Below are positions 1 to 48,538 of a stretch of DNA of 48,538 bases, one piece after another. The translations under genes and the position numbers were made by a program. Positions within the stretch are counted from its first letter, which is position 1. Each line of letters starts with the position of its first letter. The stretch comes from Tessaracoccus bendigoensis DSM 12906 (GTDB taxonomy: Bacteria > Actinomycetota > Actinomycetes > Propionibacteriales > Propionibacteriaceae): NCBI RefSeq assembly GCF_900141915.1, contig NZ_FQZG01000027.1, forward strand, positions 1 through 48,538. The letters run 5' to 3'. The notes under the pieces are model-generated. The model saw nothing but the letters and a program-made list of their open reading frames with translations, was not told the DNA's origin and ran no database searches.

Positions 1-2
1 GC

Positions 3-116
3 TTCCCAGGCCTCGCCACCGCAGGCTGGGTCATCGGGATCGTCTACTCGGTCATGATGATCGTCTTCATCGCGCTCATCAGTTTCCTCGTGATTGCGTC
101 GACAACGGTCTCATAG
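3..116 (+). CDS. C-terminal end of a DUF4190-like small membrane protein (cut by window edge)
   Basis: An open frame runs in from the window edge to TAG at 114-116. It encodes about 37 residues that form one long hydrophobic helix, beginning with FPGLATAGWVIGIVYSV and ending in IASTTVS. The pattern (glycine, tryptophan, then a V/I/F-rich helix) matches the end of the next gene (206-697), so the two are probably tandem paralogues of the DUF4190 type. The start and any proline/tyrosine-rich N-terminus lie outside the window. Function is unknown; it is presumably an integral membrane protein. Confidence 0.6.
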   Translation, partial: FPGLATAGWVIGIVYSVMMIVFIALISFLVIASTTVS

Positions 117-205
117 GTGATGCCGTTGCATTGCTTCCCTTGCGGCTGACCCTCACCGTGCCCCACAATCTTCAAGCAACCAGTCATTGAAACAGGGAGA
201 ACAAG

Positions 206-697
206 ATGACTCAGCCAGGTGGCTACGGCCAGCCCGATCCGCAGCCCTCGGGCTACGGCCAGCCCGATCCGCAGCCCTCGGGCTACGGCCAGCCCGATCC
301 GCAGCCCTCGGGCTACGGCCAGCAGCCCAACTACGGCCAGCAGCCTAACTACGGGCAACAGCCCGGGTACGGCCCGCAGCCCGGGTACGGCCCGCAGCCC
401 GGTTACGGCGCGCCTGGCGGCTACGGGCTCCAGGAACACCCCAAGGCCCAGACGGTGTTCATCCTCGGCATCATCGGCATCTTCACCGGTGTCTGCGCCT
501 GGATCGCCTGGTACATGGGCGGACAGGCCAAGAAGGAGATCGCGGCGGGCGCGCCCTACGCCTTCGACGGCAACCTCAAGACGGGCTACCTACTCGGCAA
601 GATCTTCGGCATCCTGGCCATCGTCGGAGCCGTGCTCAGCATCGTCTACGTGATCGCGATGATCGCGCTGTTCGGTTCGATGGCTGCCTACAGCTGA
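206..697 (+). CDS. DUF4190-type membrane protein with a YGQP-rich N-terminal tail
   Basis: This encodes 163 residues. Residues 1-75 are a low-complexity cytoplasmic-type tail of Gly-Tyr-Gly-Gln-Pro units. Residues 83-105 and 127-157 are hydrophobic helices joined by a short GGQAKKEI loop, which is the usual DUF4190 layout in actinobacteria. A GGGAGA ribosome site lies 7-8 bases before the ATG at 206. The gene sits between the tail of a likely paralogue (3-116) and a paralogue remnant (762-860), and a strong hairpin follows at 718-749. The family has no established biochemical role. The repetitive tail resembles those of proteins that associate with other membrane or secretion partners, but that is inference. 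Confidence 0.8.
221..310 (+). repeat. Three perfect 30-bp tandem repeats inside the DUF4190 gene
   Basis: Units at 221-250, 251-280 and 281-310 are identical. Each encodes [10 protein letters not shown]. Shorter degenerate YGQQPN and YGPQPG units follow to about 400. Perfect identity in a coding repeat implies recent slippage expansion, so the copy number may vary between strains while the frame is kept (30 bp = 10 codons). Confidence 0.95.
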
Positions 698-717
698 CAC
701 GGGGCATACGCATCTGC

Positions 718-749
718 GAGGGGCCGGGCGTTGGTGCGCCCGGCCCCTC
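718..749 (+). terminator. Strong GC-rich hairpin after the DUF4190 gene
   Basis: Perfect 13-bp arms GAGGGGCCGGGCG (718-730) and CGCCCGGCCCCTC (737-749) enclose a TTGGTG loop, 20 bases past the stop at 697. There is no T-tract, as is common in high-GC actinobacteria. It should end transcription from 206-697. Confidence 0.75.
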
Positions 750-761
750 GCGTCGTGCAGG

Positions 762-860
762 TATCCCTCGCTCCGAGACATCGTCGGATGGTCCCTGCTA
801 ATCGTCTTCTACGTGATCTACTTCGCCTTCATCGCCTGGCTCATCGGCGGGGGCTACTGA
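762..860 (+). pseudogene. Orphan C-terminal fragment of a DUF4190-like protein
   Basis: Directly after the hairpin, a frame ending in TGA at 858-860 encodes a helix reading DIVGWSLLIVFYVIYFAFIA and ending WLIGGGY. It resembles the C-terminal helices of the two preceding genes (GW..xIV..V...FIA pattern). It has no ATG and no ribosome site, and the rest of the domain is missing because upstream sequence is the terminator hairpin. It is best read as the remnant of a third tandem paralogue deleted down to its last helix. A short independent membrane peptide is possible but has no usable start. Confidence 0.5.
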
Positions 861-898
861 GCGGGTCGGGGCCGGTCCTCTCCCCTCATCTCAACGGC

Positions 899-1669
899 TC
901 AACGGACGAACACCGGTTCGTCCCTGGTCGAACGGGCCTCGTCGAACGCGTACCCGTCGGCATCGAAATCGACCAGTCTGCTCGCGGACCTGATGCGGTT
1001 GCGCACCAGCCAGCCCGCCATCGATCCGCGCGCCCGTTTCGCATAGAAACTCACGATCCGCGGCTCGCCAGAGGCGTCTCGATCCTCGAACCGGGGAGAA
1101 ACGACGCGGGCGCCGAGGCGTCGACGGTCGATCACCTTCGAATACTCGTTGCTCGCCAGGTTGACCAGGACAGGGGAGCCGGGCGATGCCTCCAGGTCCC
1201 TGGCCAGCAGGTCGGTGACCTGGCTGCCCCACCAGTCGTAGAGCGTCCGGCCGCGACCGGACGCGAGCTTCGTGCCCATCTCCAGCCGGTACGGCTCGAT
1301 CAGGTCGAGCGGCCGCAGAAGGCCGTAGAGTCCGGACAGGATGCGCAGCGTCTTCTGGGCGTCGGTGAAGTCGCGGGCGTCGAACTCCGGGGCCCTCAGA
1401 CCCTGGTACACGTCACCGTTGAAGGCGAGCACGGCTTGGCGTGCGGCGCCGAGGGTGTGTTCCCGGTCCCACTGCGCGTACCGGGTGGCGTTCAGGTGGG
1501 CAAGGTCGTCGGAGATGTGCATCAGCCGCGAGATCTCGGCGGGGGACTTGGTCCGCATGATCTCGATGAGCCCGACGCTCTCGGCCGTCAGGCGTGGCTC
1601 GGAGTACTTCCTGGTCGCCAGCTTGGACTCGAAGTCGAGGGATTTCGCAGGCGACAGGACGGTGAGCAT
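899..1669 (-). CDS. yaaA: YaaA family peroxide-stress protein
   Basis: This 256-residue protein matches the YaaA/DUF328 family (usual length about 250) from end to end. It has LSPAKSLDF at residues 4-12, a KSPAEISRLMHISDDLAHLN segment near 41-60, FNGDVYQGL near 83, a LSGLYGLLRPLDLIEPYRLE core near 111-130 and NLASNEYSKVI near 170. In E. coli, YaaA lowers free iron and DNA damage during peroxide stress; the fold binds DNA. That role is known for the family and is not shown here. The gene lies downstream of the flavoprotein 1801-3507 on the same strand, separated by a 131-bp gap that contains one 80-bp repeat element. Confidence 0.93.
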   Translation of the reverse strand: MLTVLSPAKSLDFESKLATRKYSEPRLTAESVGLIEIMRTKSPAEISRLMHISDDLAHLNATRYAQWDREHTLGAARQAVLAFNGDVYQGLRAPEFDARDFTDAQKTLRILSGLYGLLRPLDLIEPYRLEMGTKLASGRGRTLYDWWGSQVTDLLARDLEASPGSPVLVNLASNEYSKVIDRRRLGARVVSPRFEDRDASGEPRIVSFYAKRARGSMAGWLVRNRIRSASRLVDFDADGYAFDEARSTRDEPVFVR

Positions 1670-1707
1670 GCAGGCGATTCTAGAGGGTGCCGTGGTCGGG
1701 TCGCGCG

Positions 1708-1787
1708 TTGAGCACTATTCCGGGTTCGATGGCCGAAAACCGCTGTTTTAGCGTTCAAACCGTTGTCGAACCCTGGATAGTGCTCAA
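1708..1787 (-). repeat. 80-bp inverted-end element, family A copy 1
   Basis: The left arm at 1708-1729 starts TTGAGCACTATTCCGGGTT and the right arm at 1766-1787 is its reverse complement with two mismatches. Pairing extends outward to GCG/CGC (1705 and 1790). The 36-nt middle, read on the minus strand, contains GAACGCTAAAACAGC, the core shared with copies at 22437 and 29787, so this copy is inverted relative to them. It lies between the stop of the flavoprotein gene and the start of yaaA. Confidence 0.9.
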
Positions 1788-1800
1788 CGCTTACCGACAC

Positions 1801-3507
1801 TCAGGCGTCGACCGAATTCGACGAGACCCCAGGCCTGCCGTCGTGGACGATCTTGCCCGGGTTCAGGTTGTTGCCCGGGTCGATCCCCTCGAACAGCTTG
1901 CGCTGGATGTAGACCCCGGCGGGGGAGATGTCCTCCTCCATCCAGGGGCTGTGCTCCTCGCCGACGCCGTGGTGGTGCGACACCGTCCCGTGGAAGTCCA
2001 CGAACGACTGCTGGATGACGCGCTTGGCGACATCGTAGGTGGCTTCCTGGTTGTCCGAGTCGTCGGCGATCGCGAAGGTGAAGTACTGGCAGGCCCCGGA
2101 ATGGTACGAGTGGCTCAGGTGGCAGAACACCAGCCCCCGAACCCCCAGATCGTCCATCGCCTTGGCGAACCTGTCGAGGATGAGGGTGTGGATCTCGGCT
2201 GCATAGGCCCACGGTGTCGAGGTGTCGGACACGTCGCAGATCAGGCCGCGGTCGAGCATGAAATCGCGGATGTAGGGGGTGTCGTACTTCTTCTGGTCGT
2301 AGAGGGTGCCCGGCCCCTTGCCAACCCCTAGGCCCCCGTTGTTCTTGACGACCTTCGCCACGAGCCCCTTCTCGTAGCGCACGTGGTTGGCGCTGCCCTC
2401 GAACCCGACGAAGCTCAGCGCGATCTTCTCGAGATCCCAGCCCTTCTGCAGCATCAGCTTCTGGATCGCCTTGTTCGCAAGGGAGGAAACCCGGCCCGAC
2501 TTCTTGCCGTTGGCCATGATGTATTGCGTCTCCAACGGGTCGGAGACACGCGCCATCATCACCGTCGCATCGGAAGTCACGATCTCCTCGCAGGCCTTCA
2601 GGCCCGCCTCGTAGGTCGGGAAGAAGTAGGCCTGCAGCTCACGCACCTCGGGCAGACGGTGCACGTTGACCCAGGCGGAGGTGATGATGCCCAGACGACC
2701 CTCGGAGCCCAACACCATCTCCCGGACGCTGGGGCCGGATGAGGACGACGGGAGCGGGCGGAGCGTGAGCACCTGGCCCGGCATCACCATCGTCAGGCCT
2801 CGGCAGATGTCGGCGATGTCTCCATACTTGTCTGACTGCATCCCCGAACTGCGGGTGGCGATCCAGCCACCCAGCGTCGACCAGACGAACGAATCGGGGT
2901 GGTGGCCCATCGTCCAGCCCCGGGCGTTGAGCTGATCCTCCATGTCCGGCCCGAGGACACCTGCCTCGATGTGCGCGAGCCCCGACTCTTCGTCGATCTC
3001 AAGGAGCTTGTTCAGGCGACCCATGTTCACCGAGACGACCTGACGGGTCTCACCTGGCTCGGCCTCAAGCGATGCGACGATGTTCGACCCGCCGCCGAAC
3101 GGGATCACGACGGCGTCCGCCTCGAGCGCGGCCGCTAGGAGCAACTCGACCTCCCTCTGCGTGCCGGGGTAGACGACGACGTCAGGTACGCGCCCGAGCT
3201 TGCCGTTTCGGACCCGGATCAGGTCTCGGACGCCCTTGCCGTAGGCGTGGACGACGCGCGTCTCGTCGTCGGTCTGGACGTACTTTCCTCCGACGACCGT
3301 GTTCAGCTTGCCTCGCAGTTCGTCGCTCAGCTGTGAGGCGGGGACCTCCAGAGACGAGAAGGGCCGGATCGGCTTGACGGGGAGCGTGATGTCGACGCCG
3401 ACCATCTTCTTAACGAAGGGCGCGAACTTCGGCTTGTCCTCGTGACGGTAAGCCTTGCCTTCCTCTCCCCAGCCCCACCACTTCTGCTGCTTGACGCCCT
3501 CGATCAT
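1801..3507 (-). CDS. Alkyl-DHAP-synthase-like FAD-binding oxidase
   Basis: This 568-residue protein belongs to the FAD_binding_4/VAO superfamily. The FAD site is visible as YPGTQREVELLLAAALE (113-129) followed by PFGGGSN (136-142) and HHPDSF..STLGGWIATRSSG (202-222). N-terminal KWWGWG, C-terminal HLSHSYHSGACQYF and SHHHGVGEEHSPW are signatures of alkyldihydroxyacetonephosphate synthase, where the Tyr and the His triplet line the active site. That enzyme swaps the acyl chain of acyl-DHAP for a fatty alcohol to form the ether bond of ether lipids. The gene follows an acyltransferase with a 4-base ATGA overlap and an SDR before it, which fits this pathway. A glycolate/lactate-type oxidase is the main alternative, but the HHH motif argues against it. 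Confidence 0.85.
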   Translation of the reverse strand: MIEGVKQQKWWGWGEEGKAYRHEDKPKFAPFVKKMVGVDITLPVKPIRPFSSLEVPASQLSDELRGKLNTVVGGKYVQTDDETRVVHAYGKGVRDLIRVRNGKLGRVPDVVVYPGTQREVELLLAAALEADAVVIPFGGGSNIVASLEAEPGETRQVVSVNMGRLNKLLEIDEESGLAHIEAGVLGPDMEDQLNARGWTMGHHPDSFVWSTLGGWIATRSSGMQSDKYGDIADICRGLTMVMPGQVLTLRPLPSSSSGPSVREMVLGSEGRLGIITSAWVNVHRLPEVRELQAYFFPTYEAGLKACEEIVTSDATVMMARVSDPLETQYIMANGKKSGRVSSLANKAIQKLMLQKGWDLEKIALSFVGFEGSANHVRYEKGLVAKVVKNNGGLGVGKGPGTLYDQKKYDTPYIRDFMLDRGLICDVSDTSTPWAYAAEIHTLILDRFAKAMDDLGVRGLVFCHLSHSYHSGACQYFTFAIADDSDNQEATYDVAKRVIQQSFVDFHGTVSHHHGVGEEHSPWMEEDISPAGVYIQRKLFEGIDPGNNLNPGKIVHDGRPGVSSNSVDA

Positions 3508-4307
3508 CAGTCCTCCTGTTTGTCTGCCCGCTCTTTGGCATCCTCGACCAGTGACGCGACACCGGTGCGCTCCGCCTTCTGCAACGCAGCGCTTCTTTCG
3601 TACTCTGCCAGCGTCTTCCTACCGTATGCGCGGGCCGTCGTATCGTGAAGTTCCAAAAGCTGGCGACGCATCCGCTCGTTGAACTCGTGTGCGATCTCAC
3701 CTGGATAGGGCGTCATGGGCCGTCCGAATACGACATGGACCTCGGGGCGACCCGTGGGCAGATGCTTCTGGTTCGACGGCCACGCCTCGTAGGCGCCGAC
3801 CAGGGCCACCGGCAGCGCGGGTACCCCACGGGAGACACACAGCGATGCCACACCCGGGATGAAGGGCCCCATGGCCCCGGTGCGGGAACGGGTTCCTTCC
3901 GGGAACAGAAGGATCGGCACCCCGTCGGCCAGGAGGTGCCCGGCCATGCCGCGGCGCCCCTTTCCGCCTTTGCCTCGGTCGATGGCGAACGCGTTCATGA
4001 ACAGCGACATCGAGATGGACTTGACCCAGTTGCCGAAGAAGAAGTCGCCAGCCGCGCCCGTCGCCACGAACTTGGACAATCTGGAGGGCAACGAACAAAG
4101 GATCAGAGGCGCGTCGAGGTGTGAGGAATGGTTGCCGTAGACGGCGAAGGCGCCTTCCAGGCCGTCAAGGTTCGACAAGCCATGGACATGGATCTTGAGC
4201 AGGCGGCCAAGCGCCGGCTTCAACAGCAGGAACTGCGCAGTCTGGCGTGTCGTGGCTTGGAGCTTGGACGTGTACCTGTTGTTGCCCTGCTCGATCTCGC
4301 GGCCCAC
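3507..4307 (-). CDS. PlsC-type glycerophosphate/DHAP acyltransferase
   Basis: This 266-residue protein has the two hallmark motifs of the PlsC/LPLAT family: NHSSHLD (H60-x4-D65, catalytic) and FPEGTRS (135-141, phosphate binding). A hydrophobic stretch near 160-172 suggests membrane association. It uses a GTG start one base after the SDR stop, and its own stop overlaps the start of the next gene (ATGA), so the three genes look translationally coupled. Most family members make phosphatidate from lysophosphatidate. Because of the ADHAPS-like gene next door, it may instead acylate DHAP, or the 2-position of alkyl-glycerol-3-phosphate. That assignment is inference. Confidence 0.85.
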   Translation of the reverse strand: MGREIEQGNNRYTSKLQATTRQTAQFLLLKPALGRLLKIHVHGLSNLDGLEGAFAVYGNHSSHLDAPLILCSLPSRLSKFVATGAAGDFFFGNWVKSISMSLFMNAFAIDRGKGGKGRRGMAGHLLADGVPILLFPEGTRSRTGAMGPFIPGVASLCVSRGVPALPVALVGAYEAWPSNQKHLPTGRPEVHVVFGRPMTPYPGEIAHEFNERMRRQLLELHDTTARAYGRKTLAEYERSAALQKAERTGVASLVEDAKERADKQED

Positions 4308-4308
4308 G

Positions 4309-5085
4309 TCAGGGCTTCTTCCTCGACGCGGTCAGCATGCGCGAGACGAGCCTGGTGATGCCACGGGGGCCGTGGTCGGCGACGAACATCGCGGCGCGCC
4401 ACTTCGCGTCCGGCACCGACTCGATCCGCCCCTTCTCCGCATCCTCGATGGCCCGTTTGACGAGCTTGTCTGCCTCGATCCAAACGATGCCTGGCAGCTT
4501 GCTGGCGTTGATCCCGGCCCGGCCGTGGAACTCCGTCTTCACCCATCCGGGCAGCAACCCGGTGACGGTGACGCCGGTGCCGTGCAGTTCGAGGGCCAGC
4601 GCTGTTGAGTAGGTGCGGGCCCAAGCCTTCACGGCGGAGTAGTTGCCGGTGAAGATCGACGAGGACGAAGACGAGACATTGATGATGCGACCCTGCCCCC
4701 GGCCTCGCATCGCCCGCCCGGCGGCACCGCCGAGGATGAGCATCGCGAGGCACATCACGTCGAGCGCCTTCGCGTGCAGGTCGATGTCGGCCGGGTCGAG
4801 CACGGTGCTGTGGAGGCCGAAGCCTGCGTTGTTGATCAGCCAGTCGACGGGGCGCGCCGGGTCCTCCAGGCGGGCTGCGACCCGCATGACGTCTTCTCGG
4901 ACGGACAGATCGGCAGGCAGAACCTCGACGTCGACGCCGTGGATCCCGCTCAGCTCGGTGGCTGTGGCCTCCAGCCGGGCAACGTCGCGGGCGACCAGAA
5001 TCAGGTCCGTGCCTCGTGCGGCGAACTCCTGTGCGAACGCGAGACCGATACCCGAGGTGCCACCCGTGATCAAAGCTGAAGCCAT
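4309..5085 (-). CDS. Short-chain dehydrogenase/reductase
   Basis: This 258-residue classical SDR has the NAD(P) loop GGTSGIG (8-14), NNAG (85-88), a serine run at 138-143 and the catalytic Tyr149-x3-Lys153 (NYSAVK). The C-terminal half has the PGWVKTEF segment after the active site. Arg33 following the second strand (LVARD) favours NADPH. It is the first gene of a coupled trio with an acyltransferase and an alkyl-DHAP-synthase-like enzyme, so reduction of acyl- or alkyl-DHAP is a reasonable guess, since the eukaryotic enzyme for that step (DHRS7B) is also an SDR. On sequence alone the substrate cannot be set. Confidence 0.85.
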   Translation of the reverse strand: MASALITGGTSGIGLAFAQEFAARGTDLILVARDVARLEATATELSGIHGVDVEVLPADLSVREDVMRVAARLEDPARPVDWLINNAGFGLHSTVLDPADIDLHAKALDVMCLAMLILGGAAGRAMRGRGQGRIINVSSSSSSIFTGNYSAVKAWARTYSTALALELHGTGVTVTGLLPGWVKTEFHGRAGINASKLPGIVWIEADKLVKRAIEDAEKGRIESVPDAKWRAAMFVADHGPRGITRLVSRMLTASRKKP

Positions 5086-5205
5086 GGTCTATAAGGTACG
5101 CCAACCAGGGGAGCCCGGACCACGCGGCGTCGACCAACTTCGGGTGGTTGGTTGAGTTTGAACAGAGAACCGGTGTGGTGTTTGGTGGACGGCGACAAAG
5201 TCAGG

Positions 5206-5958
5206 TCACCAGCCCGCTGCTGACAGCTGTGGCGCAGGGGGCCAGTTTGTCTCGTCGATGCCGCTGGCTGCCCTCTTGATAGCGTCAGCCTGCGCTCTGA
5301 TCTCTCCCGTCACGTCCGGGAGGGTGAAGAACGTGGCCAAGGCGAATATGAAACTGGCAATTGCGATGATCAGGCCGATTACTGCCCCGATACCGGTCCA
5401 GCCCGTAGCGATGGCGACCACGAGGCCGGCCAAGGCAAGAATCAGGCCCCCGGTGGCCATCAGGCCTCCGACGATGTGACTCTGAAGGGTTGAATCGCAG
5501 CGTCGCTCAGCAGCGATCAGGGAGGCCAGACCCGTCTGGAGTTCTCGGACCTTGCCTTCCAGAGGTTGGATCTTCGCCTCATAGAGTTGCTGGTTTGACG
5601 AGACCCAGTCGCCGCGGCTGCCCATCATTGCCGCAACGTCCAGGTCTCCAAGCAAGCCGGAGAAGTCGATCTCCTCGAAGGCGTCGGCTGCCTCACGTAG
5701 GGACTTGACCGTGACCACCATGCCGCATTCCTCTTCGCAGGCGGACACGAACTGATCCGCCTGGGCCTGCAGTTCGTCGAGCTTCGCGTAGGCCTCCAGC
5801 CGTTTCCCCTCCACGTATCCCTGGTCCCAGAAGATTGCGATCTTGGCTGCGGCTGCGGCGCCGTCGATCATTCCAGGGACGCGTGGAAGCTCCTGCCTGA
5901 GACCATCGATCACTTTGTTCAGTTCGGATACGTAGGTGTCCTCGTTGCTCACAGCCAT
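5206..5958 (-). CDS. Helical protein with a central hydrophobic hairpin; possible type VII-associated protein
   Basis: I do not recognise a named family. The protein has 250 residues. Residues 1-160 are charged, mostly helical and probably coiled coil (a Leu/Ala/Glu heptad-like pattern around 55-100 and 125-150). Residues 162-185 and 188-212 are two adjacent hydrophobic stretches split by a short GWTG turn. Residues 215-235 form another amphipathic helix. A long helical bundle with an internal hydrophobic hairpin resembles ClyA/Hbl-type alpha pore formers and some type VII (WXG/LXG) secreted proteins; this is shape resemblance only. It is last in an operon, 7 bases after the WXG-like gene 5966-6304. 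There is no signal peptide. Confidence 0.65.
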   Translation of the reverse strand: MAVSNEDTYVSELNKVIDGLRQELPRVPGMIDGAAAAAKIAIFWDQGYVEGKRLEAYAKLDELQAQADQFVSACEEECGMVVTVKSLREAADAFEEIDFSGLLGDLDVAAMMGSRGDWVSSNQQLYEAKIQPLEGKVRELQTGLASLIAAERRCDSTLQSHIVGGLMATGGLILALAGLVVAIATGWTGIGAVIGLIIAIASFIFALATFFTLPDVTGEIRAQADAIKRAASGIDETNWPPAPQLSAAGW

Positions 5959-5965
5959 TCTCCTA

Positions 5966-6304
5966 TCACAGATCCAGTTCCTCGATCAGAGCTTCGATCT
6001 CGCGTGCGAGACCCTCGTTTTCTGCTTCTCGGCGCAGGTATTCGCGCCCTGTCAGGACGATGCCTTCGCGGAGGGAATCCATCAACTGCACCCCTGCGTC
6101 TGCGCCGTTGGTACCCGAGGTGAGGCTTGTGACCATCGCCGTGTAGGCGGGTTTGAACGGGGCAAAACGATAGCTCTCATCCCAGGTGTAGTTCACCGCG
6201 GTGATGTCCTTGCTGATGCAGTCAAGCTGCTTGGCTACCGACTCGAGCCGGGTCTCTTGCTGCTTGAACCATTCGCAGCGGAACTTCAACATGTCGTAGT
6301 TCAT
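5966..6304 (-). CDS. Small helical WXG100-like protein
   Basis: This encodes 112 residues, predicted to be almost all helix. Two helical segments (about 1-38 and 56-112) are joined by a region with NYTWDESYRF (39-48). Size, helical hairpin shape and a Trp at the turn fit ESX/WXG100-type secreted proteins, although the strict WxG is replaced by WDE. The C-terminal half is acidic (EIEALIEELDL). It begins 4 bases inside the end of the upstream gene (ATGA overlap at 6301-6304) and is followed at once by the hairpin protein, so the three are co-translated. The family assignment is tentative. Confidence 0.65.
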   Translation of the reverse strand: MNYDMLKFRCEWFKQQETRLESVAKQLDCISKDITAVNYTWDESYRFAPFKPAYTAMVTSLTSGTNGADAGVQLMDSLREGIVLTGREYLRREAENEGLAREIEALIEELDL

Positions 6305-6867
6305 TGCATCTCCCGGTACTGATTGACTTCTGCTTTGAGTTCCTCATGCTCGCGGCGTAGCGCCGCGAGGCGGGCCGATAGGCTGTCGGTGGGGCTCTCC
6401 TCGAGGAATGCGTTCAGCGCGACGAGGAGGTCGTCTTCAATGCGTACCGGGTCGGATGAGAGCCACCGCGGGTCCACGTCGATTGCCACAATCTGGCCAT
6501 CCCTGACATCGACGACGACATGGCGATCCAAGTCGTGGAACTGAGTGAGCTCGGGCTCCTCCTGCGGTGGACCTCCGAGAAGCCGGGAAACGTCGGCGAG
6601 CAGCTTCCATGCCTCCGCGTTGAAGGCGATGGCGGTCGCTGCGAGGTTGGCTACCTCCGAGCCTGGGATTGACAGGTTCCCAGGCGTAACCTTTGGGGCG
6701 CTCGCGGTGATGAGAGAGTTCTGGTACTGCTCGAGGAACGCCACCATCGCGGCCATTCCGAAGTGCTCGGCGGAAACCGATTCGGACCAGCCATCGGTGA
6801 TCCTGACGGATTCGATGAGTGCTCCGGAGAAGGAATACTTGACGACGCTGTCGATCTGCTCTGGCAC
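6301..6867 (-). CDS. YbaB/EbfC-like domain protein, first gene of the type VII-like trio
   Basis: This encodes 188 residues. Residues around 108-150 (HVVVDVRDGQIVAIDVDP, then a WL..DPVRIEDDLL helix) follow the YbaB-type strand-strand-helix pattern seen in actinobacterial proteins coded beside WXG100 genes. The last 30 residues are a charged coiled coil. The N-terminal 100 residues (KYSFSGALIESVRITDGW...) may be a second, degenerate copy of the same fold. It heads the operon 6867-5206. In other actinobacteria such proteins accompany ESX substrates as likely partners or chaperones; that role is inferred here. No ESX secretion core genes are in the window. Confidence 0.65.
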   Translation of the reverse strand: MPEQIDSVVKYSFSGALIESVRITDGWSESVSAEHFGMAAMVAFLEQYQNSLITASAPKVTPGNLSIPGSEVANLAATAIAFNAEAWKLLADVSRLLGGPPQEEPELTQFHDLDRHVVVDVRDGQIVAIDVDPRWLSSDPVRIEDDLLVALNAFLEESPTDSLSARLAALRREHEELKAEVNQYREMQ

Positions 6868-6897
6868 CTCCGCAGGCTAACAGCCTGAAGGGTCACT

Positions 6898-7311
6898 GTG
6901 ACACAATGGCTTGTGCTTGAGCCTCGTCGTGAACCATGGGTCTGGCGTACCGCCATGGCCCTCTGTCTGGTGGGGGCAGCACTGCTGGTGGTGCTGGCGG
7001 TGGTGGTGCCCGCCGACCTGGGGGCGATAGTCAGACCGCTGATCGGCGTGTGTGCCGTGTTGCTGGTCACGGTCACCGGGTTCGTCCTGGCAGGGCTGCG
7101 GGGTCAGGAGTCCCCTCGGGCGGCGCCTCGTTGGGCTTCGCTCATCTGTGGGGCGCTCGCTGGTGGCGCCGTGGTTGCGCTCCTTCCGGCCATCGGAGAT
7201 TTTGCGCATCCCTTGGGCCCAACCGCGTCGGCGCTCGTCCAACTGGTTTTCGGGATCTTCGGGCTAGGGATCGTGGCCGTCGGGATTTGGGGATTCGTGC
7301 GACGCCGCTGA
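6898..7311 (+). CDS. Four-helix integral membrane protein, unknown function
   Basis: This encodes 137 residues with four hydrophobic segments at about 17-38, 44-66, 79-99 and 110-133, ending in a positive FVRRR tail (cytoplasmic by the positive-inside rule). The start is GTG at 6898, 30 bases from the divergent start of the YbaB-like gene, so promoters must overlap. I see no catalytic motif and recognise no family. The membrane pattern is regular, and a hairpin terminator directly follows the stop, both supporting a real gene. Confidence 0.6.
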   Translation: MTQWLVLEPRREPWVWRTAMALCLVGAALLVVLAVVVPADLGAIVRPLIGVCAVLLVTVTGFVLAGLRGQESPRAAPRWASLICGALAGGAVVALLPAIGDFAHPLGPTASALVQLVFGIFGLGIVAVGIWGFVRRR

Positions 7312-7337
7312 CCGGCGCGGCTCAACCGTCGCGCCGG
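7312..7337. terminator. Bidirectional hairpin between convergent genes
   Basis: Perfect 8-bp arms CCGGCGCG (7312-7319) and CGCGCCGG (7330-7337) enclose a 10-base loop GCTCAACCGT. It starts right after the stop of 6898-7311 and lies 22 bases beyond the 3' end of ackA, so it can serve both strands. Confidence 0.6.
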
Positions 7338-7358
7338 ACGCGCAGGCGCCCCTCCCGT

Positions 7359-8558
7359 CTAGCCCAGGCCGTTGATGATGGCCAGCGTTTCTTGCGCCAT
7401 CTCCAGTTCCTCATTCGTCGGGATCACCAGCACGCGCACCTTCGACTCGGGTGTCGAGATCTCGCGGGCCTCCTTCGACCTCACCAGGTTGGCGGCCTCG
7501 TCCAACTCGAAGCCGAGTCCTGCCAGCCGCCGGATGACCGGGCCCCGCACATGCGCGGCGTTCTCGCCGACACCCGCGGTGAACACCAAGGCGTCCACGC
7601 CGCCCAGGATGGCGATGTAGGAGCCGATGTAGCCGACCAGACGGTGCACGTAGACGTCCAACGCCAGTTGGGCCTGCTCGTTGCCGGCCTCGATCTGGGT
7701 CTTGATGTCGCGCATGTCGGTGTAGCCGCACAGCCCGCCCATGCCGGAGCGCCGGTTGAGCAACTCGTCGACGTCGTCGATCGACATGCCCGCGGAGCGG
7801 CTCAGGTACTTCGGGAGACCCGGATCCACGTCGCCGGAGCGGGTGCCCATGACCAGACCCTGCAACGGGGTCAGGCCCATGGATGTCTCGACGGCGACAC
7901 CGCCGTCGACAGCGGAGATCGACGCGCCGTTGCCGAGGTGGCACACGATGGTTTTCAGCTCCCCGAGGGGACGGCCGAGGTATTCGGCGGTCTTCTTCGA
8001 CACGTAGTGGTGGGAGGTGCCATGGAAGCCGTACTTGCGGATACCGTGCGTGGCCGCTACCTCAGCGTCGATCGCGTAGGTGTAGGCCTCGGCAGGGAGG
8101 GTCGCGAAGAAGGCGGTGTCGAAGACTGCGACATGCGGCACGTTGGGTAGCACCGCCTTCGCCGCCCGGATACCGGCGATGCCGGGGGGATTGTGCAGCG
8201 GTGCGAGGTCGGAAAGCTCGTCCAGCTTGGCCACCACCGAGTCATCGATCAGCGTCGATTCGACGAAGGTCGAGCCGCCGTGGACGGTGCGGTGCCCCAC
8301 GGCGACGACGTTTTCGAGAGTCGGGCCGTGCTCGGCGAACATCCGCACGACCGCCCCCACCGCCTCGGTATGGTCGGCGAAACGGACGTCCTCGTGGTAC
8401 TCGGCGTCGCCGACCTCATGATCGATGGTCGACATTTCCTGCCCGATGCGCTGCACAATTCCCACCGCCTGCGGGCCGGATTGGGCGGGGTCAAGCAGCT
8501 GGTACTTGATCGACGACGATCCACAGTTGAGGAGGAGGATCGGCTGCGACATGGGCAT
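7359..8558 (-). CDS. ackA: Acetate kinase
   Basis: This 399-residue protein has the usual acetate kinase length. It makes ATP from acetyl-phosphate and ADP, giving acetate in fermentation. Signature segments are present: LLNCGSSSIKYQL near the N-terminus, GHRTVHGG, HNPPGIAGI, VFDTAFFATLP, YGFHGTSHHYVS, HLGNGASISAVDGG and MGTRSGDVDPG, covering the acetate pocket and the nucleotide-binding core. It starts 16 bases after the end of pta on the same strand, forming the standard pta-ackA operon, and ends at a shared hairpin terminator. Confidence 0.97.
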   Translation of the reverse strand: MPMSQPILLLNCGSSSIKYQLLDPAQSGPQAVGIVQRIGQEMSTIDHEVGDAEYHEDVRFADHTEAVGAVVRMFAEHGPTLENVVAVGHRTVHGGSTFVESTLIDDSVVAKLDELSDLAPLHNPPGIAGIRAAKAVLPNVPHVAVFDTAFFATLPAEAYTYAIDAEVAATHGIRKYGFHGTSHHYVSKKTAEYLGRPLGELKTIVCHLGNGASISAVDGGVAVETSMGLTPLQGLVMGTRSGDVDPGLPKYLSRSAGMSIDDVDELLNRRSGMGGLCGYTDMRDIKTQIEAGNEQAQLALDVYVHRLVGYIGSYIAILGGVDALVFTAGVGENAAHVRGPVIRRLAGLGFELDEAANLVRSKEAREISTPESKVRVLVIPTNEELEMAQETLAIINGLG

Positions 8559-8574
8559 TCCTATTCGATTGGGT

Positions 8575-10638
8575 CTATTCCTGAATGGATTGGGCCTGAA
8601 TGGCCGTGATCGTGATGGTCGAGACGATGTCGTCGACCAGGGCGCCGCGCGACAGGTCGTTGACGGGCCTACGGAGCCCCTGAAGGACAGGGCCGATCGC
8701 GACTGCGCCGGAGGTGCGCTGAACGGCCTTGTAGGTGTTGTTGCCGGTGTTGAGGTCGGGGAAGATGAACACCGTCGCGCGGCCGGCGACCTCGGAGCCG
8801 GGCATCTTCTTCTGGGCCACCACCATGTCGACGGCGGCGTCGAACTGGATCGGTCCCTCGACCTTCAGCTCGGGGGCCCGCTCACGGACGAGTTGGGTCG
8901 CCTCTCGGACCTTGTCGACCTCCGCGCCGGAACCGGAGTCGCCCGTGGAGTAGGACAGCATCGCGATGCGCGGTTCGATCCCGAAGTCGCTGGCGGTGCG
9001 TGCCGAGGAGATGGCAATGTCGGCCAACTGGGACGGGTTGGGGTCCGGGTTGACGGCGCAGTCTGCGTAGACCAGCACACGGTTGCTCATGCACATCAGG
9101 AACGAACCGGAAACCACGCTTACGCCCGGTGTCGTCTTGATGAACTCCAGCGAGGGACGGATCGTGCTGGCCGTGGTGTTGACGGCGCCGGAGACCATGC
9201 CGTCGGCCATGTCGAGGTGGACCATCATGGTTCCGAAATACGACAGGTCCTTCAGCTTGACTCTTGCCTGCTCCAGCGTCACATTCTTGTGGGCGCGCAG
9301 CCGCGCGTACTCGGCCGCGAATCGTTCAAGCAATGCGGGATCGTTCGGGTTGACGATGGTCGCGGCGCTGAGGTTCAGCCCAAGTTCGGTGGCCCGCTGG
9401 CTGATCTTCGCGCTGTCGCCCAGTAGGACCAGGTCGGCGACCGATCGTTGCAGCACGACGGCGGCGGCCTCAAGGATGCGGTCGTCGCTGGCCTCGGGCA
9501 GCACGATGCGGCGTCGGTTGGCGCGCGCTTGTTCCATGATCTGGTACTCGAACATCGTCGGGGTGCGGATCTCGGTGCGCGGGAAGTCTATGGCCGTCAG
9601 CAGCGCTTCTTCATCCACGTACTGCGAGAAGAGCGTGCGCGACTCGGCCATCTTCCTGGGGGAACTGGTCGAAGTCCCCCGAACCCCCTGAAGTGCCACC
9701 GCCGTCGGGAACGTGTCGCGCTCTGTGACGGCGATCGGAAGGTCGATCGCGGAATCGGAGAACAGCTTCGACACCGAAGTGGGGATCTCGAAACCGCCCG
9801 TGAGCACGAGCGCCGCCAAAGGGCCGTAGTGCGGTGAGCGGTGTGCCATAAGCAGGCCCGGAAGTAGGTCGAGCCGGTCGGCGGGGACGATGACGGTGGC
9901 TTCGCGGCGTAGGCGCGTCAGTAGATTGGGCAGGGTCATGCCGGCGACAAGGGTGTGCAGCGACTCATGGCTACGGAAATCGCCTTGCCCGAGCCACTGG
10001 GTGGCGCCGACGGCATTGAACTGCTCCCCGACGGACGGGGCGCGCAGCACCGCGTTGAACGGCAGCACCGACACGGCGACGTCCCCCAACGTCGACAGCG
10101 CGGCACGAAGCTCGTCGGCCTCGTCCGGGTCGGCGTGCATGGCAACGACACCGATGACGGTGTTGTGCTGCTGCGCGAGGGACTCGATGGCCGATTCCGA
10201 AGCGCGACGGACCTGCTCGACGGAGCGACCCTCGGCGCGGCACACGAACAGGATGGGTGAGTTAAGGTTCGCGGCGATGGTCGCATTGTGTGCCAACTCC
10301 GACGAAGTGTCGATGTCCTCAAAGTCGGAGCCGAGGATCACCACCGCGTCGCGGGTCTCGGCCAGAGCGATGTACTTGGCCACGATCGTGTCGATGGCAG
10401 CGGCAGGGTCATTGGCGTATTCGGCGTACGAGACGCCAACCGCCGACTCCGGAGACTGGTTGACGCCCTTCTGCGAGAGCATCGCCTGGGTGACGGCGTC
10501 GCCGTCGCTCGAGGCGACCAGTGGGCGGAAGACGCCGACCGACCGCACCTGGCGGGCGAACAGGTCGATCACGCCCAGCGCGATGGAGGACTTGCTGACC
10601 TGCCGCTCCGATGAGGCAATGTACACACTCTTAGTCAC
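8575..10638 (-). CDS. pta: Phosphate acetyltransferase, long form
   Basis: This encodes 687 residues from a GTG at 10638 (VTKSVYIASSERQVSKSS), chosen because the frame upstream is not protein-like and the P-loop-like segment typical of the long-form N-terminus begins here. Residues 1-350 hold the BioD/DRTGG-like regulatory half. From about 365 on (FEYQIMEQARANRRRIVLPE) lies the PTA_PTB catalytic domain, ending with the GPVLQGLRRPVNDLSRGA segment that closes the active site. It converts acetyl-CoA and phosphate to acetyl-phosphate. The layout matches E. coli Pta (714 residues). A divergent promoter region of 156 bases separates it from 10795-11448. Confidence 0.95.
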   Translation of the reverse strand: MTKSVYIASSERQVSKSSIALGVIDLFARQVRSVGVFRPLVASSDGDAVTQAMLSQKGVNQSPESAVGVSYAEYANDPAAAIDTIVAKYIALAETRDAVVILGSDFEDIDTSSELAHNATIAANLNSPILFVCRAEGRSVEQVRRASESAIESLAQQHNTVIGVVAMHADPDEADELRAALSTLGDVAVSVLPFNAVLRAPSVGEQFNAVGATQWLGQGDFRSHESLHTLVAGMTLPNLLTRLRREATVIVPADRLDLLPGLLMAHRSPHYGPLAALVLTGGFEIPTSVSKLFSDSAIDLPIAVTERDTFPTAVALQGVRGTSTSSPRKMAESRTLFSQYVDEEALLTAIDFPRTEIRTPTMFEYQIMEQARANRRRIVLPEASDDRILEAAAVVLQRSVADLVLLGDSAKISQRATELGLNLSAATIVNPNDPALLERFAAEYARLRAHKNVTLEQARVKLKDLSYFGTMMVHLDMADGMVSGAVNTTASTIRPSLEFIKTTPGVSVVSGSFLMCMSNRVLVYADCAVNPDPNPSQLADIAISSARTASDFGIEPRIAMLSYSTGDSGSGAEVDKVREATQLVRERAPELKVEGPIQFDAAVDMVVAQKKMPGSEVAGRATVFIFPDLNTGNNTYKAVQRTSGAVAIGPVLQGLRRPVNDLSRGALVDDIVSTITITAIQAQSIQE

Positions 10639-10794
10639 GAGGTCACCATACCGTGCCTTCGGCCGGGGACGGTCCAAGGGCCCACGGCCGGTGGTCGGTT
10701 CAGCCGTGCTCCGGGGTGAACGGGCCGCTCGCCAGCGTTCACCGGGTCGGCGGAATCTCGGAAGGCGAGGACGGCCCCGAGGCAAGATGGAATC

Positions 10795-11448
10795 ATGACC
10801 AGACTCACAAATCCGCAGATCCTTGAAGCCAGGCTGGGTGACTGGAGGGTGCTGCTCAACCAGTTGGCGACGCGCTTTCGTACGGGGGACTTCGAGACGG
10901 GAGCCGAGTTCGTCGCGGCGATCGCCGTCGCGGCCGATGCCGCAGGGCACCACCCTGACGTGACGCTGACCTACCCCTCGGTCGCTGTCAACCTGTCGAC
11001 GCACGACGAAGGGGGTGTGACCGGCAAGGATCTTGACCTGGCCCGCGAGATCTCCATGCTGGCCGAACAACGGGGACTGGTCGCGGACCCGGCCTCGACC
11101 CAGTCGGTGGAGATGGCGCTCGATACGGCCGACGCGTCCGAGATCGCCGACTTCTGGTCCGTGGTCCTGACGGGATCGCCCGACAATGTGGACGACGACG
11201 CGGTGACGGATCCGGCTGGGCGTGTGCCTCCGCTGTGGTTCCAGCAATGTGAGCCGCACGAGGTTCCGCACCAGCGGTTCCATCTGGACATCACGTTGCC
11301 TCCCGAGGAGGTGGGGCCCCGAACCGAGGCGGCATTGGCCGCCGGGGGCCGGATCGGGTGGGAGACCCGCACCTTCCGGGTACTCGAGGACCGTCAAGGG
11401 AATCGGGCGTGCCTGTGCTGGTCGGCGGGTCGCAACGAGGGTGATTGA
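10795..11448 (+). CDS. Pterin-4a-carbinolamine-dehydratase-like domain fused to a VOC/glyoxalase-like domain
   Basis: This encodes 217 residues in two domains. Residues 1-90 are PCD-like: FETGAEFVAAIAVAADAAGHHPDVTLTYPSVAV contains the HHPD signature, followed by the THDEGGVTGKDLDLA segment. Residues 105-212 look like a VOC fold (DASEIADFWSVVL, then RFHLDITLPPEEV and a DRQGNRACLC end). The true enzyme recycles a pterin cofactor, but no aromatic amino acid hydroxylase is nearby, so the PCD domain may have another role. The fusion recurs in actinobacteria from memory. It is read divergently from pta. Confidence 0.8.
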   Translation: MTRLTNPQILEARLGDWRVLLNQLATRFRTGDFETGAEFVAAIAVAADAAGHHPDVTLTYPSVAVNLSTHDEGGVTGKDLDLAREISMLAEQRGLVADPASTQSVEMALDTADASEIADFWSVVLTGSPDNVDDDAVTDPAGRVPPLWFQQCEPHEVPHQRFHLDITLPPEEVGPRTEAALAAGGRIGWETRTFRVLEDRQGNRACLCWSAGRNEGD

Positions 11449-11460
11449 GGACGATCAAGG

Positions 11461-11510
11461 TGGTTTCGTCACGGGCGGCTCGCTTCGCTCACGGCCCGGC
11501 TCAACCAGCG
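11461..11510. repeat. Family B dyad repeat
   Basis: The sequence opens TGGTTTCGTCACGGGC and closes GGCCCGGCTCAACC, with a GGCTCGCTTCGCTCAC middle. The inner CGGGC/GCCCG and GCG..CGC pairs allow a hairpin. The same bounded element, in either orientation, occurs at 35891-35940, 35987-36036, 36220-36269 and 36499-36542. It lies between the convergent ends of 10795-11448 and mrpG and could act as a terminator. Confidence 0.75.
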
Positions 11511-11524
11511 CCGGAAACCGCGGC

Positions 11525-11893
11525 TCAATCGGTCGTTTCGCGGCTGTAGCCCATCTCCCTCAGGTCGTCTGCCAACTGGTCGACCAACAATTCCTGATCC
11601 TCGATCAGGCCTGAGCGGCTGGCGCTGCGGGCCACCATGTTCGCCGAGACCGGGGCCGTCAGCAACTGCAGGCTGATGATCAGCAGGCACAGCCCGATGG
11701 CCCACCAGGTGCGCAGGCTCAGCGCCATCCCGACGGTGATGCTGATCAGGCCAAGCACCTGGGGCTTCGTGATGGCGTGCATCTTCGTCAGAACGTCTGG
11801 GAACCGGACCAGTGCGATGGCGGCGGCAAAGCACAGGAATGCGCCGACGAGCACGAACAGAGAGGCGAAGAAGTCGAAGTTCTCGTCGATCAT
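11525..11893 (-). CDS. mrpG: Na+/H+ antiporter subunit G
   Basis: This 122-residue protein has three hydrophobic helices (about 10-30, 44-66, 68-90) and the MnhG/PhaG signature LVRFPDVLTKMHAITKPQVLG. A hydrophilic C-terminal tail (about 95-122) follows. It is the last gene of the mrp operon and overlaps mrpF by 4 bases. MrpG is a small subunit of the multi-protein antiporter complex needed for assembly in other species. Confidence 0.92.
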   Translation of the reverse strand: MIDENFDFFASLFVLVGAFLCFAAAIALVRFPDVLTKMHAITKPQVLGLISITVGMALSLRTWWAIGLCLLIISLQLLTAPVSANMVARSASRSGLIEDQELLVDQLADDLREMGYSRETTD

Positions 11894-12207
11894 GACTCAC
11901 CGTCCGGGCGTTTAGTGGGGGGAAAGCGTCGTCTCGTCGCGTAGCGGTCGCTCAACATCCTCGCGATGGACACCGCGCTGGTGAATCCGAGCATCGAGAG
12001 CAGCACCAGAATCATCAGTTGCGTCGACAGGTCCGACCACACGGTCCAAAGGCCCACCACGGCCACGACGATGGCGACGATCAGATCGGCGGCGATGGAC
12101 CGGTCGAGCTGGGACGGACCTGCGGCGATCCGGTTGACGCCGATCATCGCCGACGCGAACAGCAGGACGGCCGCGATGGACAGCACGATTTCGGTGGCGA
12201 GCGTCAT
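11890..12207 (-). CDS. mrpF: Na+/H+ antiporter subunit F
   Basis: This 105-residue protein has three hydrophobic segments (about 4-26, 36-56, 62-83). It has the MnhF pattern RIAAGPSQLDRSIAADLIVA and a positively charged tail. Both ends overlap neighbouring mrp genes by 4 bases, indicating coupled translation. It is part of the Mrp complex that exchanges Na+ for H+ at the membrane. Confidence 0.92.
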   Translation of the reverse strand: MTLATEIVLSIAAVLLFASAMIGVNRIAAGPSQLDRSIAADLIVAIVVAVVGLWTVWSDLSTQLMILVLLSMLGFTSAVSIARMLSDRYATRRRFPPTKRPDGES

Positions 12208-12809
12208 GAGTCATCAACCTCCAATTCGGGGGGTTCGGCATCGACGGGGTGCATTCCGCGGGATCGCGCCTCCCGGTATTCGGCGATCTCCTGTTTCGAT
12301 CCGAAGGCTGCCAGGACGCGGCCTTCCACATCGTGCGTCATGTCCTGGATCCGTTGCACCGGGTCAGGCCCGATCAGGTCGACCGCGTGCAGGTAGAGAC
12401 GCCTCGGGTGCTTGACGACCTCGACGACGACCGTTCCGGGTACCAGCGAGATCAGCTCGGCGACCTGCACCTGGTAAAAATCGTTGTCACTATCGAGGTC
12501 GACCCTGATGATGCCCGCGTTCAGGTCCACCGGCCGCGCGAACGCCAACGACACCATCCGTACGGATGACACCACCAGGTCGTGCAGCAGATGCCACAGG
12601 AGCAGCGCGCAGCCGATCGGGTGGAACCGCCCCTCCCAGTTGATCGGGGGAAGAGGGAAGACCAGGCCGATGAGATAGGCCAGCAGAATCCCCGACGCGA
12701 TGATCATCGGTGAGATGCCGCCCCACAGGATCACCCATATGGCGGTCATGCCCAGCACCGAGAGCGGGCGGAACCGGTACCGGATCGCCGAACGTGAAGC
12801 GTGCCTCAT
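12204..12809 (-). CDS. mrpE: Na+/H+ antiporter subunit E
   Basis: This encodes 201 residues from the ATG at 12809, which overlaps the mrpD stop by 4 bases. The open frame continues upstream but only as an out-of-frame reading of mrpD. The MrpE family pattern is clear: two N-terminal hydrophobic helices (RPLSVLGMTAIWVILWGG and MIIASGILLAYLIGLVFPLP), a third near LLLWHLLHDLVVSSVRM, then a soluble domain with ISLVPGTVVVEV. The C-terminal 40 residues are an acidic extension. Confidence 0.9.
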   Translation of the reverse strand: MRHASRSAIRYRFRPLSVLGMTAIWVILWGGISPMIIASGILLAYLIGLVFPLPPINWEGRFHPIGCALLLWHLLHDLVVSSVRMVSLAFARPVDLNAGIIRVDLDSDNDFYQVQVAELISLVPGTVVVEVVKHPRRLYLHAVDLIGPDPVQRIQDMTHDVEGRVLAAFGSKQEIAEYREARSRGMHPVDAEPPELEVDDS

Positions 12810-14356
12810 CGCAGTCCCTCCGGTAGTACGACTTCGACCAGCGAGCCGTCGAGAAGTGCCTCGGCGGCGGCGGTGGCGTATTCGTAGAGCGGTCCGGCGA
12901 AGACGGTCAACGCGAGACCGAACACGATGAGCCCGATCGTGGCGCCCACCTGCATCGGGGGCATGACGCGCGGGTCGTCGTCGTCGATCTCGTCCGGGTC
13001 CTCGTCGGCGGCGATCGCCTCCTGACGACGCTGCTCGGTGGGGGTCACGCCCCAGAAGGCCCGGTTCCACACCTTTGCCATGGCCATCAGCGTCAGCAGG
13101 CTCGTGACGATCCCGGCCGCCATCACCATCCAGGTCAGCGGCGTGCCGACCTCCGCGCCTGCCTCGAGCAGCCCCAGTTTGCCGATGAAGCCTGACAGGG
13201 GAGGGATGCCGCTCAGGTTCATCGCGGGTACGAAGAACAGGAAGGCCAGCAGGGGGGCCGTCTTGAGGAGCCCTCCCAGCCCGTCCAGCGACGACGTGCC
13301 ACCGCGGCGTTCGATGAGGCCGGTCACGAGGAACAAGGTGGCCTGGATGGTGATGTGGTGGGCGGTGTAGAAGATGGTCGCGGCCAGGCCGGCCGGTGTG
13401 CTCAGGGCGATGCCGAAGATCATGTAGCCGATGTGGCTGATCAGCGTGAATGAGAGCATACGTTTGATCTCGACCTGGGCGATCGCGCCCAGGATGCCGA
13501 TCAACATCGTCAGGCCCGCGGCCACGAGAAGCACCGTGTTGTGGCTGTCGTTGGGGAACAGCAGCGTTTCGGTACGGATGATCGCGTAGACGCCGACCTT
13601 CGTGAGCAGACCGGCGAACACCGCGGTCACCGGCGCCGGCGCCGTCGGATACGAGTCGGGCAGCCATGACGACAGCGGAAACACCGCGGCCTTGATGGCG
13701 AACGTAACCAGTAGCAGGCCTTCGAGGAGCAGCTGCACTGGCGAGGACAGGTCACGCAGCCGGACGGAGAGGTGGGCCAGGTTCACGGTGCCGGTGGCGG
13801 CGTAGATGGCTGAGATCGAAATGAGGAAGAGCGACGAACTGAGCAGCGACACGATCACGTAGGTCGTGCCTGCCCGCACCCGGTCGGCGGTGCCGCCCAG
13901 TGTCAGCAACACATAGGACGCGAAGAGCAGGATCTCGAACCCGACGAACAGGTTGAAGAGATCGCCTGCGAGGAACGCATTCGACACCCCGGCGATCAGC
14001 AGCAGGAAGGTGGGGTGGAAGATCGAGACCGGGGTCTCCCTGCGCACCTCGTCCTTGTCCTGACCGGTGGCAAAGACCAGGACCCCAAGAGCGACCACCG
14101 AGGCGACCAGCAGCATCAACGCGCTCAATCGGTCGGCCACCAGAGCGATCCCGAGCGGGGCTGGCCAGCCTCCCAGCCACAACGCCAGCGGTCCGTTCGT
14201 GTTCGTCCAGTACATCAGGATGCCGGCGACGATGACGATACCGCTCAGACAGACGGCCGAGATCATGCGCTGGACACGGGGCCTTCGGGTCGCCGAAAGA
14301 GCAACCGCGGCGCCGAAGATCGCCAGTAGAACTGGGACGGGAAGAAGGTTCGTCAT
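12806..14356 (-). CDS. mrpD: Na+/H+ antiporter subunit D
   Basis: This 516-residue protein is related to the NuoN/NuoM proton-channel subunits of complex I. About 14 membrane helices are visible. The conserved lysine region SSWLPDSYPTAPAPVTAVFAG and the HIGYMIFG and HHITIQATLFL segments mark the proton path. A hydrophilic acidic insert (EAIAADEDPDEIDDDDPRVM, near 435-460) sits in a late loop and is longer than usual. It is flanked by 4-base overlaps with mrpC and mrpE. Confidence 0.95.
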   Translation of the reverse strand: MTNLLPVPVLLAIFGAAVALSATRRPRVQRMISAVCLSGIVIVAGILMYWTNTNGPLALWLGGWPAPLGIALVADRLSALMLLVASVVALGVLVFATGQDKDEVRRETPVSIFHPTFLLLIAGVSNAFLAGDLFNLFVGFEILLFASYVLLTLGGTADRVRAGTTYVIVSLLSSSLFLISISAIYAATGTVNLAHLSVRLRDLSSPVQLLLEGLLLVTFAIKAAVFPLSSWLPDSYPTAPAPVTAVFAGLLTKVGVYAIIRTETLLFPNDSHNTVLLVAAGLTMLIGILGAIAQVEIKRMLSFTLISHIGYMIFGIALSTPAGLAATIFYTAHHITIQATLFLVTGLIERRGGTSSLDGLGGLLKTAPLLAFLFFVPAMNLSGIPPLSGFIGKLGLLEAGAEVGTPLTWMVMAAGIVTSLLTLMAMAKVWNRAFWGVTPTEQRRQEAIAADEDPDEIDDDDPRVMPPMQVGATIGLIVFGLALTVFAGPLYEYATAAAEALLDGSLVEVVLPEGLR

Positions 14357-14778
14357 TCGCTCACCGCATCCCGCCCGGTGTCGGAGAACGTGGTGTCCTC
14401 GTAGGACTCGGAGGCGAAGTCGGCCTCGGCGAGCTTGCGGATCCGGGCGTCTTCCACGTCGTCTGCCACTTCGTCATGGCCGTGCAACTGGAAGCTGCGG
14501 TAGGCGAGCGTCAGGACGAACGCGGCCACCGCCATGGTGATCACGATCGCCGTCAGAACCATCGCCTGCGGTAGCGGATCCGAGATGTCCGTCCCAGCCA
14601 GGTCGACGATGGGTGGGGTGCCGGGTTTGCCAGCAGCCACGAGGAACAGCATGTTGACGCCGTTGCTGGCCAGCAGCACACCCAGCAGGATGCGGGTGAG
14701 CGACCGCTCAAGCAGCAGATACACTCCGGCCGCCACGAGGATGCCCGCTGTGATCGCGAGGATCAGGTTCGCGCTCAT
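14353..14778 (-). CDS. mrpC: Na+/H+ antiporter subunit C
   Basis: This 141-residue protein is related to complex I subunit NuoK. It has three hydrophobic helices (about 4-22, 28-50, 72-94) with the LLLASNGVNMLF and DPLPQAMVLTAIVI signatures; the latter is diagnostic for MrpC/MnhC. An acidic C-terminal tail (about 100-141) is longer than in many homologues. It overlaps mrpA and mrpD by 4 bases at each end. Confidence 0.93.
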   Translation of the reverse strand: MSANLILAITAGILVAAGVYLLLERSLTRILLGVLLASNGVNMLFLVAAGKPGTPPIVDLAGTDISDPLPQAMVLTAIVITMAVAAFVLTLAYRSFQLHGHDEVADDVEDARIRKLAEADFASESYEDTTFSDTGRDAVSE

Positions 14779-17675
14779 GAGCGACCTCCGTACCCGGGCA
14801 GGGCCTTGGTCGAGTGTGGGATCGGCACCGGGGCGATGCGTTCCGACGCGTGCTGATCGATGCCGGAGCCGAGGCTTCTCACCACGTCGAGGATCATGCC
14901 GACGACCACCAGATAGACGCCGATGTCGAACACGGTCGATGACACGAAGTGCAGCTCACCCAGCAGCGGGATGTGGATGTCCCACACGTAGCTCTGGAGG
15001 ATCGTCCCGCCGAGGAGCAACGGCGAGACGGCCGCCACCAGGGCCAGCAGCAGGCCACCTCCCATGAGGCGCCCGGCGTCGATCGGGGCGGCCTCGTCGA
15101 GTTCGTGCCTACCTGCGGCGAGGTAACGGATCATGAGCGCCGTACCCGCGACGAGGCCGCCTGCGAAGCCTCCGCCCGGCCAGTTGTGGCCGGCGAGTAG
15201 CAGGTAGACCGAAGTCACGATCATCACCCCGAATAGGATCCGGGTGACGACCTCGAAGACGATGGAGCGGACCATCGGCGAGAGGGTCTGCCCCGCACGG
15301 AGCCACACCCCGGGGGAGTTGTCGGCCTGAGGTTCGTCTGGGCGATGCTCGAACACCTCTTTCGTGGTCGACACTTTGCTGACGCGTGAACGCAGGAAGA
15401 TCAGCGACGCGACACCGGTTGCGGCGATGACCAGCACCGAGATCTCGCCGAGGGTGTCCCAGGCACGCGTGTCCACGAGGGCCACGTTGACGATGTTCTT
15501 GCCGTAACCGAATGCGTAGGCCCACTCGTACCAGTCCTTCGAGACCGGCTCGGCGACCCGGGCGCCGGAGGCGACCAGGGAAATCAATGTGACGGTGGCC
15601 CCGGTGAGGCCCGCGAGTAGGATGCGCCACCAGCGCGTCGAGCTGAGCGGCCGGTTGGTGAAGTAGCGCGGCAGTTTCCGCACGACGAGGATGAACACGA
15701 TCAGTGTGACCGTCTCGACGAGCACCTGTGTCAGAGCGAGATCAGGGGCGCCGCCCATCGTGAACAGCATCGCAAGGCCGTAGCCGGTGACGCCGACGAG
15801 GAGCACGGCTCGGATGCGGCCGCGGGAGGCTGCCGCCAGCACCGCGGCGCTGGCGATCACTATGGCCACCAGCAGCTGGGGCCAGGCGTCGAAGACCCGC
15901 AGGGCTGGCCAGGTGCGGATCTGCAGCATCGCGAAGAGCGAGAACGACACCATCGTCATCAGGATGATGCCGAGGTAGATCGACAGTGAACCGCGTTGGA
16001 CCCGTGCGGTCACCTCGACGGCGATCCGGTCGATCCCGTGCAACGAACGGTGGTAGCTCTCCTCGGCGGTGGTGACCTTGGGGAAGGTGGCCTGGATCGC
16101 GGCGATCCGGCTGCGGAAGATGAACAGGACGATGCCGGTGCCAAGCGCCAGGGCCGACATGACCAGCGGCCAGGTGAACCCGTGCCACAGCGCCAGGCCG
16201 TGGCTCTCGTGCCCCGTCGGCAGGGTGTCTGCATAGGGTTCGAGCATCGATGTGAGAATCGGCCCGCAGAAGCCGAGCACCAGGCTGAGCGCGCCAAGTG
16301 ACATGGGAACCGCGGCCATCCCCCAGGATGGTCGGTGCCAGCTGAGTGCGGGTGCCCCGTCCTTTGACGCGAAGGCGCCCCACCACCAGCGCAGCGAATA
16401 GGCGACGGTGAGCGCGGCGCCGAAGGTGAGTGCCACCGCGAAGGCGACAGCGGCCAGCGGCGTGAGGTCGGGCAGCTCGCCCTCGACCATGTAGACGATC
16501 GATTCGAAGGCGGCTTCCTTCGTGACGAATCCGACCAGTGGCGGCATTCCGGCCATCGAGAGCGCGGCCAGCCCGCCCAGTGCCGCCAACCAGGGCACCC
16601 GGTAGCCGACCCCGTTGAGCTCACGGATGTCACGCGTGCCGGCGGAATGGTCGATCAGGCCGACACACATGAAGAGCGTCGACTTGAACAGGGCGTGTGC
16701 GATCACAGTGGCCAGCCCGGCCAGGGCGGCCGCTTTGGTCCCTACCCCGAGCAGCAGGACCATGAAACCGAGCTGCGAGACGGTGCCGTAGGCGAGCAGG
16801 AGCTTCAGGTCGGTCTGTCTGAGGGCGCGCCACCCTCCCAGGACCATCGTGATGGTGCCGAGGATGAGCACCGTCGGGCGCCAGAACGGCACCTCGGCGA
16901 ACACCGGTGCCAGCACCGCCACCAGGTAGACACCGGCTTTGACCATCGCCGCGGCGTGCAGATAGGCGGAGATGGGGGTGGGGGCTGCCATCGCTCCCGG
17001 CAGCCAGAAGTGGAATGGGACCAGCGCGGATTTGCTCAGGGCTCCGACGAGCATCAACATCGCGCCGACCCCTGCAAGGGTCCCAGTCGGGGGGTTGGCG
17101 ACGATCGCCTCAAGCGACAGGGTCCCCGAGCTGTGGTGAACCGCGACGATGCCGAGCAGCATCGCGAGCCCGCCGGTCGTCGTCACGATGAGGGCCGTCT
17201 GCGCGGCGCCGCGGTTCGCGCGCCTGGTCGGGTCGTGGCCGATGAGCAGGAAGGAGAAGACGGTCGTCAGCTCCCAGAAGACGTACACCATGATCAGGTC
17301 GTCGGCGGTGACCAGGCCGAGCATGGTGCCCGCGAAGATCGTCAGGATCGCAGCCGAGCGCCCGGATTCCAGGCCCTCGAAGTACCAGCGGCTGTAGAGC
17401 AGGACCAGGAACCCGATCCAGGTGACGATCATCGCCAGCACCCATTGGACGAGGCCCATTCGCAGCGTGAGCGTCACGTCCAACATCGGTATCCAGTTGC
17501 CCCCCTCCACGTGGACCGCTCCGCTCAACACCGCAGGCGCCTGCGTCACGAGCCAGACCCCGGCCGCGAGTGGGCCGAGCGACAGGACGTAGAAGACCTT
17601 TGAACCCAGTCTCTTGACCAGGATGGGGGTGAGCGCGCCGAGAACCACGTGGGCGGCGATCAAGGCATAGAGCAC
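14775..17675 (-). CDS. mrpA: Na+/H+ antiporter subunit A with fused subunit B
   Basis: This 966-residue protein starts at GTG 17675. The NuoL-like antiporter core covers residues 1 to about 500 (WELTTVFSFLLIGHDPTRRA, LPGAMAAPTPISAYLHAAAMVKAG, HALFKSTLFMCVGLIDH). A middle MrpA-specific and MbhD/MbhE-like region includes GGAPDLALTQVLVETVTLI. The last 140 residues (SIVFEVVTRILFGV..HNWPGGGFAGGLVAG) are an MnhB domain, so A and B are one polypeptide. It is the first gene of the coupled operon A-C-D-E-F-G. A T/A-rich stretch at 17713-17725 upstream may hold its promoter. Confidence 0.95.
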   Translation of the reverse strand: MLYALIAAHVVLGALTPILVKRLGSKVFYVLSLGPLAAGVWLVTQAPAVLSGAVHVEGGNWIPMLDVTLTLRMGLVQWVLAMIVTWIGFLVLLYSRWYFEGLESGRSAAILTIFAGTMLGLVTADDLIMVYVFWELTTVFSFLLIGHDPTRRANRGAAQTALIVTTTGGLAMLLGIVAVHHSSGTLSLEAIVANPPTGTLAGVGAMLMLVGALSKSALVPFHFWLPGAMAAPTPISAYLHAAAMVKAGVYLVAVLAPVFAEVPFWRPTVLILGTITMVLGGWRALRQTDLKLLLAYGTVSQLGFMVLLLGVGTKAAALAGLATVIAHALFKSTLFMCVGLIDHSAGTRDIRELNGVGYRVPWLAALGGLAALSMAGMPPLVGFVTKEAAFESIVYMVEGELPDLTPLAAVAFAVALTFGAALTVAYSLRWWWGAFASKDGAPALSWHRPSWGMAAVPMSLGALSLVLGFCGPILTSMLEPYADTLPTGHESHGLALWHGFTWPLVMSALALGTGIVLFIFRSRIAAIQATFPKVTTAEESYHRSLHGIDRIAVEVTARVQRGSLSIYLGIILMTMVSFSLFAMLQIRTWPALRVFDAWPQLLVAIVIASAAVLAAASRGRIRAVLLVGVTGYGLAMLFTMGGAPDLALTQVLVETVTLIVFILVVRKLPRYFTNRPLSSTRWWRILLAGLTGATVTLISLVASGARVAEPVSKDWYEWAYAFGYGKNIVNVALVDTRAWDTLGEISVLVIAATGVASLIFLRSRVSKVSTTKEVFEHRPDEPQADNSPGVWLRAGQTLSPMVRSIVFEVVTRILFGVMIVTSVYLLLAGHNWPGGGFAGGLVAGTALMIRYLAAGRHELDEAAPIDAGRLMGGGLLLALVAAVSPLLLGGTILQSYVWDIHIPLLGELHFVSSTVFDIGVYLVVVGMILDVVRSLGSGIDQHASERIAPVPIPHSTKALPGYGGRS

Positions 17676-17745
17676 GCCAGTGGTCCCTTCATGGTGGGGT
17701 ACGTGGTGGCAAATTTAGTTTAACGGATCAAACGAGTTGCCGGGA

Positions 17746-18546
17746 TCAGGTGTTCAGCCGTTGTCTGAGCCAGGCCAACTCTTCGGAATGCTCTGCAATT
17801 TCGCCGGGGGTTTCGAGGATCGTGGCGGTGTCGGCGTCGCGCACGACCGAGAGCAGAAGCTCCGGGTCGATCGTCCCCGTCGTCAGCCCGGCGTGCCGGT
17901 CGGCGCCGCTGCCAGGTTCGTCGCGGGAATTGTTGCAGTGGACGACGTCGACGCGACCCGTGGTCGCCCTAACCTTCCCCACAAGACCATCGAGGTCGAG
18001 GCCCGCCGCGTGGGCGTGGCAGGTGTCCAGGCAGAACCCGACCCGGTCGAAGTTGGCCGATCCGGAAAGTGCCGCCCAGAGCCGCTCGATCGATTCCAGC
18101 GTCCTCGCCATGGCGTTCTGTCCGCCCGCGGTGTTCTCGATGAAGATCGGCACCTCCAGGTTTAGTCCGTCGACGCATTTTCGCCAGTTCTCGAAACCGA
18201 CCCCCGGGTCGTCATTGGCGGTCACATGCCCCCCGTGTACCACCACGCCGATCGCACCTATCGCCGCAGCCTCGGTGATCGTCTGCTGCAGCAGCTTGCG
18301 GGAGGGGATCCGGATCCGGTTGTTGGTCGAGGCGACGTTCAGAACGTAGGGGGAGTGCACGACCAGGCCGACGCCGTCCTCCTGCGCGGCCGCCTTCAGC
18401 GTGGCGGCGCCGTCGGCAAACGGGGTGACCGGTTTCTTCCAACTCTGCGGGTCGCCGACGAAGACCTGCACCAGGTCCGCGCCCATGCCTGCCGCGTCGC
18501 TGAGCGGGGAGGTGGAGGAGACGTGGGCGCCCAGTGCGATGCTCAT
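17746..18546 (-). CDS. nfo: Endonuclease IV (AP endonuclease)
   Basis: This 266-residue TIM-barrel enzyme cuts DNA 5' of abasic sites using a three-metal zinc cluster. Ligand-bearing motifs are visible in order: GAHVS (7-11), HSPYVLN, VVHGGH, IENTAGG, CLDTCHAHAAG, VVHCNNSRDEPGSGADRHAG and ETPG. Length is within the family range (about 250-300). It lies upstream of the mrp operon on the same strand as a separate unit. No SOS-type operator was seen. Confidence 0.93.
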   Translation of the reverse strand: MSIALGAHVSSTSPLSDAAGMGADLVQVFVGDPQSWKKPVTPFADGAATLKAAAQEDGVGLVVHSPYVLNVASTNNRIRIPSRKLLQQTITEAAAIGAIGVVVHGGHVTANDDPGVGFENWRKCVDGLNLEVPIFIENTAGGQNAMARTLESIERLWAALSGSANFDRVGFCLDTCHAHAAGLDLDGLVGKVRATTGRVDVVHCNNSRDEPGSGADRHAGLTTGTIDPELLLSVVRDADTATILETPGEIAEHSEELAWLRQRLNT

Positions 18547-18592
18547 GGCGACACCCTATCGACGGTTGGACGCGACGGTCACTCGAAAGCGG

Positions 18593-19483
18593 TCACTCGA
18601 AGAGGACCTGATTGTTGAAGACCCACTGGCTGCCAGAGGTGAAGTGACCGTCGCTGAACGAGATGACCGTGGTCATGAGATAGGAGCGGCAGGCCCCCCG
18701 TCCGGTGGCGGACGTGTCGCAGATGGTCTTCCACTGCCGTCCCTCGGCGCTGGTCCACGTCGTCGTCCCGCCGACCACACCGTAGGCGCCGAGGGGATTG
18801 TGCTTCCAGATCGGCCTGGGTGACCAGCGGTAGGTGAGGGAGTTGAAGGCCCAACCGTCGGTGCGCTTGTAGGAACCGGCGGGGGTGCGCGTGATAACCG
18901 TGGCCCAGATCTCGGTGCGGCACCGGGCGGTGGAGGAGTAGTTCTCGCAGGTGGTGCGCCACTGGCGACCGTTGACCGTCCGTGTCCCCGGGACGGTGTA
19001 GACCTCCATCATCGGTCGTATCAGTTTGGCGGCCGCGATGGCGGACTCGTCATGCTCGGCGACCAGGAACCCGACGGTTCCGGGGGTGAGTTGCCACCAC
19101 AGGAGGACGGGGGAGGCGTCTGCGCACCAGTAGGCGCCGGAGCCCAAAGACGGCACCGCCTGTTTGGGCATCTGGTACATGTAGCCCTCGGGGAAGCAGT
19201 TGCCGGTCACCGGCGGTAGCGTTCCAGCGTTGGTGGACACTCCGACGATCCGCTCACGCCCGCCGCCATCGACCGGCCCGCTGTAGACACACCTGGTGGG
19301 GGTGGCGTCCAGAGTGTCGGTCGGGCCCAGATGAGGGGCGATCGCCCGGTTCATGGCTGCGACGGTGGGGCAGGAGATCCGCAGCACCGGAGCCACTTCG
19401 TCCGCCACCGCGGTGACGGCACCGCCCGTAGCGAGAAGCGCGGCGGCTGCCAGGACCGTAAAGGACCGCTTCGAATGCTTCAT
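18593..19483 (-). CDS. Secreted protein with two cysteine-containing C-terminal repeats
   Basis: This encodes 296 residues. A Sec signal peptide is clear: KHSKR, a hydrophobic run VLAAAALLATGG, and an AVA-DE cleavage site near residue 27. Residues 28-165 contain several Cys and Trp and are not recognised. The last 130 residues are two repeats of about 58 residues. Each has a GRQWRTTC/GRQWKTIC start, a second cysteine in a CR motif (ARCRTEIW / GACRSYLM), and a W.F closing strand (GWAFNSLTY / QWVFNNQVLF). Paired cysteines suggest disulphide-stabilised extracellular beta modules. Function is unknown; wall or surface binding is a guess. It is divergent from udp. Confidence 0.75.
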   Translation of the reverse strand: MKHSKRSFTVLAAAALLATGGAVTAVADEVAPVLRISCPTVAAMNRAIAPHLGPTDTLDATPTRCVYSGPVDGGGRERIVGVSTNAGTLPPVTGNCFPEGYMYQMPKQAVPSLGSGAYWCADASPVLLWWQLTPGTVGFLVAEHDESAIAAAKLIRPMMEVYTVPGTRTVNGRQWRTTCENYSSTARCRTEIWATVITRTPAGSYKRTDGWAFNSLTYRWSPRPIWKHNPLGAYGVVGGTTTWTSAEGRQWKTICDTSATGRGACRSYLMTTVISFSDGHFTSGSQWVFNNQVLFE

Positions 19484-19673
19484 CGCAACTCCTGAGACGT
19501 GAGAGTTCTGCTGATCCTGGGGACTCTACGGCGCACCGGGGTGGCAGGCCATGGTTCGGCCAGATCGGTCGACGGGACACGCCGACGGCTGCCCCGGACC
19601 GCTCATGTGGGGCATCCGAACGCGTTAGCGTAAGGGGGAAAGACTCCGATCGAGTGAGCGAGGAACCGGGAAA

Positions 19674-20447
19674 ATGGCCTATTCAGACGGATACGAGTAC
19701 CACATCCATCTCTCGCGTGGCGACATCGGTCGCTACGTGTTCCTACCAGGCGATCCGGGCCGCTGCGAGACGATCGCACAGCACTTCGACAACCCTCGTT
19801 TCGTGGCCTCGCATCGCGAGCACACCACCTGGGCGGGCGAACTGGACGGGGAACCGGTGGCCGTCACGTCGACGGGGATGGGAGGCCCGAGCACCGCGAT
19901 CGCCGTCGAAGAATTGATCCACGTCGGAGCCGACACCTTCATGCGGGTCGGCACCTCCGGCGCGATGCAGCCCCAGACGCTGCCCGGCGACGTGGCCGTC
20001 ATCAACTCGGCCATCCGTGACGAGGGCACCGGCCTGCACTACCTGCCGATGGAGTTCCCCGCGGTCGCGAACCTGGAACTGGTCAATGGACTCGTCGACG
20101 CGGCTGTCGACATGGGCAGGCGCTACCACGTGGGCGTCTCACAGTCGAAGGACTCTTTTTACGGTCAGCACGATCCCGACTCCATGCCGGTCGGGCCGAG
20201 GCTGCGTGAACGTTGGGACGCCTGGGTCAAGGGAGGCTGCCTCGTATCGGAGATGGAATGCGCCACGCTGTTCCTGGTCGCCTCCGTCAGGCATGTTCGG
20301 GCAGGCGGGATCATGATGATCATGGGGCACCACGACTTCGCGCCTATGACGGATGCGGAGAAGGATGCCTCGAAGGTCGAAAACGTGATCCCGGTGGCGA
20401 TCGAGGGCATGCGCCGCGTCATCGCGGCCGATCGCAGACGAGGCTGA
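19674..20447 (+). CDS. udp: Uridine phosphorylase
   Basis: This 257-residue protein belongs to nucleoside phosphorylase family 1. It splits uridine with phosphate into uracil and ribose-1-phosphate. Key parts are LPGDPGRCETIAQHFD (phosphate loop, about 25-40), GTGMGGPSTAI-like STGMGGPSTAIAVEEL, RVGTSGAMQP, QSKDSFYGQHDP (the uridine-specific loop) and SEMECATLF with the ribose-binding Glu. Length fits Udp. The start ATG follows a purine-rich GAGGAACCGGGAAA stretch. A second, divergent nucleoside phosphorylase is at 39388-40170. Confidence 0.92.
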   Translation: MAYSDGYEYHIHLSRGDIGRYVFLPGDPGRCETIAQHFDNPRFVASHREHTTWAGELDGEPVAVTSTGMGGPSTAIAVEELIHVGADTFMRVGTSGAMQPQTLPGDVAVINSAIRDEGTGLHYLPMEFPAVANLELVNGLVDAAVDMGRRYHVGVSQSKDSFYGQHDPDSMPVGPRLRERWDAWVKGGCLVSEMECATLFLVASVRHVRAGGIMMIMGHHDFAPMTDAEKDASKVENVIPVAIEGMRRVIAADRRRG

Positions 20448-20483
20448 GCCCGGGACGGAATCCGGCCGCGGCCCCTGGAGCCT

Positions 20484-20604
20484 CGATGTTTGGTGGGAGT
20501 GGGCGTTGTCTGGGGTCTTGCGCTCGGGTTCTTCGCCTTAGGATCGTGTTGTTTGTTCAGGGATGAACCAACATCGCGATGTTAGGTGGGAGTGGGCGTT
20601 GTCT
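20484..20604. repeat. 28-bp direct repeat pair in an intergenic stretch
   Basis: CGATGTTTGGTGGGAGTGGG plus CGTTGTCT (20484-20511) recurs at 20577-20604 with one mismatch, 93 bp apart. A 12-bp palindrome ACATCGCGATGT (20571-20582) overlaps the second copy. The pair sits between the convergent ends of udp and the ABC-F gene. I see no gene in 20448-20642. Confidence 0.75.
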
Positions 20605-20642
20605 ACGCGCGAGGAGGTTCAACCGGCGGTTGCCGCCCCACG

Positions 20643-22271
20643 CTAGCGACCAACGACATCATCGACGACCAGAGCATCGTCGCGGCCCAGCCGCCACTGC
20701 CGACCGATCTTCAGCTCGCCTGCCAGGTACTCGTCATGCGTGACGATCAGCAGCGCCCCACGGAAGTCATCGAGCGACTCGACCAGTTGCTCGACCGAGG
20801 TCATGTCGAGGTTATTGGTCGGCTCGTCCAGCACCAGGAGGCGGGGCGCGGGGTCGGCGAACAGGACCCGAGCCAGGGCGAGCCGGAAGCGTTCCCCACC
20901 CGACATGGTGGCTGGCGGCTGGTCGGCCCGCACCGCGCGGATCAGGAAGCGTGCGAGTAGGGCCCTGGCGTCGTGAGGCGTGCGGTGTGGCGCCGAGTCT
21001 CTGACGGCGTCAATGGCGCTTTCGAAGCGATCTAGGTCGTCGAGGCGCTGGGCCAGGTAGCCGACTGGGACGGTTGGCGGTAAGTCGATCTGCACGCCGT
21101 CCAGAAGTTCCCGCCGCCAGGGTTCATCGCCCCGCGCGCCGAGCAGCGTCGCCAGCAACGTCGACTTCCCGGTTCCATTGTCACCGGTCAACCGGATCCG
21201 TTCCGGCCCGGCCATCTCGAGCAGCGCGTCTCCGACTCGGAGCCGCAGCACCTCTTTGCCGTTGGGGATTGCTGTCTCTGGCAGCGTGATTCGGATGGTG
21301 TCTGGTGGTCGCGCCGCGGCGTCGGCTTCCGTCCTGGCCTGACCCGCCTCCGCGAGGGCAGTGTCATGCAGCGTCGACTTGGCCCCCGCCTTCTTCTCGG
21401 AGCGATTCTTGTAGAAGTCGACGGCCCCGCCCGTCACGTTGCCGAGGGCGCGTTCCTTCCTGGCCGAGCGGTCGCGCTGCGCCTGCCGTTGCAGCTCGGC
21501 CTGCGCCTGTCGTCGAGCACGGGCGAGGTCGGCGTCGGCCTCTCGCAGCCGGCGTTCGGCGGTAGCCTGACGCTCTTCTCGGTGCTCGTGGTACTGGCTG
21601 AAAGTGCCGCCGAAGCTGACGACTCCGCGCGGGTCGAGGTCGACCAGGGCGTCGACCCGTTCCAGCAGGTCGCGGTCATGCGACACGACGATCAGGGCCC
21701 CGTCCCATGTTTCCAGGGCGTCGCGGAGCCACCCTCTGGTTCGGGTGTCGAGATTGTTGGTCGGCTCGTCGAGCAGGGTGACGTCGGCGCGGGCCAGCCG
21801 TGCCCCGGCGAGCGCGATCCGGGTCGCCTCGCCACCCGAGAGCGTCGATGAGTCACGGTCGAGGAAGTCGACATCGGCGGCCAGGCCGAGGGCGTTGAGG
21901 TCGGCGATGGAGCGGGCCTCGATGTCCCAGTCGTCGCCGACGGCGTCGAAGTGGGCTTGGTCGACCGAGCCTGCCTCGATCGCTCGCAGCGCCGCACGGG
22001 CCGCCGAGATGCCGAGCAGGTCGGCGACCGATCCCGCCCGCGACAGGCGTTGGGGGACGACGTGCACGGAGCCGGCCACGCGCACCGCCCCTGAGGTCGG
22101 GGTCAGTTCGCCGGCGATGAGACGCAGCAGCGTGGTCTTGCCGGAGCCGTTGGGGCCGATCAGGCCGGTCAGTCCAGCGGGGAAGGTGGCGTGCACGTCG
22201 CTCAGGATGACGGTGCCGTCGGGCAGGTGGAACGAGGCGCCGTCGATGGTGACGGCAGGTGAATGAGCCAT
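20643..22271 (-). CDS. ABC-F family ATPase (ribosome-associated)
   Basis: This encodes 542 residues from ATG 22271, preferred over an upstream ATG because AGGACTCC sits at the right distance. Two ABC cassettes are present with no membrane domain: Walker A GPNGSGKTT (39-47), signature LSGGEATRI and LLDEPTNNLD in the first; GDNGTGKST, MSGGERFRL and VLDEPTNNLD in the second. A charged helical linker (EERQATAERRLREADADLAR..) joins them. ABC-F proteins bind the ribosomal E site and act in translation or in resistance to ribosome-targeting antibiotics. Whether this one gives resistance cannot be told from sequence. Confidence 0.9.
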   Translation of the reverse strand: MAHSPAVTIDGASFHLPDGTVILSDVHATFPAGLTGLIGPNGSGKTTLLRLIAGELTPTSGAVRVAGSVHVVPQRLSRAGSVADLLGISAARAALRAIEAGSVDQAHFDAVGDDWDIEARSIADLNALGLAADVDFLDRDSSTLSGGEATRIALAGARLARADVTLLDEPTNNLDTRTRGWLRDALETWDGALIVVSHDRDLLERVDALVDLDPRGVVSFGGTFSQYHEHREERQATAERRLREADADLARARRQAQAELQRQAQRDRSARKERALGNVTGGAVDFYKNRSEKKAGAKSTLHDTALAEAGQARTEADAAARPPDTIRITLPETAIPNGKEVLRLRVGDALLEMAGPERIRLTGDNGTGKSTLLATLLGARGDEPWRRELLDGVQIDLPPTVPVGYLAQRLDDLDRFESAIDAVRDSAPHRTPHDARALLARFLIRAVRADQPPATMSGGERFRLALARVLFADPAPRLLVLDEPTNNLDMTSVEQLVESLDDFRGALLIVTHDEYLAGELKIGRQWRLGRDDALVVDDVVGR

Positions 22272-22436
22272 GAGGAGTCCTGGTGGTCGCTGGGATGCGG
22301 TCTTTGGGGACGGCACGCCACAGACGGTGCGTGCCAGGCTCAGTCAGTCACTCGGGCTCCTCGGTAGGGGTCGGGCCAGTCTATGCGGCGATGGGACGAA
22401 GCCGAAACGAGTCGTCCGGCAGGGCTGGGCGGGGGC

Positions 22437-22516
22437 TTGAGCACTATCCGGGGTTCGACGCGGATATGAACGATAAAACAGCTCCATTTGGGCATCGAAC
22501 CCGGAATAGTGCTCAA
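22437..22516 (+). repeat. 80-bp inverted-end element, family A copy 2
   Basis: The left arm 22437-22458 begins TTGAGCACTATCCGGGG and the right arm 22495-22516 ends ATAGTGCTCAA; two mismatches occur between arms. The middle is 36 nt and contains TGAACGATAAAACAGC, the family core. It lies in the 340-base region (22272-22611) between the divergent ABC-F and acyl-CoA ligase genes, so it may sit in or beside their promoters. I see nothing else recognisable in that stretch. Confidence 0.9.
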
Positions 22517-22611
22517 CGCCCGACCCTCACCGCACCCACTCCTTCGTCCCGTCCACGGGAAGGTGGCTAGGGCAAGTAGCCTTGGCGTCACCAGCGGCCC
22601 GAGGAGTCCAC

Positions 22612-24405
22612 TTGTCCGAGCACATCATCACCCGGCTCCGGTCGGTCATCGCCGAATACGGATCCCGCCCCGCGACCCGCATCCGTCGGGACGACTCCTG
22701 GGAAATCCGCAGCTACGCAGAGTTCGGGGCCCGCATCGATCAGGTGGCCCAAGGGCTGATCGACCTCGGAGTCGAGGAAGGTGGCCGCATCGGAATCTTC
22801 CTGGGCAACCAGCCGACATGGTCGGAGATCGACTTCGGCGCCTGCACGGTGCGTGCCATTCCCGTCCCGCTGTACGCCACGTCGACGCCGGAGCAGATCG
22901 CCCACATCGCGGCCGATTCCGGGCTGACGGTGATGTTCGTCGGTAATCAGAGCGAGGCGGAGCGTGTGTTGGAGGTCGCCCCCGACCTGCCCGCCCTTGA
23001 GCGGATCGTCATCGTCCATCCTTACGAAGGGCTGCCTGACGACCTGGTTTCCTACGAGGACTTCCTCAAGGCCCCAGACGAGGCGGCGATCGCGGACCGG
23101 CTCTCACGCGCCGACGGCGACGACCTCGCCTCGATCATCTACACCTCCGGCACCACCGGCGCCCCGAAAGGGGTGATGATCCAGCACAAGGGACTCGTCG
23201 CGCAGTCGGACGCCCTGGACGAGTTCTTCACCCTCAGCCCAGATGACCATTCGCTCTGCTTCCTCCCTCTTTCCCACGCGCTCGAACGCGCCTGGACGGT
23301 GGTCGTCCTGCTGCACGGTTGCATGAACACCTACGTCGAGAACGCCCGCACCGTGGCGGAACAGATGGTGCTGGCACAGCCGACCATGATGGTGTCCGTT
23401 CCGAAACTGTACGAGACGGTATACACGACGGCGCACGCCAAGGTGCTGCGTTCAGCAGCGAAGCGCGCAATCTTTGCCTGGGCCCTTCGCGTCGGACGAC
23501 ACAACCAGTACGCGAACCGCGCAGGCCGTCAGCCGAGCTTGGGTTTGCGTGCCCAACTCAGGCTCGCAGACAAACTCGTGTTGAAGGCGGTGCGTGATGC
23601 CCTCGGCGGCCCGAAGACGGTGTTGGCCTGCGGCGGGGCACCCCTCCGCGTGGAGATCGAGGAGTTCTTCTCTTCCGTTGGCTTGCCGATCATGCAGGGC
23701 TACGGCCTGACGGAGGCGTCGCCGCTCGTGTCGTTCAACGCGCCGTCCGACTTCAAGGAAGCCACCGTCGGTAAGGTACTGGCTGGTGGTGAGCTGCGGA
23801 TCGCGGAACTCGGCGAGATCCTCTATCGGGGCCCCAACGTCATGCTCGGCTACTGGCACGACGAAGAAGCTACTGCTGAGGCGATCGATGAGGACGGCTG
23901 GCTGCGCACCGGTGACGTGGGCTATATCGACACCGATGGTTTCCTGACCATCACCGACCGATTGAAGGACATCATCGTCACCCTGGGCGGGAAGAACGTC
24001 GCCCCGCAGCCGATCGAGGGCCTGATTCTGGCCGACCCGCTGTTCGAACACGCCGTCCTTCTCGGGGACAATCGCCCCTTCGTGACGTTGCTGGTCAAGC
24101 CCTCCCTGCCGCACGTCGAGGCGTTGGCGAAGGCGGGGCAGTGGCAGGGAGAGTTGCAGGACTGGTTGGCCTCAAACGAACTGCTCGACGAGCTGCGCAG
24201 GCGTGTCGAGGAACTGACGGCCAAGCTGCCGACCCAGGAACGACCGAAGGAGACCAGCGTCATCGGTGAGGAGTTCACGATGGACAACGGGCTTCTGACG
24301 CCCACGTTGAAGGTCCGGCGCCGGGAGGTTGAGGCACGGTTCAAGTCGATGGTCGACGACATGTACGCCCGGCTGAAAGAACGCCACGGCGGCGGCGCGA
24401 ACTGA
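22612..24405 (+). CDS. Long-chain fatty-acid-CoA ligase (AMP-forming)
   Basis: This encodes 597 residues from a TTG at 22612, chosen because GAGGAG (22601-22606) is correctly spaced before it. An in-frame ATG at 22582 has no ribosome site. The adenylation signatures are complete: YTSGTTGAPKGVMIQHKG (P-loop), YGLTEASPLVSF, GWLRTGDVGYIDTDGF and DRLKDIIVTLGGKNVAPQPIE. The catalytic lysine tail region follows (FTMDNGLLTPTLKVRR). The size and the VAPQPIE form match FadD15-type ligases. It activates fatty acids to acyl-CoA for lipid synthesis or breakdown. The next gene starts 3 bases after its stop. Confidence 0.92.
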   Translation: MSEHIITRLRSVIAEYGSRPATRIRRDDSWEIRSYAEFGARIDQVAQGLIDLGVEEGGRIGIFLGNQPTWSEIDFGACTVRAIPVPLYATSTPEQIAHIAADSGLTVMFVGNQSEAERVLEVAPDLPALERIVIVHPYEGLPDDLVSYEDFLKAPDEAAIADRLSRADGDDLASIIYTSGTTGAPKGVMIQHKGLVAQSDALDEFFTLSPDDHSLCFLPLSHALERAWTVVVLLHGCMNTYVENARTVAEQMVLAQPTMMVSVPKLYETVYTTAHAKVLRSAAKRAIFAWALRVGRHNQYANRAGRQPSLGLRAQLRLADKLVLKAVRDALGGPKTVLACGGAPLRVEIEEFFSSVGLPIMQGYGLTEASPLVSFNAPSDFKEATVGKVLAGGELRIAELGEILYRGPNVMLGYWHDEEATAEAIDEDGWLRTGDVGYIDTDGFLTITDRLKDIIVTLGGKNVAPQPIEGLILADPLFEHAVLLGDNRPFVTLLVKPSLPHVEALAKAGQWQGELQDWLASNELLDELRRRVEELTAKLPTQERPKETSVIGEEFTMDNGLLTPTLKVRRREVEARFKSMVDDMYARLKERHGGGAN

Positions 24406-24408
24406 GCC

Positions 24409-24738
24409 GTGGCTAAGACGCGACGAGCCTGGTGGACGACCTGGCCAGGGTCGCTGGCCATGGGGATGGCTGCATTCCTGCTCGGGGCGGCAGGCCTGGC
24501 GACGGGGTTGTTGTACGTGGTCATCCCGCCCGCCGACAGTGCAGGCATCGACTTCGAGGTGCAGGCCCAGCCGGTCTGGCGCGTCGTGGTCGCCCTGGCA
24601 CAGACGTTGGCGGGCTGCCTGCTGCCCGCCCTGACGGGGTACTGGGCGCGCAGGCGGTGGGCGGGCTACGTGTTGCTCGGGCTGGGGCTGAGTCTCGGGC
24701 TCGGCATCGTCGGGCTGGTCCAACTCGGCATCCTCTGA
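24409..24738 (+). CDS. Small three-helix membrane protein
   Basis: This encodes 109 residues from GTG 24409, three bases after the acyl-CoA ligase stop. Hydrophobic segments lie at about 16-40, 58-78 and 84-107. The charged N-terminus (AKTRR) and the GYWARRRWAG loop would be cytoplasmic. No family is recognised and no catalytic motif is visible. Tight spacing suggests co-expression with the ligase. Confidence 0.6.
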   Translation: MAKTRRAWWTTWPGSLAMGMAAFLLGAAGLATGLLYVVIPPADSAGIDFEVQAQPVWRVVVALAQTLAGCLLPALTGYWARRRWAGYVLLGLGLSLGLGIVGLVQLGIL

Positions 24739-24858
24739 AGTCGCCCGCCCGGTGGCTGAGCCGCGTCGTGCCGCCCTTCGGTGAGGCTCGACCGGCAGGT
24801 GGTCGGCTTTCGGCGCCGCGGGCTTGGCACTGGGCCCGCGAACGGCCACGATTGGCAC

Positions 24859-25239
24859 ATGGGTTTGATGGACTTTCTGGGGAAGCGGTCGGAAGGGGGC
24901 CTGAGCGTCGACGAGACGCTGATGGCGCTCAGCAAGGGGGCCGTCCTGATCGACGTGCGCACCCCCGCCGAGTACGAGGCCGGGCATGCGCCAGGGGCCC
25001 GGCCGGTGGACCCCAAGGAACTGCGGGCGAACGCGCTGGACGCGATCCACGGCGACAGCCCCCTCGCCGACCGCGACGCTGCGGTGGTGGTCATCTGCGA
25101 CAACGGGCTGAGGTCGTCGCTGGTGGCGACCCAGCTCCGCGAGCAGGGGCTTCTGGCTGAATCGGTGGCCGGTGGGCTCAGGGCTTGGGCCAAGGATGGC
25201 AACCCCGTGATCCCAGGTCCGTACCGGGGCAGGCGATGA
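24859..25239 (+). CDS. Rhodanese-domain protein
   Basis: This encodes 126 residues from ATG 24859 (MGLMDFLGKR). An earlier in-frame ATG adds 26 residues unlike the family. A single rhodanese domain is seen: VLIDVRTPAEYEAGHAPGA (29-47) and the active loop around Cys80, ICDNGLRSS, followed by GGLRAWAKDG. The cysteine would carry a persulphide in sulphur transfer. The loop reads CDNGLRS rather than the common CRSGxRS. Its stop overlaps the start of the SGNH hydrolase by 4 bases. Confidence 0.88.
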   Translation: MGLMDFLGKRSEGGLSVDETLMALSKGAVLIDVRTPAEYEAGHAPGARPVDPKELRANALDAIHGDSPLADRDAAVVVICDNGLRSSLVATQLREQGLLAESVAGGLRAWAKDGNPVIPGPYRGRR

Positions 25240-25988
25240 AGCAGTTTCTCGGGGGATTCGCGGCAGGTTCCGTGGCCGCCTGGGCGGGGTCCGTGGGCTA
25301 TCACTACCTGAAGGGGCATTTCCTCATCAACCGGCACGTCGATGCGTATCGCGAGCACTGGGAATCGAGGCTGGGTGACGCAAAGGACGGCGTGTTGCAC
25401 TACGTCGCGTTGGGCGACTCGGCGGCGCAAGGGGTAGGCGCATCCCACGTGGGTGCCAGTTACGTCGCCATTTTGGGTGAGCGGCTCGCAGAGGCGACCG
25501 GCAATCACGTCGCAATCACAAACCTCTCCGTCTCGGGGGCGGTTTCGGGAGACGTGGTGGCTCGGCAGTTGCCGCTGCTCGCAGACCTGAGTTTCACACC
25601 AGACGTCGTGACCCTCGACATCGGCGGCAACGACGTCATCTTCGCCGCCGACAACACCGTCGATTCCTTCGCGCACAGCTTCGAAAAGATCCTGGCAGCC
25701 CTCCCGCCAGGAAGTTTCGTCGGCGATGTCCCCTGGTTCCTGATCCCCGGCCTGGCCAAGCGGTCAAAGGCCATGGCGCGGCGGGCCATCGAACTGATCG
25801 ACCGGTACGGCCACCACCTGGTGCCGATCTACCAGTCGATGCGCGACACGGGCTACCTGCGGTACTACACCAACACGGCCGGAGACTGGTTCCACCCCAA
25901 CGACAAGGGCTACCTGGCCTGGGCGGACCTCTTCTGGGCGGAGCTGGAGCGTTCGGGCAAAGTGGGTGATCTCAGGGAGTCGTGCTGA
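25236..25988 (+). CDS. Membrane-anchored SGNH/GDSL-type hydrolase
   Basis: This encodes 250 residues from ATG 25236, which overlaps the rhodanese stop (ATGA). A hydrophobic N-terminal helix (5-24) may be an uncleaved anchor or signal. The catalytic blocks of the SGNH family are present: GDSAAQG with Ser62, a Gly in the NLSVSGA segment, GGNDV (Asn), and FHPND containing the Asp-x-x-His pair's His. These enzymes hydrolyse esters of lipids, sugars or cell-wall groups; the substrate is unknown. In many actinobacteria such proteins act outside the cytoplasm. Confidence 0.85.
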   Translation: MKQFLGGFAAGSVAAWAGSVGYHYLKGHFLINRHVDAYREHWESRLGDAKDGVLHYVALGDSAAQGVGASHVGASYVAILGERLAEATGNHVAITNLSVSGAVSGDVVARQLPLLADLSFTPDVVTLDIGGNDVIFAADNTVDSFAHSFEKILAALPPGSFVGDVPWFLIPGLAKRSKAMARRAIELIDRYGHHLVPIYQSMRDTGYLRYYTNTAGDWFHPNDKGYLAWADLFWAELERSGKVGDLRESC

Positions 25989-26049
25989 TTTCGCCCAGTC
26001 GAACCGCTCACGGTAGAGTTGCCCGACGACCGACCTCATGGCCGGTCAC

Positions 26050-26100
26050 GCCCTCCTGCCGCGGGAACGACCCGTGGCCGTTAGTCCGAAGGAGGTGGGG
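26050..26100 (+). promoter_or_regulatory. Candidate S6:S18 autoregulatory leader of rpsF
   Basis: The leader can fold with CCTCCT (26052-26057) pairing the ribosome site AGGAGG (26090-26095). Nested inside, GCCGCGGG (26058-26065) pairs CCCGTGGC (26071-26078) around an AACGA loop. The 3' side keeps an unpaired CGTTAGTCCGA bulge containing CCG. An asymmetric internal loop with CCG between two stems is the known mRNA target of the S6:S18 complex, which represses its own operon. rpsF and rpsR are both in this cluster. The fold is drawn by eye. Confidence 0.5.
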
Positions 26101-26107
26101 CTGAAGT

Positions 26108-26395
26108 ATGCGTAAGTACGAAGTCATGGTTCTCATCGATTCCGATGTTGATGAGCGTCAGGCGCCCGCACTCGTTGACAAGCATCTCGAGGTCATCACC
26201 AAAGATGGCGGCACCATCGACAACATCGACATCTGGGGACGTCGTCGCCTTGCGTACGACATCAACAAGAAGTCCGAAGCGATCTACGCCGTCCTGCAGG
26301 TGACCGCGGAGCCCGCGACCGTTTCCGAGATGGACCGACTCATGTCCATCGACGAGAAGGTTGTGCGCACCAAGGTTCTCCGTCGCGAAGACTGA
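26108..26395 (+). CDS. rpsF: Ribosomal protein bS6
   Basis: This 95-residue protein has the S6 opening RKYEVMVLIDSDVDE and the WGRRRLAYDINKKSEAIYAVLQ strand-helix core that contacts S18 in the 30S platform. It lacks the long acidic tail of enterobacterial S6. It is the first gene of rpsF-ssb-rpsR-rplI, preceded by a structured leader. Confidence 0.97.
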   Translation: MRKYEVMVLIDSDVDERQAPALVDKHLEVITKDGGTIDNIDIWGRRRLAYDINKKSEAIYAVLQVTAEPATVSEMDRLMSIDEKVVRTKVLRRED

Positions 26396-26470
26396 GTTCG
26401 TTATCCACAACTTCGGGAAAACCTGCAATAACTGTCAGTTGGTTGACAGAGAGTTACAGGTAACCCGGTA

Positions 26471-26487
26471 GTGGGCCGTCGGCCCAC
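26471..26487 (+). promoter_or_regulatory. Hairpin in the rpsF-ssb spacer
   Basis: GTGGGCC (26471-26477) and GGCCCAC (26481-26487) form a perfect 7-bp stem with a GTC loop, 33 bases before the ssb start. A second small dyad CTGTCA/TGACAG flanks GTTGGT shortly upstream. The spacer (124 bases) is long for this operon, so a processing site, attenuator or internal ssb promoter is possible. Confidence 0.35.
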
Positions 26488-26519
26488 CCAAGTCCGGTCA
26501 ATCGGAAGGCATAGAAAAC

Positions 26520-27053
26520 ATGGCAGGCGAGACACCCATCACGCTCATCGGCAATCTGACCGCCGATCCTGAGCTTCGCTTCACACCCAATGGGGCCGCT
26601 GTGGCGAACTTCACGGTCGCCTCCACCCCACGCACGTTCGATCGTCAGACGAACGAGTGGAAGGACGGCGACGCCATGTTTCTCAACTGCTCGGTCTGGC
26701 GTCAGTACGCCGAGAACGTGGCCGAATCCCTCAGCAAGGGTTCAAGGGTCATCGTCTCCGGCCGTCTGAAGTCACGCAGCTACGAAACCCGCGAGGGTGA
26801 GAAGCGCACCGTGTTTGAGGTCGATGTCGACGAGATCGGTCCCGCCCTGCGATACGCAACCGCAAAGGTCACCCGCACCACGGGTGGCGGCGGCGGTGGC
26901 GGCTCGTGGCAGGGCAATCAGGGCGGCCAGGGGGGCGGCAACCAGTCGCAGCCCCAGCAGGCTGACCCCTGGGCAAGCTCTGGCTCCACCGGAGGCAACC
27001 GCGGCGGCAACGACCCGTGGGCCCAGTCTCAGCCCGAAGAACCCCCGTTCTGA
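26520..27053 (+). CDS. ssb: Single-stranded DNA-binding protein
   Basis: This 177-residue protein has an OB fold at residues 1-115 ([84 protein letters not shown]). A Gly/Gln/Asn-rich flexible linker (about 120-160) and the acidic partner-binding tip EEPPF follow. It coats single-stranded DNA in replication and repair. Its place between rpsF and rpsR is the usual actinobacterial arrangement. Confidence 0.97.
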
Positions 27054-27066
27054 TCCACCCGCTTAT

Positions 27067-27084
27067 CTAGCCCCTCGGGGCTAG
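27067..27084 (+). promoter_or_regulatory. Perfect hairpin in the ssb-rpsR spacer
   Basis: CTAGCCCC (27067-27074) and GGGGCTAG (27077-27084) pair perfectly around a 2-base TC centre, 13 bases after the ssb stop and 66 before rpsR. A weaker GGGCT/AGCCC dyad follows. It may trim or attenuate the polycistronic message so that SSB and ribosomal proteins are made in different amounts. Confidence 0.4.
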
Positions 27085-27150
27085 CTGGCACATTCCGTCG
27101 CAAGACGGGCTTTAGGGCATGACAGCCCATCCGAGAAGGAGAGCACCACA

Positions 27151-27390
27151 ATGGCCGGTCCACAGCGCAAGCCTGTGAACAAGAAGAAGATCATGCCGGT
27201 GAAGACGACCCGCGTCGCCAACATCGACTACAAGGACACCAACACGCTCAAGAAGTTCATCTCCGAGCGTGGCAAGATTCGCGCCCGCCGCGTCACTGGC
27301 CTTTCGGTCCAGGACCAGCGCAAGGTCGCCATCGCCGTCAAGAACGCGCGCGAGGTTGCCCTGCTGCCCTACGCGTCGACCGCTCGCTGA
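27151..27390 (+). CDS. rpsR: Ribosomal protein bS18, cysteine-free form
   Basis: This 79-residue protein has the S18 signature [24 protein letters not shown] and the ending [15 protein letters not shown]. The N-terminus ([21 protein letters not shown]) has no cysteines at all, so it lacks the CxxC zinc ribbon of the C+ form. A GAAGGAGAG ribosome site precedes the ATG. It pairs with S6 in the small subunit. Confidence 0.97.
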
Positions 27391-27410
27391 CCTGGAAGGG
27401 GAATTCGACT

Positions 27411-27857
27411 ATGAAGCTCATCCTGACTGGAACAGTTGACAAGCTCGGCATCGCCGGCGACATCGTCGAGGTGAAGGACGGCTACGGCCGCAACTACCTC
27501 CTGCCCCAGGGCAAGGCGATCCGCTGGACCCGCGGAAACGAGAAGCAGATCGAGGGCATCAAGCGCGCCCGGGACGCCCGCGAGATCCGTGGCGTGGAAC
27601 ACGCGCAGGAGATCCGTGCGCAACTCGAAGGCCTAAACGTCCGCGTCGCTGTCCGTGCGTCCGAGCAGGGTCACCTGTTCGGCTCCGTCACGGCAAACGA
27701 CCTCGCGGTCGCCGTGAAGAAGGCCGGGGGCCCGGCCGTCGACAAGCGCTCGGTTTCGTTCGCGAAGCCGGTCAAGTCTGTCGGCAACCACATCGCCAAC
27801 ATCAAGTTGCACGGTGCGGTCACGGCCCATGTGCCGTTCGAGGTCACCGCTCAGTGA
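27411..27857 (+). CDS. rplI: Ribosomal protein bL9
   Basis: This 148-residue protein has the N-terminal RNA-binding domain (KLILTGTVDKLGIAGDIVEVKDGYGRNYLLPQGKA, 2-36), a long connecting helix and the C-terminal domain (LFGSVTANDLAVAVKKAGGPAVDKR). Length is standard for L9. It ends the cluster and is followed by a strong hairpin. Confidence 0.97.
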   Translation: MKLILTGTVDKLGIAGDIVEVKDGYGRNYLLPQGKAIRWTRGNEKQIEGIKRARDAREIRGVEHAQEIRAQLEGLNVRVAVRASEQGHLFGSVTANDLAVAVKKAGGPAVDKRSVSFAKPVKSVGNHIANIKLHGAVTAHVPFEVTAQ

Positions 27858-27875
27858 TCTGAGAAACCACTCGAA

Positions 27876-27903
27876 CAGGGTCCCGGCTCCGGCCGGGACC
27901 CTG
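27876..27903 (+). terminator. Terminator of the rpsF-ssb-rpsR-rplI operon
   Basis: Perfect 12-bp arms CAGGGTCCCGGC (27876-27887) and GCCGGGACCCTG (27892-27903) close a TCCG tetraloop 18 bases after the rplI stop. The sequence after it is only moderately T-rich (CTTCTGTT). Confidence 0.85.
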
Positions 27904-27992
27904 CTTCTGTTCCGGGGGCTGGCGGCCCGCCCGTCGCAGACAATGACCCTGTCCCGACCCTGGTGCTCCACCTACCGGGCACACTGGGACAC

Positions 27993-29000
27993 ATGACTTC
28001 CGAGACCACCAGACGCCGGACCCTCCTCAAGGGAATCTCTAGCCGGGCGTGGGAGCACCCCGCCGACCGCGGCGCGCTCGTCGCGCTCCGCAAGTTGCAG
28101 GGGTTCGACACGATTCTGCGGAAGTTCTCCGCGTTCATGAGCGAGCGGGCGATCAGGATGCACCTGCTCGGCTCGGCAGTGCGCGTCAGCGAGCGGCAGT
28201 TCCCACGGATGAACCAGTTGTATGCCGAGGCGGCAACCGTGCTGGACGTGCAGGAACTGCCGGAACTGTACGTCGTGGCTTCACCGGTCTTCAACGCGAT
28301 GACCATCGGTATCGACAAGCCGAAGATCGTCGTCAACTCGGCCCTCGTCGACCTGCTCGATGACGACGAGTTGCGTTTCGTGCTGGGGCACGAGCTGGGT
28401 CATGCCCTCAGCGGGCATGCGTTGTACCGCACGCTCTTGCAGTACATTCTGACGTTCGGGATGACGCTGGCCAGCGTCCCGTTCGGCGGCATCGGCCTGA
28501 TCGCGCTGCGCTCCGCGTTGAGCGAATGGTCCCGAAAGTCAGAGCTGTCGTCCGACCGCGCGGGCCTCCTGGCGACCCAGGACGTGCAGGCCGCGATCAG
28601 GGTGAACATGAAGCTTGCATCCGGTGGCCACCTCGCCGATCTCGACCAGACGGAGTTCCTATCGCAGGCCCACGACTACCAGGACACCGAGGATCTGCGG
28701 GACTCCATCGCGAAGTTGATCCTTGTCGACGCGTCGACGCATCCGATGAACGTGGTGCGGGCCAGTGAGATCCGCAAGTGGGTCGACTCGGGCGCCTACG
28801 CCAGAATCCTGAGTGGGGAGTACCCCAGGCGTGACGGCGACAGGGACGCCAAGATCTCAGAGGAGGCGAGCGCGGCGGCAGACGCCTATGCGACCGAGTT
28901 CAAGGAGAGCGAGGATGCGCTCGCCAAGCTGGCCCGAGACCTCGGCGACGGCATCAGCGACCTCGGGAAGTGGGTCTCAGCCAAGGTCCGCGGCGACTGA
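27993..29000 (+). CDS. M48 family zinc metalloprotease
   Basis: This encodes 335 residues from ATG 27993; an in-frame ATG 30 bases earlier adds an unlikely leader. The zinc motif HELGH is at residues 133-137, and the third ligand Glu lies in SELSSDRAG. A hydrophobic segment follows the zinc site (QYILTFGMTLASVPFGGIGLIALR), so it is probably membrane associated like HtpX/Ste24-type enzymes, though only one hydrophobic region is evident. The C-terminal 70 residues are charged and alanine-rich. Its role in membrane protein quality control is inferred from the family. Confidence 0.85.
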   Translation: MTSETTRRRTLLKGISSRAWEHPADRGALVALRKLQGFDTILRKFSAFMSERAIRMHLLGSAVRVSERQFPRMNQLYAEAATVLDVQELPELYVVASPVFNAMTIGIDKPKIVVNSALVDLLDDDELRFVLGHELGHALSGHALYRTLLQYILTFGMTLASVPFGGIGLIALRSALSEWSRKSELSSDRAGLLATQDVQAAIRVNMKLASGGHLADLDQTEFLSQAHDYQDTEDLRDSIAKLILVDASTHPMNVVRASEIRKWVDSGAYARILSGEYPRRDGDRDAKISEEASAAADAYATEFKESEDALAKLARDLGDGISDLGKWVSAKVRGD

Positions 29001-29036
29001 CGGTTTGCCGGTCGGCTCGCCGGGTAGTGTCGAGAC

Positions 29037-29678
29037 ATGACTGGAATCCTGATTTTCGGTGGCCACGGGAAGGTGGCGCTCCTGGCGGAGCCCATGCTTG
29101 TCGATGCGGGCAACAACGTTGAGGCGGTGGTGCGTAATCCCGATCACGTCGCTGAGGTTGAGGCGACCGGGGCGCGGGCCGTCGTGGCGAACCTCGAAGT
29201 GATGGGTCAGGAGGAGGTCGATCAGTTGGTCGAGGGCCATGAAGTGGTCATCTGGTCGGCCGGTGCGGGCGGGGGTGCCGCGTCCCGGACCAAGGCCGTC
29301 GATGAAGAGGCCGCGCTGCGTGTGCTCGGCGCCGTCGGGAAGGCGGGGGCCAGGTTCATCATGGTCTCCTACTTCGGCGCATCGCTCGACCACGGGGTGC
29401 CGGAGGAAGACCCGTTCTTCGCCTATGCGGAAGCCAAGGCGCACGTCGACGACGCGATCAGACGAAGTGACACCAACTGGGTGATCCTCGCTCCCTCGGC
29501 GCTGACCCTCGAACCGGAAAGTGGTGTGGAGATCGGCGCCGATGTGTCGAGGGAGGTCTCCCGTGCGACGGTCGCCCGAGTGATCGCTGAGGTGGTTGCG
29601 CGGCCGGGCCTGTCTGGGGTGACGATCAGCTTCAACGAGGGCTCGACGGCGCCTGGTGTGGCGCTCGACGGCATCTAG
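29037..29678 (+). CDS. NAD(P)-binding Rossmann protein (atypical SDR, YwnB/Hscarg-like)
   Basis: This 213-residue protein starts with a strand-loop ILIFGGHGKVA, an NAD(P)-binding glycine motif. It then follows the atypical short SDR plan, with VVRNPDHVAEVEATGARAVVANLE and VIWSAGAGGG. The usual Tyr-x3-Lys dyad is replaced by a YAEAKAHVDD segment, which keeps Tyr and Lys spaced by three residues. Members are NmrA-like sensors or reductases. It is a single gene with no evident operon partner. Confidence 0.8.
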   Translation: MTGILIFGGHGKVALLAEPMLVDAGNNVEAVVRNPDHVAEVEATGARAVVANLEVMGQEEVDQLVEGHEVVIWSAGAGGGAASRTKAVDEEAALRVLGAVGKAGARFIMVSYFGASLDHGVPEEDPFFAYAEAKAHVDDAIRRSDTNWVILAPSALTLEPESGVEIGADVSREVSRATVARVIAEVVARPGLSGVTISFNEGSTAPGVALDGI

Positions 29679-29786
29679 GCGCCTTCGGGTGGCTGGTACC
29701 AAACCATCCAACGGCTGAGGTCCACCGGATCGGTCGATCACGCGCCCCATTCTGGGCATCCACAGGTGCTGTGGTCGCGTCTGGCC

Positions 29787-29866
29787 TTGAGCACTATTCC
29801 GGGTTCGATCCTAATTGGAACGTGAAAACAGGTCGTTTCCGCGAACGAGTCCGGGATAGTGCTCAA
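29787..29866 (+). repeat. 80-bp inverted-end element, family A copy 3
   Basis: The left arm 29787-29808 begins TTGAGCACTATTCCGGGTT. The right arm 29845-29866 ends GATAGTGCTCAA and pairs with four mismatches. The 36-nt middle has GGAACGTGAAAACAGG and GTCGTTTC, aligned in register with copies 2 and 4. It lies between the convergent genes 29037-29678 and 30148-30540. Confidence 0.9.
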
Positions 29867-29944
29867 CGTCCCAAGACTCCCACCGAGCGGTGCGGGTCGG
29901 GCAGCGAGGTCGACGGCGCCGTCGACGCGGTGTGGTCAGGGGGC

Positions 29945-30122
29945 GGCGTCACCAGCGTTGTGCGCTGGTTACCAGCGGTATTCCTGCTTACCTGCGGTCT
30001 TCCTCTGGTGACGGAGTATTGCGCTGGTGTCGCGGATATTTCGCTGGTGACGGGGCGTTGCGTTGGTCTCGGCGGCGTTGCGGTGGTGACGGGGGCGTTG
30101 CGGTGGTGACGCGCGCCTTTCG
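29945..30122. repeat. Degenerate 19-21 bp tandem repeat array, nine units
   Basis: Units begin near 29945, 29965, 29984, 30003, 30024, 30044, 30063, 30083 and 30103. The later ones fit CTGGTGACGGGGCGTTGCG, for example GTGGTGACGGGGGCGTTGCG at 30083-30102. A partial tenth unit starts at 30123. The period is not a multiple of three in a stable way, so it is non-coding. Together with family A copy 3 it fills most of the 469-base gap 29679-30147; I see no gene there. Confidence 0.7.
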
Positions 30123-30147
30123 CCGGCGACGGGGACCTGGCCCCCAG

Positions 30148-30540
30148 CTACCTCGCGTCGAGCCGGGCGATCAGCCTGACGCCTGCCGTCTGCCGATAGG
30201 ACAACTCGACCAGTTCGGCGACCTCGCCCCAGTCGGTATCCCCGTCGATGTGGAGGCTGATCCAGCCATAGGGTCCGATATAGCCCGGGATGTGGACGCG
30301 GGGGTCCTCAAGCAGCGCGAGGCGTTCATCTTCCGGGAGCAGCACGCTCACCGTCCGCGGGTTTGGCACCCAGCGTCCATCGACCTTGTTGCTCATCCCG
30401 AAGTATGCGAACACCTTGCGCGTGTAGAACGCAGGGTGCCCGACGACGAGTTTCTCGGCCGCGCCCGGCAAGTCGAGGCAGATGCTGCGCAAGCGGACCA
30501 GATCGGGGTCCAGAGGGTCGAAACGGGACGGTTCGCTCAT
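30148..30540 (-). CDS. MmcQ/YjbR family protein
   Basis: This encodes 130 residues from ATG 30540 (MSEPSRF), preferred over an ATG 27 bases upstream. The family shows as LRSICLDLPGAAEKLVVGHPAFYTRKVFAYFG at the N-terminus and GYIGPYGWISLHIDGDTDWGEVAELVELSYR at the C-terminus. These small proteins fold like a CyaY/TBP-type surface and are often called DNA-binding on structural grounds. No firm function is known. Confidence 0.85.
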   Translation of the reverse strand: MSEPSRFDPLDPDLVRLRSICLDLPGAAEKLVVGHPAFYTRKVFAYFGMSNKVDGRWVPNPRTVSVLLPEDERLALLEDPRVHIPGYIGPYGWISLHIDGDTDWGEVAELVELSYRQTAGVRLIARLDAR

Positions 30541-30587
30541 GGGGCATCCTTTCACGATCGGCGCCACCCGATCGCTACCCTGAGGGG

Positions 30588-31433
30588 ATGCGCAACTTCA
30601 CCGTCGACCTCAACCCGCACCGCAGCGTCACCCTCGAGGCCACCGTCTTCGATCGGCCGCTCGACTCAGAGCAGCCCACCCCGCTCGAACACCCCAGGCC
30701 AGCCGTGATCATCTGCCCCGGCGGCGGGTATGAGTTCCTCTCACAGCGGGAGTCGGACCCCGTCGTTGCGAGCTTCCTGGCGGCCGGTTTCAACACGTAT
30801 CTGTTGCGCTACTCGATCGGTGAGCATGCCCTCGGCCCGAACCCGGCGGTCGACGCGGCGCGGGCAGTGCGGTGGGTCCGGGCACACGCTGACGAGCATG
30901 GGGTCGACCCGACCCGGGTGGCGCTGCTCGGCTTCTCGGCAGGCGGGCACGTCGCGGGCATGCTCGGTACCCACTGGGACGACGCGGACCTCGTGGCCGC
31001 AGAGCGGGCCGAGTACGAGGCGCTCGTCGCGGAGGGGGTCGCAGCCAACTCAGGCCTGCTCGACTTCGACTCCCGACCCGACGCCATCGTCGCCTGCTAC
31101 GCGGTGTTCAGCATGGACTGGGTGGACCGTCGCAGCAGGCCCGGGCTCACCTTCGGCGACTGCATCGAAGCGGTCTCCCAGGCGACCCCGCCGACCTTCC
31201 TATGGACGACCAACGAGGACGCGACCGTCCCGCCGACCCAGTCACTCCGATTTGCCACCGCGCTCGCCAGGGAAGGCGTCGAGTTCGAGTACCACCACTT
31301 CGATCGCGGCGCCCACGGGCTGTCGACGGCGACGCCGCTGGCCAACGCCGACCGGGCTGCGCTCCCGGAAAACGCACACGCCTGGCTCGCCTTGTGTCTC
31401 GCCTGGCTCCGGGCGACCTGGGTGTCGAGGTGA
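30588..31433 (+). CDS. Alpha/beta hydrolase (BD-FAE/carbohydrate-esterase-like)
   Basis: This 281-residue protein has the oxyanion loop CPGGGYEF (43-50) and the nucleophile elbow GFSAGGH with Ser117. A candidate Asp lies in TTNEDATVP and the His in DRGAHGLS near the end. The order and spacing match esterases related to acetyl-xylan esterase/BD-FAE. There is no signal peptide, so it acts in the cytoplasm. ATG 30588 follows GAGGGG. The stop overlaps the start of the next small gene (GTGA). Confidence 0.85.
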   Translation: MRNFTVDLNPHRSVTLEATVFDRPLDSEQPTPLEHPRPAVIICPGGGYEFLSQRESDPVVASFLAAGFNTYLLRYSIGEHALGPNPAVDAARAVRWVRAHADEHGVDPTRVALLGFSAGGHVAGMLGTHWDDADLVAAERAEYEALVAEGVAANSGLLDFDSRPDAIVACYAVFSMDWVDRRSRPGLTFGDCIEAVSQATPPTFLWTTNEDATVPPTQSLRFATALAREGVEFEYHHFDRGAHGLSTATPLANADRAALPENAHAWLALCLAWLRATWVSR

Positions 31434-31612
31434 GCGCCCGCTTCCTGACGTCCTGGCCGTGCCAGGACGCCTGCGGGACCATCACCACGGACGAACGCGT
31501 GGAGGGTGCGCCGGTCTACCGTTGCCCCGGTTGCGACACCTCATGGATCGAACTCGACGAACGAACGGCGTCGTCAGCACTCGATGAAGGCGACGGCGAG
31601 CCCGCCGGTTGA
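31430..31612 (+). CDS. Small zinc-ribbon-like protein
   Basis: This encodes 60 residues from GTG 31430, overlapping the esterase stop. The sequence has CQDAC near residue 11 and CPGC near 32, two cysteine pairs about 20 apart, as in a small zinc ribbon, followed by DTSWIELDE and an acidic tail. Its last 39 bases overlap the 3' end of serine dehydratase on the other strand, which is unusual but allowed for convergent genes. The family is unknown; a chance frame is possible, but the cysteine spacing argues for a real protein. Confidence 0.45.
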   Translation: MSARFLTSWPCQDACGTITTDERVEGAPVYRCPGCDTSWIELDERTASSALDEGDGEPAG

Positions 31613-32947
31613 CGTCTCCTTGTACTTGCTCAGCATGTCGCGGCCCGTGTCGCGCATCGTCCTGATCGCCTGGTCGAGAGTGACGCGGTGCGTGCCATCG
31701 CCGCAGAGCGCCAACTGGGCCGCGTTGATCGCTTTGACGGCTGCCATCGCGTTGCGCTCGATGCACGGCACCTGCACGAGGCCGCCGATGGGGTCGCAGG
31801 TTAGGCCGAGGTTGTGTTCGAGGCCGATCTCGGCGGCGTTCTCCACCTGACCGGGGGTGCCGCCCAACACCTGCGCCAGTCCGGCCGCCGCCATCGCGCA
31901 AGCCGAGCCGACCTCGCCCTGGCAGCCGACCTCGGCCCCGGAGATCGAGGCGTTCTGCTTCAGCAGCACGCCGACGGCGGTGGCGGCGAGCAGGAAGTCC
32001 ACGACATCGTCGTCGCCCGGGTCCTCGGCGAAGTCCATGTAGTAGTGCAGGACGGCCGGTATCACCCCGGCGGCACCGTTGGTCGGGGCCGTGACGACCC
32101 GGCCGCCTCCTGCGTTCTCCTCGTTGACCGCAAGCGCGTACAGGTTGACCCATTCCATCGCCGAGAACGTGATCGTGATCAGGTTTGGATGGGTATCTGT
32201 GGTCAGTTGCCGGTGTAGGGCAGGTGCGCGACGGGGCACGTGAAGCACCCCGGGCAGGTAGCCCTCCTGCCGGATGCCGCGGTCGACGCAGGCCTCCATC
32301 ACCTGCCAGATCTCGATGAGCGCGGAGCGGGTCGCCTGGGCGGGGCGCCAGGCCAACTCGTTGGCGGCGACCACCTGGGCGATGCTCAGGCCTTCCCGTG
32401 CGGCGATCTCGAGCAACTCGTGTGCCGTGTCGAAAGGATGACGCACAGCCACCTCGCGGACCCCGGTCGATCCGGCCTCGGCCTGTGTCTCGTCCACGAC
32501 GAAGCCGCCCCCGATCGAGTAGTACCGGTTTGTGGCGACCACGGCGCCGTCGGCGTCCAGTGCCGTCAGGTCGAGGGCGTTGGGATGCCGGGGAAGAGGG
32601 GTGCGGTGGAAACGAAGATCTGTCGCCCAGTCGAACGGGATCGGACGGCGACCGTCGAGCACGATCCGACCCTCGCGGCCCACCGCGTCGACGGCGGCCG
32701 CGTACTCGTCTGGGTCGACCGACTCGGGACGGTGCCCCATCAGGCCGCCGACGACCGCCTTGTCCGTGCCGTGCCCGATCCCGGTCGCGGCGAGGGACCC
32801 GTACAGGTCGATCTGGAGGCGCACGACATCGTCGATCCGGTCCTCCAGCGCCGCTGCGAAGAGCGCTCCGGCACGCATCGGGCCCATCGTGTGGGACGAG
32901 GATGGGCCGATGCCGATCTTGAACAGGTCCAAGGCGCTGATGGACAT
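31574..32947 (-). CDS. sdaA: L-serine ammonia-lyase, iron-sulphur dependent
   Basis: This 457-residue protein is the single-chain form with the beta domain at about 1-160 ([24 protein letters not shown]) and the alpha domain after it. Cluster and active-site cysteines lie in [16 protein letters not shown] and [18 protein letters not shown]. It turns serine into pyruvate and ammonia with a 4Fe-4S cluster acting as Lewis acid. A GGGAGGTGAC ribosome site precedes the ATG. It lies 28 bases after the MFS gene on the same strand and may be read with marR-MFS. Confidence 0.95.
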
Positions 32948-32975
32948 GTCACCTCCCGTGAGTTCCCAATCGAAT

Positions 32976-34259
32976 CTAGCGCCCTTCGGACGACATCGCA
33001 GGCACCGAGCGGGGTTGTTGTGTCCACACCTTGATCCGCATCGGATTGCGGGCCAGGCGGAACCGGACCCCGTCGTGCAGGAAGAGGTAGGCGACCACTC
33101 CGACTGCGCACAGCCCCGGGACGATGGCCGCGACCAGCACCGAGGCCCTTGGCCCGAGAACCTGCCCGATCCAACCGATCAGCGGCGACCCGATGGGGGT
33201 GCCCCCCATGAAGATCGCCATGTAGACGGCCATCACCCGGCCACGGAACTCGGGCGCTGTGCCGAGTTGCACCGAGGCGTTTGCCGTTGTCATAGCCGTC
33301 AGCGAGAAGAAGCCGGCCGGGATGAGCAGGATGGCGTAGACGGTGTAGGTCGGAGCCAACGCCAGCAGGAAGGTGCTGACGGCGAATCCTCCCATGGAAA
33401 GGATCAGCATTCGCAGGGTCGGCTTGGTGCGCCGGGCGGCCATCAGGGCCCCGCCGAGTGTGCCCACCGCCATGATGGTGCCAAGCAGCCCGAACTCGGC
33501 CGACCCGACCCCGAAGGTCACCGTCGACATGGTGGCGTTGAAGATCTGGAAGTTCATGCCGAACGTGCCGAGCGTGAACACCATCACGAGCACGACGATC
33601 AGGTCCGGTCGCCCGCGCAGGTAGCGAAGCCCATCGAGTGCACCGGCCCGGGTCTTCGACACGGCGGGGTGCAACTCGTCGGCGTGCATGGCCAGGATGG
33701 CGAGGATCATCGCGATGAAGCTGAGCGCGTTGATCAGCAGCGTCGGGCCGACACCGACGGCGGCAACGAGGATGCCTGCCAGGCCGGGTCCGATCAGCCG
33801 TGCACCGTTGAAGGACGTGGAGTTCAACCCGACGGCGTTTGTCAGGTACTGCGTCGGGACGATCTCGGAAACGAAGGCCTGACGTGCGGGGTTGTCGAAG
33901 GCCGTGATCGCACCCATCAGCAGAGCGAAGAGATACACGTGCCATAACTGCACCAGGTCCGTGGCGACCAGGGCCCAGAGCCCGAGCGCGGTGAGGCCGA
34001 GCCCGACCTGTGTGACCAGGAGGACCTTGCGTTTCGGGTAGCGGTCGATGATCGCTCCCGCGTAGGGCGCCAGCAGCGGCACGGCGATGAACTGCAGCGC
34101 CGTCACGATGCCGAGCGCGGTGCTGGAGTTGTCGGTGAGTTCGGTGAGGACGAGCCAGTCCTGGCCGATACGCTGGATCCAGGTGCCGAGGTTGCTTACC
34201 AGGGCGCCGAGGAAGAAGTAGCGGTAGTTGCGAAACGCCAGAGACGCGAAGGTTTTCAA
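32976..34259 (-). CDS. MFS transporter (DHA3/EntS-like exporter)
   Basis: This encodes 427 residues from a TTG at 34259, which overlaps the MarR stop as TTGA and has GGAGGT upstream. Starting here gives the family opening KTFASLAFRNYRYFFLGALVSNLGTWIQ. Twelve hydrophobic helices are visible. Conserved loops include the GAIIDRYPKRKVLL type after helix 2, PTQYLTNAVGLNSTSFNGARLIGPGLAG, and TTANASVQLGTAPEFRGRVMAVY. The family exports siderophores or drugs. Coupling to a MarR regulator points to efflux of the regulator's ligand. Confidence 0.88.
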   Translation of the reverse strand: MKTFASLAFRNYRYFFLGALVSNLGTWIQRIGQDWLVLTELTDNSSTALGIVTALQFIAVPLLAPYAGAIIDRYPKRKVLLVTQVGLGLTALGLWALVATDLVQLWHVYLFALLMGAITAFDNPARQAFVSEIVPTQYLTNAVGLNSTSFNGARLIGPGLAGILVAAVGVGPTLLINALSFIAMILAILAMHADELHPAVSKTRAGALDGLRYLRGRPDLIVVLVMVFTLGTFGMNFQIFNATMSTVTFGVGSAEFGLLGTIMAVGTLGGALMAARRTKPTLRMLILSMGGFAVSTFLLALAPTYTVYAILLIPAGFFSLTAMTTANASVQLGTAPEFRGRVMAVYMAIFMGGTPIGSPLIGWIGQVLGPRASVLVAAIVPGLCAVGVVAYLFLHDGVRFRLARNPMRIKVWTQQPRSVPAMSSEGR

Positions 34260-34702
34260 GCCTCGGATACCTCCAGAAGTAGGTCGGCGGCCTGCCGCAG
34301 CAGCGCAAGTTGGTCCGGGGCCATGCCGTCGAGGTGCTCGAGCATCCAGGTGTCGCGATGCGCGATGGTCTCGCGCACGACTGCTGCGCCCCTCTCGGTG
34401 TTGCTCACGAGCACCTGGCGTCCGTCGTCGGGATGGGGGGACCGCTTCACGAGCCCTTCCTCGGCGAGGCAGTTGACGGTGCGCGTCATCGAAGGCGCGC
34501 TGACGCGGTCGTGGGCGGCGAGCTGGGTCGGGGTCTGCGGGCCGAGTCGGTTCAGGCGAACGAGGACGGAGAACTGGTGTGGTGCGACGGCGCTGGTCGA
34601 CTCGAATCGGACGCGGCGCGCGATGCGTTGGCAGGCGAGCCGGAGGTCGTTGGCGAGGGTGAACATGGGGCCGTCCTCGACGTGGGCGGATTCGATCAAC
34701 AT
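34256..34702 (-). CDS. MarR family transcriptional regulator
   Basis: This 148-residue winged-helix protein has PHQFSVLVRLNRLGPQTPTQLAAHDRVSAPSMTRTVNCLAEEGLV as the helix-turn-helix and RSPHPDDGRQVLVSNTERG as the wing with its conserved DDGR. AGGAGG (34710-34715 on the opposite strand) gives an ideal ribosome site 7 bases before the ATG. It is co-translated with the MFS gene and probably represses itself and the transporter through the dyad at 34724-34744. Confidence 0.93.
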   Translation of the reverse strand: MLIESAHVEDGPMFTLANDLRLACQRIARRVRFESTSAVAPHQFSVLVRLNRLGPQTPTQLAAHDRVSAPSMTRTVNCLAEEGLVKRSPHPDDGRQVLVSNTERGAAVVRETIAHRDTWMLEHLDGMAPDQLALLRQAADLLLEVSEA

Positions 34703-34723
34703 GAGATGGCCTCCTAAGCAACG

Positions 34724-34744
34724 CTAATTACTCTAACTCATTAG
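34724..34744 (-). promoter_or_regulatory. Candidate MarR operator and promoter
   Basis: CTAATTACTCTAACTCATTAG is a 21-bp dyad with 7 of 10 pairs matching and perfect 5-bp ends (CTAAT/ATTAG), in an A/T-rich island within very GC-rich DNA. Read on the minus strand, TTACCC and TAATTA spaced 17 bp could be -35 and -10 boxes overlapping it. Its position directly upstream of marR fits autorepression. Confidence 0.5.
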
Positions 34745-34807
34745 ATAGGGTAAGGAAAATGTGAGCCGCGAGGTGACGTTGGCGTGGGGCTGTGGCTGGG
34801 GGTGCCG

Positions 34808-34887
34808 TTGAGCACTATCCCGGACTCGATCGGCGACACGCCGTAGTTGGGCGTCGTTTCGGCAAGGGAACCCGGAATAGTGCTCAA
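34808..34887 (+). repeat. 80-bp inverted-end element, family A copy 4
   Basis: The left arm 34808-34829 begins TTGAGCACTATCCCGGACT and the right arm 34866-34887 ends GGAATAGTGCTCAA. The 36-nt middle is the most divergent, but GTCGTTTC falls at the same offset as in copy 3. It lies between the 3' end of the SDR 34942-35622 and the marR promoter. Confidence 0.88.
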
Positions 34888-34941
34888 AGTCTGACCTGCG
34901 CCGAGCGCGGCTCAACCGCTGCGGACGGGAGCGGGCGGCGC

Positions 34942-35622
34942 TCAGATCCGGGTGAGGACCTCGGTGCCGAAGTCGTCGCCCAAGGCGATGGCCAGCAGCC
35001 GGGAGGCGGCCTCCCGCGGAGACAGCAACTTCCCGCCCTCCTTCAACTCGACGAAACCCTCGCGGCCAGGAAAGTCGTCGGACGCGCGGATCTCGGCCTG
35101 CATCCCGGTGTCGACGACCCCTGGCGCGATCGCGGCGATCCTGACCCCTGGAAGGGCCTCGGCGGCCACCGTCAGCGCGTGCTGGTCGACGGCCGCCTTG
35201 GTCGCACAGTAGACGCTCCACCCCGCGATCGGACGGCGACCGGCCCCGCTCGAGACGTGCACCACCCGCGTCGGCACCCCCTCGGGTCGGGTAGCCAGGA
35301 CGGCATTGGTCAGGAGGATCGGGGCGGTCACGTTCACGTTGACGGCGGTCGTCACCGCGGCGGCGTCCTGTGCGCCCGCGACGGTCGCCGGGCCGAGCAG
35401 GCCGGCGTTGTTTATCAGCAGCACCTCGTCGGCCCCTTTGAGGAAGTCGCGGAGCGTGTTCGAGCCCAGCCAGGCGGCCAGCGCCGTCGGGTCGGACAGG
35501 TCGAGTGCTTCGCCGGTGGAGCGGGAGATGCCGAGCACGCTCCAGCCGCGAGCCTCGAGCTCGGTGGCGAGGGCGGCGCCCAGGCCGCGGCTGTGGCCGG
35601 TGACGATCGCCTTGAGCGTCAT
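34942..35622 (-). CDS. Short-chain dehydrogenase (sepiapterin-reductase-like)
   Basis: This 226-residue SDR has VTGHSRGLGAALA (8-20, cofactor loop), a short NNAGL motif, HVSSGAG and the catalytic Tyr-Cys-Ala-Thr-Lys (YCATKAAVD). PGVVDTGMQ follows the active site. The arginine after strand 2 (ISRST) suggests NADPH. The protein is shorter than most SDRs (about 250). Its start overlaps by 4 bases the stop of the small frame 35619-35843. Confidence 0.85.
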   Translation of the reverse strand: MTLKAIVTGHSRGLGAALATELEARGWSVLGISRSTGEALDLSDPTALAAWLGSNTLRDFLKGADEVLLINNAGLLGPATVAGAQDAAAVTTAVNVNVTAPILLTNAVLATRPEGVPTRVVHVSSGAGRRPIAGWSVYCATKAAVDQHALTVAAEALPGVRIAAIAPGVVDTGMQAEIRASDDFPGREGFVELKEGGKLLSPREAASRLLAIALGDDFGTEVLTRI

Positions 35623-35843
35623 GCGGTCGTCATTTCAGGCAGCAGCGATTCGTCTGATCGCCGTGCCAGCAGCTGCTCGCGCAGGATGTCGGCATGTCCG
35701 CAGTGCTGGGCCAACTCACGCAGCGTGTGGAGGTAGATCCAGCGCAGCGGCTGCGGGCACCCCCGGTTTCCGGGCACGACGTCGTCAAGGCCGAGTTGTT
35801 CCCGGATCGGGGCCCTGAAAGCGGCCGGATCGAGTTGGGGCAT
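35619..35843 (-). pseudogene. C-terminal remnant of a DinB/DUF664-like protein
   Basis: This encodes 74 residues. GNRGCPQPLRWIYLHTLREL followed by AQHCGHADILREQLL is the typical C-terminal helix of DUF664/DinB proteins, including the histidines that would help bind metal. Full members have about 160-170 residues, so the first half with the other metal ligand is missing, and upstream lies the repeat-rich stretch 35844-36624. It still has an ATG and a 4-base overlap with the SDR. It is therefore either a fragment left by a repeat-linked deletion or a reduced but translated protein. Confidence 0.5.
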
Positions 35844-35890
35844 GCGCCAAGGATACGAGGCGTCGCCGGTCCGGCGCCGGCTGGGGCGCG

Positions 35891-35940
35891 TCGGTTGAGC
35901 CGGGCCGTGAGGGACGAACGGCCCGTGACGAAACCATCGT
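35891..35940. repeat. Family B dyad repeat, inverted orientation
   Basis: The element opens TCGGTTGAGCCGGGCCGTGA and closes GGCCCGTGACGAAACCATC; it is the reverse-orientation partner of 11461-11510. GGGCCGT/ACGGCCC arms allow a hairpin. It is the first of several nested repeats filling the 781 bases 35844-36624, where I see no credible gene. Confidence 0.75.
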
Positions 35941-35985
35941 GACGATCACGGCAGACTCTCTCAAGGACCTGTGGTCGGGTTGTGC

Positions 35986-36187
35986 GTCGGTTGAGCCGGT
36001 CCCGCCGCGCGGAGCGCCGGGGACCGTGACGAAACCCCCGTATCCGGCAGCCGAACCTTGCTACCGTCACGTCCGGTTCCAGCTTCAGAGGCGTGCACAA
36101 ATCTCTCTATGCGTGGAGGCGGCCCCATATAGCGACTGCCTCCATGTATACAGAGATCTATGCACAGCTTGGACGGTCAGACGGCCC
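35986..36187. repeat. 202-bp direct repeat, copy 1, with internal hairpin
   Basis: It is identical to 36219-36420 except for 7 substitutions, offset 233 bp. It opens with a family B element (35987-36036). It then carries arms 36094-36120 and 36138-36164 that pair over 27 positions with 5 mismatches around a 17-base loop starting GGCCCCATAT. The stem ends in GGAGGC/GCCTCC. Confidence 0.92.
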
Positions 36188-36218
36188 GACCGGGCACCCG
36201 CTGTCGGCTCGACCGGCG

Positions 36219-36420
36219 GTCGGTTGAGCCGGTCCCGCCGCGCGGAGCGCCGGGGACCGTGACGAAACCCCCGTATCCGGCAGCCGAACCTTGCCACCGT
36301 CTCGTCTCGTTCCAGCTTCAGAGGCGTGCACAAATCTCTCTATGCGTGGAGGCGGCCCCATATGGCGATTGCCTCCACGTATACAGAGATCTATGCACAG
36401 CTTGGACGGTCAGACGGCCC
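36219..36420. repeat. 202-bp direct repeat, copy 2, with internal hairpin
   Basis: This is the second copy of 35986-36187. Hairpin arms are at 36327-36353 and 36371-36397. One change (T to C at 36376, in CCACG) restores a stem pair that is mismatched in copy 1. The 31 bases between copies are unique. The family B element is at 36220-36269. Confidence 0.92.
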
Positions 36421-36498
36421 GCGTCTGAAACCATCGTGGACGTTGTTCGGGGAGTCGCCTGAGATGTTGTGGTCGGGTTTCTGCACCGTGTGCCCGGT

Positions 36499-36542
36499 GG
36501 TTTCGTCACGGGCGGCTCGCAAGCTCGCGGCCCGGCTCAACC
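36499..36542. repeat. Family B dyad repeat
   Basis: It opens GGTTTCGTCACGGGCGGCTC and closes CGGCCCGGCTCAACC, the same orientation as 11461-11510. A broken copy of the closing half (CTCGAGGCCCGGCTCAACCG) follows at 36563-36582. The pair lies just upstream of the S4-domain gene. Confidence 0.75.
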
Positions 36543-36624
36543 GGCCCGGAGCCTCCTTCGTTCCTCGAGGCCCGGCTCAACCGGTGACGGGCTTCGATCA
36601 TGGTCCGATCTATGCTTGTGTCCC

Positions 36625-36993
36625 ATGGCGAGACTCGACTCCTGGCTCTGGGCAGTGCGCATCTACAAGACCCGCTCCGCCGCGACCGCGGCCGTGCGGG
36701 GTGGGCACGTGCGCGTCGACGACAACCTCGCCAAAGCTGCCCAACCCGTGGTCGCCGGGCAGAAGGTGCGCGTCCGCAAGGAACAGGACGAGAAGCTGAT
36801 CGAGGTTCTCGACCCGACGTTGGCCAAGCGCGTCGGTGCCCCCTTGGCCCAGGCCGCCTACATCGACCGCACCCCCGAAAGGCCCGCGCCGATCGCCGGG
36901 ATGTCGGGAAGAGTCGCCGTCCGCGACCGCGGTGCGGGTCGCCCCACCAAGCGCGACCGCAGGGCGATCGAGAAGCTCCGCGGTCGCGACTGA
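36625..36993 (+). CDS. S4-domain RNA-binding protein (HslR/Hsp15-like)
   Basis: This encodes 122 residues from ATG 36625. The S4 domain is at the N-terminus: RLDSWLWAVRIYKTRSAATAAVRGGHVRVDDNLAKAAQPV (3-42), with the SWLWxVR opening of heat-shock protein 15. The C-terminal third is highly basic (GRPTKRDRRAIEKLRGR), which suits ribosome or rRNA binding. In E. coli, Hsp15 rescues stalled 50S subunits carrying peptidyl-tRNA; a similar role here is inferred. Confidence 0.9.
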   Translation: MARLDSWLWAVRIYKTRSAATAAVRGGHVRVDDNLAKAAQPVVAGQKVRVRKEQDEKLIEVLDPTLAKRVGAPLAQAAYIDRTPERPAPIAGMSGRVAVRDRGAGRPTKRDRRAIEKLRGRD

Positions 36994-37051
36994 GCCAGCC
37001 GACCCCTCGCGCCAGTGCGCGAGCTTGCGCGGAACCGGTATGGTCCGGCCT

Positions 37052-37597
37052 ATGACCGCAGCCGGGCTGAACGTGATCCTCGTCGACGACGACAACCGCG
37101 CCATCGGTACCGCCCCCAAGGCCACCGTCCACACCAGTTCGACACCGCTCCACCGGGCATTTTCGTGCCACGTGCGCCGATCCGACGGGCGATGGCTCCT
37201 TTCCCGGCGTGCCGTCACCAAACTCACTTGGCCGGGGGTCTGGACCAATGCCTTCTGCGGCCACCCCGACCTCGAAGAGGACCCCGTCGACGCCATTGCC
37301 CGGCATGGCTACTCCGAGCTCGGCATCGCCGTCGACCCGGCCCGCCTCACCCTCGCGCTGCCGAAGTTCCGCTACCGCGCCATCGACGACTCCGGCGTCG
37401 TGGAGAACGAGATCTGCCCAGTCTGGATCCTCGAGTCTGACATCACGCCCGAACCAAGGCCCGAAGAGGTGGCGTCGTACCGGTGGGTCGAGGCGTCCGA
37501 TCTCGATGCGCTCGTCGACCACACGCCCTTCCTGATCAGCCCATGGTCGGTGCTCCAGTGGTCCGCGCTGCGAGAGGCCAACCTGACCCGGCCCTGA
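37052..37597 (+). CDS. idi: Isopentenyl-diphosphate delta-isomerase, type 1
   Basis: This encodes 181 residues from ATG 37052. The Nudix-fold isomerase interconverts IPP and DMAPP for isoprenoids. It has TPLHRAFSCHVRRSDGRWLLSRRA, then WTNAFCGHP with catalytic Cys69, and a GYSELGI helix. The active Glu is in VVENEICPVW near residue 117. The WPGVWTN segment is typical. It stands alone with no other isoprenoid genes nearby. Confidence 0.95.
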   Translation: MTAAGLNVILVDDDNRAIGTAPKATVHTSSTPLHRAFSCHVRRSDGRWLLSRRAVTKLTWPGVWTNAFCGHPDLEEDPVDAIARHGYSELGIAVDPARLTLALPKFRYRAIDDSGVVENEICPVWILESDITPEPRPEEVASYRWVEASDLDALVDHTPFLISPWSVLQWSALREANLTRP

Positions 37598-37641
37598 AAC
37601 GCGGGTAGCGTTGCGCGGGTGCCCGACCAGCTGATTCCGCG

Positions 37642-38910
37642 ATGAGCCTCGCCGACCGCCTACGAGGGGTGTTCGCCGATACGAGACCGCTGCGGGAGCC
37701 CCACTTCCGGCGGCTGTGGACGGCCAACATCGTCACGGTCATCGGAGCGCAACTGACGGTGGTAGCGGTTCCGGCGCAGATCTACGCGATCACCGGGTCG
37801 TCGGGCATGGTCGGCCTGACAGGTGTGTTCGGGCTCGTCCCCCTCATCGTGTTCGGGCTGTGGGGAGGGGCGCTCGCCGACCACTTCGACCGCCGCCGGC
37901 TACTCGAGGTCACCACCCTCGGGCTGGTCGCGACCTCCGCGCTGTTCTGGCTCCAGGCGTTCCTGGACCTGAACAACGTTTGGCTCCTGCTGGGGCTGTT
38001 CTCGCTCCAGCAGGCATTCTTCGCCGTCAATCAGCCGACCAGGACGGCGATCCTGCCGAAACTCATCCCGATCATCCAACTGCCGGCGGCGAACGCCCTG
38101 AACATGACCGTGATGTCGGCAGGCGCGATCGCCGGCCCGTTGGTCGGTGGCGCGCTCATCCCGGTGCTCGGCTATTCGTGGCTGTACCTGATCGACACGG
38201 TCACGCTGCTGGCTACGTTGTATGCCGTATATCGGCTGCCGCCCCTACCCGTTGAGTCGCGTTCCGGCACACCCGGGTTGCGGTCGGTGCTCGACGGGCT
38301 GCGATACCTGACGTGGCACCGGATCCTGTTGCTCAGCTTCCTCGTCGACTTGATCGCCATGGTCTTCGGGATGCCACGCGCCCTCTACCCCGAGATCGCC
38401 CACGTCGCCTTCGGTGGGCCGGACGAGGGCGGCATAGAGTTCGCGCTGCTGTACGCGGCGATGCCCGCCGGTGCGGTCCTGGGAGGCGTGTTCAGCGGCT
38501 GGGTCGTTCGGATCCGACGACAGGGTGCCGCCGTCCTGGCCGCGATCGCCGTGTGGGGTGCCGCGATGGCTCTACTCGGGGCGTTCGTCGGGTTGGCTCC
38601 GTTGGCCTCCCGGCTGATGCTCGGGGCCGCGCTCGGCATGCTGATCATCGGCGGCGCGGCCGACATGGTCTCGGCCGCGTTCCGGCAGACCATTCTCCTC
38701 AGCGCGGCCGACGACGACGTCCGGGGCCGACTTCAGGGCGTGTTCATCGTGGTAGTCGCGGGTGGTCCCCGCATCGCCGACGTGCTGCACGGGGCGGCCT
38801 CCGAAGTGGTCGGCCCAGCCTGGGCGACCGGGGGTGGGGGCCTGCTCGTGCTGCTCGGGATCGCTGTGGTCGCCGCGGTCTTTCCCGTGTTCCGGCGCTA
38901 CCGGGCTTGA
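37642..38910 (+). CDS. MFS transporter (EntS/DHA3-like)
   Basis: This 422-residue protein has about 12 hydrophobic helices. It opens FADTRPLREPHFRRLWTANIV and has the loop GALADHFDRRRLLEVT after helix 2, NQPTRTAILPKLIPIIQLPAANALNMTVMSAGAIAGPLVGG in the middle, and DDDVRGRLQGVFIVVVAGGPRIAD late. This is the same subfamily as the MarR-linked transporter at 32976, but the two are clearly different proteins. No regulator is adjacent. A family C repeat follows 10 bases after the stop. Confidence 0.88.
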   Translation: MSLADRLRGVFADTRPLREPHFRRLWTANIVTVIGAQLTVVAVPAQIYAITGSSGMVGLTGVFGLVPLIVFGLWGGALADHFDRRRLLEVTTLGLVATSALFWLQAFLDLNNVWLLLGLFSLQQAFFAVNQPTRTAILPKLIPIIQLPAANALNMTVMSAGAIAGPLVGGALIPVLGYSWLYLIDTVTLLATLYAVYRLPPLPVESRSGTPGLRSVLDGLRYLTWHRILLLSFLVDLIAMVFGMPRALYPEIAHVAFGGPDEGGIEFALLYAAMPAGAVLGGVFSGWVVRIRRQGAAVLAAIAVWGAAMALLGAFVGLAPLASRLMLGAALGMLIIGGAADMVSAAFRQTILLSAADDDVRGRLQGVFIVVVAGGPRIADVLHGAASEVVGPAWATGGGGLLVLLGIAVVAAVFPVFRRYRA

Positions 38911-38920
38911 GCCGTCTCCC

Positions 38921-38980
38921 GAAAATCGACCACTGGTCGATTCTCCTGCGTCTGGCCACGAGAATCGGCCACTGGTCGAC
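38921..38980 (+). repeat. 60-bp element, family C copy 1
   Basis: Box 1, AAAATCGACCACTGGTCGAT (38922-38941), is a near-perfect palindrome. A 14-base spacer CTGCGTCTGGCCAC (38946-38959) follows, then box 2, GAGAATCGGCCACTGGTCGA (38960-38979). The same box-14-box layout occurs at 48343 and, inverted, at 48488-48428. It fills the gap between the convergent MFS and DUF1801 genes. Confidence 0.85.
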
Positions 38981-39014
38981 CCCCCCGACGTCAGGGCGTG
39001 CCTTCCTGAGCGGA

Positions 39015-39359
39015 TTACCCGTCGATCTCGTCTCGTCGCCGCTCGACGATGGCCGCCAGCGTCGGATCGGGCAGTGGGTGCCCAGGCATGAAGCGGATGG
39101 TGCCCTTGCCACAGTCGAAACCCGCGAGGAGGTAAACCGACGACTCGATGACCTTCGCGCTGAACGGGTACATGCCGAAGTGCTTCTTCGCCCGCATCAC
39201 GCTCAACAGTGGCTTTCCATGGTAGGTGAGCGCTGGCATGCCGTAGCCCTGCCCCTGCTCCGCCTCGGGAACCACCTCCTTGGCCACGCGGTAGGCGTGG
39301 TCGATGACGGCGGCGTCCAAGGGATCGAGTTTCGCCAGGTAGTCGTCGATGCTTCCCAT
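39015..39359 (-). CDS. DUF1801 family protein (YdhG-like)
   Basis: This 114-residue protein has SIDDYLAKLDPLDAAVIDHAYRVAKEVVPEAEQ and a GMPALTYHGKPLLSV strand pair, then KKHFGMYPFSA and the closing GFDCGKGTIRFMPGHPLP. That is the DUF1801 pattern, a fold shared with iron-chaperone-like and frataxin-shaped proteins. No activity is established. It begins 28 bases after the phosphorylase 39388-40170 on the same strand. Confidence 0.85.
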   Translation of the reverse strand: MGSIDDYLAKLDPLDAAVIDHAYRVAKEVVPEAEQGQGYGMPALTYHGKPLLSVMRAKKHFGMYPFSAKVIESSVYLLAGFDCGKGTIRFMPGHPLPDPTLAAIVERRRDEIDG

Positions 39360-39387
39360 CTCCTGATCCTCCCACGCCGAGGATGGC

Positions 39388-40170
39388 TCAGGGGGTTTCG
39401 AGGCGCAGCGCGGCCGTGGCCGCCACCCGGATCAGACGATCCCGGACCTCGTGATTGTCCTGCCAGCCGCGCTCGTCCCACACTTCACCGGCCAGGTCAT
39501 CCCCGCCGTAGAGGAGGTGAGCCAGTCGCATCCCGCGGAACTGTGCGACCGCGGCGATCGACGCGGCCTCCATCTCGACCATGCAGCAACCCTCAGCGAC
39601 CCGGCTCCCAATCCTGGCAGCGGTCTCGCGGTAGAAGGCGTCGGTGGTCCACGTGCGGCCTTCCGTGAACGGCAGCCCGAGGTCGGTCAGGGTTCGGCGA
39701 AGAACCCCGACGGTGTGTGGATCGGAGTCGACGACCCTGGATGGAGGTAGGTAGTGGTGCGAAGTGCCCTCGTCCCGGAGCGCCGAGGTGACCACGAAGA
39801 GGTGGCCCGGGGCCAGATCGGGCTGGAGCGCACCCGCTCCGCCGCAGGCGATGAAGGACCGGCAGCCAAGCGCGATCAGCTCCTCGAGCAGGCCTGCTGA
39901 CGGTGCCCCGCCGACCGGCATGGGAACCAGTGCGACCGGGCGCGACTCGTGCACGATCTCGTAGACGGGACGGGGACCGTCTTCCCACCGCAGCTGCTGG
40001 AGGCGCCGGCCGAAGGTCGCCTCGACCATCCGGTCAGCCGCATCCCGGAACCAGGTCAGGACGCATGCCCTCGGCATGTCGTCTCGTTGGCGGATCAGTG
40101 CACCGGGCTCGATCAGGGCTTTGGGCGCTGGGTCGAACTCGAGGAGGGGGCTTGGTGGACGCTCGGGCAT
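39388..40170 (-). CDS. Nucleoside phosphorylase family protein
   Basis: This 260-residue protein belongs to the PNP/UDP superfamily. The middle shows the GAPSAGLLEELIALGCRSFIACGGAGALQ phosphorylase core, TSALRDEGTSHHYLPP, and VEMEAASIAAVAQFRG with the ribose-binding MEAA motif. It lacks the uridine-specific loop of the udp gene at 19674, and the N-terminal phosphate loop is not obvious, so the substrate is unclear. AMP or purine nucleosides are possible. It may form an operon with DUF1801. Confidence 0.8.
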   Translation of the reverse strand: MPERPPSPLLEFDPAPKALIEPGALIRQRDDMPRACVLTWFRDAADRMVEATFGRRLQQLRWEDGPRPVYEIVHESRPVALVPMPVGGAPSAGLLEELIALGCRSFIACGGAGALQPDLAPGHLFVVTSALRDEGTSHHYLPPSRVVDSDPHTVGVLRRTLTDLGLPFTEGRTWTTDAFYRETAARIGSRVAEGCCMVEMEAASIAAVAQFRGMRLAHLLYGGDDLAGEVWDERGWQDNHEVRDRLIRVAATAALRLETP

Positions 40171-40184
40171 GCCTTGATTCTAGG

Positions 40185-40204
40185 GAACCACTGGTCGATC
40201 ATGA
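40185..40204. repeat. Isolated family C half-box
   Basis: GAACCACTGGTCGATCATGA shares the CCACTGGTCGAT centre with family C but lacks the partner box. It may be a decayed copy. It lies just upstream of the phosphorylase start. Confidence 0.4.
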
Positions 40205-40320
40205 CGTCGCTGAGCCCCGAGCGGCGTGAGATGGTGCCCGGCGAATCCCAGCAGGCACACCCGAACCCGAGGCACGGACTCTGAAGCCGCGTAGGCTTGG
40301 GCGCAGGAGGCATGAATCAC

Positions 40321-40548
40321 ATGAGCAACTCAAGACGACTCGAGAACCTGCCGAAGCCGGTCAAGACGATGCTGGGTATCGCAGGGGTCGCGGACGCGGT
40401 GCTGCGGGCCTATGCCCTGGTCGATGTGGCCAGACGGGAGCAGAGCGAGATCAACGGCCCGAAGGAGGCCTGGGTGCCTGCCTTGGCCCTGGTCAACTCG
40501 TTGGGTCTGCTCCCAGTGGCCTACCTGAAGTGGGGCCGCAGGCGCTGA
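40321..40548 (+). CDS. Small membrane protein, PLDc_N/DUF5652-like
   Basis: This encodes 75 residues from ATG 40321; an ATG 9 bases earlier is too close to the AGGAGG at 40305-40310. Two moderately hydrophobic segments (about 22-38 and 50-68) flank a polar GPKEAWVP loop, and the end reads VAYLKWGRRR. This resembles the short two-helix domain of PLDc_N-type proteins (ALVDVARR ... LGLLPVAYLKWGRRR). Function is unknown. Confidence 0.6.
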   Translation: MSNSRRLENLPKPVKTMLGIAGVADAVLRAYALVDVARREQSEINGPKEAWVPALALVNSLGLLPVAYLKWGRRR

Positions 40549-40719
40549 CCTGCAGCCGCCTCGCCTCACCGGCGATTCGGGCCGCCGCCTGCGCAGCTAC
40601 TGGTGTCGCAGCATTGGCCGGATTCCGCTGGCGCGTCGAGGCCCTGGTGGGTGTCGGAGGTCTACGCTTGACTTCAGGGACGTCCAACTTGGCGTCCTCA
40701 AGAATCAAAGGAAGCAAGA

Positions 40720-41268
40720 ATGTCAACCTTCGTCACTCCGCCCACTGAAAAGTGGTCTCGGGTAGCGCTGCTGGTCGAGGGGCTGGCCGCAGCCGCGTTC
40801 GGTATCGCGGTGCTCGTCTGGCCCACCAAGACCGCTGTTGCCCTGACCGGCGTGATCGCCGTCTGGGCGATCGTCGGCGGCATCGTCTACGTCGTGATGG
40901 GATTCGTTTCGAAGCACCTCGGCACCGGCGGACGCGTCGGGCACATCCTGCTAGGCATCCTCTATGTCGTGGCAGGTATCTACGCATTCAGCTCACTGGC
41001 GCGGACCGCGGCGTTCCTTGCGGTGTTCCTGGTGATCATGGTCGGTGTGATGTGGATGATGGAAGGCTTCACGGCGCTGTTCACCCTTGGCGGGTCCGGT
41101 TCGAAGGCGATCACCGTCGTGTTTGCGATCATCTCCATCCTCGCCGGGTTCTCGCTGCTGACGAGCCCGTTGTGGGGCGCGGTGTTCCTCTGGTGGTTCC
41201 TCGGCATCGGGCTTGCGGTTCTTGGCGTGCTGAACATCGTGCGCGCGATCATCGGAAGGAAGAACTGA
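40720..41268 (+). CDS. DUF308 (HdeD-like) membrane protein
   Basis: This 182-residue protein has about six hydrophobic helices in three paired repeats, the HdeD/DUF308 plan. LVEGLAAAAFGIAVLVWPTKT, then IVGGIVYVVMG, GHILLGILYVVAGIYAF and WMMEGFTALFTLG are family-like. HdeD in E. coli is linked to acid resistance. A GGAAGCAAG ribosome site precedes the ATG. The gene is followed 1 base later by the DUF6325 gene, so the three genes to 41985 form an operon. Confidence 0.85.
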   Translation: MSTFVTPPTEKWSRVALLVEGLAAAAFGIAVLVWPTKTAVALTGVIAVWAIVGGIVYVVMGFVSKHLGTGGRVGHILLGILYVVAGIYAFSSLARTAAFLAVFLVIMVGVMWMMEGFTALFTLGGSGSKAITVVFAIISILAGFSLLTSPLWGAVFLWWFLGIGLAVLGVLNIVRAIIGRKN

Positions 41269-41269
41269 G

Positions 41270-41704
41270 ATGGCAACCGAACTGTATGCCGGGCCGGTCG
41301 ACTACCTCGTCTTCACCTTCGATGAGGCCGCAGACTTCGGCCCCGGGCTGGCCGCCGTGCTGCAGCGTGTCGACCAGGGCATCATCGAGATCCTCGACAT
41401 CGAGCTGATCGCACGCGATGCCGACGGTGCCCCCGTCAAGCGCTCGTTCTCAGACTTCGCGGGCAGCTGCAGCCTCGACCTTTCGGTCTTCGACGGCGTC
41501 GATTCCGGCATCCTCGACGCGGACGACCTGACCGCCATCGCGGCCGACCTCACGGTCTCCGAGGTGGCGATCGCCATCATCTATGAGGAGCGGTCGCTGG
41601 CATTGGCCGCGGACGCCTGGGCAGAGGTCGGCGGCGTCGAGCTTTACGCAGGAGGGGTCGACATCGCCGACCTCGCGCAGAACATCGAAGAGGGGAACAA
41701 CTGA
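41270..41704 (+). CDS. DUF6325 family protein
   Basis: This 144-residue soluble acidic protein has the pattern GPVDYLVFTFDE, a helix, GIIEILDIELIARDADG, then LTAIAADLTVSEVAIAIIYEERSLALAADAWAEVGGVEL. That is the actinobacterial DUF6325 (DUF1269-like) arrangement of strand-helix repeats. Function is unknown, but the gene is repeatedly found beside membrane and SHOCT genes. Its stop overlaps the next start by one base. Confidence 0.75.
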   Translation: MATELYAGPVDYLVFTFDEAADFGPGLAAVLQRVDQGIIEILDIELIARDADGAPVKRSFSDFAGSCSLDLSVFDGVDSGILDADDLTAIAADLTVSEVAIAIIYEERSLALAADAWAEVGGVELYAGGVDIADLAQNIEEGNN

Positions 41705-41985
41705 TGAGCCTGTTACGAACCGCAGCCCGTGCCTCTGTGGCCACCCGGGTGGTCGGCAGCACGCACCGCCGCCAGCAGCAACGCTGGGCAGCCCAGGACG
41801 CGGCTGCCGCGGGCAGGGCGCAGGCGCAGGCCGCCCCCGTGCAGCCAACGCCCGCACCCGCGCCGGCGTCGGTGCCCTCCACGATGCTCGACCAGTTGGC
41901 GCAGCTCGGCCAACTCCGCGACGCGGGGGTGCTGACCGAGGCCGAGTTCGAGGCACAGAAACAGCGGATCCTGGCCGTCGGCTGA
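41704..41985 (+). CDS. SHOCT-domain protein
   Basis: This 93-residue protein starts at ATG 41704. A basic, Arg/Gln-rich N-terminal half (RTAARASVATRVVGSTHRRQQQRWA) leads to an Ala/Pro linker. The C-terminal SHOCT motif (LDQLAQLGQLRDAGVLTEAEFEAQKQRIL, about 62-90) is a short helical oligomerisation module seen at the ends of many membrane-associated proteins. It is the last gene of the DUF308-DUF6325-SHOCT operon, with a textbook terminator right after. Confidence 0.85.
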   Translation: MSLLRTAARASVATRVVGSTHRRQQQRWAAQDAAAAGRAQAQAAPVQPTPAPAPASVPSTMLDQLAQLGQLRDAGVLTEAEFEAQKQRILAVG

Positions 41986-42000
41986 CGCGACCGTGTTCAA

Positions 42001-42029
42001 GCGCCCCGCTCACCGAGCGGGGCGCTTTT
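42001..42029. terminator. Rho-independent terminator, bidirectional
   Basis: GCGCCCCGCT (42001-42010) and AGCGGGGCGC (42016-42025) pair perfectly around CACCG, followed by TTTT (42026-42029) on the plus strand. An AA immediately precedes the left arm, giving a short T run on the other strand too. It separates the SHOCT gene from the convergent sensor kinase. Confidence 0.92.
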
Positions 42030-42041
42030 GCTTCTTGGCGG

Positions 42042-43466
42042 CTATTCGAACGACTCGCTGGGAGGCTCAACCAGTGGAATCCGCAGCGTGAACTTCGCCC
42101 CGGCCCCCGGCTGGTTTTCGGCCTTTGCTGTCCCGCCGTGCAGCTGCGCGGTATGCGCCACGATCGCCAACCCGAGCCCGGTCCCGGGCGTGTTGCGCGC
42201 CTTGTCAGAACGGTAGAAGCGGTCGAACACCAGCGCCAGATCCGTATCGTCGATGCCAGGGCCCTGATCGATGATGGTGAGCTCCCCGCCGACGAGGGAG
42301 ACGTGGATAACACCGTCGGACGGCGAGAACTTCACGGCGTTGTCCAACAGATTGGTGATCGCCCGCTCGAGCGTCGACGGGTCTCCCATGATGGGGGAGG
42401 GTTCGAGGTAGGTGTCGAACTCGATGCCGGGGCCGCGGCGGCGCGCCCGTTCGATCGCGGCGATGGTGACGTCGGCCATGTCGATCAGCTCGTGCGGACG
42501 GTGGAGTTGGTCGTCCCTGGTCAGCGCGACAAGGTCACCGACCAGCGCCGAGAACTCCCCGAGCTGTGCGGCGACGTCGCCGAGCACCTCGGACCTCGCA
42601 CCCTCGGGAAGCATCCCCGAGGTGTCGTCGGCGACCAGCAGTTCGATGTTGGTGCGCATAGAGGTCAACGGCGTGCGCAACTCGTGGCCAGCGTCGGCGA
42701 TCAGCTGGCGCTGCTGCTCGCGCGACTGGGCAAGCGAGCGCAGCATGGTGTTGAACGACTGCGTCAGCTCTCCCAGATCGTCTCGTCCGTAGATCCGGAT
42801 CGGGTTGAGTTCGTCGGTCTGCGTGACCGACTGGACGGCGCGCGAGAGCCGACGCACCGGCGCCAGGACCGCCCGCCCGGTCCACAGGGCGGCGAAGGTC
42901 GCGGTGAGTACGCCGAGGATGCCCGCGATCAGCAGCACGAGCCACAAGGTGTTCAGCGTGTTCTGGACGCTGGACATGGGCCTGGCGATCATCACGGCCA
43001 CCGGCGTCCCATCCGCGAGCCGCAGCGGGACGGAAACCACACGGTAGGACACCCCGGACGTGTCGAGGGTCCTTGCAGAAGACCCGACCTGCATGCGTGC
43101 TACCGCCACCTCGTCCGCCGTCGCGGGGATAGCCCGATCCTGGCCTGGAAGTTGGGTCACCGCGGCGTCTGCGCCGACGACGGCGAGCAGCCCGTTCGAG
43201 GCCACCAACACGCCCGGCGACAACCGGCCCTGATCGGCAAAATCGGAAGCCACCGACGCCGTGGCGTTCTGGGCCACCTCGACCAGCTCGCGGTCCAGCA
43301 ACTCAAGCAGGGACCATCTGGTCAGCGTGAACGTGGTTGCTCCCACCAGGACCACCGAGATCGCGACGCTGGCGCCCGTCAAGAACGCCAGCCGCCATTG
43401 CAGCGACTGCCCACTGACGAGACGGCCGACGGCGCGTCGGATCCGGATCCACCAGCTGCCGATCAC
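42042..43466 (-). CDS. Two-component sensor histidine kinase (MprB-like)
   Basis: This 474-residue protein has TM1 at about 25-47, an extracytoplasmic sensor of about 120 residues, and TM2 at about 172-196. A HAMP domain follows ([18 protein letters not shown]), then HisKA with His261 in [13 protein letters not shown] and HATPase with [17 protein letters not shown] and GTGLGLAIV. It phosphorylates the regulator coded just upstream, with which it overlaps by 4 bases. The overall plan matches MprB-type kinases for envelope stress; the signal is unknown. Confidence 0.93.
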
Positions 43467-44149
43467 GGGGGAGTTTCGCGCAGGACGTAACCGATGCCCC
43501 GCACGGTGTGGATCAGGCGCGCGCGGCCCCCAGCCTCCGTCTTACGGCGGAGGTAGCCGATGTAGACCTCGAGCGAGTTGGCCGTTGTCGGGAACTCAAA
43601 GCCCCACACCTCGTTGAGCAGCGTGTTGCGCTCCATCACGCGACGAGGATTCTCCATGAAGACCTGGAGCAACGCGAACTCGGTACGGGTCAGGGAAATG
43701 TGCTGCCCGCCCCGCGTGACCTCCCGGTGCTGCGTATCGAGGGTTACATCCTGGAACGAGAGCACCTTGGATTCGGTCTCCGGGACCGGGCGTGACCGCC
43801 GGGTGAGGGCCCGCAGCCGCGCCAGCAACTCGTCAAGGGCGAAGGGCTTGACCATGTAGTCATCGGCACCCGCGTCCAGGCCGTCGACCCGGTCGCCGAC
43901 GGCGTCTCGTGCGGTCAGGATCAGGATCGGGATGTCGTTGCCGCCGTCGCGGAGCATCTTGGTCGTCTCCAGCCCGTCGAGCCGCGGCATCATCACGTCC
44001 ATGATGATCGCGTCGGGCGAGTAACCGACCAGTTTCGCGAGGGCCTCGACGCCGTCGGCGGCCGTCTGCACCTCGTCGCCGGAATAGGTCAGTGACCGCG
44101 CGAGCGAATCACGGACGGCCTGATCGTCGTCCACCACCAAGATCTGCAT
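43463..44149 (-). CDS. OmpR-family response regulator (MprA-like)
   Basis: This 228-residue protein has a receiver domain with the DDD acid pocket ([12 protein letters not shown]), phospho-Asp in [12 protein letters not shown], and the switch Thr/Lys in ILTARDA and [11 protein letters not shown]. The C-terminal winged helix ends [26 protein letters not shown] and [11 protein letters not shown]. It is transcribed first, followed by its kinase. Confidence 0.95.
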
Positions 44150-44308
44150 GACCTAAACCTGCCACCTTCCACTGCTTGTTGGGATCTTACCTGGGTCTGA
44201 GGACACTCGCCGCGCGTCCAACCCGGCGCGTCCGCCATGGCGATGATTGGGGGCGCCAGGTTGGCCCGCCCGACCCGATGGGGCCGGACCACCAAATAGG
44301 CTGGTCCC

Positions 44309-44767
44309 ATGTCGAAGCTCGTATTTGTCTGCCTGGGGAACATCTGTCGCTCGCCGATGGCGGAGAGGGTCGCCCTCCGGGAGGCGGGCGAGCGTGGCCT
44401 GGAGCTTGTTGTGGAGAGTTTCGCCATCTCGTCTGAGGAGACGGGCAACCCGATCGACCCGAGGGCCGTCAGGACGCTTGTTGCCCACGGCTACGACGCC
44501 GCTGGGCACAGAGCCCGCAAGGTGAGCGCCGCAGACCTGATGCAGGCCGATCTCGTGGTCGCCGTCGAGCCGTTCCAGGTGGAGCGGTTGCAGGCGATGG
44601 CGCCCGGCGCCAGGGTCGCCCTGCTCAACGACTTCGATCCGGCAAAGCCGAAAGGGGAGCCCCTGATCGACCCCTGGTTCGGAGACCAGGCCGGTTTCGA
44701 GGACACCCTCGCCGACATCGAGGCGGCCATGCCAGGCATCCTGGAGTCGCTCAACCTGGACCGGTAG
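44309..44767 (+). CDS. Low-molecular-weight protein tyrosine phosphatase
   Basis: This 152-residue protein has the P-loop VCLGNICRSPMAE with nucleophile Cys8 and Arg14 right at the N-terminus. The general acid Asp is in LIDPWFGDQAGFEDTL near residue 121. Length matches the LMW-PTP family. In actinobacteria these enzymes act on phosphotyrosine proteins or phosphoarginine, and none is specified here. It is divergent from the response regulator gene. Confidence 0.93.
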   Translation: MSKLVFVCLGNICRSPMAERVALREAGERGLELVVESFAISSEETGNPIDPRAVRTLVAHGYDAAGHRARKVSAADLMQADLVVAVEPFQVERLQAMAPGARVALLNDFDPAKPKGEPLIDPWFGDQAGFEDTLADIEAAMPGILESLNLDR

Positions 44768-44830
44768 GGGGCGCCCGAGGCTCGCGGATTATCCTTGGTG
44801 CCTCAACACCTGAGAGGTAGGAACCCGACG

Positions 44831-45826
44831 ATGAGCCTGCTCGGACGCAGTTTCCTCAAGGAACTCGACTTCACCCCTGACGAGTGGCGCTCGCTGCTCG
44901 ACCTCTCGGGCGAGTTGAAGGCCGCCCGCAGGGAGGGTCGCGAGGTTCCTCAACTGGTCGGCAAGCAGGTGGCGCTGCTGTTCGAGAAGACCTCGACGCG
45001 CACGCGCTGCGCCTTCGAGGTGGCGATGGCCGATCAGGGTGGCACGACGACCTATCTCGACCCGTCCGGCTCGCAGATCGGGCACAAGGAGTCGGCCGCC
45101 GACACCGCCCGCGTCCTCGGCCGCTGGTACGACGGCATCGAATATCGCGGCTCGGGCCAGGACATCGTCGAGACCCTGGCAGCCAACGCCGGCGTCCCCG
45201 TCTACAACGGGTTGACCGACGCCTGGCACCCGACCCAGATGCTCGCCGACCAACTCACCATGATTGAGCACAGCGGCAGGCCGCTCAATGAGATCGCGTT
45301 CGCGTTCCTCGGCGACGCCCGCAACAACGTGGGCAACTCCCTGCTGATCTCGGGCGCCATGATGGGGATGGACGTGCGGATGGTCGCGCCTGGGTCGCAG
45401 CACAACGCTCCCGAAATCGTCGCAGAGGCCCGGAGGCTGGCCGAGGCCAGCGGCGGCAGCGTCACCGTCACCTCCGATGTCGAGGACGGGGTCAAGGGCG
45501 TCGACTTCGTCTACACGGACGTGTGGGTGTCGCTCGGTGAGCCGAAGGAGGTGTGGGCCGAGCGGATCGACCTGTTGCGGCCCTACCAGGTCAACGCCTC
45601 ACTGCTGGCCGCCACCGGCAACCCCGACGTGAAGTTCATGCACTGCCTGCCCGCGTTCCACGATCTGGCCACGTCGGTCGGCCGCGACCTGTTCGAGCAG
45701 TTCGGGCTCGAGGGGGTCGAGGTCACCGATGAGGTGTTCGAATCGGGGGCCAGCATCGTCTTCGACCAGGCCGAGAACAGGATGCACACGATCAAGGCGG
45801 TCCTGGTCGCCACTTTGGCGGGCTGA
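44831..45826 (+). CDS. argF: Ornithine carbamoyltransferase
   Basis: This encodes 331 residues from ATG 44831 ([14 protein letters not shown]); an earlier in-frame start lacks a ribosome site. Carbamoyl-phosphate binding STRTR (55-59), HPTQ in [22 protein letters not shown] for ornithine and HCLPAFHD are all present. It joins carbamoyl phosphate and ornithine to give citrulline. It stands alone, without arg or arc genes, so it could be the biosynthetic (argF) or catabolic (arcB) form. Its length and [12 protein letters not shown] start resemble the latter somewhat. Confidence 0.9.
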
Positions 45827-45829
45827 CCG

Positions 45830-47242
45830 TCACCGGGACAGCGGAGCGGCCTGGATGCTGGCGGCGGACAACAGTGGGTCAGCGTTGCTGATCAGTTCAC
45901 GGGCGATCGCGGTGCGTAGCGGGGTGCCTGCTTGTCGACCGGCCAGCGTGTTCAGGACATCCACGGTCGGGGAGGCCCATTCATTTGTGGCCCGGCCGAG
46001 ATCGACCCCATCGTCCACGCGCCAACCCATCCAAGCCATCATGGCTCCGGCCACGTCAAGGCCCGCGTACCAGTCGTCACCGGAAGCCGCGAACAGCAGC
46101 GCCAACAGGCCGGCGTCCTTCTCGTAGTTGGCGCCGAGCGGCAACCGTGAGGCGATGTGGCGCAGGAGGGCTGGCGGGTCGTCGGCGAGCTTGCGGCCTG
46201 CGGCGGTGACGGTGAGTCGCCCACGGGCCTTCCGCAGCAGCCCGAGAGCAGTGGCCGACTCCCGCAGCAGGAGGATCGGCAGGGTCGTGTCCTCGCGGGT
46301 GCATCGGCCTACCCACTGGCCGGCCAGGCCCAGTGCGTCGAACAGTTCATGGACGACCCCGGGCGGCAGGTATCCGGCCTTGGTGAGGGTCAGCCCGTCA
46401 CCGATGGTGCCCATCAGCGTGCGGTATCCCAGGGTGGCCTGCGCCACCTGGGGGTCGCTGAGGTCGGCCGGATCGGCGAGTGCCCGTCCCATAAGGTTTC
46501 CCACCAGGGACCGCCAAGAACCGCCCGCCCGCGCGAGCAGGTTCGCCAGCTTCGGATTCAAGCTGCTGATCGGTGGAAAGACAGCCTCGGAGAGTGCCTT
46601 GCTGACCTCATCGGCGGAGAACGACGCCGGATCATAGCCGGGCGGCAACCAGTTGAGCTTCTGCTCCACCCACTCGGGATCCATCCCCTCGGTCTTTCCG
46701 GCCAGCATGTCGAGCGCCTCCGCAAAGCCCCAGATTCCGCCGACATCCTCGGGTGGACAGGCGCGTTCGCCCGCCAGGCACGAGGCCGCGAGGTGGTCGT
46801 CGGTGCAGGGCTCGACCGCCTCGAGCTCGATGGTGTGCCACCAACTGTCGCCGAAGTCGTACTCGTAGAAGAGTTGATGGCCGGGCTCTGCGAGCACCTG
46901 ATCGAGCCGGACGTCGCGCTCGGCAATCCCGTCTTCTCCCTCTGCGATGTCGAACGGGGCGAGGAAATACTGCCGGGTGAGGTCCTTTTCACCCGGGCCC
47001 ATCACGAAGTGGTGGAGGTGCGAGTCGTCCCAACCCATCGCCGTCTGCAGGATCTCGTGCAACTGGTCGAGCGTCAGGTCGCTTGGCAGCCGCAGCCGCC
47101 GCCAGATCGGCGGCTCGACGTCGTCCAGGTCGACCCGGACGGTGAGCGCGGCCTTTGCGGGGCTACCGGGCAGCAGCTCCGGCGGTTGTAGCCGGGGCAC
47201 CTGAGGCCAGGTTGAAAAGTCGAGCGTGTCCTCGTTACCCAT
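45830..47242 (-). CDS. Plasmid pRiA4b ORF-3 family protein
   Basis: This 470-residue protein has the family domain at about 30-180: VDLDDVEPPIWRRLRLPSDLTLDQLHEILQTAMGW, then SHLHHFVMG and FYEYDFGDSWWHTIELE and GERACPPEDVGGIWGF. The remaining 290 residues are helical and unrecognised. The domain is related to the so-called IS1096 TnpR protein, but no transposase is near and its activity is unknown. It ends 3 bases from the convergent argF stop. Confidence 0.88.
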   Translation of the reverse strand: MGNEDTLDFSTWPQVPRLQPPELLPGSPAKAALTVRVDLDDVEPPIWRRLRLPSDLTLDQLHEILQTAMGWDDSHLHHFVMGPGEKDLTRQYFLAPFDIAEGEDGIAERDVRLDQVLAEPGHQLFYEYDFGDSWWHTIELEAVEPCTDDHLAASCLAGERACPPEDVGGIWGFAEALDMLAGKTEGMDPEWVEQKLNWLPPGYDPASFSADEVSKALSEAVFPPISSLNPKLANLLARAGGSWRSLVGNLMGRALADPADLSDPQVAQATLGYRTLMGTIGDGLTLTKAGYLPPGVVHELFDALGLAGQWVGRCTREDTTLPILLLRESATALGLLRKARGRLTVTAAGRKLADDPPALLRHIASRLPLGANYEKDAGLLALLFAASGDDWYAGLDVAGAMMAWMGWRVDDGVDLGRATNEWASPTVDVLNTLAGRQAGTPLRTAIARELISNADPLLSAASIQAAPLSR

Positions 47243-47284
47243 GGGTTCCTCCGAATTCGTCTGTCCCGACCGTAGCCGACCGAT

Positions 47285-48064
47285 CTAGTCGAGGCGGCGT
47301 CGCAGCAGGTAGGTGTCGAACATCCAACCCTTCCTGCTGATCGCCTCCGCACGGGTGCCCTGGATGCGCTCCGCGACCTCGGCGAGGTCGCCGGAGATCA
47401 GGATCTCGTCGTCGGTGCCGAGGTAGGCGCCCCAGTAGATGTCGAGGCCGCCGGGATGGATGTGGGCGAAGGTCTGGCGACCGTCGAGCATCACCACCAC
47501 GTCGTCGAGCCCGGGGGGAATGCCCTCGCGGAGCAGCCTGGCGGGGGCGATCTGGACGGCCCGGCCCTGCCGGTTGAGTGGGATCTGGAACCGGGCGGTG
47601 AGCGCGTGGACGCAGCTGATGCCAGGGATGACCCGCAGCGTGAGTGGTCTGGCGGCGGCCCGGATCAGCTCCTGGACGATGGCGAGGGTGCTCTCGAAGA
47701 GGCCCGGGTCGCCCCAGACCAGAAAGCCGCCCACCTCGCCGTCGGACAGCTCGGAGGCGACCGCGGAACTCCACTGCGCCAACCGCTGCTCCCGCCACCT
47801 GGCGACGGCGTCGTTGTAGTCCGAGGCGGTGCGCCAGGGGCGCGGCGGGTCGCGCAGTTCGACGGTCCTTAACGGCTTGTCACGGTGGCGTTCGACCACT
47901 ACGCGGCGGGCCTCGACCAGGTCGTCGAGTTCGTCCTCTTTCAGGACGACGAACAGCACGTCGAGGCTCTGGAGCGCGGCGACCGCCTCAAGCGTGACCC
48001 AAGAAGGGTCGCCTGCGCCGATGCCGATCAGCGCAAGTTCGGCAGGGATGCTTGATCGGGGCAT
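47285..48064 (-). CDS. cobF: Precorrin-6A synthase (deacetylating), CobF-type
   Basis: This encodes 259 residues from ATG 48064 (MPRSSIPAEL); an upstream in-frame ATG would add 14 residues. It is a tetrapyrrole methylase with ALIGIGAGDPSWVTLEAV (11-28) for SAM binding, GFLVWGDPGLFESTL and VIPGISCVHALTARFQIPL. The WRTASDYNDAVARWREQRL helix is typical of CobF. In aerobic B12 synthesis this enzyme methylates C-1 with loss of the C-2 acetyl chain. No other cob genes are in the window, and no cobalamin riboswitch was recognised upstream. Confidence 0.88.
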   Translation of the reverse strand: MPRSSIPAELALIGIGAGDPSWVTLEAVAALQSLDVLFVVLKEDELDDLVEARRVVVERHRDKPLRTVELRDPPRPWRTASDYNDAVARWREQRLAQWSSAVASELSDGEVGGFLVWGDPGLFESTLAIVQELIRAAARPLTLRVIPGISCVHALTARFQIPLNRQGRAVQIAPARLLREGIPPGLDDVVVMLDGRQTFAHIHPGGLDIYWGAYLGTDDEILISGDLAEVAERIQGTRAEAISRKGWMFDTYLLRRRLD

Positions 48065-48172
48065 AGGTTCCGTCCGGTGGTGGTTGCGCGTGGGAAACAC
48101 CCGCATCCTATCGAGTCGGCCGTGGACGTGTCGGGGCGGGTCGTCGGGGCGGGGGCGGCGTTGGGGCGGTCC

Positions 48173-48247
48173 GTGTCAGGGCGGGTCGTGTCAGGGCGGG
48201 TCGTGTCAGGGCGGGTCGTGTCAGGGCGGGTCGTGTCAGGGTGGGTC
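48173..48247. repeat. Five 15-bp tandem repeats upstream of cobF
   Basis: GTGTCAGGGCGGGTC repeats at 48173, 48188, 48203, 48218 and 48233 (the last has one change). A related single unit lies at 48128-48142 and a decayed one at 48248. The region 48065-48342 has no other recognisable feature; open frames through it are byproducts of the repeat. Confidence 0.9.
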
Positions 48248-48342
48248 GTGTCGGGTCCGTCGTGGGGAAGAAGGGTCCTCATTGCGGCACCCGAAGGCGA
48301 TCCTGACGCGGAGGGTGAGGATTGATTCCAGGCTGTCCTGTT

Positions 48343-48402
48343 GAAAATCGACCAGTGGTCGATTCTGCCCTGTCTCGGCACGAGAATCGGCCAGTGCTTG
48401 CC
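48343..48402 (+). repeat. 60-bp element, family C copy 2
   Basis: Box 1, AAAATCGACCAGTGGTCGAT (48344-48363), a 14-base spacer, then GAGAATCGGCCAGTGCTTG (48382-48400). Both boxes carry CAGTGG/CAGTGC instead of CACTGG. Box spacing is the same as copy 1 (39 bases start to start). Confidence 0.85.
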
Positions 48403-48427
48403 TGACCAGCGTCGGCGTCTGCTCTGG

Positions 48428-48488
48428 GGGTGGGTGGTGGCCTATTCTCGCGGCCAGACGGATGAGAATCGGCCAGTGGTCGATTTTC
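48428..48488 (-). repeat. 60-bp element, family C copy 3, inverted
   Basis: Read on the minus strand from 48488: AAAATCGACCACTGGCCGAT, a 14-base ATCCGTCTGGCCGC spacer (close to copy 1), then GAGAATAGGCCACCAC. Copies 2 and 3 thus form an inverted pair 26 bp apart. A further fragment GGAATCGGCCAG (48527-48538) runs off the window. Confidence 0.8.
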
Positions 48489-48538
48489 CGAGGTTGGGCG
48501 GAGGATCGTCCGAGGTCGGGCGGAGGGGAATCGGCCAG

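Follow-up and report, generated by a model that had tools for sequence, protein, structure and literature searches.

A family of near-fixed-length intergenic elements with lineage-specific inverted arms in Tessaracoccus

Results

Four 80-bp elements in the window

The window (the whole 48,538-nucleotide stretch of Tessaracoccus bendigoensis DSM 12906 DNA that was analysed) carries four copies of an element, each exactly 80 bp long and each lying where a preliminary description, made from the letters alone, had placed it. Copy 1 (1708–1787, minus strand, 88.1 bits on that strand), copy 2 (22437–22516, plus strand, 85.7 bits) and copy 3 (29787–29866, plus strand, 86.3 bits) have a middle of one type, here called A, and share in register, once copy 1 is reversed, the core already described for three copies. 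After orienting, copy 4 (34808–34887, minus strand, 77.1 bits on that strand) shows a second type of middle, B. The stretch GTCGTTTC, described as common to copies 3 and 4, is probably a coincidence, as it pairs a type A middle with a type B middle read on its other strand. A simple gene caller puts three copies in gaps between co-directional genes and the fourth between divergent ones, which differs from the four different gene-strand contexts that had been proposed.

Each copy is bounded by inverted 22-bp arms. The arms of copy 1 (1708–1729 on the plus strand, partner 1766–1787 on the minus strand), copy 2 (22437–22458, plus; partner 22495–22516, minus), copy 3 (29787–29808, plus; partner 29845–29866) and copy 4 (34808–34829, plus; partner 34866–34887) match the arm pattern. 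An inner dyad region, defined by columns 29–42 of an alignment of 25 copies (A1), occupies 1746–1759 on the minus strand in copy 1 (TTTGAACGCTAAAA on that strand), and 22465–22478 and 29815–29828 on the plus strand in copies 2 and 3. The type B middle of copy 4 contains an inner inverted repeat, read from the sequence as GACACGCC ... GGCGTC, at 34835–34855. In this genome weak conservation reaches about 20 bp past each of the proposed ends: information content over 79 copies reveals such outer flanks at 1688–1707 and 1788–1807 for copy 1, and equivalent 20-bp zones border copies 2–4. A similar outer-flank motif is present in the relative G028; in G033 it spans only about 6 bp.

A dispersed family in the genome

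Searches for a 16-base arm motif, allowing up to three mismatches, return 8 matches in the window against a shuffle mean of 0.64, and none of 100 shuffles reaches 8. Genome-wide, the arm pattern at the same tolerance gives 82 forward and 83 reverse matches, compared with 0 and 0 for the reversed control. The loci fetched contain 79 paired copies, defined by the presence of both arms with at most six mismatches each and leaving out lone, truncated and tandem half copies; their lengths are 80 bp (72 copies), 79 bp (3) and 90 bp (4). The 90-bp class may stem from one event. Copies are dispersed in intergenic DNA in both orientations, with some tandem clusters. The gene contexts of the 79 copies, among which those in clusters are not independent, are co-directional (30), convergent (21), divergent (11), at an edge (12) or within a predicted ORF (5), and the 26 oriented copies in co-directional gaps show no transcription-orientation bias (14 same, 12 opposite). 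Left and right arms differ slightly. Among the matches listed, lone arms are few in the loci fetched from this genome and consist of tandem fragments or arms at contig ends, plus isolated cases.

When the 853 proteins predicted around the elements were clustered, the groups reflected mainly shared sites, and no candidate companion gene emerged. The widest protein cluster is a large ATPase-like one. Comparison of copy 3 with plasmids and phages gave no match.

Distribution and lineage specificity

Tessaracoccus genomes carry up to about a hundred copies each, and the 79/80-bp plan, with other arm sequences, is found in 15 of 38 genomes of the genus. On a midpoint-rooted tree of 29 genomes, from which the bearers G036 and G038 are missing, the 13 bearers form one group with a split support of 0.996. 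None of the 16 non-bearers on the tree has the pattern; G001 has R2 matches with other ends. The pattern is missing from over half of the genus, indicating that the site is dispensable. The preliminary description had named freely varying length and absence from close relatives as findings that would tell against it; instead, length is near-fixed and relatives carry copies. Among the matches listed by arm-agnostic searches of genomic and viral contigs are also scattered single contigs, of which those outside the genus may be chance matches.

Comparison of type A copies within this genome shows 82% identity over arm columns 7–18 and 48% in the middles outside the core; between this genome and G028 the corresponding values are 37% and 41%. 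Arms thus follow the lineage, and middles hardly do. Internal arm identity in G028 is only 58%, owing to two arm families in that genome. The arms are complementary in most lineages, and some, read from the sequence, are themselves near-palindromic, such as TTGAGC-N10-GCTCAA (G036) and ATGAGC-N10-GCTCAT (G020). Of the 31 pattern-matched elements of G033, 25 combine unlike arms (X–Y) and 6 carry a like pair, with no X–X element; both arm kinds are kept in its sister species, G020.

Elements of sampled relatives occupy the same site for 14 of the 79 copies. A G028 element is found no more than 300 bp away in 17 of the 26 flank matches to that genome, and no shared sites were seen among the flank matches to G019 (0/5), G018 (0/1) and G030 (0/4). 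Orientation at shared sites, assessed by reading, agrees in 7 of 8 scorable type A pairs, a tally that leaves out seven pairs of other middle types and a site at which two copies lie inverted to each other. Such sites may reflect repeated insertion into one gap. Occupation of one site throughout the genus was rejected for the gap 3' of pth, which holds an element in 4 of 30 genomes; these four are spread over the tree, and their elements lie at varying distance from the stop codon. Elements in G033 cluster strongly around the origin (R 0.57, reached by 0 of 20,000 random sets; 0.00075 with clusters collapsed), the contig start encoding a protein read as DnaA. This clustering is weaker in G020, whose sites are largely the same as those of G033, and absent from a partial G028 list; it was accordingly rejected as a general feature.

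Constraint between sister species

The sister species G020 and G033 share 28 elements, in which substitutions affect 32 of 1,232 arm positions, 83 of 984 middle positions and 257 of 3,194 positions in the 60-bp flanks. Arms differ from flanks (P = 1e-12), whereas middles and flanks are alike (P = 0.69). Indel columns number 1 in arms, 14 in middles and 190 in flanks (middle versus flank P = 1e-9, a value that is too small, as indel columns are not independent events). Together these counts indicate that the arms and the length are constrained and the middle sequence is not. This bears out the earlier proposal that strict length with loose sequence reflects selection: the middle evolves at the flank substitution rate with about fourfold fewer indel columns. 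The less biased the choice of elements, the weaker the arm constraint: arms and flanks diverge by 1.1 and 7.8% in the set found in both species, by 2.7 and 7.3% in the G020-chosen set, and by 5.3 and 10.0% in the G033-chosen set.

The comparison set included 12 elements known in both genomes and 10 more chosen in G020 and placed in G033; all 22 G020-chosen elements that could be placed are also present in G033. When 12 further G033 elements were sought in G020, 6 were recovered there, three of them G020 elements beyond those 22; one is absent, another is truncated, 3 were not placeable in the stretches fetched, and one matched an already paired G020 locus, a possible duplication. For the absent one, G033:1956021, what G020 lacks is a 132-bp segment made of the 79-bp element with 26 and 27 bp, bordered by CCTGTAG/CCTGTGG, a repeat in 6 of 7 positions. 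Either the segment was inserted, with a 7-bp duplication that is imperfect, or it was deleted between short repeats; in both cases the difference shows that gain or loss of elements occurs.

Discussion

Weighing the alternatives

Among the three candidates put forward in the preliminary description, a protein-binding site agrees best with the data, a mobile element may be the origin, and a structured RNA is disfavoured. Copying of a REPIN-like or MITE-like non-autonomous element by a putative transposase, with the arms as transposon ends, is a possible account that we regard as somewhat short of an even chance; the lineage-specific arms would track the transposase and the copies would be mostly old. 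Consistent with this account are the dispersed intergenic copies in both orientations, the tandem clusters, a slight left/right arm difference such as left and right transposon ends show, an element nested in another palindrome at two G018 loci, and the repeat-bordered G033 element missing from G020. However, a target duplication at offsets 0–39 is not enriched over 72 copies, and neither are direct repeats of at least 7 bp in the flanks, whose observed and shuffled values are 0.10 and 0.14 in this genome, 0.19 and 0.14 in G028, and 0.29 and 0.18 in G033 (sd 0.07). The checks initially suggested thus yielded no consistent target-site duplication and, as to empty sites, one clean absence between sister species. 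The Y1 transposase domain PF01797 (E ≤ 0.001) has matches in 5 of 14 controls and in 0 of 38 Tessaracoccus genomes, and Y1/RAYT mobilisation was rejected on this ground. Lone arms are few, and among the matches listed in the loci fetched no parent transposon with the same ends was seen, the assembly being a draft of 158 contigs. The presence in G033 of all placeable G020-chosen elements also argues against mobility, and a recent burst is hard to reconcile with arms that are uniform around divergent middles.

A structured RNA or single-stranded DNA hairpin, in which the arms pair into a stem and the fold keeps the length, would agree with the DNA folds of all four copies in the window, which are far stronger than those of shuffles (z −3.8 to −6.8), with that of a G105 copy (z −11.7), and with the strong covariation of arms between families (a score of 0.503 over 166 cells, slid controls reaching at most 0.122). 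A strong hairpin is found in 6 of 8 folded copies. The other two, X–Y elements of G020, fold no better than shuffles (z −1.0 and −1.4), yet such elements, the majority in G033, keep their arms. Moreover, arm changes are not compensated within this genome, where pairing at arm columns 12, 14 and 22 is rarer than in shuffles and at columns 11, 13, 17 and 18 is the same as in shuffles. The unbiased orientation relative to transcription, and the lack of any Rfam covariance-model match above the gathering score in the window, weigh further against an RNA, so that a role as hairpin or RNA throughout the family is disfavoured and appears improbable. Least credible of all, at a very small probability, are functionless intergenic relics of an old repeat burst whose arms are kept uniform by gene conversion. 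Evolution of the middle at the flank rate, a gene-orientation preference that is not strong, and one gain or loss plus one truncated copy between the sister species are in keeping with relics, and gene conversion could also keep arms alike. Nevertheless, relics hardly account for the few indels in middle and arms or for two different arms kept apart inside one element, and conversion limited to the 22-bp ends while sparing the middle is hard to picture.

A proposed composite site for a putative protein

The reading that we favour, with a probability of roughly 0.47, is that each copy is a REPIN/BIME-like composite duplex-DNA site for a putative protein. The two inverted 22-bp arms each combine a constant outer end of the TTGAGC type with a lineage-specific inner stretch, and the 36-bp spacer between them carries a central dyad of the GATGTGAACGTTCACATC or GGCGTGTCGC type. 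The putative protein, or protein pair, would bind both arms, and probably also the central dyad, at a fixed helical phase. The distances from the dyad centre to the arms, 13 and 23 bases in the 80-bp form and 23 and 23 in the 90-bp form, differ by one turn, and helical phasing may thereby be the reason for the fixed length. The family would go back to the ancestor of a single Tessaracoccus group and have spread like REPINs in intergenic DNA, with elements now mostly kept in place. Arm sequence would change in step with the putative binding factor, so that copies within one genome have one or two arm types but differing middles. The role might be in chromosome organisation or that of a domesticated mobile site.

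A broader proposal, which we consider doubtful, is that a group-specific DNA-binding system marks up to about 100 intergenic places with an 80-bp composite site made of an arm, a phased spacer with a dyad, and a second arm. Its recognition sequence would change across the whole genome from one species to the next, even to heteromeric two-arm sites, while old copies persist. If true, a bacterial chromosomal protein would be coevolving in concert with all of its sites. Arms and length are measurably constrained between sister species even though the searches yielded no Y1 transposase and not all elements form a hairpin. A large chromosomal site set whose sequence differs in step by lineage thus offers a testable case, and the 80-bp duplex would be a clear bait for the putative factor.

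Comparison with known systems

In the literature library searched, no paper joins Tessaracoccus with intergenic palindromic repeats or with repetitive and transposable elements, and the main text of RepRanger (PMC12306157) names neither Tessaracoccus nor RAYT. MITEs resemble the Tessaracoccus elements in being short, intergenic and multi-copy with terminal inverted repeats; the latter differ in their near-fixed length, with no enriched target duplication and no parent seen among the matches listed in the loci fetched. RAYT transposases and hairpins account for the known REP-type repeats. REPINs (PMC3116915, PMC8049555) are REP doublets that form hairpins and are mobilised by RAYT, and they share with the Tessaracoccus family the inverted short units around a spacer, a large number of intergenic copies, similar arms throughout a genome and long persistence. 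The near-palindromic nature of some Tessaracoccus arms adds to this likeness. Differences include the failure to find a Y1/RAYT gene in any of the 38 genomes, the absence of GTAG from the ends of the 25 aligned copies as read from A1, a near-invariant spacer length with a conserved off-centre dyad, and the many unlike-arm elements of one lineage, two of which, when folded, form no hairpin. CGTC-tagged REPs (PMC3733652) are likewise palindromic repeats seemingly without a dedicated transposase, but the CGTC end tag is theirs and is not present at the A1 ends of the 80-bp composites.

The elements otherwise invite comparison with two further classes of intergenic repeat. In outline, they are similar to ERIC sequences, which are short, multi-copy and intergenic with inverted ends. 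In BIME-1/RIP elements of Escherichia coli, inverted REPs surround a central IHF site at a set spacing. The Tessaracoccus elements belong to another phylum, have other sequences and occur without RAYT, and binding of IHF to their central dyad is only conjectural; they nonetheless share with BIME-1/RIP the arrangement of inverted units that flank a central, here putative, protein site at a set spacing.

Element architecture in the window and the genome

The four dispersed copies of the preliminary description lie exactly at 1708–1787 (copy 1, reverse strand), 22437–22516 and 29787–29866 (copies 2 and 3, forward) and 34808–34887 (copy 4, reverse), each spanning 80 bp. The arm motif is far more frequent in the window than chance predicts, and in the T. 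bendigoensis genome as a whole, an assembly of 158 contigs and 4.13 Mb, the arm pattern returns 82 forward and 83 reverse matches, with none in the reversed control. Paired copies from the collected loci number 79, comprising 72 of 80 bp, 3 of 79 bp and 4 of 90 bp. Once oriented, the middles sort into two types: type A (copies 1–3) has a TTTGAACGTTCAAA-type dyad in columns 29–42, and type B (copy 4) reads GACGCC ... GGCGTGTC. The type A dyad centre lies 13 bases from one arm and 23 from the other; in the 90-bp copies (three of the four, read out) the inner palindrome sits midway, 23 bases from either arm, a dyad-to-arm spacing that differs from that of the 80-bp form by one helical turn. Weak conservation extends to about 20 bp past each end in this genome and a similar outer motif accompanies the elements of the relative G028; in the relative G033 it weakens beyond about 6 bp.

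A minor family in the same genome (loci L001, L005:1869 and L094:26) combines TGAGCAGGATCC arms with the core of the 90-bp type, and half elements in tandem, repeating at about 47 and 30 bp, adjoin full copies at L108:1396–1500 and L101:6832–6890. The window also holds another dispersed repeat family, GAAAATCGACCASTGGTCGATTCT..., with three copies of about 52 bp at 80–90% (38921–38974, 48343–48396 and 48437–48488), a 203-bp direct duplication, 97% identical, with starts 233 bp apart (35986–36188 and 36219–36421), and a tandem array of 15-bp units GGTCGTGTCAGGGCG (48124–48273). A 20-bp tandem repeat, GGGGCGTTGCGGTGGTGACG, occurs soon after copy 3 (30013–30131), and similar text comes after an element on contig C157.

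Distribution and arm divergence

A model of the element matches 13 of 96 genomes, and a broader one detects the family in 16 of the 39 genomes of the genus, T. bendigoensis included in both counts. A pattern for the 79/80-bp plan with any arm sequence matches 24 of 197 family genomes (reversed control, 1 of 197), namely 15 of 38 within the genus, G105 of another genus with nine copies, and eight single matches that may be chance. On a midpoint-rooted tree of two proteins from 29 genomes, 13 bearers of this pattern fall into a single group with a split support of 0.996, and the other 16 genomes lack it; the element family, carried by each of the 13 sampled members, is therefore probably ancestral to the group. 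One of the 16, G001, has four matches to the broader model with other ends.

Arm sequences differ from species to species. Left and right arms covary across families (166 compensated cells; score 0.503 versus at most 0.122 in slid controls); within T. bendigoensis pairing does not exceed that of any of 500 shuffles, and among 72 of its copies columns 12, 14 and 22 pair below shuffles, with no difference at 11, 13, 17 and 18. For type A copies, identity over arm columns 7–18 is 82% within T. bendigoensis, 58% within G028, which has two arm families, and 37% between them; outside the core, the middles reach 48, 48 and 41% in the same comparisons. By these identities, the copies are old and the arms lineage-wide.

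Constraint between sister species

On the tree, G020 pairs with G033 as a near-identical sister species. All 22 placeable elements chosen in G020 occupy orthologous sites in G033, where 12 were also found independently; a further 12 G033 elements sought in G020 gave six present, one absent, one truncated, one matching an already paired locus and three unplaceable. Over the 28 shared elements, substitutions amount to 32 in 1,232 arm sites, 83 in 984 middle sites and 257 in 3,194 sites of the 60-bp flanks (arms versus flanks, P = 1e-12; middle versus flanks, P = 0.69), and indel columns to 1, 14 and 190, respectively (middle versus flank, P = 1e-9). Arms compare with flanks as 6/528 to 110/1,411 substitutions for elements found in both genomes, 12/440 to 87/1,185 for those chosen in G020 (P = 3e-4) and 14/264 to 60/598 for those chosen in G033. 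The arm constraint is real, yet weaker in the least biased set. Strict length with loose sequence, the earlier observation, recurs here, as G020 partners of G033-chosen elements stay at 79/80 bp even at sites with a rewritten middle. On the G033 chromosome, the 31 elements are concentrated near the start of the contig, where a protein read as DnaA-like is encoded; a partial list of G028 elements displays no such clustering.

Shared sites and gain or loss

At 26 flank matches between T. bendigoensis and 53 G028 loci, the two elements are at most 300 bp apart in 17, at most 1,000 bp in 3 and at most 2,500 bp in 3. Elements lie less than 300 bp apart at 4 of 7 flank matches with G020 and 4 of 10 with G022, and at none with G018 (0/1), G019 (0/5) or G030 (0/4). 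In all, 14 of the 79 T. bendigoensis elements, window copies 1 and 2 among them, have a site in common with a sampled relative. The gap 3′ of pth holds an element in 4 of 30 genomes; within the group, empty gaps range from gene overlap to a length of about 104 bp, and those with an element extend to about 120–140 bp (by reading). Genomes with an occupied gap are scattered on the tree, so some of the shared sites probably arose by repeated insertion into one gap rather than by inheritance. In G016, a genome without the pattern, a different palindrome of 78 bp with long arms, GGATGTGAGTGGCCACTCACTAGCAGGTTTTGG..., lies about 203 bp past the pth stop (L440).

Alternative roles and a proposed composite protein-binding site

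On mobility, one of the candidates first put forward, signs of gain or loss are seen in pth gap occupancy, in tandem clusters of elements and in two G018 loci (L061, about 1469–1612; L121, about 12264–12404) where an element is nested centrally in a longer palindrome, TTGAGCCGGACACGGCTCTCG..., the inner elements differing. One element is absent from a sister species: G020 lacks a 132-bp segment containing a 79-bp G033 element, between CCTGTAG and CCTGTGG, a difference that fits a deletion between short repeats and an insertion with imperfect duplication equally well. Target-site duplications are not enriched; a Y1 transposase is found in 0 of 38 genomes, and neither plasmids nor phages gave a match to copy 3.

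As to a structured RNA or DNA hairpin, strong folding is seen for the four window copies, one Y–Y copy and one G105 copy, X (ATCCTCCT type and variants) and Y (GACACACT type) being the two arm kinds of the G020/G033 lineage. Elements of G033 (n = 31) are 25 X–Y, 6 Y–Y and 0 X–X, and two X–Y elements from G020 fold no better than shuffles (z −1.4 and −1.0); the hairpin is not general for the element. Called gene contexts are 30 co-directional, 21 convergent and 11 divergent, with another 12 at edges; the 5 within a predicted ORF probably reflect over-extended gene calls. In co-directional gaps, 14 elements share the orientation of transcription and 12 oppose it, which together with the mixed contexts argues against a general role as strand-specific RNA, terminator or promoter element.

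Our preferred account of the element, to which we give slightly less than an even chance (about 0.47), is that of a composite site in duplex DNA that a protein would read at fixed phase. In plan, the element is REPIN- or BIME-like. The literature drawn on here is PMC3116915, PMC8049555, PMC3733652 and PMC12306157.
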